From Alentia gelatinosa (lineage: Eukaryota; Annelida; Polychaeta; Phyllodocida; Polynoidae), in assembly GCA_950022655.1 (NCBI GenBank), contig OX465587.1, positions 30,693,716 to 30,757,715 of the forward strand: DNA of 64,000 nucleotides, given 5' to 3'. Positions 1-64,000 of the stretch are shown piece after piece (within the stretch, counting starts at the first letter, position 1; every line of letters begins with the position of its first letter). Below the pieces are notes generated by a model, which ran no database searches, had not been told where the DNA came from, and was given only the letters and a program-made list of their open reading frames with translations. The translations under genes were made by a program, and so were the position numbers.

Positions 1-16
1 GCACTTTTAGCACTTG

Positions 17-192
17 TTATCATATACCTAGAAATCATTAATGACGACATTTTACGACTCACTTTTTTCTAGAATGAAAGTGGTCACATGGTACGGAGGG
101 CTGTATGAATATTCTTTCGTCACTCAGTGATGAACGGAATCTGTACTCCTGGTCAGTAAAAGTGAGACATTCGCCCATGGGTATATAATGAT
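17..192. mobile_element. Short element with TTATNATATACC ends (copy 1)
   Basis: The ends TTATCATATACC (left) and GGTATATAATGATA (right) are inverted repeats. The interior carries the motif GTGAGACATTCG near the right end. The same ends and interior motif recur at 10031-10186 and 60233-60424, which defines a dispersed family. There is no coding capacity, so it is a MITE-like non-autonomous element. The autonomous partner is unknown. Confidence 0.6.
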
Positions 193-890
193 ATGATAGA
201 ATAATGCACGAGCAGGTTATGAATATACAATTTATTGTCATTTAATTATTTACAACTGAACGGCTTCTCCTTGACTTTTGTTTCGCCGTTCTTCTCCACA
301 GACTCTATAACTAAGACTTCAAAAAGTACGCGTAAAAATAGGTTTTCTCCTATATGGAGTACATCAACATATTCTGAATGTATATTTGTGTTTTCAGGAT
401 GGAATGAGTTAGTGGGTATAAAACAATCTCACACATATAAAAAATACTTGTTCTCACACCAGTTTACATGAAGATTATATACCTAAACATCTTATGTAAA
501 GAATACAAAAGAGACAACGTGGAATGCAGACTTTTCAAGTAATATTCCCAGTGTAAATGATAAAATTTAAAATAATGTATGATTTGTGTATAAGACACAT
601 AATTACATCTTTAAATGCTTAGATTGTACATTATATCTCATTTAATTGACATCTTCCATACACAGAGATAATTGTTGATATTCCCACACCTGTATGTTCT
701 TTAAGTTAAGGTTTTCTAGACATCCGTATTCCTGGGCACTTGAATAATCATTTTAATCTGCCACAGGTTTTCATATCGAGTATTAAAATAGACCTAAAAA
801 ATCTAGGCTTGTATCAAAGTATCATTTACAGGTATGACATCACAAAATATTAGTCATTGGTGTGTGGAATTTGTATCTTGCCGCACAGTG
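193..890. other. AT-rich intergenic sequence, no feature recognised
   Basis: AT-rich sequence downstream of the SWAP-70-like gene. The short ORFs have low-complexity composition and no recognisable family. I see no splice-consistent exon. Confidence 0.5.
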
Positions 891-894
891 AAGA

Positions 895-1305
895 AAGACC
901 TTTATTTCACCCTTGGTATTTTCCCATAGATTTAACGTTGGGAACTCGTATTCAATGTCCATGGAGTATTGTAAATTATCTCACCCCTGGTACAAGTTTA
1001 GCCATAGGAATAACATTAGAAAAATATACTCAACGATCACCCTGGTAAAATGACAATGCTACGCCATGGCCGTGGTGTAGTGGATTTGCTAAGTATATTC
1101 TGATTATTCTGAAGTTGTAATGTTATTTAAACGAAAGAAAAGGGTAAGATAAATCCAGAACCGCACTCGAATCGTAAAATAGACAATACTCCAATCATTT
1201 GGCTGTGCCATAATCGTCACTCGGCTTCGCCTCAATGACGATTGAGGCCCAGCCAAACTTGAGGAGTATTGTCTATTTATACGATTCTCGATGCAGTTCT
1301 ATATA
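895..1305 (+). mobile_element. Hairpin-tailed element, subfamily A (copy 1), behind a truncated head of another copy
   Basis: A truncated head (about 903-975, with CATAGATTTAACGTTGGGAA) is followed by a full unit. The unit's head starts TTATCTCACCCCTGGTAC at about 976 and closes with GGGTAAGATAAAT near 1153. The tail (1158-1300) folds back on itself: AATCGTAAAATAGACAATAC pairs with GTATTGTCTATTTATACGAT, and the apex is TCACTCGGCTTCGCCT. Closely related copies lie at 27477-27826 and 41741-42206. Confidence 0.75.
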
Positions 1306-1412
1306 ACAAATTCATTTTAATTTGCTATGTAATCTCACTGGGCTTTGCCTCGCGAAATACTCCGCAACCAAAACTCATGGCATATTGTCAGCAGCTACAG
1401 ATCTCGATGCAA
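1306..1412 (+). mobile_element. Fragment of hairpin-tailed element, subfamily D (right part of the foldback)
   Basis: Contains TTTGCTATGTAATCTCACT, an apex GGGCTTTGCC, and the right arm CCAAAACTCATGGCATATT, all matching the tail of the unit at 4645-4928. The left arm is missing beyond the apex-proximal stem. Confidence 0.6.
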
Positions 1413-1534
1413 TTCCTTCTTGGTCTACAGTGAATCAATAACAACTTTATTCCAGCGGTAGAACCAGAACTTAGTACGTACTGATGAGACTAACATCAAT
1501 CAATGTCACTACGGAGAGTAAACCGAACAATACT

Positions 1535-2160
1535 AAAGAAGAAACCAACAAGTTTGGTCAAATTTGTTATTCTCCCAGAGTTTGATGCGGAGTGATATGA
1601 ACAAGGCAATCCCGAGTGAATATCACATAGCATTCAAACAAGTTGGAGAACCACGACTTTGACCAAATGAGTAGTTTTCTTTATCCTACCCATAATAAAA
1701 AACTCCATAGGCTTAACATTGGGTCACTGTATTCGGTCTGGAGTTCAGAAAAATGAAAAATATCGCTCTAGTGGGATACACTTGACAAATGACGTCATTT
1801 GTTAATGTAGAAGTAATTTAGACCGGCGGGGTAGGATAAATTCTAAGCCAAACTCGAGTTAGTCAAGTTATTGTTCATTGCACTCCGGCAAGATCGCGTA
1901 TTACTGCTCTCGGCTTCACCTTGCGCAGTAATACGCGATCTTGCTGTCGTGCGATAAACAACACGACTAACTCTTGTTTGGTTTCTCCATAGTATTTATC
2001 TCACCCCTGTACACTCTAAAAGAATGAACGCCACACTGGATTTATGACGTCATAGACCATGTAGAACGGAGGGTAATACTCGTAGGCGCATGGAGAATGA
2101 GTTGCTAATGTTAAGCCTATGGTACATAAATACCAGGGGTGAGATAAAGATCCCATCTTA
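1535..2160. mobile_element. Nested pair of hairpin-tailed elements: subfamily C unit inserted in a reversed subfamily X unit
   Basis: The outer unit has its hairpin at 1540-1675 (GTTTGGTCAAA pairs with TTTGACCAAA; apex GGCAATCCCGAGTGA) and its head at 1990-2155. The head has ends TTATCTCACCCCTG and CAGGGGTGAGATAA, in reverse relative to the related copy at 54364-54600. Between the two lies a complete unit (1676-1985). Its head has ends TTTATCCTACCC and GGGGTAGGATAAA, and its tail pairs AAGATCGCGTATTACTG with CAGTAATACGCGATCTT around the apex CTCGGCTTCACC. Confidence 0.7.
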
Positions 2161-3504
2161 TTAGTATCAAATTAAAATCTTCTGGTAAAATTATTTGTGG
2201 ATCGTCTGGCCAGTGATGACGTCATTCAGGATGCGAGTCCATCATTTCCAATAACTTAAGTGGTGATTCCACCAACACACACAATATAGCAAGTTTCGGC
2301 CCGATTTGGTTGTCTAAAAACAGTCTTGCTAGATCGGGCTAGGATTGAATGATCACGTGCCTATTTGTCGTTGAGGTGTTGTGGTGGTGGAGCACCAAAA
2401 TAGACACATGACATCGCACGCTACATCTTGAGACAACGAAGGTATGACACATCGCGACACAGTAAGACACTAAAAGACATACCAAGATATACCACGCCAA
2501 ATCCATCCTGTTGGTGGAATCAGCCCTTAAAACAAATGAATACTCCATCAGGAAAAAGACAATAATAAAAGGAGTGTCGAGGAATCCGGTCCACTCAGCA
2601 CTTGTGCATCTCAAATAAAACATATACCAACTATAAACATACAAAACGATGGACTGAAGTTAGCTCATCGGTTAAAACAAATATCATGAAAAAACTGACT
2701 CGGCGTATGATCTGTGAATTGTTACCAACTCACGGATTGGCAAATACTTGCCCCGAAGCTGGTAGGTGGGAGGTGTTTATTTTCTAGTCTGTGAATAGCA
2801 ATTCAGATTAAACGCCAGGTCTGTTTCCTCTTTATTAAACACCTTGAAGTAGTTTAAAATCATAAGAATTTACCTTTAATAGCCATTCAAAGACTAATTT
2901 GGGCACACAGAGCTTGTCCATAGAACAGCGAATGGCACAGTACTTGATTTTTATGATATTGGGAGCAAAGTTCAGTAAGAACAAGAACAATGTGCACAGG
3001 TGTATAATATATTTCCATTTGTATTTTCATACTCGCCTCACTGCTTAATACTTTTGTTGATCATTGGTCCCTTGAAAATTTGTGTTGAGCATTAACTTGA
3101 AACTTGATAAGTCTTACAGTACATCAATATTCTGATGAAAATTATTACATTGTTCTCATGGGGACATACCCACAATGCATCTGATGCTAATAACTGGGGA
3201 AGGTAGATAGAGACTGAGCAATAAAATACACCACCCTCCCCAACATACATCAACCAGATTCGTTCAGTACATTCACAGGAGTTAACCTCACAGTGAGGAA
3301 GGCACAAGGTGAAAGATATTGACACTCAAGTGTGGAAATGAGAATGATTGCATCTTTGAACGTGGTAATTTAGCATCTCATTAGTTGATCAACTCTCAGC
3401 TTAAATAGTTTTGAGTGTAGAGTTCGTGTTTTCATATTGTATTTGCAGTTTTAATATTTCATGTGTTTTGATGCTTTGAGTACAGCAATGCATGGAGTTC
3501 AGAT
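2161..3504. other. Intergenic sequence with scattered repeat fragments
   Basis: No gene is supported. A TGACGTCA palindrome lies at 2217-2224. A diverged inverted pair lies near 2290-2340 (CGGCCCGATTTGG against CTAGATCGGGCT). About 2955-3010 is a lone copy of the unit that forms the 92-bp minisatellite at 34565-34930 (shared AAGAACAATGTGCACAGGTG). Confidence 0.5.
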
Positions 3505-3905
3505 ACTATACGGAAACAGGGTTACTGTGGCTGTACATGATAAATACGCGGTAAAATGGACGATCAGATGAACCGATGCCGACGGCAGAGGTTCAACAGA
3601 TCGTCAATTCTACCAAGTATTTTACCTGGTATTTATCATATACAGACACGGTATGCCTGTTTTCCTGCTATCATATACCTTAAAATAGTCATTTTTACCT
3701 TCGCTTTTAGACGATTTGTTGGGTTTCACCGCCGTACAGTCTGTATGCCACATACATATCCCGTACGTCACATACACACCCTGTACGCCACGTACATACC
3801 CCGTACGCCACGTACGTGTTGTACGACCATAAATATGACATAGGTAGGAGTGGGCGGAATACGTAGGACATACGGCCACAGATAATTATATAGAACGACC
3901 TGACC
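3505..3905. mobile_element. Inverted-end element with GTACGCCACGTAC tandem block (copy 1)
   Basis: The left part is a foldback: ATGATAAATACGCGGTAAAA near 3538 is mirrored by TTTTACCTGGTATTTATCAT near 3620, with an inner pair GACGATC and GATCGTC. It is followed by a short tandem block (3745-3830, about 20-bp unit, CCACGTACATACCCCGTACG). Related sequence occurs at 45165-45310 and 62775-63060, so this is a dispersed family. Confidence 0.6.
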
Positions 3906-3934
3906 ATGCTGTCCATACTACAAAACGAGATGGT

Positions 3935-4215
3935 GAATTGTTGCTTTTTACAGAACGAGGCCCCAGGCCGAGTTCTGTAAAAACATCAATTCCCATCGAG
4001 TTTTGTTACATGTACAAGCATGGTAGGTCGTAATATATTTATTATATACCCAGAATTAATAAAATCTTACATATATTGGTATAGAAGACATGTCTATGTG
4101 AATCCCTGATGTTTCAACGTGTTCAGTATAACAGTGTACTGCACAGGGTTCAGTATACGATTTATACTGCACAGGGAGTAGCAGTACATAATTATCAAAT
4201 ATACTGCATGGGTAT
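3935..4215. repeat. Small hairpin plus TATATACC-ended element
   Basis: A short hairpin (TTTTTACAGAACGAGG with CCGAGTTCTGTAAAAA) lies at about 3947-3990. It is followed by a segment bounded by TTATTATATACC (about 4039) and GGTATATAATAA (about 4210), resembling the family of element 17-192. The interior has short TATACTGCACAGGG repeats. Confidence 0.5.
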
Positions 4216-4644
4216 ATAATAAATAATAAAACCAATCATAGCCAACCGTAACATTTTCTACTCGTACATCTACTGACTATAGTTGGTGTACATGGATGAT
4301 TAAAAATATCAGTGCTTTATAAAGTTAGGTCCAGTCACTGTACTGCTATCACTCTGTGTAGAACTGGACTAAATCTCCAAGTCTCATGGTAACTAAATTA
4401 ATATCGACATCATATAAAAACCCTTTTATCAATCTCAATAACACTAAAGTAAGACATGAAATAAAACCTTTTTATGTAAATATAAAATCACAAAACATGG
4501 TTCATGTACATGAATGTTCAAAGGTCTACATATATTTTTATTTTTTTCAGACATCAAGTACAAATATATTAGAAATGCCTATTAAAATGCTAGTTTGATT
4601 GTATTAATAGATGGCCTGTGGAATCTATTGTGCTAGATAATGTG
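4216..4644. other. AT-rich intergenic sequence, nothing recognised
   Basis: No conserved protein, RNA gene or clear repeat is visible in this stretch. Confidence 0.5.
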
Positions 4645-4928
4645 TTATCTCACCCCTGGTATTTTTCCCCATAGACTTAACATTGAAACCTAGTATTCAA
4701 TGTCCATGGAGTATTGTAAAAAATACTCCATGGGCCATGAGGTCACAATCATTAGACAATCCTTCAGTGATAGGAGTGAGATAAAATGTGAACTGCACTC
4801 GATCCATAACCACTGAAACTATACCATTCATTTTGGTTTGCTATGTAATCTCACTCGGCTCTGTCTTGTGAGATTACGTAGCAATCCAAAACTCATGGCA
4901 TATTTTCAGTGGCTCGATACAGTTCCTT
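4645..4928 (+). mobile_element. Hairpin-tailed element, subfamily D (reference copy)
   Basis: The head (4645-4790) has ends TTATCTCACCCCTG and GGAGTGAGATAAAA and an internal palindrome GGAGTATTGT/ATACTCCATGG. The tail (about 4793-4928) is a foldback. Its base AACTGCACTCGATC pairs with GGCTCGATACAGTT, then CCACTGAAA pairs with TTTCAGTGG, and GCTATGTAATCTCAC pairs with GTGAGATTACGTAGC around the apex TCGGCTCTGTCTT. Fragments or relatives lie at 1306, 18675-19255 and 35400-35510. Confidence 0.75.
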
Positions 4929-5578
4929 CCTAATACTGTAACTATTGGTCCACACCCAGGGTTTCCTTGGCCCGTTTCCCGGGTTAGATTCACGGGGTTC
5001 CTCGCCAGTTTAACTGTAATAACAATATTTACACACTTCATACCTGATAACACAAATTATGCATCAATTAAAAAAAAATCACCACATATTTACAAAATTG
5101 CACTGATTTATAAAATTTGACCACTCGTCATAAAAATCAAATGCTTCTTAGGATTCCACTAAACGTTTCTTTGAGCACGAGGGTTGGAGATTCCGGGATT
5201 AAGCACTTTTCAGCTGTCTCGGGTTGGAGATTGAAGAAGCTGTCTCGGGTCGGAGATTGAAGAATCTGACGCTTAATTGGGAACTCCAGCGAGCGGATGG
5301 CTTGACGTTAGCCCCGATTACCTGACATTACAGTCTTATTCCAACAGAATCACACACAGATACACTATTTACACATTGAACTGACATAAAATACGCACTC
5401 TGAGTACACTCTCCAAACACATTCACTGATTGTTAGACATACAAATAAGAAAGACCCTTTTCATCACATCTCATGATATATATAAGCATGTACTCATACA
5501 CTCACTCACTCTACTTAGATACACACATACACCACTGTCTTATATATATGTATACAAAGTGTGACTGCGCTTTCGCGA
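4929..5578 (-). other. 3' flank or 3' UTR of the SWAP-70-like gene
   Basis: Immediately downstream of the TAG stop, reading on the minus strand. It contains a two-copy direct repeat of about 29 bp (GCTGTCTCGGGT..GGAGATTGAAGAA) at 5213-5265. I could not identify a convincing poly(A) signal, so the transcript end is not placed. Confidence 0.4.
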
Positions 5579-5833
5579 CTAGCCGAGCTCTTCGATGGCT
5601 TCGTCGAACTCGCTTGTGCTTCCATTGAGGTTGCGACTCTTCGGGCTGCGCAGCGCGCTGAGGCCGAACTGGGTTTCGGTGAAGGCGCCCTTGCCTCGGT
5701 GCGTGACGAAGGGGATGGAGCCTGCAGAGGCGGTGCGGGAGAGGCTGACAAGGGGGCCCTGCTCTTTACCCTTGAGCCGGGCCTGCATCTCGGCCTTGGC
5801 CCACTCCGCCTTGTACAAGTTCTTCATCGCCTC
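5579..5833 (-). CDS. SWAP70: SWAP-70-like, coding exon 8 (C-terminus)
   Basis: The exon follows a T-rich tract and acceptor TTCGCAG and encodes residues 487-570 (EAMKNLYKAEWAKAEMQ through FDEAIEELG) before TAG. The block GKGAFTETQF corresponds to the short conserved C-terminal motif of the family. The codons are GC-rich compared with the AT-rich flanks, which also supports a real exon. The serine/arginine-rich stretch after it (SALRSPKSR) is not assigned a function. Confidence 0.92.
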   Translation of the reverse strand, partial: EAMKNLYKAEWAKAEMQARLKGKEQGPLVSLSRTASAGSIPFVTHRGKGAFTETQFGLSALRSPKSRNLNGSTSEFDEAIEELG

Positions 5834-8800
5834 CTGCGAAAAAAAAAACCATCAACATGTTATCTTAGGCACCAGGCGCATTTATCTCATTTGGATTTTT
5901 CCAAGAAATATATACAAATATCACGAAAGTATATATTTTTTCTTTCTAATTTTTGATGCGGTAGCTCGAACAGTGAAAACCCTAGCCAAGTATTCAGAAA
6001 TATATACAAATATCACAATATTACAGGGATGTTAGTTGGGGTCATGAAAATACAGTTCCACACCTTTGTAAAAAGCCAACTTCTCACAAATGCTGGACGC
6101 TACACTCGGTAGCCAGCACGCTTTGGATGCTATGTTTCGTAAATTGGACCCTTCACTTGGTTTTGGGGAGGTGACATTATCGCACTAGCGGTGAACCACA
6201 TAACAAACATTGACAAATAATCATATGTTGCCTTTCGTGAATCAAAATATAAACACACCAACTGTTTTTCGCATAGCTTTAGCTATCTACTGATGTTTAT
6301 TTGAAGTTCCTACGTCAATTATTGACAAAGTTCTGACATAGATTTGAAAAAAAAAGCGTAGAGTTTGTCCGTCACCTGCGGAAAACTGAGGCGTGCTGGC
6401 TACGAAGCGTAGCGTCCAGATACCCTCCTCCTCCTGACCCACCTGCAGCGTGTTGTCGGCCGTCTCTCGCTCCTGTCGCAGCTCCTCCAGTTTACGCCGC
6501 TCGTCTCGAAGCTCTGCCTGGTGTAACTCCCGGAGGTCCTCCAGGTTCTCTCTCCGCTTTCTCTCCTCTGCCAGCTGCAAGGCCTGCTCCTCTTTCAGTC
6601 TCTCCAGCTGCTCACGTTTCTCAAACTCCTCAGCCAGGATCCTGAAGAGTTCCAATAATTGGTAACAGAATTAATTTGTATAATGTTGCTGTATATAACG
6701 AATTTACCTTGTGTTAACCAGAAGGTTGTATCGGAATAACTCACTGTGGAGAGAGATAAGATAAAGATTTTTATTTTTTTAAAGAAGGAAAAAACCCTCT
6801 ATATATTGAGGAAAGGTCATATGAAATAGATTAACCAGTGATACTCAGAATTCTGTTAAGAAATTGAGGTTCAAACGGAAAATCGCTAATTTAGACGATA
6901 AAAAAGTTGGAATGAGAATCTCACTCCTACACATTTACTGAGGTGAGAGTTCTTTTACTTCCCACACCACATAGACATGGTATGAAATGGATTGACCTTT
7001 GATATAGCAGTAAATCTACCACTGCTGGGTATGAAGGAGAAAGGTGGCAAAACACCACACCACACAGACATGGTATGAGAAAGACTGGCCTTTGATATAG
7101 CAGTAAATCTACCACTGCTTGGGGTGAAGGAGAAAAGTGGCTACAGTGGGACTCAAACCCACAAAGTCTGTAAAGGGTTTACAGGTCCCATGCCCTTTAC
7201 CACTGAGCTAACTCCCCATCCCGGTCCCTTTAGTTGTGTTTGCATGCAAGCATATCCGGCCTGCACCACGAGGAGGCAAGGCGACAATGTTCAAAGACTG
7301 CATATAACATAGACTTGCTCAAGTCTTTGATTATGAACATTCATTAAATGATTAATCACAATCAGAATAAAGTTCATTATAGTATGTATCCTTCTCTGAC
7401 TGGCCCATGAATCAAAGACTTGTCCACTAGGAACAGAATCTTCAGTTTATGGCCCCAAGCCGCTCCCTGTAACCCTATACTTCCTCCTACCCCTCCCCCT
7501 CCCCTCCTCCAGTTCCCTGGCCACTTGTGTTGTCATGGCAATACATTTAGCCTACTCCTGACTGTGACTTGATTGAGATCAAAGTGAGAGGGTATCAATC
7601 TCCCAGCAGGTATCCTAACCTGTAGCCAGGATATCTGTATGGAGAGTGTTGGGAATGCTGGAGCTAAACAGTACCAGAAATCCAACACCATTACCGATTG
7701 TACCAGTCCCTGTATCCCAACGAGGAGGGTAGCCATAGGATGCAGGGACTGGAGCCAGTCTAACAAAACCTGTGCGTGTGTGAGTGTTACACCAGGTCAT
7801 GTGACTATGACGAGGCACACTGCGCTGCTCCGGTTTATTGTGCCACAAAACTTGTCTCTGCAATGATAGACTCTTTACAATCTTGGGATTTTAAGATGTT
7901 CCCTCCGAGCCTTTTCTCGGGAGTCCCATTGTGTATTACTACCCTAGGAGGATGTAGTTCTTCATAGCATTGCCCATCTTGCTTCATTTTCATTAAGAAT
8001 TGCTGGTTTCATAGATGAATTGTTAAAAGTACTTCAGTAACAACTTCTAGGTGACTTAGGAAACAATATTATTTAGATACAAGTGATTAAGGTATAACAC
8101 TGACCTGGCCTGCAGGTTGCGGACGATCTCCTCGTCTCGCTTCGCTTGACGCTCCTCCTCAAGCAGAGCTTCGAGTTCTTCGCGGATGACCTCCAGCTCC
8201 TGGCGTTGCTGCTGCTCGGCGGCCAGCAGTTCCTGTTCCATACATAGACGGGCTTCGGCTGCCTCGCGCGCCTTGAAAACCAACAAGTCGCACATCACAT
8301 CATCCATCTTCTTACCCGAAACAACAACCTGAGGTCATGCTAGTTATTACATAGGACACAGTGAAGGGGTTTTTGCATGACTGATTTTACCATTGATCCT
8401 GCAGGTATGCATAAGGATTTCTTTTGGGTTTTTTTTGTTTCAGCCACGTTCTATTAATCAGGAATGTATTAGGAAACAAGATTCTCCAATGAGTTCTGGT
8501 TATTATTAGTGGAGCCTGCGTGCCTACAGTATCAAAGAGCGCATTTTACCAAAGGTGACAAGTAAAGTAGGTGATTACATGATCACAAATTTTCTACTGA
8601 GCAGTAATCCACTTCTCTACTTGCTACCTTCAGCAAAACGTCACCCATAGAGGCAATAAGTAGTGTGACTGTGAGGGTCAGCAAGCAAAAGTTGCGTCCC
8701 AATCCAAAAATATAAATCACTATATTACAATTAAATACCGTAGGTTTGATTAATAAATGCATATTTAGTATAAACAAATATATTAGAGCATGGTATAGAA

Positions 8801-11800
8801 GGAATTGTATGTAGATATAAGAATTTTAAACATACAAAGTAGTTGAAGTGGTTGGGTAGGTTCACTACAACAAGGTTAAGAAGGGAGGTTCTCTAACATG
8901 CAGGAATAAGTGTGAACTATCTTAGATGACTGACGACTCATGTAGATAAACCATGCAGAGCACATGCTGTGTGGTTTCAGTAACTAGGATCATACTTGTA
9001 TTACTAAAACTTGACTATTTTTTTTGTTTTTTGTTGTTGTTGTTTATTTCATCCAAATTCTGTCATACAGATCTTCTATTTGGAGTAATGTGCGGTGAGT
9101 AAATAACAAGAAAAACAACTCAATTATCCAGCTACTGAATCTTGATGTGTGTGGATGGCCGTTATGGAAGACCACCCTAGCGGTGAGTTATAAGCAATAA
9201 AAAAAAAGAAGGAGAAAATCTAAACATGCTTGGAGAGTTGGTACATGCACTAGTATACAAGCAAGTATGTCAGTTGGGGTCATGAAAAAATGGGGAGATA
9301 TTCCTCATGTGAAAATTACTGCTCCAGAGAGTTATTTGTTTGTGGTTTTATGTCCCAGTGGACCCTGAGGGTACATAGGGCCTCAGAGAGACTGAGAAAA
9401 CATGGGAAACACGTTGTTATTGGTTAAAATGTTATGTTGTTATGGTTCTGATCAGTTTGGGGAGGTTTGAACCATTGTGTAATGGTGTGAATGAGGCCCA
9501 ATTTATTCTCTCGTTATTTTACACAAACTGAAACTGAAAGCAAGGATTTCCTTGGAAATTAGGAAAGCTGCTATCACTTGTAACTGTGGGGTGTGTATAT
9601 ATAGATCAGTTAAGGACACTGGACAGTGTGGGGACTAGTAGTAAAACATGCTCAGAGCTGTGGGATGTGTGTATATAGATCAGTTCAGGAGACTGGACAG
9701 TGTGGGGACTGGTAGTAAAACATGCTCAGAGCTGTGGGATGTGTGTATATAGATCAGTTAAGGAGACTGGACAGTGTGGGGACTGGTAGTAAAACATGCT
9801 CAGAGCTGTGGGATGTGTGTATATAGATCAGTTAAGGAGACTGGACAGTGTGGGGACTGGTAGTAAAACATGCTCAGAGCTGTGGGATGTGTGTATATAG
9901 ATCAGTTAAGGAGACTGGACAGTGTGGGGACTGGTAGTAAAACATGCCCAGAGCTGTGGGATGTGTGTATATAGATCAGTTAAGGAGACTGGACAGTGTG
10001 GGGACTGGTAGTAAAACATGCTATGTCTCCTTATTACATATACCTGGAAATCATTAAAAACGCCATTTTAAAACAAGTCACGTGGTACAGAGAGCATTAA
10101 TTATTAGTTCGTGTAAAGTGTGCAGAACGGAATCTGTACAGCTGGCCAGTATATGTGAGACATTCGTGCACAGGTATATAATAATAACTTATCTTGCCAA
10201 GAACTGTATATTTTAAATATTTTGAGAGAATTTAGACGTTGGACAAGAGACAAAGAGCCATGCGCCTTATGAAAAGTTTTATGGAAAGCCTAAAATTTTA
10301 CAACACAGACCTGAAAAATAATTTGATCAATTACATAAGACACAAATATCTATATCTAAATCTTCATGAACGATATAAGATTTTTTTTCTTTTTCTTAAA
10401 TAAGGCGAATTCCCAGAGTTATTCCATTACGATTGTTGAGATAAAGTTCTTCTTCTGTCAGTATCTTAATAGTATCACTTGTGTCCCGATAAGTATAGGT
10501 TGTGACGACTATAATTATGGTAAAAAGAAACCTATGCTTCTTCAAGGATTTAAAACAAAAATTGTACTGTAAAATGGTACATTAAATTGACTTCTGCATA
10601 ACAGATTTTCAGGCCAATTCTTATTCTAACAGCAATATATCTTTGCCGTCGAACAAAACCCTCAATTTTACAGATAAATATTTAGATGATGAAGGTGAGA
10701 TAATGGAGTAATGGTAAAAATGGGAAATAATGAAACCCTTCTAATAAAGCATCTTCTAGTGTACCGGTACTTGATTTCGTCAAACCTAACATTTTAGATT
10801 AAATAAACGCATCATAGTATTTTGACCTTTAGCGTTTTTTGGTCCTGAATTTCCATCGGGAGTGTCAGATTGGATCAGAAAAAATGTGGAAAACTTTTCA
10901 CAGTAAATTTGCTGGGGGAATGTGGGAAATGAGGAAATGTCAGTGTGGGTCAAAGTGTGGGCTGAAGGGTTTGTGGGAAGGTTCAAACCAGGTTTTTTTC
11001 TTTTGTGGATGAGGCTCAATTAATATTCTCTTTGTTTTACGCAAACAATAAACTTTGTGCGCTACTAAATAAAAATAATAGTAACAAATTGAAAGAAAAT
11101 TAGAAGAAATAGTCAGATATATGTATGTGATACTAAATCAAAAAAAAAAAAAAAAAAAAGTTAGATATGTGCTACTAAATATTTTCTTTTTTTAAAAGAA
11201 AATTATCAGATATGTTCTACTAAATAAATAAAAAATATAAAGAAATAAAAATAGATATGTGCTTGATTATTAAACAAGAGCAAAATTATATAATAGTCGA
11301 TATGTGCTGATAATAAAATGTGGTTTTAAACTTAAAAGAATAATGTATAACATACAGCTAAATATGGGCTACTAAATAAAAAGATAAAAAAAAAAGTCAG
11401 ACATGTGCTACTTAATGATAAAAATTTTTTTTTTTAAATAGTCAGATATGTGCTACTAGATAATAAAGAAAAGTCATATATGTGCTTTTCAATAATAAAA
11501 AACTAATTATTGATAAAAGATTATTAATAAAATGCAGGCAGCCCATCAGCTGAGAGCTGAGGTGACAGACATGTCTCTTCTGCTCGAGCTACTATTAAAC
11601 AAACATAAAATATACAAAATAGTCAGATATGTGCTACTAAATAAGGAAAATAAAATAAAGCCAAATATGTGCTACTAAATGAAAAAATAAAATAAAGTCA
11701 GATATGTGCTACTAAATAAAGAAAAATAAAATAAAATACAGTCAGATATGTGTTACTAAATAAAGAAAAATAAAATAAAATAGTCAGATATGTGTTACTA

Positions 11801-14800
11801 AATAAAGAAAAATAAAATAAAATACAGTCAGATATGTGTTACTAAATAAAGAAAAATAAAATAAAATAAAGTCAGATATGTGCTACTAAATAGATAAAAA
11901 TAAAATAAAATACAGTCAGATATGTGTTACTAAATAAATAAAAATAAAATAAAATAAAGTCATATATGTGTTACTAAATAATTAAAAACCCCAGTCAGAT
12001 ATGTGCTTATAAATAGAGGATTATTAATAAACTGCAGGCATCCCCTGTGTTGAGGGCTGAGATGACGGACCTGTCGCTCCTGCTCCAGCTGCTGCTTGGT
12101 CTGCTCGATGAGCTCGGCCTCTTTACGTTGTCGCTCGGCCTCCACCTTCTCCAGCGACCTGCGCTCCTCGCGCTGTACCTTCCTGCGCTGATGAGCCAGT
12201 CGCTGTAGAGACTGGTTCTTACTGCACTGCTGTATCGCACTCCTCAATGCTGCAGAGTAACAATAACATTGTCACAATGAGAACTTACCGTAAATTCCCA
12301 CGTATAAGACTGTGGGAAAATCCTATAAGACGCAACCCCCTTCCAGCCCCCCACCCCCACCCCCGAAACCCACCTCCAACCCTGTCATTTCCAGTGGAAA
12401 TATTAAATATATATGTAAGATTACGAGTAATATCATATATATATATGTATTCGTATGCAGTAATATCATAATAAAATATTAAAATGATACAGATCCTTTG
12501 ATTGGGACAATGAGTACTTAGTAGAAACGAAAGGAAAGAAAGTAGTAATACACTCATTTACTAGGAAGTCAGGTACAAGGGGTTCTACAAATTATACGGG
12601 GTTGACATACACAGGTTCTATGAAGCCTTTTAAATACTGAGGTAAATATTTCTGTGTTTTATAAAAATTCCTGAATTCTGAGATCCCTGTGATTACTGAG
12701 ATTGTCTGACAAACAGACTCTTAAACTGCCAGATTGCCACCTTGTATTATGAAGCTCTGCGTACTTCCTATTAAAGGTTTGCCTCTATTACGTTGTTAAG
12801 TAAAATTGTACACATTAATCAAAGAACGGATGTACACAAAATCTAAAAAGAAATCTTACCCCCCTCCCCCACCACACTGCATACGTACTTAACTGCTGCA
12901 AGTGTGTTTTATCTTTCATGCCTAAGTCTTTCACTGTTTCACTAAATATAGATTTTTCACATTTTCTTGTTTGTTGACGCCATTGATTATTGGTGAGTTG
13001 TGATCCTAACTGTGAGACTAACCCGGCGTTTATACGAGATGATTATGCTACGTTCACACTAGTGTTCCCGGCGACCACGGCAGCCACGTTTCACCAAAAC
13101 GTTGAGCACCATTGCAGATGGCACAGAAGTCATAAATATGCGTTTACACTATGTTCCTGGCGGCCACGGTTTGAACTTTTTTCATGCCCCGCGTTACCCA
13201 TGCCGGCCGCCTAAGTTATTCCACGCCCCTCACGCTTTGTCCACAGTCCCCGGGACGTTCCCTAATAGCGTATGCGTTCAGTCACGTTATGTGGCGTTTA
13301 CCACGTTCCACTGCGGCCCAGTACGATTCTCATTAACACTGTGGAAGAATTTTTGATAGTGACTCATTTTGCAATGGCGGCCACGGCAGTCAGAGTGTGT
13401 TGCGTTTCCCAATGCCGTTCCCCTGAGTCCCCTCGAGTTGTCTCACGTCCCTCACGTTTTATTCACAGTGGCCGGAAATGTGGCCGCTGGGAACATAGGG
13501 TAAACAGCAATATGGGCGACGAGTCTTGAATTTAGTACCACCTGACGACTCTGCATGATATATAGTCTAGACTTAATGCTTGACCGTTTCTTGAGATCAC
13601 GATTCTGGGTGACAATATTGCATAATCAAGCACCACCTGACAACTCTTTTCTATAGGATCTAGAGTCATAACGTTTTCAGTCGTCTAGTGTAAATACCAG
13701 GTATGATTGTCTGAAGTCAAGTGTAAGATATGTATTTTAAACCTTGAGTATTGATTGACTGAAGTGTGGTTTGACTGACAATGGACTGATAGTGAGCTAC
13801 GAGATTTTACTTGAAAAAAGTGCCTAGTTTCGCTTCTGATTATAACCTCTTGTGAAGTGGGTAATCATCGACTTTTTCTGATCAAACTTCAAACTTCAGC
13901 TAGACACAACTAAGTTCAAATGAATTTGAAAAACCATCAAACACAAGAGGAAACTTTGAGGTTCTTGATATACGTAAACTTCGAACTGCGGGCGTATATG
14001 ATATCCAACATATTGGTTGGCATATATACGTTAGTTTTTGCTAATAAATTCATTGTATTTATTTAGTATCGATTATGTTGACGTACTGTATACTTCGGGC
14101 TGGAAATGCGGACATTAGGTCATGTACAAAGGCAGACAATGTGGGCGTATCGATGTGAGCTGATAGTATTCTGTTGTAGACAGACAGCGGAGAAATCTTA
14201 ACCTCTTTGCAGGAGCAGTTGATAAATTACCCTTCCTCGCCGAACACCAAATAATTATATAGAACTTGATTGAGAATCTTATAAATACACAATACTCCAC
14301 GAGTTTGGATGCACTGGGTGTCCGCTTCCAGGGAGTTTTCAAGTTTCCTCCAGTCTAATATTCAAGTGTTACATACCGATATGTATTCTGCAATATCTTA
14401 ATTGGATCCGAAGTTATTCAACTTTGAATTACAAAATGTATTTTCTATGAATACACTCACACACATTCATAGAAAAACCACAGATTTATCTATATTTTTG
14501 GTAGGGTGGCTGTCGGAGGTGTCCGTTTACACGGGGTGACCGCTTATGCGGGGTGTCCGCTTACGCGGGGTGTCCGCTTACGCGGGGTGACCGCTTACGC
14601 AGGGTGACCGCTTACGCAGGGCGTCCGTTAGGTGGGGTTCTAATGTTTGTTTGTGAAGTTTAACGTCCAATTTGTTCAATGAGACTTAGGGTTCTACTGT
14701 ACTTTTAGTAGTTATGAATCTGTGAAGTGTCAAGCCGACTACAGGCACCTTACCTGAGACCCATTCACTTCTCGTCTTGACGTCTGGACAGCTGAACTCA

Positions 14801-17800
14801 AAGGCCTTCCCCTCACAGATGAGCTGAAAGCGGTGAGGCTTGGCTCCCGTTTTGTCTGGTAACATCTGAGTGTAGAGAAATGAGAAAACTCCTTATAGAA
14901 ACCTCCCAATTACTGAAGAAGGCACATCTTGTTGATAGAGCCAGGGAAGCCAGTTAGTGTCAAAAAGAAAACATTGAAATATTTCCCATTGCAATACAAG
15001 GTTTACACTTTACATACACACTACAGTAGGGAATCAAAGGATCAAGGGAAAGCTCAAGTTTTTACAATGGTCAGTGGGGAGGTTCAGTGGGGAAACAAAG
15101 TCCTCACATTCGCTCAGATATTACTATGCGTCAACTACACGGAGAATACAACCATGCAGATCAAAATCATGGTAAGATTGTGTATGTGGCTGAATTGGGC
15201 AATTTAGCAGTTGGTATGTCAATATCACACAAGGAAAAATAATCTTTTATCCTGCAAATGAAAACATGAATTTTAATGGAAACCTTGAAAACTGGCATCC
15301 ATGAGTACACTACATTAACACAAGTCAAATGTCAAGGCTTCCAAATGTAGGTGATAACGCAGTATATGACTATAATGGACCTTGTTGTGACATGTTAAAG
15401 GCAGGATACAGGCCAACAACTGACTACATCATTAATTACATGGCGGGACCTTTGTTTGGGAGTCTACACTGACATTTAGAGCACCAGGAGCTCCAAATGC
15501 CCGGAGGCTAAACACAATCTGTAAATTCGCCGATGAAGCGAATCAAATTCATATTCTAAATCTGATCAATATGGTGTTATGTATTTTTCAACGATGGTAT
15601 TTGAAAAAGATAAGCCCAATTCGTACAAATGAGACTTGGAATTACGTCAGAAATGTGAAACAGTAAAGTTTTTGCCCAGTTTTCTCAGCAAGCCTAAACG
15701 GTTACCTATGAAACCTTGATCTTCATCATCATTCATAACACCTTCTAAAATGATTTCCTTTTTATTTTTTGTTGTTTTGTTTACTTTATTAACCCCCTTT
15801 TTTACTTCCTTTTAAGCAAACTGTAAAGTTGTGTTTATATCTTTATACCGAGATTGTTCCCAGAAACCAATGGAAGATCTTTGCTAGGAAAGAACTAGTT
15901 TTTTTTTTGCTAATTCAAAAAAACCTATGACAAGGCCAATTTTCTTCAATATGACAGTTTTGTTAAATCATTCACAGAGACATGGGTACTGACTGACTCC
16001 CTCCAAGTTGCCTGCCCTGGCTCGACCCACAGCGGTATGCCAATGACATCGTACATTGAGATGATTGTTACAGTTTAGGACAAGCCATCGCCCTGGTGAG
16101 AACTAGGGTAGACTCTAGTACAGTCTGTTGTCGCCAGGGCCAGAGCGCACAGGCTCAAATTAAGACTGTTATGCGCTGCCATTTTGAGGCAGGGATTCCT
16201 GCCTCTTGCCTAACTTTACAGTTAGTGGTGATGTATATACATTTAACTCACCCCTGGTATTTTTTCCCATAGGATTAATAATGGAAACTCGTATCAAACG
16301 CTAATTGAGTATTTATAAAATATACTCAATGGGGGATTATGACACAAAAGTTAGCCCATTAGTCAATGTGAAGGGTGAGATAAATTCAGAAACCTATTCA
16401 AGTTTAGGGTCAGAGCTCGATCCCGTCTCGTTTGAATTGCTATGTAATTCATGCTGCTTTGCCTTGTGAATTACTATACAATTCAAACTGGATGGGATAT
16501 GAGCTCTGACCCTAAACTTTCATAGGTTTCCTCTATATTATATATAAGAGAACTGACCTCTACTTTAAGGTTGTTGGTGATGTATATATATACATCGTTA
16601 TGTTCCAATTTCTCTGTATGTGAAACATGTGCACTTTCCCTTGGCCTCACTAATCATGCTGGCTCTACGTAACATGCCACTGGAGGCGACCCTTGGTTAC
16701 GATCAACACATTCGCCCCATGCGGTAAACACAGAACCAGCATATAACCGTGATCTCGATGTATGGCCAGGCAGTCCGCAGCTAGCAGTCATTGCAGTAAC
16801 ACCAGTAATAACGTAAAAGCTTGTAACAGGACAAAGTCTTAGAGTCACTCATATATATTACTATCTGCATTCATCAAAATAACAACATGCATATATCAGA
16901 GAACTGACCTCTACTTTACAGTTGGCTGTGATGACGACCTCCCCGCGTAACTCTCGCTCGTCCCGTGCAGTAAAGTATCGTAAAGTACTTGGTGTCAATA
17001 CGAACCAGCGTTCCCGCCAGTTTGTGATCACGTGACCCTTCTTCACCAGCGTCCCCTGAAAAATAGAAATTGCTGTATTACTTATGGTATCATAACAAAT
17101 ATCTTTATCAATTGTTAAATGTATAGACATTGCTTCGGGTGTAGCAGCTAATTTTTTTTTTACTAAAAACACATACGAGGACATGTATCTCCGAGTGAGC
17201 CCATTTGGGTTCAAAAATGACTAGCAATCTTTATAAAATATCACCAAGCAGCACTTAGTGAGGTTCTGTTTGATTGTTTGATTTAACGTCCTGTCAACAT
17301 TACAGGCCATTTCCAGACTTTCTCAAGGTTATTTTACACCAAAGGACGCATAGACATGGTATGAGAAGGATTGACCTTTGATATAGCACTAAGTTACCAG
17401 TGCTGGGGATGAAGGAGAAAGGTGGTTGCACACCACACCACATAGACATGGTATGAGAAGGATTGGCCTTTGATATAGCAGTAAGTCTACTGCTTGTGAT
17501 GAAAGGGAAGAGTGGCTGTAGTGGGAATCACACCTACAAAGTTCCACAACCTTAGGATTACGAGTCCATTGCCTTAACCAATGAGCTAACTCCCCTACCC
17601 ACCTATTGTGGTGCGACTCGTGAAAGTCCGATTTGCAAAATGTCAATATATTAACACAGTGACTGATACCATTAGTTTAACTACTGTAGAGGAATCTTAT
17701 TTTTTCAGTTTTTTAAGTGGCAAGCTTAGGTCGCCGCGCCTTCCGAAATATCTTTTCAAATCACAGCTTCATCAACTCATCCCTATTTACTGGATCAATA

Positions 17801-20800
17801 CACATGTTACATAGTCCATTGCCTTAACCAATGAGCTAACTCCCCTACCCACCTATTGTGGTGCGACTCGTGAAAGTCCGATTTGCAAAATGTCAATATA
17901 TTAACACAGTGACTGATACCATTAGTTTAACTACTGTAGAGGAATCTTATTTTTTCAGTTTTTTAAGTGGCAAGCTTAGGTCGCCGCGCCTTCCGAAATA
18001 TCTTTTCAAATCACAGCTTCATCAACTCATCCCTATTTACTGGATCAATACACATGTTACATATCATCATAGTGTCCATGCACAGAAGTTATTTACAAAC
18101 TGAATAAAAAGTAATCATATGACTCAGATAAAACAACGACTACGACTCTCTTATTTAGCATGATGATGTTTTTAACAACTAATCTGAAAGAATAGGAATC
18201 AAAAAGAAATTATCTGATAAGTAGTGTGCACTTTGGTTGATCGCTATTGTATTGATTTCTTTCACTTTATGTGTTGCATTTGTGAGCTACATTGTCTGTT
18301 CCTGTATTCCTATTCGACGATATTAAAGCGTTATTTGTTTGTGTAGTTTACCATCCAATTTCTATAATTAGACGATAAGGTTTATAATCGCATGTATTAT
18401 GAAATTGTTCATCGTTAAAGAAATGCGGGGTTTTTTAAAGGGAAGAAAAGCTGGGATGAATAAAAGCACACCCTGGATATTCACTGTGGATCTCCTTATC
18501 TTCACGTTGAATAAATTTACCATGACCCCTCACTCTAATGTATACCTTTCTTCATGGTTGAGAGCAGGAGAGGCCAACTCCCACTCCCTGATAGGATTTT
18601 AAGGGCAGAAAACAAGGTAAAAAAACAACAACATTGATTTATATTGGCCATCCACCTTTCACTCATACTAAGAAAGAACTGCATCGGGATCTATAGCCAC
18701 ATAAAATATGACATGCATTTTGGTTGCGAAGTTTTATCCTACCCCTAATAAAAAACGCCATAGGCTTAACATGGGATTTGTTTATGTCACGGGTGTGACA
18801 TAAAGTGTTGTTTATGCCACTACTTTCTGATACTGAAAAAATATGGAAATGGGGTAGGATAAATTCTAGATGCCACTCGTTTGAGTTTGAGCTTATTTAT
18901 GCCACTCATTTTGTTGGCTCCGTAATTTACCGAGTCGAAGACGAGTGACATTATGGAGCCAACAAATTGCGTGGCATAAATAAACTTAGACTCAAACTCG
19001 TGACGTCTCTTCATAATCTCTCACGAGGCAAAGCCAAGTAATATTATGTAGAAAACCAAAATGAATGGCATATTTTCAGTGGCTATGGATCGAGTGTGGT
19101 TCATATTCTATCTTCTAACCCTATCACTGACTAATGGTTAACATTTGTGAAATCTTCCCTCCATAGAGTATTTTTCACAATACTCCATGGGCGTTGAGTA
19201 CAAGTTTTCAATGTTAAGTCTATGGGGTAAGGAGAAATACCAGGGATGAGATCTATAAATACACTATTCTCACAATGATATCATAGCGTTGGTTTTTCTT
19301 TATTGTATTTTCATATTTGTTCCTCCTTTATCTTTTTTATTGAACACGAGTAACCTTTTGAAGATACTTTAACATTTAGCTCCAGTTTTTGGCCTGGTAG
19401 ACGTGTGTACTTGGCGAGATCACAAGTTGATTTTTGTTTTAATTTCCCGGCTCAGCCGATTAGTGCCCTGAGTACTATTTTAATTGCAACTAGTATGGAT
19501 TGTACATAAAAACCACAAACCAATAAAACACTGTGACACAAGCGTCTATGATCAACACCAGTTAAACTGTTTGACATCGGGCCGCCTGACACCATGTCGT
19601 AAATAGTGTCGTAAACCGGACGTAATTCTGTTGATTCTGCATATGGAGAATCCAACATCATCATGGCGCCTGGCACTGAAATCTCCCCCCGGATACTGTG
19701 TGATGCCACGAATTCCCATCAGTTCCTGATATTTCACAGCAACCACCCCAAACCACCACTTCCTGATTCGCTAAGCTTCACCTTCGAGACGCTGACATAT
19801 GACACCAGGTGGCAGCACGAAGAGAGTGACGTAAAAGTCGTCTGCTCGCCGTGACGTCTTCCTGCACTCTCCATACAGATTCTCCACGCTCCTGAGGTCC
19901 GTTCTGAGTCTATGAGAGACGGACCAACCCTGTGTATGGAGAGTGTGGTTGTTGGTGTTGAGTTGTAGCGAGCCGGATATAGAGAGTGTGACTCACTCTC
20001 TGACTGCACAGACTCAGACGCTGCCAACTCGTCCACCATCCCCCCGGGGTCAAAGGTCAAATCTCTCATGTGGTGAAGATCCCCTGAAACCATTCATGAA
20101 CTGCTTTCCGGTTACCAGAGCTTTGCCCCACATTTTACCTTTTGGACAGCACTCGTAGGCTTTCTGACCTATTCCGCTTTCTAGACTTTTCGATATTCCT
20201 ATTTCCTATATAGTTTTCTAGCCTTTTCAATATTCCTATATCCTATATAGTATTCTAGCCTTTTCGATATTCCCATTTCCTATATAGTAGTCTAGAATTT
20301 TCGATTTTCCTATTTCCTATATAGTAGTCTAGCCTTTTCGATATTCCTATTTCCTATACAGTTTTCTAGCTTTTTCGATATTCCTATTTCTTATTCCGTT
20401 TTCTAGCCTATTTGATATTCCTAATTCCTATTTTCAACTATTCCGTTTTCTATCCTTTTCGATATTCCTATTTCTTATCTATAACTATTCCGTTTTCTAG
20501 CCTTTTCGATATTCCTATTTCCCATTCTGTATTCTGGCCTTTTCGATTTTCCTATTTCCTACCTATAAGACACCTGTCATTTGTTATGACTAAGTGGCAT
20601 ACATATGAAAAACAATTGCTTCGCCAATTGAGGCTTTGCCACTTTATTGGGAATTTATTCTTTGGCCTATAACAGTACATGCAAGTCTATTGTAAACATC
20701 AAGTTGAACCCAATAAAGAAATTGATATGAAAAAAAATGTGCTGGAGTTACAGCCGTCCCAGTACCACTCTTCCTCAATATAGGTTTTTAAATAGGTTTT

Positions 20801-23800
20801 GAAAATCAAAATAAAGGTTTTTACAGGGTTTTCAAGGCCAAAAACACCGGCTTTTATAGGCTGTTAGGGTTAGCATATTCACCATGATGGAAACAAAATA
20901 TGGTAAATGGCTAATCTTCGGTTCTTGATTTCTAAAAATATTTACCTAGTACTAATTTGTAGAGACATCAGGATGTCTGGCTCATCAGGTTAGACATGCA
21001 TGCTGAGTTTCTAACAGGCTATCCAGACTACCAAGAACTCACACAAACTGTTGATTCTTAGTTGTTAAATTTCTTCGTTCACTTTTGGGCGGATCTGGCC
21101 CACGTTGGAATTTTCTTTTATAAACTGTTGATTCTTTAACATTTTTAAGATCCCTTAAATACACTGATAATGTGGTTTTCTTGTCATTTGAAAATCTGAA
21201 TTTGTGTCAATTTAACTTTTAAAATTTCCTGTATACATCAATACAGGTTTTTATGGTCTACAGGTTACTTTAAAAAGAATAAAGGTTCAGGGATTGAAAT
21301 ATAGATTTCTATAGATTTAAAGGTTTCACTGGGAGGCCTGGAATTAGTAAATGCTTATGATTTTATCATACTTTATCATGAACCTTTATTATGGGGCTGT
21401 GTATTAATATATCTGGCACATAAGTATATGTTGTAGCGCAGGTTGCAATAAAGAGCTTATACAGAAAAAGAAAATGGCGCGAACGGAAAAATAGTGCATT
21501 ACTAAAACGAAAGTTAATATCGGTGCACAAGCAGTTATATAAAGGAGGATCATAATTATAATATAGGCTGGTTTCAGATAAAAGCGGTCCCATGCTCCTG
21601 TAATGTTTACACCAACCAATAAACTAATAAAACCTTTCTTCTCAATCATTAACTTGCATCCATCACGCTACAAATCAGGAACTTTCTGACGTTACATTAG
21701 AAGTTTATATATCTATCACAACCTTTCTATTTGAGTTTTGTTTGTTTGTTAGTTTTGATAGTTTAACGTCCAATATGTTCTATTTGACCTTTCTATTTGA
21801 GTGTATGGAACTTTCAATCCATGACATTTTTATTTTCCACGAAAAACACTTTAACCCAGAAGATTTTCTCATGATAATGAAGAGACTTAACTCAATTAGA
21901 TTTACAGCGCCACCCGTTAACAGCCACACTTGGCCTACAATGTCCAGGTCAAACACTGAGGTAGCTAAGATGTGTGTTTTTAGTTCGTCCTGAATCTTAA
22001 GTTGACCACAAATCTCTACTTCTGTGAGGTCCCTTGTGTCCAGTAAGTCTGGACAGGATTGACTCAGAGATGGTTTATTTATTAACCCTTTCGTGCCCAC
22101 ACTGTTTGTTTGTTTTTGGTTTAACATACCAGGGGACCCTGAGGGTCTATAGGGACCATCAATGATTTAAGCTTTTCACTTTCGTAGACCTATTTCAGTC
22201 AATTTTGTATATGCCACTATGCCAGTGAAACAGCGAGACCACTGATGAAATGCGAATTTCTGTTAGCCACTGTTGGTGCCACTGTTGGTGCCACTGTTCC
22301 CATCTAAACCCTCGCTATTAGCCATGTACCAGGAGTCTGTGCGGAATTTTGAACCACTGTTTATTGGTGTGAATGAGGCCTAATTGATTCTCTCTTTGTT
22401 TTTTAACAATAACAATAAATCTATAAAGTGAAAATGAAAACAAGGATTTCCTTGGAAAAGAGGAAAACTGTCATTTCTGTATATTTCGTATCTGTTGTAC
22501 AAATATCAATGTTGCAGATATGAGGACCCAGTATGATGTGACCTATAAACGTGTTCTTTATTGTTGGTGTCCTGATAGTGAGACATTAAACAGAGGTTCT
22601 ACCTCTGAGGTGGCCACACACGGACTGAGCCTACTACGTCGTGACTACCAGGTCATGATCTCCGTCAATAGTCTACGACGAAGAAACTACAGAAACCTTT
22701 TAATACTTGATGGTTTGAAAAGAAAGAAGTTACGAGAGTGCATATCACCTCATGACCTCTACAGATTAAGACTAGGCAGGGACGAATCCAACACCTCAGC
22801 GGCCAATGTAGGGAGATATAAGTCAATTAGTCAGAGACAGAGTATACGACAGATACAAGTCAACCAATCAGAGATAAGGAATAGGAAGATAGCAGTCAAC
22901 TAAACAGAGATAAAGTATAGAAATATATGTCAACTAATCAGAGATAAAGTATAGGAAGAAAACAGTCAACTAATCAAAGATAAAATATAGGAAGATATGA
23001 GTCAACTAATCAGAGATAAAGTATTGGCAAATGTAAGTCAACTGTTCAGAGATAGAGTATAGGCAGTTGTATAGTATAGGCAGATATCACCTGTTTAGAG
23101 ATATAGAGTATAGACTGTGGAGGAAGCCTATGACAGTTTAGGGATCAGAGCTCATATCCCATCGAGTTTGAATCGCGTAGTAATTCCCAAGGCGAAGTCA
23201 CGTGAATTATGTAGTGATTCAAATGAGATGGGATCGAGCTCTGACCCTAAACTTGCATAGGTTTCTGAATTTATCTCACCCTTCACATTGACTAATGGGT
23301 TAACCTTTGTGCCATAATCCCCCATTGGATATTGTTCCTGAATATTTCATGGGCGTTGGATACGAGTTCCCAATGTTAAGTCTATGGAGAAAAAATAACA
23401 GTTATATAGTGTGGGTAGATATAAGTCACCTGTTCAGAGTCTAGCACGGGTTGGTATGTGAGGACGGTAGCGGTGGGTACCTGGGGTAGCGGTGGGGATG
23501 AGTGATGTTTGCATGTTCTAGTCTAGCTGTCATAAGTTCCGCCCCAGACAGTGAAGTTGGCAGCAGTGGATGTGGGTTTGAGTCACAGTGAGTGTGCCCC
23601 CATCTCCCAGTACTGGGCTTCCCACCACCTCACATCCTCCCTCCACCATACCCCCATCTCCCTGTACTGGGCTTCCCACCACCGCACACCCTCCCCCCAC
23701 CTCACACCCTCCCCCCACCTCACACCCTCCCCCCACCTCACACCCTCCCCCCACCTCACACCCTCCCCCCACCTCACACCCTCCCTCCACCTCACACCCT

Positions 23801-26800
23801 CCCTCCACCTCACACCCTCCCCCCACCTCACACCCTCCCCCCACCTCACACCCTCCCCCCACCTCACACCCTCCCCCCGCCTCACACCCTCCCCCCGCCT
23901 CACACCCTCCCCCCACCTCACACCCTCCCCCCACCTCACACCCTCCCTCCACCACACCCCCATCTCCCTGTACTGGGCTTCCCACCTCACACCCGCCCCC
24001 CACCACACACCCATCTCCCTGTACTGGGCTTCCCACCTCACACCCTCCCCCCACCACACCCCCATCTCCCTGTACTGGGCTTCCCACCTCACACCCTCCC
24101 CCCACCACACCCCCATCTCCCTGTACTGGGCTTGGTTTTTTTTGTTGGTTTGATTTAACGTCCAGTTAACCATTGCAGGTTCTCACCAGACTTTCTCAAG
24201 GTTGTTTTACACCACAAGGGTGGTGATCGAATCAAGGAGATGAATGTAGGTAGAAATCTCACCCCTACACATTTACCGAGGCCACATAGGCATGGTATGA
24301 GAAGGGCTTCCCACCTTAACCCATCCCTCCACCTTACACCTTCCCTCCACCTCACACCCTCCCCCCCCACCTCACACCCTCCCTCCACCTCACACCCTCC
24401 CTCCACCTTACACCCTCCCCCCACCTCACACCACCTCACACCCTCCCCCACCTTACCCCTCCCTCCACCTCACACCCTCCCTCCACCTCACACCCTCCCT
24501 CCACCATACACCCTCCCTCCACCTTACCCCCTCCCTCCACCTTACACTCTCCCTCCACCGTACACCCTCCCTCCACCTTACACTCTCCCTCCACCTTACA
24601 CCCTCCCTCCACCTGACACTCTCCCTCCACCTTACACCCTCCCTCCATCTTACACCCTCCCTCCGCCTTACCCCCTCCCTCCGCCTTACCCCCTCCCTCC
24701 ATCTTACACCCTCCCTCCACCTTACCCCCTCCCTCCACCTCACACCCTCCCTCCACCTCACCCCCTCCCTCCACCTCACACCCTCCCTCCACCTCACACC
24801 CTCCCTCCACCTCACACCCTCCCTCCACCTCACCACCTCCCTCCACCTCACACACTCCCTCCACCTTACCCCCTCCCTCCACCTTACCCTGTCCCTCCAC
24901 CTTACCCTTTCCCTCCACCTTACCCCCTCCCTCCACCTTACCCTGTCCCTTCACCTTACCCTGTCCCTCCACCTTACCCCGTCCCTCCACCTTACCCCCT
25001 CCCTCCACCTTACACCCTCCCTCCACCTTACCCCCTCCCTCCACCTTACTCCCTCCCTCCACCTCCCTCCACCTTACACCCTCCCTCTTCCTTCCTCCAT
25101 CCCTCCACCTATTATGAAGACGTGGCTAAAACACCTCTATGACAAGCCGAAAAAAACCCTGCACCTCTGTACATTTTTCACATTTTCAATCCAGTTGCTT
25201 TTTTACTTACACTTACGGTTTCATTTTATATTGTCTTTGTACAAGACTGAAATATGAAACTTCAATATTTCAATCTTACCCCCCCTACACCATGCAAAAA
25301 CCAGGTGGCCGGACCAATTATCAATGGATTTCATCAAGAACATTTTTTGTGACTTGCCATGTAGGAATTTTAGCCTTGTCTCAATATTACGTATAGATTA
25401 TAACAACTGATAACAGTGTTTACCCCCCGATTACAGTGGTGGTATCTTATAATTTCCTAGCAGATGATGGCAGAACTAGCAATCACTCCGTGCCCTATAC
25501 CTGTGTCACCTGTGGTACAAGAGGCACCTGGCCACTTTGACGGGACGGATGGCCATTAATAGAGACCAGGTAAGTGCATGATAACGTATAATGACCTCAT
25601 AAAGACCTAATAAAAGACCCCGCTGTCTCTCATACTGGATACACATAAATTATCCTACACACTCACCGTCCCCTGAACAAAAATACACACTGACTACCCT
25701 CCTATCATAAACATAGAACATCTCATACCCTCACCATCAGGGATGTCAGTTGGGGTCATGAAAAAAAGAGAGGAAATATCTTTCATGTGGGATTTACTGC
25801 CTCAGAGAGACACACCATTACTGGCCATGAAGAGGGGCTGAAGCGTTTAAGGTTTGAAGCTATGTTTGTTGTTGTGAATGAGGCCCAATTTATTCTCTCT
25901 TTGTTATACACAAGAACAAATAAATTCATATACTGAATATAAAAACAAGAATTCCCTTGGAAAAGAGGAAAACTGCCATTTCTGCCACCCCCCCTGTACA
26001 CCAAACATACTGACTATCCTCGGGTATAAATACGGATAAAACAGCCCATATCCTCACCCTACCCCCACCCATACTGCCTATCCTCCTGTGATACATCTAA
26101 AACATCCCATATCCTCAACCCCCCCCCCTCCCCTGTACAGAAAACGTCTACCACTAAAACAAACCTCCTCCTGTAGACAGCTACGACGTATGGACTCACA
26201 GTAGAGCTCTTTAATACCCTGCACAAATACCATTTAGTGTCTTGTTTTTTTCTGATACCAGCTTGTGTAGAAGTAGGTTGTTACGTGTCTGTTTTCTGGA
26301 GACCGTGCTCGGCTTACGGTCTGTTTGTACATCATTTTTCTCCTCCTTTAAGTGACGGTTGTTAACCATATAAACACGGGCAGATTGTGTGCGCCCCCGA
26401 GGTGCTTATTTTGTCAAAGGATCAGCTTTCGCGTTTCAATTTTGAATCAGAATTGGACAGGATGAGTTTCCCACTTTTGTCATTTGTTTAGCGCCTACGG
26501 GGGTGTAGAATTTCAACATAAATGGAAACAAGAAGACTTGTGAAATAATATTTCATGTAACTGATATGACAGCTGTCAGTGCTGAGAGATGTGCTGCGTT
26601 TTCTGGGTTGTTTTTTGTTGTTGCTTTATATATATATCCTTTTAGGGCCGTGCTCCACTGCAGCCAATCCTGTGGAGATTGGGTGGCGATCATTTGGTCG
26701 CTGGCCGCTTGACACCTAGTCGCCAATAGTGGAGCTGCAGTTGAGCTACGGTCGGCACTCAAACTCCTAGCGGTCTCTAGGCGGCCCCCATGTTCTCCTC

Positions 26801-29800
26801 ATGGTCGCGCATGAGGCAAGAACAATCAGAGAACAGGTGGATATTGGGTGTTGGATATATATTTATCACCAAAAGTCACCATGAGATTTTGATTTTAAAC
26901 AGATTTATAATGTACATGGGGATTTGGTGAGACAAATAGACTCCCTGGTGAGTCGCTGACTAAGTATCTAACTAGCCAATAGGCCAGCAAGCAGGGTCAC
27001 ATGTTTTTCACACCATTCACCTCAAGGGTACTTGAGTGCCAGGATGATCACTGTGATTATGTCTGAGATTATGTACCAGGTGTGTCCTCCCATGTGAAAC
27101 ATATTCGTAATTTTTTCTTGAGACTAGCAAAAGCACTTTGCCATGAGCATTTTGTACCACAGGAGAATTGTCTGAGACTCTGGGAAAGGTGTGAAGTACA
27201 ACCGTCTCGGGTACATTAGTCTCTACGTATGAATCCCACTTTAAAATGGTGGAATGTTATTGTTTTGAATACAAAATGTTGGCTGGTTTCCCCTGTCGTT
27301 CACGGATACCCGGGGTACCAGCATATCAAAATGTAGTTTCTCTATGTGACGTCACTGGGTTGAGGCAGAGATTAGTAAGCACAAGCGCCACGAAAGATCT
27401 GGGAGGAGAGTGCTGCAGTCAATGAGACAAGGATTTCTACCAACGACAGGAAAAGATGCAACAAAAAGGTCTCCACTTTATCTCACCCCTGGTACAAGTT
27501 TAGCCATAGTAATAACATTAGAAAAAAATACTCAACGATCACCCCCGTATAGTTACGATACTACGCCACGGCCGTCGAGTAGTGAATTTCAGATGACGTC
27601 ATATGGATTTGCTAAGTTTATTCTAATTATTGTGAAATGTTGATGATATTTAATGTCATAAAGAGGGGTGTGATAAATCCAGAACCACAATCGAATCGTA
27701 AAATAGACAAAACTCCACTCGTTTGAATGTCCCATAATCGTCACTCGTCTTCGCCTCGATGACGATTCCGGTACATCCAAAGTCGTGGAGTATTGTCTAT
27801 TTATACGATTCTCGATGCAGTTCTATATAAATACAGACTTGGTTAAATGAGAGGACAGCGGTGGAAGCTCGTTGTGTTGAACGTTTGGCTGGCTGCATCA
27901 AGGCTGTAGGTGAAGTCCTCGCTCTCACTATGTGTGTTTTACTTTTGTCATTGAAATCGCAATGAAGAGATTTAAGATCAGGAATACAAGTTATGGTAAA
28001 GTAGGATTCACACGATGGGATTCATGTACCTCACAGGGTGTTTTCTGAGACAAATCCTGCTGAGATTCTGTACTGGAACACAATTTTTTCGACTAAATTA
28101 TAGGGTTTCATTTCCCTGAGACACGTCCCCCCCCCCCCCCCCTGTAATCGTTAAAGACATTTCCCCTTAAAAAGGAATAGAATCTCATGAGCTTTTGAAC
28201 CCTGTGAGGTACATGGATCTCACCGTGTGAATTCCACTCTAGACAACAAAATCAGAAAAAAATTCTAGAGGGAAGATGACTTTACAGTGTTGCTACTGGT
28301 AGTAAAACAAACCCAGAGCTGTAGGGTGATGTGTGTATAAAAGATCAGTTTAGGAGACTCTCTAGATTTCAATTTATCGAAATGTCGGGATTTTACATGT
28401 ATACTAAAGCTCCAGTAGCGTGTTGTTTGTGTGTTTTTAGAAAGTTTCATTCCACCTTCTTGTCACTTTCATCAAGAATCTTTGGCCATCTTGTGAGATT
28501 ATACATTGCAGGGAGATATAATTAGAGGTATCTGATGAATGTGGGACATACCTGCCGCTCGTAAATACTGTCATTTGTATTTTTATCAGATAGATGAGTA
28601 TCTGACACAGGAGCAGATTCGCTGAAAACCACCTCAGTGGGTGTCTTTTGAGTCAAGTTGTTAAACGAAACCTGCGCATTTTACCAGGGATCTTTAGGAT
28701 TAACAATTTTATGTATATATCAAGAATGATTCATAATTCTTTCTATATTTACAAAAAAGTATTCATTATTTTTGGTTCAGCTATGAGGAATAGCTCTTGA
28801 ATGGAGTAAGATTTTATAGGTTTGTTTGGGTAGTTTAACGTCCAATATGGTAGACTTACTTTGCTTGGGTGGTGATCGAATCAATAAGATGAATTTAGGT
28901 AGAAATCTGCCCCCCCCCCCCCCCCACTACACATTTAGCAGGTGAGAGTTCTAATTTAATTTCCAACACCACATAGGATTTTATAGGTGCTCTCCAAGGT
29001 TGATCTATGTAGTAACTGATAACTGATATCAAGTAGTAAGGCAGAGTAATGCAGTAAAAATGTTGGGCTAAATACAAACAACTAGAAATGTCTCGGTTCA
29101 GTGGCTATTCCACTAATGCAGCGCAAGGCCCGGCCGGGCGCCTTGTGGTCGCCTATTGGTGTTCAGCGGCAATAGCCGGTCCAAATCTCGCGCCGGCAGC
29201 GATAATCTGCTTGGTGACCTCATGACAGCTCATAGGACCCTCACGGCCAGTCTCCGCCAGCCGCCAGCTCCTCCCTGTGCCTCCAAAACCCCTCACCGGC
29301 CAGAATCGGCTGGCCTGTTGGTGGTCGTTGCCCAATAGACCATTTTGTAGCTGTTCCACCAAAATGTAGCGAGAACCACAGAGAAGGCCGGGCGGGCGGC
29401 CGGGCGTTACGATTAAAATGTCTACCGCAAACCACCACCGGTGGAATACTGTTCGGTTTGATTTTGTGGTGCAGGCCGGCTGGCCAGTCAGGGTGCCGAA
29501 AGACCCCGAGAGATACGCAGAGAGCTGTTCCCGGGGTCCGCGTTGACCGCTCGCCCGCATATACCGTGACACACCCCGTCAACATGGTATCTGTGACTCC
29601 TGTGAGCGGCTTTCGCCACCAGCGGGGTGTGAAAGTTAGGACAGTTTTTTTTCAATTTTTTCAATTTTTTTTTTATTTAGACATAGGCAGTTCTGCGCAG
29701 GGCACATCTTCCACTGCTTGCAGCAGAATTGTAGCGCTAGAGTCGAATATAGACATTCTCGGGAGCGGAACATTTAGTTTCTTTAACGACCGCTTGGGGC

Positions 29801-32800
29801 AAAGGGTTTTGTCATTTTCGGTCACCCTAGCTTTCTGGTATTATCGCTCAACCGGCGTAACATAAGTCGATGTTTGAACTCACTGTTCATGATAAATATG
29901 TGTAATTAAAGGTAGTTTGATGTGTTCCTAACAATATATATAAAAAAAACTTTGCAGGATAGAAGTATGAATGCTTAAATCTAAAGATTTATTTACTTTT
30001 GAGCAAGTTTTTATTTTGACAGTTGTAGCAGCCTGTCATTGCAATTTCGGCAGATTGCTGGGGGAAAAAAACCAAAGTAAACAATCTTTACAAAAGTAAT
30101 AGATTGAAAAAACTAACCAACCATCTTCCCCTACTCTTCAGCTATATGCCATTTTTTGTTTGATTTCTCTATGTTGGATATTTACTGAGATATTACCAGA
30201 GATGTACAGTGGATTTAACATTGGTTGCTATGGAGTGAAAAGTTGTTTAACCCTTCGTGCGTACGAGAGTGCACTGCACCGCTTTGGGAAAACAAACTGG
30301 AAAGCGAGAAAACCTAGCGGCGCAGTGTCCGTTTTTGAGGCCGGACGTACCCGTTACTACGTTGCGTGACGTCGGCGCCGCTCCCGAGAATTCATAACAT
30401 CAAGGCTCAGCAGCAAGTCTGCTGTGAGTGTATCGCCTGGCCGGCCAGCTCTCGGGGCACCCGCCAGGCACCTTGTCTGCGCCTGTTGGTGGCCGGGGGT
30501 GGCTTTGGTGGAACAGCTTGGAGAATTTAGAGGATTGGGAGGGGCTAGGTGGCCGGCCCCGGCGGCAAACATCGGCTGGAGGGTGAAAACCCGCCTGCTG
30601 AGAGACTTTTTGGTGGAATAGCGTCAGGGTGGTAACTGACAAGTAATCGTACATCGATTATACATGTTCATGGTGGTAACTGACACGTAATCGTACAATG
30701 ATTATACATGTTCAGGGTGGTACCTGACAAGTAATTGTACATTGATTATACATGTTCAGGGTGGTAACTGACACGTAATTGTACATTGATTATACATGTT
30801 CATGGTGGTAACTGACAAGTAATTGTACATTGATTATACATGTTCAGGGTGGTAACTGACATGGAATCGTACATTGATTATACATGTTCAGGGTGTTAAC
30901 TGACATGGTATCGTACATTGATTATACATGTTCAGGGTGGTAACTGACATGTAATCGTACATTGATAATACATGTTCAGGCTGGTAACTGACATGTAATC
31001 GTACATTGATAATACATGTGTAGGGTGGTAACTGACATGTTCAGAGCTCCGCAGTCTTCTCTGAAGCTCATCACTCACACCCCATGACCTCTGACCTCTG
31101 ACCTGGCTGACCTCCACCACACTTGCCGCTCATTGCCCACTGGCCTGGTTCACTGCTGGTTACTGGCGCTATGTTGGCGGTGCAGTCAGTGTAGGTAAAG
31201 AGAGGCGTTTCGCTGGTTACACCATGTGAGGTCAGTAAACTATTACAGCAAGCCGTTCTATTCTTAACAGACAATGAAGCTTTCCAGCCCAAAGAATATC
31301 AAGAAGACTCGTAAGATTACGGACCTAACACAATGTGTGACATAAATAAACTCAAACAAGCGGCGTCTAGATTTTATCCTACCCGGTTTCCACAATTTTT
31401 GAATATTAGAAAGTAGTGACATAACACTTGATGTCACATTCCTGACATAAACAAATCCATGTTTAGCCTACGGCGTTTTTATTAGGGGTTAGATAATAAC
31501 TATAAAGAATGAAAATACTCTCACAACAATCTGTATTTCCGTCTCCGAAGTGTCTCCGATGTTTTATGTAAAATTCTGATATTCATTATCACTGTCAAAT
31601 TGTTGAACTCATTAGCTCATCTCATCCACTTGGAATTTTTGAAAAGATAGTATGCAATTCTAGAAGCTAGGTGAATGTTAAACTAGCTATGCAATCATCA
31701 AAGATTAAAACAATATTGCCAACTGAACTTTTTCTAATGAAAAGAAATTTGCTTTTTGTCAGATTCCTGCAACTGATAATCTCAGGGCGTGGGTGGACCC
31801 TATTTTGGTATTCTCTGGGTTTGTCCGCTATAAGCATGTTTGGTAAACGCCCGACGAGTTTAAACTTACGTCTGGACAATGGAACATTCCCTTAAAGCGA
31901 AAGTGAAAATCATATTAATTGGCGAGACTGAGAAAGTGGCTTGGCATACTTGTGCAGAATGGGTAAAGTAGAAGTGAAAATCATTTTGTTTGGAAAGATA
32001 CAGAGAAAGCGGCTTGTCATACTTGAGAAATTGAAAAAAAAAATTAATTGGAGAAAGACCGAGAAAGCGGCTTGCCATACTTATGAAGCATGGATAAAGT
32101 AAAAGTAAAATTCATATTATTTGAAGAGTGACAAAATACTACAACCACATGAGTTATCTCAATAGGTGATGGCATTTATTATCAGGACCGACGTTTCGAC
32201 TATCACATAGTCTTGTTGATGGTCTATTTCAAGGAAATTCATATTATTTGGAGGGATAGAGAAAGCGGCTTTCAATACTTATGTAGAGTGGGTAAAGTAG
32301 AAGTGAAATTCACATTATTTAGAGAGATAAAGAAAGTGGCTTGCCATACTAATGTAGAGTGGGTAAGGTAGAAGTGAAATTCATATTATTTGGAGAGATA
32401 AAGAAAGTGACTTGTCATACCCATACAGAGTGAGTAAAGTAAAAGTGAGAATCATATTTTCCGAAGTCTTGAACCGAAATCAATAAAGACTTCTATAAAT
32501 TAAAACAAAAATTATTATTTGGAGAGGTTGAGAAAATGGCTTTCCATACTTATGGAGAGTGGGTTAAGTAAAACTGAAAATAATTTTATCCAGAAAGAGA
32601 TAGAGAAAACGGCTTGTTATACTTATGTAGAGTGGGCTAAAAAAATTATATTATTTGGAGAGAGACCAGAAAGTAGCTTGCCATACTTATGGACAGTGGC
32701 TTACCAAAAAAGAAAGGGGGGGGGGGGGAATCATATTATTTTGGAGGATAGAGATAGTGGCTTGCCATACTTATGTAGAGTGGCTAAAATAAAAGTGAAA

Positions 32801-35800
32801 TTCATATTATTTGGAGAGATAGAGAAAGCGGCTTGCCATACTTATGGAGAGTGGCTTATAAATATATTAAAAAATTCATATTATTTGGAGGATAGAGATA
32901 GTGGCTTGCCATACCCGTGCAGAGTGAGTAAAGTAGAAGTGAAATTCATATTATTTGTAGAGACAGATATAGCGGCTTGCCATACCCGTACAGAGTGAGT
33001 AGAACCCATCGGCGTGGCCCGGCGTTGAGTTGATGCACGCCTCGCCGCTCTGTGTTTACAAACACGCACCGCACGGCGCAGCGCGGACCCCGACCCGGAG
33101 CTGTTTTATGTGTGAAGAATGTCAGAGTGAATCCCTGCCCACATATCACTGATAACACGCCCCACATACACACGAAGAAAGAGTCCACCGCAACGGGAAA
33201 GATTAATAATACTGACTGGTTTCAGATACAAGCGGTCGTGTGCTCCGAGGATTTGTAATATCCGAGCGCATGCGAGTATATTGCGTAGGGTCAACTCTGA
33301 GGAGCATACAGCCGCTTTGATGTTTTTAGTACCGCTTTTAATTTTTCAGTAAGCAGTATTTTTCTGTACGCTCGCTTCATTAGAACTCAGAGCATACAGC
33401 ATATATGTATGCTCTGGGTATGTAGATACACGCTCCCCATGTGTTGCCTATGGACAATTTTTATTGGATGGGTAATGAATAGATTCCCAAACCACATAGA
33501 CATGGTATAAGAAGGACTGACCTTTGATATAGCAGTAAATCCAACACTGCTGGGGGTGAAGGAGAAAGGTTGCTGTATACCACACCACATAGACATGGTA
33601 TGAGAAGGATTGGCCTTTGATATAGCAGTAAGTTTACCACTGCTGGGGATGAAGGAGAAAGGTGGCTGTACAGCACACCACATAGACATGGTATGAGAAG
33701 GATTGGCCTTTGATATAGCAGTAAATCCACCACTGCTGGGGATGAAGGAGAAAGGAAGTTGCACACCACACCACACAGATATGGTATGAGAAGGACTGGC
33801 CTTTGATGTAACAGTAAGTTACCACTGCTGGGGGTGAATGAGAAAGATGGCTACAGTGGGACTAAAACCCACAACTTTGGGATTACGAGTCCAGTGACTT
33901 TGCCACTGAGCTAACTCCCCACCCCCTAAATATTTCATGATGTTTGAGTTAGCAATGAAGTAAAAACCTAGAGCATAGTGTTCTTTTGTCAGAAAGAATT
34001 TATTCTGGGGGGACATACATTAACATTAAGTTCCCATGTTTGATTGTCAACGGTTGGCACTCACAAGTGTGTTGCCTCGATTTCTTACTACTAGTATGTA
34101 CACAAATCAAGTTTAACGTAACCCAGGAGTTGTTTGTAAGTTTATAATCACTGCATACGATCGAGACCACCATGTAAGCACATAATGTGGGCAGGGGTGA
34201 TTCTAGAAAAGTCTCGACTGGATGTGGTGGAGGATAGGAGTGACAACTCCGAACCGGTTACTCCAGTATAAAGAAAAACAAAAATAAAAGTTTTTTTTTA
34301 ATCACTTCAGGATTTGTGTGTAGTTCATTGCCTATCAATTACAAAGACAGTCAAACGGACTAGTCCACTATAAACAATGTCCTGTGTATAACGGAATGAG
34401 TAAAGAGCTTCTTTTGTTTTTGGTTTAGTTTCTTTATTGGTTACTTTTTATCATACACATTCACCTCTTGTATAATCTGTTTTAGGTTAAAAAAAATTAT
34501 TGATTGTTTAAAATAAAATATCATTCAGTTCTTGTATAAACTGTATAAGAACAATAGCTATAAGAACAATGTGCACAGGTGTATGATAAAATCATGTACG
34601 GCACAGTAGGCCGTACATGTTTTTACGATGCAGGGAGCAGAGGTCATTAAGTACAAGAACAACATGCACAGATGTATAATATAACCGTGTATGGCACAGT
34701 AGGCCATACATGACTTTTACGATATAAGTAGCAGGGTCAGTAAGTACAAGAACAACATACACAGGTGTATAATAAAACCGTGTACGGCACAGTAGGCCGT
34801 ACATGTTTTTTTTTAATATAGGGAGCAGAGGTCAGTAAGTATAAGAACAATATGCATAAGTATATAATAAATACGATATAGAGAGTAGAGGTCAGTAATT
34901 ATAAGAAAAATATGCACAGGTGTATAACACAGTGTAGTGGGTGGCCACGTCGCTGTATTGGGCTGTAGCTGTGTGCGTGCTGTCTGTGTGCTGTCCTAAC
35001 CGCTTATTTGTGCCTCACAGCTCTAAGCATGTTTAAAGCACACACAGTCAGTAAATAAAACACTGCGTACTCTCTGTTCTGTTTGTTCACAGAGGTTTAA
35101 CCACGTACTGCTGGGTCGCTACTGTAGACGCATACATGGGCGCATTTCATGACCGTCTTGTAATATAGGGCATATAGCTGTTGTGCTATGGAGGCGGCCA
35201 TCTTACCATCAATGGATTTTATCAACAATATTTTTTGGGATTTGCCATAAAGGAATTTTAGCTTCGTCTCAATATTATCTATAGATTATAACAACTGATA
35301 ACAGTTGTCCCGCAACTACAGTGACGCTATCTTACAATTTCCTGGTGGATAATGGTAGAACTAGCAATCACTCTGTGCCCTATAGTGGGGAGCACTGAGG
35401 GGGATAAAGATGGAACTGCACTGAGATCCGTAGCCACTGAAAATATGCTATGAGTTTTGGTCGAGGGTAATCTCACGAGGCAAACGCGAGTGATATTATG
35501 TAGAAAACAATATACATGTAGCCAGTGACCAGATAATAGCCATTAACCAAAAAATAGCCAATAAGAAGACAATAGCCAGTAAGAAGACAATAGTCATTAA
35601 CCAGAAAATAGCCAATAACCAGATAATAGCCAGAAACAAGGCAATAGCCAGTATTGAGACAATAGCTAGTATCCAGACAATAGCCAGTATTCAGACAAGA
35701 GCGAACAACCAGGCAATAGCCAGTAGGCAGACAATAGCTAGAAACCAGAAAATAACCAGAAACAAACAATAGCCAACAACCAAGCAATAGCCAGTATCCA

Positions 35801-38800
35801 GGCAATAGCTAGGAACCAGACCCAGTAAATTTGTATAGACTTTATCTATAGCCAATGTGTTGGTGCTGGATCAGAGCAAAGCCCTTTACCTTTGAAACAT
35901 CGGGTATATTTTACATTCTGTAATAGACACAACCCTGGTGGACAGACAAAATAGTGGACGTCTGAGGGGACTGAAGTGGTTACATCATGTATACCCTAAA
36001 CCCTACTTCCTATCTTTCTGCGAATCAAAATATTTATTATTTCATGTATAATATGCTTGAGACGAGGCTAAGTTTTATTTTTTTTTAAATATATATATTT
36101 CTGGTTGATAGGAAAGTGAATAATCGTGATCATATCTAAGCAATTAAAATAAGGTTATGATGAGGAAAAGTATATATGATAAACTGAGAAATATGTTGAT
36201 ATGCTTTATCTATGATATATAATCATTGCACTATCACCAAAAGCAAACAAATAGGACACTATATAGTCACATACACCGGCTTACTAACGACTGCACGATC
36301 CGATATAGAGCGTGTATCTGCCGCTATGGACCCAGTCACCCAAACAGGTCCAGGGGTTAGCCATAAACCTTCGGTTTGATTTCACTCCCAGATGCATGAA
36401 TGACATTTGGAGTCTGCCAGAACTGACACGTGTCTGTACAAGTGTGGAGGGTCGTAACTTTACTGTATATTATTTTTGTGCTCGCTGAGACTTAGTAAAA
36501 ATGGTGTGTTTTTTTCAACGATTCGAGGTATAAATATATAATGAGCAAACGTCCTTACTGTGGACGAAACCTTTTGTTTGTTTTTTTGGGGTAGTTTAAC
36601 ATCGAATATGTTCTATTAGACTTACTTTAGATTTGACCGAATCTATGAGATGAATTTAGGTAGAAATCTCATCCCTACACATTTACCATGGTGGGAGTTA
36701 TTTTACCTCCCACATGGTATGAGAAGGATTGGCCTTTGATATACCAGTAAATCTAACGCTGCTGGAGGTGAAGGATAAAAGTGGCTGCCGTGAAACCAAC
36801 AAAGTCTGACAACCTTAGGATTAAGAGTCGAGTGCTCTTTACCACTGAGCTAATTCCCTTCCTCAGTCGCTTTAGTTATGTTTGCATGCAAGCATATCTG
36901 GCCTGCACCACCGGAGGCAAGGCAACCAAGAGGGTGAACAAATTGATCATTGCTGTCCACCCCAGCAGGCCGTGGACAAAACGGTTCTCATTCTCGGTCA
37001 GTCGTCAATTTTATACTGCAGTATATAAAGCCTATAAGACACCGAAATTTGTTCCCGATTCATCCAGACCATCGGCTCGGTGAGAGTCGGGAATAAAATT
37101 TCGGTGTCTTATACCTATAGACACCGATATGGTGCCGGGCCCGGCTGGGCCCCGGGCCGGGTGATAAGTACATATAGGCAATAATGCAAAGTTTAATAAC
37201 TTCTGGTCTATTTAAAATATCAGAAAACGGTTTTCAGATCTATGATCGCTTGTTTCTCCCCTACACATCGATATAAGGCACCTGTAAATCGGACCGAGGG
37301 ATAGATGGAAACGCTTTTTAAACGGCATGCTCAGAATCGGTAACAGTCGGTGAAAGTGCGTACACCGGAATCTTAAGGTCGGGCAGAGTCGGTCATATCT
37401 GACATGGTAGTAATGCCCGACGCGTCGGGAAAAGCAATAAAATCGGGTCGGTGAAGTGCGTACACCGACCCGATTGATGCAGATTGTCACAGACCCGACG
37501 GATCCTTCGGGCAAAGGTAGAATCGGGCACAGTGGTCGGGTCGGTGTCTTATAGGCTTAACAGACAACTGACCTCGAACGGGAACTATTTCATCCACAGT
37601 AAGGACGTTTCCTGATATTGCATTCACAGACAAAGTTTAACCTTGATTAAGGGGGCTGTATACCACGCCACACAGACATGGTATGAGAAGGACTGGCCTT
37701 TAATATAGCAGTGAATCTACCACTGCTGGGTATGAAGGAGAAAGGTGGCTACACACCACGCCACATAGACATGGTATGAGAAGGACTGGTCTTTGATATA
37801 GCAGTAAATCTACTACTGCTGGGAGTGAAGAAGAAAGGTGGCTGCACACCACATCACATAGACGTGGTATGAAATGTGGTTGCAGTGTGACACAAACCCA
37901 CAACCTTTTGATCACGAGTCCAGTGTTATAACCATTTTGCTAACTCCCTAAAGCACTCTCTTAGCGTATCCATTATTACCTACTTTATCTAAAACGGTAG
38001 AATTTCGTCGAATCCGCTTGAAGTTGCTCCCGCACATAGAGACATAGTAAACCAGACCTAGGGCTGGAGACTGAGGAGCCACAAGAGTGAGAATCTCGTG
38101 AAGGCACGAGACCACTCCGCCGGTTGCCGGCAAAATATCTGTGTAGCCCTTTCAAAACTCCGCTGATACCCCTCCCCCCACCCACCAGCCATCAGTCTAA
38201 GTATTTGAACATTTTACAGCACCCATCTCCGTGGAGCAGTCAGCAGAGTGACCGACTAGTAATGCGGGTGTTGCGGGTTCGTATCCCGCATTGGCCAGTC
38301 AACTTTTCATTTTCTTTATTTTCCCCCCTAACTCGTAGTCGACGAAGTAGATTGGCAACCAACCCCTGTCTGCGCTGAGCTCCGACTTAGGTGGTGGCCA
38401 GTGTATCGACGAAGTCGCTAGTAAATATACAATACAGAGAATTCCCCATGTAAATTGTAAGTACCCTGCATAGATAAGAAATAGAGGGGCAGGCAGATCA
38501 AAGAATCAGTGTAATTACCAAGAAGTAAATATAAGGAATGACAATAATTAATGAGATCTAGATTAAATCATACAGCGTGTCCTTATTCTACTCTCAAACC
38601 TCATTCATTAGTCAAACCTTTTCTTTTAATTATAAAGTTTAATTAATAGTTATTATCCTAGTTTCACCTAGGAACACCTTGAGGTATTGCCTGGTTAGAG
38701 CTATAATTACAAGTGTCAGGGAGTCATTTAGACTAAAGAGTGACATCTTAGAAACACTGCCAAGTTCATGACCCCAGAAAGAGTGAGACCTTTTGAACCT

Positions 38801-41800
38801 TTTGTTTGTTATACGGTCTGCACCACGAGGAGGCGAGGCGACCAAGAGGGTGAACAGATTGGTAATTGCTGTCCACCCCAGGAGACACCTTTTCAACCTT
38901 TTACCACAACAATGTGATGTAATTGTTGTGAAGGGTGGTTGTTATGATCCAGGTAAGCTGAGTCCCAGGGTGAGTGTTTACTGTGACAATGTCTGAGACT
39001 ATGTACCAGGTGAATCAAATTTGCCATTGTTCCTTGAGACTGGCCAAAGCACCTTGCCATGAGATTCTTATACCAAAGACTATGGGAAAGGTGCGAAGTA
39101 CACTAGTCTCAGATACATTAGTCCCTTTGTGTGAATACCATTATAAGTTGAATTCACACGATGGGATTCATGTATCTCACGGGGGTACACTTTTTATGTT
39201 GCCAAGAATTGGAGGGGGAAGAAACATGGGCCATTGGAAATGGAACCCTACAATTTAGACGCAGAGGCTGTGTTCGAGTACAGAATCTCAGCAGGATTTG
39301 TCTTAAACAAACACCCTGTGAGGTACATGAATCCCACCGTGTGAATCCCGCTTTAGGGGCAATTGTGGCCGACAATTGCAGGGGATATTTGTCTCAGGGA
39401 AATGGAACCATGCAATACAGATTTGGATATTGTATTCCAGAACAGAATCTCAGCAGGATTTGTCTCAGACAAACACCCTGTGAGGTACTTGAATCCCATC
39501 TGTGAATTCCACTTAAGTCCAATACACATCTACTAATTCAGGGTTGAGCGATTAGTTCCCAAATCGTATAGGAGTCAGTGAACTTGTCACAGGTAAATTA
39601 AGTAACTCCTCAACCCATTTCGGCCACCCAATTAGGGGCCATTTACCAATGTTCTATTGTCGGCGACTGGAATTATCAACAAGCGATTTAGGAACATAAA
39701 AGGACAACTCATCGTGACAAAAGAACATCTCAAGGAGGGGGGTCACTAATCTCTGCCTGACCCCTGACTAGCTGTCCTACATCTACAGACTAGGGCCAAC
39801 TCCTTTAGGATGCCTCGCCTGAGACAAAGTATTGCTCCTTTGTCGCCAACAAAACATCAATGTTTCGAAATCGGTAGATGTATATTGAGCTTCAAGGGCG
39901 GCGTCCACCAACCATGACAAGGCTACCACAATGGCTTCCTGACAAGGCCTACAATTGCCTTACGATTGGAGGCCTTGTCATGGTTGGTGGACCCCAGTTT
40001 CCAACAAGAGTATACGACAAAGCCACGACAAGGCCACGACTGGAAGCTTGTCGGGAGCCTTCTGACAAGGCTATGACAACATCGATCATGTTCAATTTTT
40101 CCCACGACTGGTCCCTTGTCGTGGAGTGTCATGGCATATCGGGAGCATGTCGCAGAGGTCTACGATAGTAAATTTTGGTGGAGTGTGCACATCCCGACAC
40201 CCTCCGATAACCCTCCAATAAAGCCCCCTTCTTACGACAAGGCCGCGATAAGCGCCGATTGGAACTTTCTTGTCACCGCTTGTTGTAGCCTTGTCGTGGT
40301 TGGTGGACGCCCCCCTTCAAGCTTTAATACACCTCCCTGGCCTTGCACGAGACGATAGAGATCGGTCAATTTGTCCACCACCACCCCTTACCGGCGGGCG
40401 GCAGGGAGCCCGGACTCGGTGCCAACTGGCCCGTGACCAGTGGCCGCCCTCCGCCCGCGGCCAGGTCAAGCGTGACGCTCAGCGGTCACACGCAGATGGC
40501 GAGTGAGAAGGAGGAAGACGGGACCCTCGTTTCAGTCACCGTCTATACGGGGAGTAGACTTCTACAGCAGAGCTTCACAAAACAGCACCTTCTACAGGGC
40601 GAATGGGATCATATACTAAAAGGATACCATCCGCTATGCGTCAGAACCATTGCTGATGTATAAATATAAATGAATGTATTAGTATATACCTGTGTGCGAA
40701 TATCTATCAAATACTGCCCACTGCTAGGGGTGTAGTAATAATAATGTTCATGCCCTCTGTGACTGTGACATAATATGTCATTAAAACTCACTGAAAATGA
40801 GGATAATGGTGTTTTTCATCGATTTGAGGTGTATGGTAATAAGCAGACTTCCTTACTGTAGACGAAATAGTTCTCGTTCTTGGTCAGTCGTTGATTTCAT
40901 ACTGCCTTCCGCCTATGGTGTCAGGCCATATGAAATCAATGACTGACCTAAAACAGGAACCGTTTCGTCCACAGTAAGGATGTTTCCTAATATCATTTTA
41001 TTATATTTATAAATATTTCATCAACTATTTTATAAATAGCTAATTATATTTATTGATTTGTCATATTCACAAATATTGTATTTCATTACATTTTATAGAC
41101 TTTATTTTTTTTCTAAAGACCCTAGACATTTTTCTTTTGATAAATGGCCTGGAGAAGGGTCAATAGACTAGAAATAACATGGTCCATCTATAGTTCAATC
41201 TATGTAACACCATCAATAACTAGGAGCAAAATGATAAGTTTTTCACTAGATTCTCCAGGGGCCCGTCTAATAATCTAGGATCATACATGAAGACCCATTT
41301 CTTTACCTTGTACAAGGGTTGTCGTTTGATAATATTTGAGTCTGTTTGCTAAGACAGTCTTAGCCGTCCATAAGTGTTGAATAAAGTTGACCCACATCTT
41401 CCCTGGGACTCTATGGCATACAGAAAAGGCTATCCATGTACGATCCTAGATTATTAAACTGGCCCCTATATATCTGAAAAAACTCGGTTTATACGAAAGA
41501 TACTTTCTATAAATAAATAGAAATGAATAAAAAAAAATTAAAAAAACACAACTACATCATTACTATAGTATCATTTGATGATATTCATGGGAGTATCACA
41601 GACTGGGACGACCTGGTGGCTGTGACTTGTCAGGGTTCATGTTATTTGAGGATACAGGTCGTATGTGTCACTACAATGGACATGCATCAGGATATATCAT
41701 GTTCGTCCGGGAGTAGCACAGTCTCAGCTATGATAATCAACTTTATCTCACCCTGGTACGAGTTTAGCCATAGGAATAACATCAGAAAAATATACGCAAA

Positions 41801-44800
41801 GATCACCTTGGTAAAGTGACAATACTACGCCACGGCCGTGGCGTAGTGAATTTGCTAAGTATATTCTGATTATTCTGAAGTTGTGATGATATTTAATGTC
41901 ATAGAAAGGGGTAAGATAAATCCAGAATCGCTCTTGAATCGTAAAATAGACAATATTCCACTCGTTTCTCTGACCACAGGTCTTATATTATGTTTTTAAC
42001 AGAGAAAAGTCCATCTCAGATATTTGAATGTAATTTGATGTCAAATGAATGAATAAAGTTTTTGTTAAAAAAAAAATTTTTTTTTAAATATATATTCCAC
42101 TCGTTTGGCTGTGCCATAATCGTCACTCGACTTCGCCTCGATGACGATTGTGGCCCAGCCAAACTCGCGGAGTATTGTCTATTGATACGATTCTCGATGC
42201 AGTTCTATATAAGAGCTCACAGGAAATACGCGATGATCAACCAACGTGTGATGAGTCTGTCACGACGGACTGTGGTTTCTCTGTCGGCATTTAGATAAGT
42301 GACTTCACAGTCTGATTTTATCTCAGTTTCTAATGGATGTTAACAGAGATGCCAGGAGATAGGGATGTCAGTTGGGGTCAGGGGAAAAAGTGGAAATATT
42401 TTCATGTGGATTTTTCTGCATCAGAGAGTTGATTTGTTGGTTTGATTTAACGTCCAGTTAACCATTGCAGGTTCTCACCATACTTTCTTAAGGTTTCTTT
42501 TACACCAAAAGGGTGGTGATCAAATATATGAAATGAATTTAGGTGGAAACCTCACCCCTACACATTTACCAGGTGAGAGTTCTATTACTTTCTCAAGGTT
42601 CTTTTACACCACAAGGTTGGCTGCAGTGGGACCTGAATCAACAAAGTCCAACAACCTTGGTATTACAAGTCCAGTGCTCTTTACCACTAAGCTAACTCCC
42701 CTCCCTGATCACTTTTTTTTGCTTGCGTGCAAGCATATCTGGTCTGCACCAAGAGGAGGCGAGGCGACCAAGAGGGTGAACAGATTGTTAATTGCTGTCC
42801 ACCCCAGCAGACCAGGAAAACTTGGATAATATGTGCTTGCTGGCCATGAGGGTCTGTGGGGAGATTTAAACCACTGTTTTATTGACGTAAATGAGACAAA
42901 AATCATTATTATCTTTGCTTTGCACAAGTTAAAGGAAGTGCATATATTAAATATGAAAAAGGGAATTTCCATGGAAAAATAGAAAACGGCAATCCCTGAT
43001 ACTGTAGAATGAATCTCATGAGATAAAATAGCTTGGTCTGTACTCCACCGAGTTTGACCGTGCGTGATTCATGAAGCAAAACTGAGTGAATTACGTAGCG
43101 GTCAAACAAGGTAGAGTGCAGACAAAGTTATTTTCATCGAGAGGTCTTAAGATTTTATCTCACCCTGTATAACATTATAAATTGATAAATTCAATCAAAC
43201 ATTTAGCCATTGAGTATTGGCTATACTACCTTCACGGCTGTGGAGTATGAGGTCCTAACGTTAAGCCTATGGAGAAAATACCGAAGTGAAATAATAGAAA
43301 GAAAAAACCCAGAAAATATCCGAATTCTGATTATATCCACTATCTATCTATAACATGTTCAAGACTACACTGGCAATGGTAGTCGAGCCATAACGGATTC
43401 CGGGGAATACATATATAAGGCATATAGCGATCACTGCATGCAGGCGGCCATTTTGATGATGGTAGACGAGCCATAACAGATTCGGGGGAATACATATTTA
43501 AGGCATATAGCGATCACTGCATTCAGGCGGCCATTTCGATGATGGTAGACAAGCCATGACGGATTCGGGGGAATACATATTTAAGGCATATAGCGATCAC
43601 TGCATGCAGGCGGCCATTTTGATGATGGTAGACAAGCCATGACAGATTGCGGGGAATACATATATAAGGCATATAGCGATCACTGCATGCAGGCTGCCAT
43701 TTGGATGATGGTAGACCAGCCATGACAGATTCTGGGGAATACATATATATAAGGCATATAGCGATCACTGCATGCAGGCGGCCATTTTGATGATGGTAGA
43801 CAAGCCATGACAGATTCCGGGGAATACATATATAAGGCATATAGCGATCACTGCATGCAGGCGGCCATTTTGATGATGGTAGTCGAGCCATAACGGATTC
43901 CGGGGAATACATATATAAGGCATATAGCGATCACTGCATGCAGGCTGCCATTTTGCCGCCATCACAAACAAAAAAGACAGGGATGGTGGTTTATCAATGT
44001 GTAAAGTTCTGGGACCTGTTTCAATAGTAGGGGGGTCTAAAGTGAGAGGAAGGCCTCAACAGTGGCAGTAATAGTGGCACCAACAGCGGAGATCAGAGAG
44101 TCGCATTTCAAAAGTGGTCTCGCTGTTGAGGCACCCCTTGCGTTCACTACGCCAGTGTGACGAACGAGACATTTGATAAATCTATATCTAATGAATAATT
44201 CAATAATTCCAAATTATTCCTCGTGTTTTTCTCCACATTTCAGTTTTTATTTGATGTCTCTACGTGCATTTAAGTACTGTGTATTTATATGATTCTCGAT
44301 CCAGTTCCATATACATTTTTTAAGTATACTGTTTCAGTCAGTTCACTTTAACTGCCTGTAAAGCGTGAACACTATTCGTCTCTGTCTACACCTGCTTTTG
44401 ACGAGATTCTAACACTGTCAATCTCTTGATTCAATCTATGAAAAATCCTTTCAATTTGCCGTGGCAGCGATTGTGTCAGGAGAAGGTTAGAGATCGGTAA
44501 TAAATAAAGGCTTTATGAGATTTTAAAGGGTATTAAAAGAGTAAAAATAAAAGTAAATAAATACAAGTTTATTGATGGTGTGGGGAGTATAGAGGTACCA
44601 AGTTTTATTATATTATGAAAAACATCAGCTGTGACGCTAAAAGCGTGTTGTTTGTTTGGTTGTTTTTACTTTTAAATTTAAACGACGAGACCAAAAAAAC
44701 TTCTGATCTCAACACATTTACCAAGGTGAGAGTTCTTTTACTTCCCACACCACATAGACATGGTATGAGAAGGATTAGCGTTTGATATAGCAGTAAATCT

Positions 44801-47800
44801 ACCACTGCTGGGGATGAAGGAGAAAGGTGGCTGCACACCACACCACATAGACATGGTATGAGAAGGACTGGCCTTTGATATAGCAGTAAATCTACCACTG
44901 CTGGATGATGAAGTGTGTACATCGACAAATATATCACAGATTCTCACCGACCCGACGGACTGGACTAGCAAAGGTGTGATCGGTACACCTTTATTATCCA
45001 TCATATACAAAGTCCCCATTGAGAATATATGGGGACTATTAAGGCGCTCTTGCAATGTAAGGAGGTCAGGGTGAAGGTCGTGGTTTGCTCTGAATGCAGT
45101 CATTGGCTGATGGGTCAATCCATGTTTTCTATATTCCTTATATGGCACTGAAGGCATAGGGACAATTCCATGCAGGTACATACCCCATACGCCACGTACA
45201 TACCCCATACGCCACGTACGTACCCCGTATGCCACGTACGTGTTGTACGGTCATAAATAGGAGCGGACGGTATACGTAGGACATGCGGCTACAGGTATAT
45301 AATATTCAGAAGGAAACTCATGAGATGAAAAGAACTTGGTCCGTACTCCACCGAGTTTGACCGCAGAGTAATTCAGAAGTGGCTTTCTGATCCTATCTCA
45401 CCCCGTATAACAATATGAATTAACAAAATAAATACTAAATTAGCCATTGACTATTGGGTACACTACCTTCAAGTAGAGTACGAGTTCTCGACTGGCCCCA
45501 GTACCTGTACCCCTGCACCTACCCCACCCCTCCTCTCCTCGACAAAGTTGATTCCTGGACCAGTCACACTGCAACATACTTGATCTTGATTTTGTTTAAT
45601 CATGAATGTCCATAATCAAAGACTTGATCAAGTCTATGTGAGTTCCTAACGTTAACCCTTTAGCTACGCTATGATGCCTAGAGGCATTCCCGGGCATAGT
45701 ACGCTATGATGCCTTGAGGCATCATTTCCCAAATTTAAGTAATTGCTATTTTATAATAAAGAAATGCAATTTTTTAAATAATATTTTTCCCAACCTATGT
45801 AAACAATATCATAGTTACTATTACAGAACATCCTAATCATTTTGGATTACCGTGGGGTTGTGACATAATGACGTCACAGTGGATATTGTAAAAAATGCCA
45901 GCGTGCTACAGGGGTTGAAAATGGTATTGCAGCAGCATATTTCAGGGTGTGTATTTGGTGCTATACAATGTAGTGAAAGGGTTAAGCCTATGGAGAAAAA
46001 TAGCGGTGTGAAAATAATACACAGAGAACTGGGTGGTCAGCGCTACTGTGGTACTGGTCGACAGCCCCCTTTGTTGTGCAGTGGACTGAGGTAGCGCGGT
46101 AAAGGAAGACGTGAACCCACAAACCACACTGCTATTCAAACCGAGTCGACCGAGTGTGACACTTACAGATCCCTGTCTCTAACCTATATATAGTGCACTG
46201 TGAAAGACGGGGCAGGAAACACACCAAGCCGAAACTTAGTATTTATCCTACCGCTCACTACAGTCACACCGTGTTAAGTCTATGGAGATTTATATACAGG
46301 GATGTCAGTTGGTATCAGAAAAAAAGAAGGACATATTTTCCATGACAATTTTGGGTTTAAACCTGACGTATAAACAACAAAAACAATATAAATGAATTAG
46401 ATACAAGTAATGTTATTATTACTAAACATATGTCTGTCTCTAACCTATATATAGTGCACTGTGAAAGACGGGGGCAGGAAACACACCAAGCCAAACCTTA
46501 GTATATCCTAACCCTCACTACAGTCTGTTTGTTTGTTGGTTTGATTTAACGTCCAGTTAACCATTGCAGGTTCTCACCAGACTTTCTCAAGGTTTTTTTA
46601 CACCACAAAGGTGGTGATCGAATCTATGTAATGAATTCAGGTAGAAACCTCGCCACTACACATTTACCGAGGTGAGAGTTCTTTTACTTCCCACACCACA
46701 TAGTTATGGTATGAGAAGGATTGGCCTTTGATATAGCAGTAAATCTACCACTGCTGGGGGGGGGGGGGTGAAGGAGAAAAGTGGCTGCAGTGGGACCCGA
46801 ATCAACAAAGTCTGACAACCTTGGGATTACAAGTCCAGTGCTCTTTACCACTGAGCTAACTCCCCACCCTAGTCACTATTGTTATGCTTGCATGCAAGTA
46901 TATCCGGTCTGCACCACGAGGAGGTGAGGTGACAGTCACACGTGTTAAGTCTATGGAGATTTATAAACAGGGATGTCAGTTGGTATCAGAAAAAAAAGGA
47001 CATATTTCCCATGACAATTTAGGGTTTAAACCTGACGTATATACAACAAAAGCAATAGAAATGTATGAGATACAAGTAATGTTATTATTACTAAACATAT
47101 GCTTCCATGAAGAGTCAGTGGGTAGGTAGAGTTGGGAATTAAGGCTTGTTACTTATATGAGTAATATTAGGAAACGTCCTTACTGTGGACATAACGGTTC
47201 CTGTTTGAGGTAAGTCTTCGATTTCATACTGCCTGACGCCATAGGCGGAAGGCAGTATGAAATCGAAGATTGACCGAGAACAAGAAGCGTTTCGTCCACA
47301 GTGAGGACGTTTGCTTATTATTATACACCTAAAATTAATGAAAAAACGACATTTTGATGACTTATTAAGTCTCTTTCAAAGCGGGCACGAACATTATTAT
47401 TACTACACCCCTAGCAGCGGGCAGTATTTCATAGAAATTCGCACACAGGTAAATAATAATAGAGGGAAACTATGTTCCGGTGAGCAAAAGTTCAAAATTA
47501 CGAGGTAAGGCTTGGAACTATTACTGCCCAAGGCGTCAGCCGTGGGCAGTAATTTTTCCAAACCCTTACCGAATAACTTTGACTTTTGCTTACCGGTACT
47601 TGGGTTCCCTATTCCTATATACCTTCAAATATCGATAAAAATGCTTAATTCTTTACCTAGAACACATCCGAAGGAAATGGCCACCCTTATCGAGTAACCA
47701 CAACAGCTATTGTTTCGTCCCGCTGCTGTGTTGTATCACATGATCAGAGCGGGACGAAAACGTCAGAGCGGGACGAAAACGTCAACCTCGACACATAACT

Positions 47801-50800
47801 TATTTTTAATGCACCCCCCAGCAGCGGTATGTAATTCTAGTTAGTTCAATAATGGGTATATAGGAATATAGCAGTCGTATCTCACTACTCTGTGTTGTTA
47901 TATGTTAACATATTTTCAGCAGCTATGGATCTCACTGCAGCTCCTTTTTAAGGTGCAATGATAATTCATGTGTAAATTGGGTTTGGTAAATAATATTTCA
48001 CATAATCAAAATGATTGACTAGATATTCCCCTAAAAGCCATAACGACCATCTTTATCCAATGATTTATAAAATCAAACGAATGAGGATAAAGTTGTAAAT
48101 GTTGTTATCTAAATAACACAGATAAGGACTCAATCAGTAAATATGGGAGTGCCTCAAGGCTCTGTTCTGGGACCCATCTTATCTTGTACAAAAATGAGGT
48201 CATAAAGAGTCAATAACAATACGGCAGGCAGATTGACTGCCGATGACCTTGTACTCTCTGTATCTTAAGATGATCTACATTGTGTGCTAAGATGAAAGAT
48301 CAAAATCTATTGAAGATGACTAAATGGTGGACGATAAATACTAATAATATATTTGAGGATAGTAGGAAATGAACGTGTGGAGACACAAAATTAAAACTGA
48401 AGATACAACAACCTAAAATAGAAAGATATAGACACTCTCCGATCTATGTAGGATACCAATTATGGGGTAGATTAAGCGGTCAAATACAATTACTGCCGGC
48501 AGGGGATGGGTTTGAAATAAAATGAAATAAAATAAAGGGGGTACAACATGTACTTCACACGGTGATAGAAACCAAATAACTGAGGACAGATGCATGGAAT
48601 AAGCGGTAAAAGAATCACAAAAGCATATGATCAGATGATATTTGTTTTGGTATAAATGAGTGAATGAAAGGTTATATGTGATGTGTTTAACCTAACTTTA
48701 AATAAAGAAAGAAAAGATGCCCCCCCCCCCCCAAAAAAAGAAGATCAAGTGAACTGAATCATTAAGTGGCTTGGTTTGTTTGTTTGTTTGGGTAGTTTAA
48801 TGTCCAATTTGTTCAATTAGACTTACTTTGGGTTTGACCAAATCTATGACATGAATGAAGGTAGAAATCTCACCCCTACACATTCGACCGAATCTATGAG
48901 ATGAATGAAGGTAGAAATCTCACCCCCTACACATTTACTTCCCAGACCACATAGACATGGTATGAGAAGGATTGACCTTTGATATAGCAGTAAGACTACC
49001 ATTGCTGGGGGTGAAGGAGAAAAGTTGCTGCAGTGGGACTCAAATAAACAAAGTCCGGTGCTCTTTACCACTGAGCTAACTCCCCACCCCGGTCGCTTTT
49101 GTTATGCTTGCTGCAAGCATATTTGGTCTGCACCACAAGGAGGCGAGGTGACCAAGAGGGTGAACAGATTGGTAATTGCTGTCCACCCCTGCAGACCTCA
49201 TTTCTGGATTCCCCCTACTGCTCTGCTCTCTTGGCTCGATGGAGCCCAGACTGAGTTGTCGGGGCATCGCGTAAAAATGTTTTTTAAAGTCTAGACAGCG
49301 AAGCTCTACATGCACAAGTAAGCACCAAATAGACTGTAACTTTTCTTTCCCAGTATCAGAACGCTCTAGCACTATAGGGCACAACATTGTGCCCCACCAT
49401 TGCAAAAATAAGGAACAAATAGCTTGCCATAAACACATGCTATAAAGTGTGAATGAGGCCCAATTCATAAAAGAATCCGAGAAAAGAGAATTTTATAAAC
49501 TGAAAATGAAAACAAGGAAACTGCCACCTGTAAAAAAAGATAAATTCCTATGTCTTCCTAAATTCCAAAAGAAATAACATTTCTAACAAGGGCCATCCAT
49601 AAAGTACATACAAACTGAGGCGGGGGGAAACAATATGGACATTTTGCGTATGTTCCTTCTTTGTTAGAAATTAGATGGGGGTGGGGGACGGGGTCGGGGG
49701 GGGGGGGGGGGGGTTAAAACAATTTCGACATTTTGCGTATGCTCCTTCTTTGTTCTATTGCGTACAAAATAGAGATGGGGAGTGGGAATGGGTGGGGTGT
49801 CAAATAAAGTCCCACTCCAACGAGCGAGACATTTAACATTTTTCACATCCCCACAAGGAAGGAAAATGGGAAAACCTTTTTATAAAATAAAAACAAAAAT
49901 TATATGGATAGCTCCTAAAATATAGCGTAAAGGATGTCAAATTTTGCGTAAATACTTAATTTTTTCCAAAGGAAATAAAATCCCACTCCAACGAGTAAGG
50001 CATATTTCACATCCCCATAAGGAAGAAAACTGGGATCGTTTTTATAAAAAAAACAACAAAAAAAACCTTCGCGTACATACTTTATGGATGGCCCCTAAAA
50101 ATATAGTATAGAGAACTGACCTTCATGAGTATCTTGGTGACGAACTCATCGTACATATCCTGTAAGGAGTAAATAATCACCTCCTGCTCCAGCCCCAGGC
50201 AGCACCTTGACTCGAAAACCCCGAGAAACTGTCCGAACTCCATCCGACTCGGGGTCCGTACCAGATCCTCATGTTCACTCGGGTCGCACACCCGCCCGGC
50301 AATCGTGAGGAACTTCATGATAATCATATGTATCTCCTCACTATCCACCACCACCGGAAACAGCAGTTCACGAGGCGCTTCCGGCGGCGTCTCGGCCAGG
50401 AAGTTGAATATGCGCCACAGCCGGTAGGTGTCGCGGTCGTTGAGGAGACGCTGGTCACGTGTGAGGTATTTTTTGGCGGTCACCAGCCAGCACACCTCGT
50501 CGACTTTCTCCAGGGCGGCGTGTGCCTTGTGAGGAGGCATATCCTTGAAGCGGTCGAAGACATCGACCTTGAGGAAGTAGAGGAAGTCCTGGAAGGAGAT
50601 GTTGTTGGAGCTGCGGTAGTCGTCGAGGCCTTTCTCTGCCTCTTGGATGCCCAGACTGGTGGCGATGTTGTGTGTCAGCACCTGTGAAGATACAGAGTCA
50701 CTGTTACATTTGTTTGTTTTTTTAGGGAAAGAGAGATTAAAAAAAATTATAAAAAAAAAATTGTTTGTTTGTTTGGGTACTTTAACGTCCAATAAAGTAA

Positions 50801-53800
50801 AACCTTGCTTAAGGGATAATTTGCTTGGACCGGACATTTTCCCCTCTATTATGAGTTTATTTTAACCCTGCATAAGGGATCACCCCGCATATAAGGGGAC
50901 ACCCCGCATATAAGGGGTCACCCCGCATAAGGGGTAACCCCGTATAAGAGGGAAACCGGCATAACGGGTCACCCCGCTTAAGGGCGCAGTTATTTTGGTA
51001 CAGAATGCTTCTAAACCCCGCTTAAGGTAGAACTTGGGAGGGACATTTTATCAAATCTGAACTGTTTATTGGTGCGAATAAGGCCCAATTTATTCTCTCT
51101 TTATTTTACACAAGAAGATATTTTCTTACTAATTTGAAAATGAAAACAAAGATTTCCCTGGAAAATAAGAAAACTGATCTCTGAGAGTAGAACCCCGCCT
51201 AACGGACACCCTGCGTCAGCGAACACCCCGCGTTAATGGACAGTTTTGCTGGGAACGGAAAAGTTAGAAAGGAGAGTGGTATTTTAACCTGGGGTTTGTT
51301 TGTTTCCTTTAACTTCTTTTTTTATGTTGGAGGTACGAACTCGGTCGCTGTACTGGCTTTTCAATGATTAATGAAGCTTGATTTACATGGAGAATCACTT
51401 AAAGTACTTGGGTTTCCCCAGCCACCTTGGGACCACACTGGGTGAATATTCACTCTCTGTCCAGATGCACATACAGTACTCTAATCTTATCTAGCTCTTA
51501 GAACAGATGAGTTGTTTTTTCGTTGGTACTACTTTTCCGTATGCTCCATTTGTGCAGCTTGGAGCATACAACATATATGTATGTGCCAGGTGTGTCCATA
51601 CAGAGCTCCTGTAGGTTTACTATGGACACTTTGTATCAAGTGGATAAAACATCATATCTGTATGCGCCTGGTATGTTCATACAGAGTTCCCATAGGTTTA
51701 CTATGGACACTTTGTATTAGATGGAAAATACAACACATATTTATGTTCCAGGTATGTGCATACAGAGTTCTCACAGGTTTACTATGGACACTTTGTATTC
51801 GGAGTATGATATAAGATCCACATGCGCCGGGTTTGTCCATACAGAGTTCCCATAGGTTTACTATGGACACTCTGTATTAGATGGATAATATATATATGAT
51901 ATTGACTGGTTTCAAATACTTGTATTAGGTGGATAATAAAACACTAGACTGAAATACTAGACTTCATGTGACAGGCCCAGGATTCAGATATGTGTGCCAG
52001 CGGAGGTGGAGAGGCGGAGGAGGGGTAAGTAGAGGGGAAGAGGTAAGGAGAGGGGTAGGACGCAGTGACGGAGGCCAGTCTACAACGTGTATAGAATTCA
52101 ACTCTCTCCTGGCCACATAAAAAGTGATCCCGATATAAACTGTGAGGTAGGAGAGGACGAGGAAGCTGTCACTTCTAATACGCATCTACACGAGGCGCAG
52201 CGAATCGACGACCCACAGACCACACGGAGGAGAATCATTCTCACGTTAAACCGCCTGTAATAGGGCAGATAGGTAGTGTTCCCTGTACTAACCATGGCTC
52301 TGTCCCCTATAGGTTTTGTTTGATTATTTGTTTAGGGAGCGTCCAATAATTATGGCCGGGGGCACAGTTTTTAGGGGGGGGGAGCTATTTTTGGGGTATT
52401 CCAAGGGGAGGTGTTTTTTGGGCGGGAGGCAGCTGTTTTTTTGACCGATTGATGTTGAAAAAGTGTGCAGATGGGTATTGTTCCCTGGGCGCCATAAGAA
52501 CAAAGAGCTGCACTACAGCTTCTGCCCCCAAATGGTAGCTTCATACTGTTGGCCACCTGGTGGCTGCTTCATGTACTAGCAATGGCTCTGTCCCCTATAG
52601 ATTTTGTTTGATTTTTATTGTTTAGGGAGAGTTCAATTATCATGGCTGAGGGACACAGTTTTTAGGTGGGGGGCAACTTTTTGAGGGATATTCCAAGGGG
52701 GGCTATTTTCTTTTGGATATTTCTATGGGGGACCAATATCTTTTTTGACCGATTGATGTTGAAAAAGCTGTGCCCCTGGCTATACTTAATGAACGCTCCC
52801 TTCACGTCCAGTATGTTCTCTTTGGGCAGACTTACTTCGGTTGGATCGTGATCGAATCTCTGAAATGAATTTAGGTCGAAATCTCACTCCTGTGGATATT
52901 GGAAATCCTTATCGAGAATCCTGATCTTTCGGGTGATTTAAGCGAAGATTTGCATTCTTGTATACTGCGTATGTATCTTGTCAGATGATTGAGTAGCGAG
53001 ATTGATTTATAATCTGTACTTTTAGTATCCACCTAATACGGAGTTTCTATACTAAACCTATATAGCCTTCAGATCGCTAGAACACGGAAAGCCGTATTCT
53101 CCTAATAGAATACGGGAAATAGTTCCTAGCGCCCAAAGTAGTGCGTGAGATGATAGGTCAACATTTTTTATTTCCTTTGATAACTTAAATTTTCAGTGCT
53201 AAATGGTAAATACAACATTAGATGTATTATGATTTTGATATGCGTGGTTATATTCTCCCCGAAGTTGACACTAAATAATATCCTCGTATTAGCTTGGATA
53301 TTACTACGCGTCAACAACGCAGAGAATACGACCACCCAGATAAAGATTGCGGTAATATTGTGTATTTGGTTGACGGTCATAGAGGCCTAGCACTGGCCCT
53401 GTCGGTGGTGCTACCAGTCTCCACCCACGATACATTATCAGCCCGTACAAATCCCAACACGAGATGACTGTCAGGTTTACATGGAGTTGTCATTACAAAA
53501 AAAAAAACAGCGACGGGTAGATTATATATAAGTGGACTCCTACACAAACAGGAAAGATCATCTCCTCGTTTATAAACTACACAGGGATCAGTTAACCCTT
53601 ACAGGACGAGCTTAACCCTTTAACTGCAGCATGATGCCTCCAGGCATTCCCCTGGCTACAGCAGCATGATGCCTCCAGGCATTCCCCTGGTTACAGCAGC
53701 ATGATGCCTCCAGGCATTCCCCTGACTATGGCAGCATGATGCCTCCAGGCATTCCCCTAGTAAGAATCGCCAGAGACTTACTTCCCATCTCGTTTGAATC

Positions 53801-56800
53801 GCTACATAATTCAAACTCAATGGGATACAAGCTCTGACCCTAAACTTCCATAGGTTTCCTCTTTAGTATTCCGTTCAAAAAGGGTTAACAGAGTTGCACT
53901 GATATTGCCATGTCAAGTGCAGAGTTTAGAGCATGCATTTACTCCAGAAAGCTGGCAATCACTCGAAATAATCACATATTAACGACGTATTTACTAATCA
54001 TAAAACAGGACTGCTACATGTAATGGCTGATCACTTCCTGTGAGAAAAACAAAAAAAACCTTCCCCATGTCTGAGGTTAATGACTCGAAACACAGTGATA
54101 CTGATTACACACCAGGAGAGAGCTTTATTTGCACCAATAAAAAAAATTTTAAAAAAGGGAAAAAAACAAAGAAAAAAAAAAAGCGTCATATTTCCTCCGG
54201 GCAGAGATCTTGATAGACTAGCTCAAGTATTTGATTATGAACATACATTGAATAGCTAATATTTTTTTTAATTAGCTATGTGTTCTAGAACACTTTGAGA
54301 CCAGCGGTAGCTGCAAGAGAGAACACACATATAGACACGTCTTGAACACTTGGAGATCATAATTTATGGTATTTTTATCCCACAGGCTTTACATTTGAAA
54401 CTCGTTCTCCATGCCCCTACGAGTATTGCAGTCCGTTCTGCATGGTCTATATACTGTGTGTCTTCCATTCTTTTAGTGTAGAGGGGTGAGATAAATACAG
54501 AAAGCAACTTGTTTTTGTCAAAGCTGTTGTTCCCAATGTGATATTCACTCCACATCAAACTCTTGGGGAACAACAACTTTGACCAAAACCTGTCGATTTC
54601 TTCTTTATTTCAATTTCCAGAAAATTTACATGAGTTTTACTTTTCGAGGTAAATCGTCCGACATGCCTTTAAATAAGCCAGAAAGAGGTTCTGGTGATGC
54701 TCACTTCTTATTGTTGGTCATGTGGGCTGCTGCAGATTTTTGGCATCTGGTGGAAATAGGACGTCTTATGACCAGGAAAACATGTCCCTCCCTCTCACCC
54801 GGATGCACATGCACTTATTAACCTAGTGCTTAGGGTCATATTATATACCTATAATGGTAAGCCATACAGTGACCAACAACTGTTACAGTATTGGTATCAT
54901 ACCCATACCACACAGTATGGAGATAAATACACACATTCTCTGAATACGCAATCGACGCAGGTGATAAAAGTTGAACATATTGACGTAATTTTTTTTTTTA
55001 GCATAGGTTGTGTTCAGTAGTGTTTCAGCCACATATTCTTAACTTTGACGTAAAACATATGTACAGTAAAACCCCGCTTAAGGGGAGACCCTCTGTTCCG
55101 GGAAAAGTGTCCCGTTAAACGCGGTTACCCCTTAAGTGGGATTGGAATAAACTAAATAAAGACTTCTGTTCCGAGAAAACTGTCCCCTTAAGCGGGGTGT
55201 TCCCCCTAAGTGGGGTGTTCCCTTAAGCAGGGTGTTCCCTTAAGCCGGGTGTCCCCTTAAGCCGGGTGTCCCCTTAAGCCGGGTTTTACTGTACCTTGTT
55301 GGGACATCCTCTCATCCCTTGTTTCTTTTGATAAACATATCAAACTCGCTCTACATGCTCGTTTATCACTATATACCCATGCCGTATCTACTGTAAATAA
55401 GCACCGTTTCGTAACGTACAAATAATGTACGGACCACTGACTACCTTCCCATACACGTTTATTGAAATATTGGTTGTTGAGCCAAGTAAAATTAATGATT
55501 TTTTTTTAAATTTCGGGTATATAGTAAATATGTAACGTCCAACCATGCTTGTACAAGTCAAAGAACTCAATGATAATTTGTACGGAGCACTTGGCGTAAA
55601 CGCCTCGTTCCATATAAACCATAAATTACCATTTCATTCTGTGACTTTTACAGCATGGTAAGGACTTTCTATAAAATTATTTTCATCAAAATAGATATGG
55701 TACCATAGGACGTCCTAACAAGGTAAATACGTTTTACTAAAATATCAACCATCAGTGTCATACGTAGCGGATCAACTCTTTTTTTTTTTGTTAACGACTT
55801 TATTTTAACGACTCAAGGATGTCAGTTGGGGGTAGGAAAAAAGTGGAAATGATTGTAATTTGTATTTTGTTTGCCTCAGATAGACTGAATAAATATGGAA
55901 AAGAAATCATTTTCAGCCACGGCATGGGGCCGAGGGTGCGTCATTTTATACGTATGAATGAGAATTGTACATATCTTTTCCGTTTTGCACAGGGACAAAA
56001 AATTCATAAACTGAAAAGGAGGAAATTGGATCTACATGTACTTGGAAAAATAAGAAACTGCCATCTCTATAATAAAAATACTGGCCTTTTCACGTCTACC
56101 GGATACACATGCACTTATTAACCTCATTGATCCAGACGGTTTGTGTTTAAGGTCATACCAACCAGCAGGGTCATATTCAGGGGATCATCTTTTTTTTTGT
56201 TAACGACTTTATTCATACTGGACAAGTACTATCATGAAACATCACAAAATGTCATATGATTGTTTATATGGCATGAGTTGTCTTCGCGGAATGATATCAT
56301 GAAGCGCAGCTGAGTGATATCTGTACCAGAAGACAATGAATGGCATATAAACGATTATATGAAATTGAGTGGTGTTAAAATTTTATCCTACCCTGTCACA
56401 TGTTTTTAACATCATATGTCACCAGTGGCATATAAATATTTTATGCCATAACCGTGGCCTACAGTCACACCATGTTAAATCTATGGAGATTTATATGAGG
56501 GGTAGGATATATTGATGAACAACCGTTGCACGAGTACTTCTCAGTGTGGAAATTGGCATCTCTTACCGCTATGACACAGCTTGCCCCTTCTTTGATATTC
56601 AAAGACTTTTTTATGATTCTGGTAATACTCTTTAAGCCTAATACACATCGACCGATCGTGGACTGAAGGATTAGTTCTCAAATCGTAAACTTGTTGTGAT
56701 GTTTGTCTCAGGGAAAATGCGCTTCTGGTGTCGACCAACAAGCAGCAATCACATTGGTATACCAGAGAGGGGGTGGTAGGAGTTAGTCCTAAGCAAATCT

Positions 56801-59254: not shown

Positions 59255-59747
59255 TTTCCTCGGCGAACTGTGTGCGGGATTCCCTGGTTCACATGATCAA
59301 CAAGACGTGACGTCATTTGTTAGGGGGTTTCCCCGCATCGCATGAAGAGGAAACTGGGGTGATGTCAAAGAGCTTTGGTGGTATGTCTAGCAATCTCTGT
59401 GTTATTCTTAGAATGCTAATAACTTGAAAATCATAGTGTATGGCACTAGATTTGAGGGTAGATATAAAGAATACCATGGGCGCTAACAGGTGTTACTAAC
59501 TTACTTTCGTGTGAGACTGAAAGTCCGACTTCCCAAAGGCCGATACGGTGCCCCAAAAGTAAGAACATTGCTTAAATAGAAGAGGATCAAGTATCGTACG
59601 GTGGCCCAGAAGAACAGGTGCGAAATGTGGTTGTATTTATTGAAACATTCGTTACAGGTAAAACAAACAAATCTATGAGCCCTATCATTTACTGTCATCA
59701 ATATACCGACTACTGCAAGCTGTATATAGTCAATAAACTATTTGTAA

Positions 59748-59787
<40 letters not shown>

Positions 59788-59950
59788 ATTTTTATTATTA
59801 TCATTATTATAATCATTGTTTTGTTAATGTTGTTGATATCAATATTACTGTTATTACTGTTACCATGACCGATATTACTATTGTTAATATTGTTGTTATT
59901 GTTATTATCATTAATTTTATTTTGTTTTTATTACTATTATTATAGATACA
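59748..59950. repeat. (TTA)n microsatellite, perfect then degenerate
   Basis: About 14 perfect TTA/ATT units at 59748-59790, then imperfect TTATTGTTATTA-type sequence. Confidence 0.9.
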
Positions 59951-60104
59951 CGGGCGGCTGCCATGCTTCGTGGTGCCAATTGCTCGAAGATTCATAATGT
60001 ATACGCCAAAACCCAATTTGCTTTTATTTTTGTTTGTTTATTTATTCATCTAAAGGTTTAATTGGGCGTTGATTCGTAGTAGATAATATAGAAAGACATG
60101 GTTA

Positions 60105-60424
60105 GTGTGGCTGAATGGAATCTGTTCAGAGATATTTTGGTCAGAAATACTCACCGAAGTCGTAGACTGAGGTGAGTATTTCTGACCAAAATATCGAGGA
60201 ACAGATGGAATTCGGCCACACTCACTATGTCTTTTTATTACTATATACCGATATTCGATTTAAATGCCATTTGGTACTCACATTATCAACGTATTTCAAC
60301 CTCCAAAATAAGATCAAGTGGTACGGTGTGGCGTAAAAATATTTTATGCCATGGTGCGGCCGAACAGAATCTTTTCTCTTATCGCGTAAAAGTGAGACAT
60401 TCGTGCACCGGTATATAGTAATAT
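60105..60424. mobile_element. Long foldback adjoining a TATATACC-ended element
   Basis: AAGACATGGTTAGTGTGGCT pairs with GGCCACACTCACTATGTCTT. AGATATTTTGGTCAGAAATA pairs with TATTTCTGACCAAAATATC. ACTCACC pairs with GGTGAGT. Then TTATTACTATATACC to CGGTATATAGTAATA (60235-60424) with GTGAGACATTCGTGCA inside. Confidence 0.85.
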
Positions 60425-60518
60425 ACTATTGGTATCAAAATTTCTGACAAAAAATATAATGCTCATAAAAAGAAAACACGGACTTGTAATAAAGTTTTTT
60501 TTTTTAATCTATTTCCAG

Positions 60519-60971
60519 AGCATCAGATGAGTTGACCGACTCGAGTATGTTAAAACACGGAGTTGTTCTTTCAAAATGGGTCTTTGGAAGAACAATTACG
60601 AGACACCCAATATCACAGACTTGGATGACTGGAAGTCCATGTTCAATATGGACGAGACACTACCGGTGGAGTAGCTGCAGAAATCCTGTACCGCAACTCC
60701 CGCAACGTAAACCTCTGCTGGATGTATGTCGACACGCTAGCACTGAAAACGACGTGTTAAACGCTACGTCATGGACGTCGTCATGGACGCCGGAACGCAC
60801 GGCGCGGTACATCCGTGACGTCACAGAGGAGAGCAGGGATCACCTGACGCCGGAGTTACGCTTCCGGTTGATCACGCCAACGTGCAGGTTGTGGGGAAGT
60901 CGTGGAGAGGACTGCCAAGTGCCGGACCCCTTCTGGGCCTTCTACTGGCCCGGCGGCCAGGCCCTGACCAG
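60519..60971 (+). CDS. ETFBKMT: ETFB lysine methyltransferase-like, N-terminal exon (partial gene)
   Basis: Ends with DHLTPELRFRLITPTCRLWG then PDPFWAFYWPGGQALTR and donor GTGAAC in phase 2. The LTPE..LRL.TP block and the WA.YWPGGQAL.R block are the hallmark of ETFBKMT/METTL20, the mitochondrial enzyme that methylates lysines of electron-transfer flavoprotein beta. The SAM-binding core should be encoded downstream, outside the window. A poly-T tract and TTTCCAG precede the exon. The first in-frame ATG is at 60547, and the frame is open back to the acceptor, so an upstream exon could also contribute. The Arg/Ser/Trp-rich, acid-poor N-terminal 60 or so residues would suit a mitochondrial targeting peptide. 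Confidence 0.85.
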
Positions 60972-61032
60972 GTGAACTCTTATTTCTATTCGATAAAAAA
61001 TACAATGAATTTATTTTTCTTAAATATGCGAG

Positions 61033-61092
61033 CTTCTGGGCCTTCTACTGGCCTGGCGGACAGGCCCTGACCAGGTGAACTCTTATTTCTAT
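61033..61092 (+). pseudogene. Duplicated donor-side fragment of the ETFBKMT-like exon (copy 1)
   Basis: CTTCTGGGCCTTCTACTGGC then CAGGCCCTGACCAG and donor GTGAACTCTTATTTCTAT, 103 bp after the real exon end. The reading frame FWAFYWPGGQALTR is intact, with only synonymous changes visible. No complete exon. Confidence 0.85.
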
Positions 61093-61169
61093 ACGGAAAC
61101 AGGGTTAGGCCACTCAAAAAAAAAAAATTGTTTCTCATCACCAAGCCATGAAAAATATGACGAGGGCGC

Positions 61170-61201
<32 letters not shown>

Positions 61202-61565
61202 GGTCAGAGATGACTTTTGAAGTGTAATAATATGGACTTCAGACACTTATTTAGGTCATATCTTGCAGTCTCACTGTAAGTTCCTAATATCTCACTCATT
61301 TTACTGTGTGTAATGGGAGATTATGTCACAGATGTTAGCCCAATAGTCAATGTGATGGGTGAGTTAAATTCCTACATATTTTTTCCGCACATCTTTTCAA
61401 TTATTTTGACAATATTTAGAAAGTCTATGAATTTTGTCGCATTCCTCCTCCCCTGCATGGGAGTGCCTTAAGGCATTCATTGTCCCTGCCTGGGAGTGTT
61501 GGAGTGTGTCGGAGCGTGTCAGGCTATCTTAGCATGCTGCACTAGTGGAGGCAGGCTTCCGACAA
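61093..61565. other. Intronic sequence with homopolymer T run and subfamily E head fragment
   Basis: Poly-T at about 61170-61198. 61305-61375 matches the head of subfamily E (GGGAGATTATGTCACA, AGTCAATGTGATGGGTGAG). GGAGTGCCTTAAGGCATTCA near 61461 is a palindrome like that at 45655. Confidence 0.6.
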
Positions 61566-62640
61566 GGGCTTAAGGCGGGCGTCCACTAATCACGACAAGG
61601 CTACGACAATGGCATTCCGACAAGGTCCACGACAGGCCTACGATTGGTGGACTTGGCGCAGCCTTGTTGTGGTTGGTGGACCCCAGTTCCCGACAAGAGT
61701 CTATGACAAGGCCATGACAGGCTGCGACTGGGAAGCTTGTCAGGGGCCTTCCGACAAGGCTACGACAAAATCAAACATGTTCGATTTTTCCTACAACTGG
61801 ACCTTTGTCATGGAGTGTCATGGCGTGTCAGGAGCGTGTGGGGTGTCCCAGGAGCGGGGTTTTACTCTAAAGGGGGGCGTCCACCAACCACAACAAGGCT
61901 ACAACAAGTGCCGACATGAAAGTTGCAATCGCAGCCTTGACGCAGCCTTGTTGTGAGAAGAGCAGTGTCGGGACCGCATGGCGGGCGTGTCATAGACGTT
62001 GCTGGTTGCCGTAAAAAAGGTGCCCACGGTTCCGACACACTACGACAGTGATATCGAGGAATTCACAACACTCCACGACAAAGGTCTAGTCGTAGCAAAA
62101 ATCGAACATATTCGATATTGTCGTAGCCTTGTCGGAAGGCCCCCAACAAGCTTCATGTCGCAGCCTGTCATGGCCTTGTTGTAGCCTCTTGTCGGGAACT
62201 GGGGTCCACCAACACAGCCGTGTCATGGCATGTCGGGAGCGTGTGGGGTGTCCCAGGAGTGGGGTTTTACTCTAAAGGGGGGCGTCCACCAACCACGACA
62301 AGGCTACGACAAGTGCCGACATGAAAGTTCCAATCGTAGCCTTGTCGCAGCCTTGTCGTGAGAAGAGCAGGGTCGGGACAGCGGTGTCGTGGCGTGTCAT
62401 AGACGTTAGTGGTTGCCATAAAAAAGGCACCCATGGTTCCGACACACTACGACAGTGATATCGAGGAATCCACAACACTCCACGACTAAGGTCTAGTCGT
62501 AGTAAAAATCGAACATGTTCGATATTGTCGTAGCCTTGTCGGTAGGCCCCCGACAAGCTTCATGTCGCAGCCTGTCGTGGCCTTGTTGTAGCATTTTGTC
62601 GGGAACTGGGGTCCACCAACCACAACAAGGCTACATCAGG
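61566..62640. mobile_element. CGTCCACCAACCA-ended elements in tandem
   Basis: Terminal GGGCGTCCACTAATCACGAC (61578), GGTTGGTGGACCCC (61672), GGGGGCGTCCACCAACCACA (61874), GGGGTCCACCAACAC (62202), GGGGGCGTCCACCAACCACG (62279) and GGGGTCCACCAACCAC (62609). The segment 61800-62200 is repeated at 62215-62610 with high identity (GGAGCGTGTGGGGTGTCCCA, CGACACACTACGACAGTGAT). Confidence 0.8.
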
Positions 62641-62774
62641 AGCTTTAATTTGATACCAAATACTCATATTTTTCATGATTTCTATCAAATTTTCATCTCA
62701 TCTATGAAAAAAAAAAAAAAAAAAATCTTCTAAAAACGTTTTTGCTGATGCGCGCGGTGATGAGAAACAAGTTT

Positions 62775-63060
62775 GTTTTTTTAAGTGGCCTTACTGTGCC
62801 TGAACGTGATAAATATGCGTTTTATCCTTTTATAGTCAGTTTTACCAAGTATTTATCATGTACAGACACAGTATACCTGTTTTCGTATTATTATATACCT
62901 TAAAATATCAAAATTTAAACCTTGCTTCTGGGCGAGTTTTTGGATTTCGCCGGCGTACATGCCCCGTACACAGCATACATACCCCATATGTCACCTAGGT
63001 GTGGTACGGGTATAAGTACGACATGGGAAGGAGCAGGCAGTATGTGTAGGATATTCGATA
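62775..63060. mobile_element. Element related to 3505-3905 (copy 3)
   Basis: CTTACTGTGCCTGAACGTGA, TAAATATGCGTTTTATCC, opposed to TTTTACCAAGTATTTATCAT and GTACAGACACAGTATACC. Then CATGCCCCGTACACAGCATAC. Confidence 0.7.
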
Positions 63061-63079
63061 CTAGCGACTTCGTCGATAG

Positions 63080-63312
63080 GCCCCCAGCAGTGGTAGATTT
63101 ACTGCTATAACAAAGGCCATCCTTCTCATACCATGTCTAGGTGGTGTGGGAAATAAAAGAACTCTCACCTCGGTAAATGTGTAGTTGTGAGATTTCTACC
63201 TGAATTTATCACATAGATTCGATCACCACCCTAGTGGTATAAAAGAACCTTGAGAAAGTCTGGAAAGGACCTATAATGGTTGACTGGACGTAAAATCAAG
63301 CCAAATAAACAA
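63080..63312 (+). mobile_element. SINE, plus orientation, 5' truncated
   Basis: CAGCAGTGGTAGATTTACTG, CTTCTCATACCATGTCTAGG, GATTCGATCACCACCCTAGT, tail TGACTGGACGTAAAATCAAG and AAATAAACAAAAC. The only copy I found in this orientation. Confidence 0.8.
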
Positions 63313-63569
63313 AACAGAGCTTATGAACGTGTTGGATTCACAGGCATCCACTGAGCCCTCTAGCGGACACCCAGGGAACCAACATAGTGCTGAATGGGCT
63401 ATTATTTGCCATGACACAGGTCAAATCTCAGAGGTGTCTGTCACGGTAATGAGATGAGCAAACCACAGCATTAAATTCTGTTTTCGGCATGGCTAGACAT
63501 AAATCAACAGATGAGAAGGAAAGCCGAGTTCAAGACTGCAAAAAAAAAACCAGCTTCAAGTTAGTCTCT

Positions 63570-63685
63570 CCACAAGATTCATACTCTCATGGGCCTTCAG
63601 TCTCCAAGCCTAGGTCTGGTTCACTCTGTCCCTATGTGTGGGAGAAACTCCAAGCGGATCCTACCAGAATTATAGTTTTTTAGAT
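63570..63685 (+). repeat. Dispersed repeat related to 37985-38120
   Basis: CAGTCTCCAAGCCTAGGTCT and AAACTCCAAGCGGATCCTAC; see the other copy. Confidence 0.55.
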
Positions 63686-63694
63686 ATGGTAGGT

Positions 63695-63795
63695 TAAAAA
63701 AGACAATGAATTTATTTTTGTATATATGCAAGCTTCTGGGCCTTCTACTGGCTGGGCGGGCAGGCCCTAACCAGGTGAACTTTCTATTTTTATCA
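63695..63795 (+). pseudogene. Duplicated donor-side fragment of the ETFBKMT-like exon (copy 2)
   Basis: GACAATGAATTTATTTTTGT and CTTCTGGGCCTTCTACTGGC, then CAGGCCCTAACCAG and GTGAACT. It carries the same intron sequence upstream as copy 1 at 61000-61032, so it derives from copy 1 and not directly from the exon. One Pro-to-Leu change. Confidence 0.83.
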
Positions 63796-63915
63796 GGTTA
63801 GGGTTTTCATTAGGGTTAAGGTTTGGGTAGGGCTAGAATTTAGGTAAGGTCAAGGTTTGGGTAAGGTTAGAGTTAGAGTTTGGGATAGGGTTAGGGTTGG
63901 GTAGGATTAGGGTAT
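63796..63915. repeat. Degenerate TTAGGG-like tract
   Basis: Repeated GGTTAGGGTT, GGTTTGGGTAAGG and AGGGTTAGGG. It resembles an internal telomere-like repeat, but the units are irregular and it abuts the duplicated exon fragment. Confidence 0.6.
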
Positions 63916-64000
63916 GGACTGTGGACGGTACTAAATTCACCCATTTCAAAGTAGCAAGTTCACAGCAGTATTTGGTTCACCCACGGATCGAGTCTGCTGT

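Follow-up and report, generated by a model that had tools for sequence, protein, structure and literature searches.

Repeat units in the window

The window (the whole stretch of DNA analysed here, 64,000 nt of a 1.23 Gb assembly) contains, besides several fragments, 13 units of a repeat superfamily, here called S1, that are complete or nearly so. S1 units share one plan, a head with inverted ends (repeats of 12-13 bp) followed by a foldback tail, in agreement with the initial annotation, which had proposed at least 12 full or partial units built in this way. Its positions for head ends and apices proved right to within a few bases: TTATCTCACCCC occurs at 976, 1996, 4645 and 27,478 on the plus strand and at 2136 and 54,483 on the minus strand, TTTATCCTACCCC at 18,733 (+) and at 1828 and 18,851 (-), and the apex strings lie at 1217, 1909, 4855, 16,453, 27,742 and 42,124 (+) and at 56,301 (-). 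Foldbacks of like design with non-S1 ends are found at 3888, 40,677, 47,164, 47,461, 55,537 and 60,080. The features are as follows.

902-975, plus: 5' head part of an older S1 unit, interrupted by the 976-1305 unit; tail remnant at ~1309-1421
976-1305, plus: S1 unit; head 976-1153 (3' inverted repeat 1141-1153), tail 1154-1305 (152 nt); sits in the older unit's head
1538-1680, minus: tail of an older S1 unit, parted from its head (1996-2148) by the 1681-1991 insertion; has empty-site matches
1681-1991, plus: S1 unit, TTATCC type, between the older unit's head and tail; site GTTTTCT|GTATTT, duplication absent
1996-2148, minus: S1 head of the older unit, partner of tail 1538-1680
3882-4045, minus: S2 tail, after GGGTATATAATAAATA, an inverted repeat also present on the Crypton element
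4645-4932, plus: S1 unit; head 4645-4785, tail 4786-4932
14,252-14,317, minus: S1 tail fragment, 3' arm
16,243-16,537, plus: S1 unit; head 16,243-16,384, tail 16,385-16,537
18,669-19,253, minus: S1 unit, host of a nested unit; tail halves 18,669-18,733 and 19,016-19,107, head to ~19,253
18,734-19,015, plus: S1 unit, TTATCC type, lying inside the inner stem of the other unit's tail; apex inverted (GA on the plus strand)
23,116-23,398, minus: S1 unit, 5' end truncated; tail 23,116-23,269, inverted repeat 23,270-23,282
27,478-27,829, plus: S1 unit; head 27,478-27,677, tail 27,678-27,829
31,306-31,501, minus: S1 fragment; head 31,374-31,497 and start of tail
35,407-35,510, minus: S1 tail fragment
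40,677-40,993, plus: S2 unit; 5' end TATTAGTATATACC, 3' inverted repeat GGTGTATGGTAATAA, then foldback tail
41,743-42,211, plus: S1 unit; tail broken at ~41,968-42,094 by a poly-A retroposed sequence with target repeat
43,004-43,294, minus: S1 unit; tail 43,004-43,153, inverted repeat 43,154-43,166, head to 43,294
47,164-47,461, minus: S2 unit; tail 47,164-47,323; 81% identity to 40,677-40,993
47,461-47,612, minus: S2 tail, after GGTATATAGGAATA; loop TTCG/CTCG
53,795-53,869, plus: S1 tail fragment
54,367-54,607, plus: S1 unit; 5' end degenerate, apex deleted; tail 54,499-54,607
55,537-55,665, plus: S2 tail, after GGGTATATAGTAAATA
56,230-56,511, minus: S1 unit, TATCC type; tail 56,230-56,381, head 56,382-56,511
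60,080-60,247, minus: S2 tail, after GGTATATAGTAATA; loops TC/TC, CTC/TCT, TCC/TCC; apex TAC/GTA
61,312-61,371, plus: S1 head fragment, 3' end

Units nested inside units make up the 895-2150 array and the 18,669-19,253 pair; the older split unit of the array can be aligned to the unit at 4645 (902-975 with 4645-4720, and 1310-1391 with 4826-4909). Genome-wide, TTATCTCACCCC was counted 24,041 + 23,807 times, against 71 + 53 for the same string read backwards, and because the count lies so far above this control the S1 ends are not a product of chance. The heads are indeed two-ended as had been described, but the range of about 130-160 bp given for them was too narrow: most measure 129-200 nt, and five of 36 are longer. 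From 54 two-ended heads in the window and fetched loci, three near a locus end and four that could not be oriented were set aside. An independent 5' box gave the orientation of the remaining 47, of which 33 have a stretch of strong folding (E < -42) on the 3' side and seven have one on the 5' side.

Architecture of the foldback tail

A MAFFT alignment of tails across subfamilies was rejected, since it misaligned the stems, and the sites were therefore placed by an architecture fit. This fit matched a scaffold of six CTCG sites in 39 of 149 repeat hits, of which 38 were kept; the one excluded before any counting (L037+190) had the reverse polarity in its fit and seems to belong to another family. 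The tails, with arms of ~70 nt, are 150-156 nt long in 33 of the 38 fitted cases, the fit allowing ~129-176 nt. Their conserved scaffold consists of the six CTCG sites, forming three symmetric CTCG/CTCG loops at fixed spacings, and the apex. The apex had been singled out as the conserved part of the tail; it is conserved, but not alone, the six sites and their spacing being so as well. Among apices of seven nucleotides, 23 of 26 carry the triloop GAA, AAA, GGA or GTA, and 12 more apices differ in length. The stems are unlike between subfamilies (mean identity 0.37, near chance), and the loops persist. For the tails at 4785 and 18,658 the fit puts at least one site in the wrong place, and the 18,658 tail, when joined, gives 14 of 24 motif matches. 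A like plan is seen in the tails of S2 and S3, which have other ends; S3 is based on three palindromes, one of them with a tandem TC loop.

Strand polarity of the loops

The loops are polarised, with T·C/C·T on the strand read from head to tail and G·A/A·G on the opposite strand. In the 38 tails, with loop sites placed by likeness to CTCG, 76 of 114 loops have T·C at their second position and 85 have C·T at their third. Stem mismatches outside the loops are unpolarised (151 Y·Y vs 161 R·R). The 66 strongest palindromes, picked without the motif, contain 157 symmetric 2-nt loops, among which CTCG/CTCG is the commonest (21); the second commonest, GACC/GGTC (10 times), appears to come from the L022 satellite and not from tails. 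Polarity matches the side of the inverted repeat in 29 of 29 informative palindromes (the other 37 of the 66 being uninformative), with inverted-repeat patterns that were written after the list oriented by TC strand and then tried on both sides. In a 40 kb replicate taken without selection, at a palindrome threshold of 26 (30 elsewhere), there were five palindromes, two of them informative and both concordant. One exception concerns the apex, which is inverted in the tail at 18,865.

By DNA nearest-neighbour energies the complement strand is the more stable in 29 of 38 tails, with a mean of -2.84 kcal/mol vs -1.77 under randomised polarity (sd 3.39). The complement strand is thus without a clear advantage, and folding energies were dropped as proof of strand asymmetry.

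A Crypton-type recombinase element with S2-type ends

Three loci (L049, L050 and L051) are copies of one Crypton-type tyrosine-recombinase element. An exon of 281 aa has matches to DUF3504 (8.1e-27) and Phage_integrase (1.6e-13), and an upstream exon matches QRICH1 at 2.1e-5, under that model's curated cut-off; other enzyme domains were absent from the four L049 open reading frames scanned. The motifs GMRGR, NHSVR, GHKN and NSY occur in this S2-type element, their matching to R-H-R-Y being made by eye; the short units themselves carry no gene. No described element of this design had been known to the initial annotation; the class itself is a known one, full-length S2-type relatives encoding a Crypton-type tyrosine recombinase. 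The recombinase loci read are all of S2 type, none with a recombinase gene between S1 ends. The genome contains 5316 tyrosine-recombinase candidates, 150 of which were scored, all 150 with a match.

In all three copies homology stops within 1 nt of the tail end, and the tail, 147 nt in each, follows GGGTATATAATAAATA on the gene strand, the very repeat that precedes the window tail at 3888-4038. The 5' end is in view in one of the three copies, the one with upstream DNA read; it is TATTATTATATACCC, the inverse of GGGTATATAATAAATA, and the element is ~3355 nt long. This copy sits in a tandem repeat whose 10 intact units give the empty site GGT|ATTAC, without duplication. In one recombinase copy ATTA stands both at its 5' start and beyond its 3' end. 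Homology between L049 and the copy whose 5' end is in view is absent upstream of position 1978, and 4.7 kb contain no good match to that end. GTATTCTCTA was counted 2717 + 2662 times against 1190 + 1152 for the control, a count that cannot be read as a copy number.

All three copies were scored as GTA at the apex loop on the complement, with L049 also listed as having lost its apex loop; two of the three have TC/TC loops on the gene strand. Two copies are 98.8% identical over 2192 bp, and six of the eight differences in their tails amount to three compensating pairs. Such paired stem turnover even between near-identical copies suggests that the hairpin itself forms. The turnover of stems as matched pairs, which the initial annotation had put forward, is borne out by these compensating pairs and by the near-chance stem identity between subfamilies that keep their loops; the same evidence supports its proposal that the fold is kept as a signal, and the fold indeed looks constrained as a recognition signal.

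Insertion sites

The initial annotation had suggested a search for empty sites and target duplications; empty sites were found, and duplication is absent at the sites seen, both where S1 copies are compared with unoccupied relatives and where a recombinase copy sits in its tandem repeat. Unoccupied relatives of the 1681-1991 site include at least L030, L031, L034, L039, L040 and the window near 54,499. From 36 units, four (L037+190, L037+7788, window-40718 and window+4772) were set aside beforehand and one was skipped. The remaining 31 insertions have T at -1 in 26 and a purine at +1 in 28, i.e. T|purine, with ends chosen to close in TA or CA no more than 2 nt from the expected place; one of the site entries (window-62308) is a mixture of two nested units. 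Insertion at TT with terminal T runs is not the pattern among the 31 sites scored.

Proposed origin and mechanism

According to the available part of Kojima and Jurka (2011, PMC3212892), the original Cryptons lack terminal inverted repeats and long direct repeats and have 4- or 6-bp terminal direct repeats, and their boundaries are hard to characterise for want of inverted ends; the terms "palindrome", "hairpin" and "stem-loop" are absent from the text of that paper as accessible to us. The elements described here resemble Cryptons (CryptonA in the same source) in their DUF3504-type tyrosine recombinase and in the absence of target duplication, but differ from what that text describes in having inverted ends, a polarised foldback tail of 150 nt and abundant short derivatives. 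We file them as a Crypton variant because of the enzyme, not the ends. Bacterial integron attC sites, as portrayed in the portion of PMC2727003 available, offer a parallel for the tail: a palindrome of low conservation of which a tyrosine recombinase reads one folded strand, chosen by unpaired bases. Those bases are extrahelical, whereas the tails here have symmetric CTCG/CTCG loops.

We consider it probable that the short units are non-autonomous Crypton derivatives and that the tail works, as attC does, as a folded recombination site with a strand mark. The geometry of the tail, the polarity of its loops, the absence of duplication at the sites seen and the presence of a recombinase gene between S2-type ends plus a tail are observed directly; S1 and S3 presumably use the same kind of enzyme as S2, and both the single-stranded fold as substrate and the cleavage chemistry are deduced. 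An element would thus consist of a 5' end, its inverted copy near the 3' side and a foldback tail of ~150 nt as closure. A recombinase supplied by full-length relatives would excise or copy the unit and join it at a T|purine step without duplication. The tail would serve as the recognition site, its single-stranded DNA folding into a hairpin of fixed geometry, in which the three CTCG/CTCG loops and a GNA/ANA apex on the complement may mark the strand to be held and the place of the cut, the remaining stem being free to drift as matched pairs.

In a broader and more tentative form, which we regard as possible, animals may carry tens of thousands of integron-like units, that is, tyrosine-recombinase transposons and gene-less derivatives recombining as folded single strands. 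The strand would be marked by loops in tandem, T·C on the top strand and G·A on the bottom, with constant spacing between them, and by a mini-hairpin apex of GNA type. If true, a tyrosine recombinase would be recombining folded strands in a eukaryote, and the choice of ends by Cryptons in the absence of duplex inverted sites would be accounted for; integron-type recombination would then exist in animals, provided that the substrate is the folded strand. As the end structure is defined, repeated and strand-polarised, the question of how Cryptons recognise their ends and integrate becomes directly testable with oligonucleotides and one enzyme.

Alternative explanations

The association of gene and tail would fit equally well if the units were Crypton-derived and the recombinase acted on ordinary double-stranded ends, the foldback being a cruciform or by-product and the loops protein sites or relics. 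Nearest-neighbour energies without clear strand asymmetry also favour this account, which we nevertheless consider rather unlikely: only the loops are polarised, in the same sense throughout S1 and S2, and paired stem turnover between copies 98.8% identical suggests a real hairpin. Long imperfect hairpins of constant polarity could also be transcribed and act as RNA (a small-RNA precursor or structured transcript), with mobility incidental, and tandem G·A pairs stabilise RNA as well. We hold such a role to be very improbable, given that no Rfam family reaches its gathering score in the window, that the apex triloops GAA, AAA, GGA and GTA match known compact, stable DNA loops, and that the end of the tail is the end of the element in the recombinase copies. 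Ordinary cut-and-paste MITEs with hairpins by chance can hardly be credited: the head ends do carry inverted repeats of 12-13 bp, but the 3' repeat is internal, the sites seen lack duplication and the tail usually goes with the head. MITEs of DDE transposons were rejected, the units being without inverted repeats at the outer ends on both sides and without target duplication. Viral contigs scanned with head and apex patterns gave matches in 0, 12 and 1 contigs, with no unit around them.

Rolling-circle elements of the Helentron or Helitron2 type with a greatly enlarged 3' palindrome would share the order of parts (a 5' inverted repeat, its inverse near the 3' end, and a palindrome) and the absence of target duplication; as far as the accessible text of PMC4067079 and PMC5148889 goes, Helentrons, HINE/DINE-1 and Helitron2 have asymmetric inverted repeats and a 3' palindrome, the Helitron2-like ends of Fusarium bear hairpins of the form CC-GAA-GG, and in two groups the insertion lies between T and A. 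We nonetheless find this origin very improbable. The elements covered there encode an HUH Rep-helicase, have HINE palindromes of 5-10 bp and insert at a different site (TT); sub-terminal inverted repeats with a 3' palindrome are present here too, but with arms of ~70 nt, and the gene found between such ends is a recombinase. A Helitron/Helentron partner, favoured at first on the order of parts, was dropped, no Rep/helicase gene sharing these ends being seen. A single Helitron_like_N match (three candidates) was obtained in 1.23 Gb, and in the 18 kb around it the recognised repeat-plus-tail is absent downstream of the gene; an S2-like repeat that lacks a fold stands at local position 640, and upstream of the gene there is a palindrome at 17,072-17,200 with an S2-like flank and no tandem loops.

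The telomeres of Streptomyces, in the part of PMC7205883 available, resemble the tails in having several hairpins, many capped by GNA with sheared G·A, whose stems vary and whose loops persist; they differ in being chromosome ends and not transposon ends, and some of them have CTTG loops.

Two-part units and their end types

The window is animal DNA with 41% G+C, from an assembly of 1,234,393,884 bases. The two-part units described by the initial annotation are real, in the window as well as in fetched genomic loci, each consisting of a head with inverted ends and a foldback tail. Heads of this family (S1) are mostly 129-200 nt long, start at the 5' side with TTATCTCACCCC or TTATCCTACCCC and close with the inverse of the start, GGGGTGAGATAAA or GGGGTAGGATAAA, after which the foldback tail follows. 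The 12-base S1 end occurs 47,848 times genome-wide, as against 124 occurrences of the reversed string. S1 heads have some 45 nt in common at their 5' side (the CCATAGRCTTAACATT box), and by this box 47 of 54 heads could be oriented; a strongly folded stretch lies on the 3' side in 33 of these 47 and on the 5' side in seven, with the 3' side being the more folded one in 37.

The tail design extends beyond the units initially found, to other end types. The S2 family has inverted ends GGTATATAGGAATA, GGGTATATAGTAAATA, GGGTATATAATAAATA and similar, and a third type, S3 (GGTGGATAACAAATA and similar), was found in fetched DNA on the basis of three palindromes, one of which has a tandem TC loop. On the strand reading head, inner inverted repeat and tail, tandem TC loops occur in all six S2 tails of the window and a tandem GA loop in none.

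S2 foldbacks and coding sequence in the window
3888, S2 foldback
40,677, S2 foldback
47,164, S2 foldback
47,461, S2 foldback
55,537, S2 foldback
60,080, S2 foldback
50,082-50,861, minus strand, exon-like ORF matching the SWAP70 N-terminal EF-hand domain

Anatomy of the tail

Starting from the inner inverted repeat, the typical tail has three sites preceded by 12, 24-27 and 20-23 nt respectively, then directly an apex of 7-8 nt. Three further sites follow, the first directly after the apex and the next two at spacings of 20-23 and 24-27 nt, and 15 nt after the last of them close the tail. All six are CTCG when read along one strand, so that the loop made by each pair of sites is symmetric (C-G, T·C, C·T, G-C). 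Fitting this architecture to the window plus ~224 kb of partly overlapping fetched DNA gave 39 tails from 149 distinct inner-repeat matches (at least 11/13 identity, 5' ends read backwards included), of which one was dropped. Tail length is 150-156 nt in 33 of the remaining 38, within a fit that permitted roughly 129-176 nt and assumed the last 15 nt. Among the 228 sites, in counts that include related, non-independent copies and placements that may err in decayed ones, CTCG is exact in 72, with CTTG and CTCA, the two CpG decay products of CTCG, at 35 each. The stems fall into nine clusters with a between-cluster mean identity of 0.37, yet most columns are still 50-90% Watson-Crick paired, which bears out the earlier observation that stems differ between subfamilies while their arms stay complementary.

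Loop polarity and apex

The loops are polar. Head or inverted repeat gave the orientation of 19 window foldbacks; in these, T·C/C·T mismatches outnumber G·A/A·G ones by 115 to 25, and tandem pairs by 22 to 1. This polarity is seen at the sites alone: in the rest of the 38 tails, mismatches are balanced (151 versus 161). A motif-blind search, taking the 66 strongest palindromes, yielded 157 symmetric 2-nt loops, the commonest being CTCG/CTCG (21), followed by a satellite loop (10) and CTCG variants (8, 7 and 5). All 29 informative palindromes (37 of the 66 being uninformative) had a loop polarity that matched the inverted-repeat side, as did both informative palindromes of an unselected 40 kb. 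In DNA, tandem sheared G·A pairing is favoured by CGAG/CGAG. Nearest-neighbour energies are not decisive on the strand asymmetry.

Read on the complement strand, the 26 seven-nucleotide apices are GAA (12), AAA (8), GGA (2), GTA (1) and others (3), and 12 further tails have apices of other lengths. DNA mini-hairpins with GNA loops are described as extraordinarily stable and as containing a sheared G·A pair; an AAA loop, with a sheared A·A pair closing the triplet, is cited too (PMC6479982). Streptomyces telomeres contain palindromes capped by GNA (PMC7205883).

Insertion sites

Units are nested within units at window 976, 1681 and 18,734. Unoccupied relatives of the 1681 unit were found in the window near 54,499 and in loci L030, L031, L034, L039 and L040, and others exist for the units L026-8968 and L032+2621 (locus, strand, local position); those of L030-6451 and L037-226 are only 72% identical. 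For L027+4624, three array copies contain the empty site, ATATCTTT|ATACTC. Insertion at the sites seen is clean: no clear target duplication was found at the empty sites of S1 units, one base being ambiguous in L026 and L032. A T precedes the element in 26 of 31 units and a purine follows it in 28 of 31, with ends chosen to close in TA or CA at most 2 nt from the expected place and one row (window-62308) mixing two nested units. This set was drawn from 36, with L037+190, L037+7788, window-40718 and window+4772 set aside and one skipped.

Two separate units (window 976, and L029 near 4600) are inserted directly after GGAGTATTGT, perhaps a preferred insertion site; at 976 it sits within the head of another S1 unit. 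A poly-A-tailed insert inside an S1 tail (window 41,968-42,094), with ATTCCACTCGTTT repeated at both ends, is ordinary retroposed sequence.

A recombinase gene between S2 ends

Two kinds of gene were considered as a source of mobility. Helitron_like_N has a single match in the genome (three candidates), and no recognised repeat-plus-tail lies downstream of that gene in the 18 kb around it. The locus does carry one S2-like repeat, without a fold, and, upstream of the gene, a palindrome (joined positions 17,072-17,200) with S2-like flanks and no tandem loops. This lone match (L046-L048, C7:36,817,000-36,834,999) lies in a Rep-like gene that is divided among several ORFs.

For tyrosine recombinases, 5316 first-look candidates were found genome-wide, and all 150 scored matched. 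The candidates are extremely numerous and form several classes by ORF length (about 281 and 345 aa). Three loci of the 281-aa class were examined (L049, L050, L051). In the first, downstream of the gene and on its strand, GGGTATATAATAAATA precedes a foldback of 147 nt; homology of the two further copies to it runs to the tail end (within 1 nt) and diverges beyond. The one copy whose upstream DNA was read has the 5' end TATTATTATATACCC, the inverse of GGGTATATAATAAATA, ~3355 nt from the 3' end, and sits in a tandem repeat with the empty site GGT|ATTAC. The recombinase exon has matches to both DUF3504 and Phage_integrase, a combination that is the signature of animal Cryptons (PMC3212892). S1 ends flanking the gene were seen in none of the three loci. 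In the available parts of PMC4067079, PMC5148889, PMC7205883, PMC6479982, PMC3212892 and PMC2727003, with most subscription papers and Repbase outside the scope, we found no description of Crypton ends of this kind.

L050 and L051 are 98.8% identical over 2192 bp, and six of their eight tail differences form three compensating pairs, which is evidence that stems change as matched pairs. The simplest source of such change would be the use of one arm as template for the other while the tail is folded. Compared with L050, the L049 apex is without the TC/TC loop and fully complementary there, as if the arm had been copied from the opposite one.

An integron cassette has a palindrome without sequence conservation that is read by its structure, with unpaired bases selecting the strand (PMC2727003). 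The parts seen here resemble those of such a cassette, and on this analogy we think that the recombinase acts on the tail in its folded, single-stranded form, which would be its substrate. We infer the chemistry, as well as an extension to S1 and S3 of the recombinase link seen for S2.

Other features of the window

A perfect 251-bp tandem duplication occupies window 17,563-18,063; the other repeats are as follows.

Tandem repeats in the window
9584-10,022, minisatellite array
24,304-25,110, minisatellite array
30,624-31,040, minisatellite array
43,376-43,955, minisatellite array
6917-7145, dispersed family with tandem units of ~93 bp
17,349-17,605, same family
33,484-33,925, same family
37,649-37,872, same family
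44,702-44,913, same family
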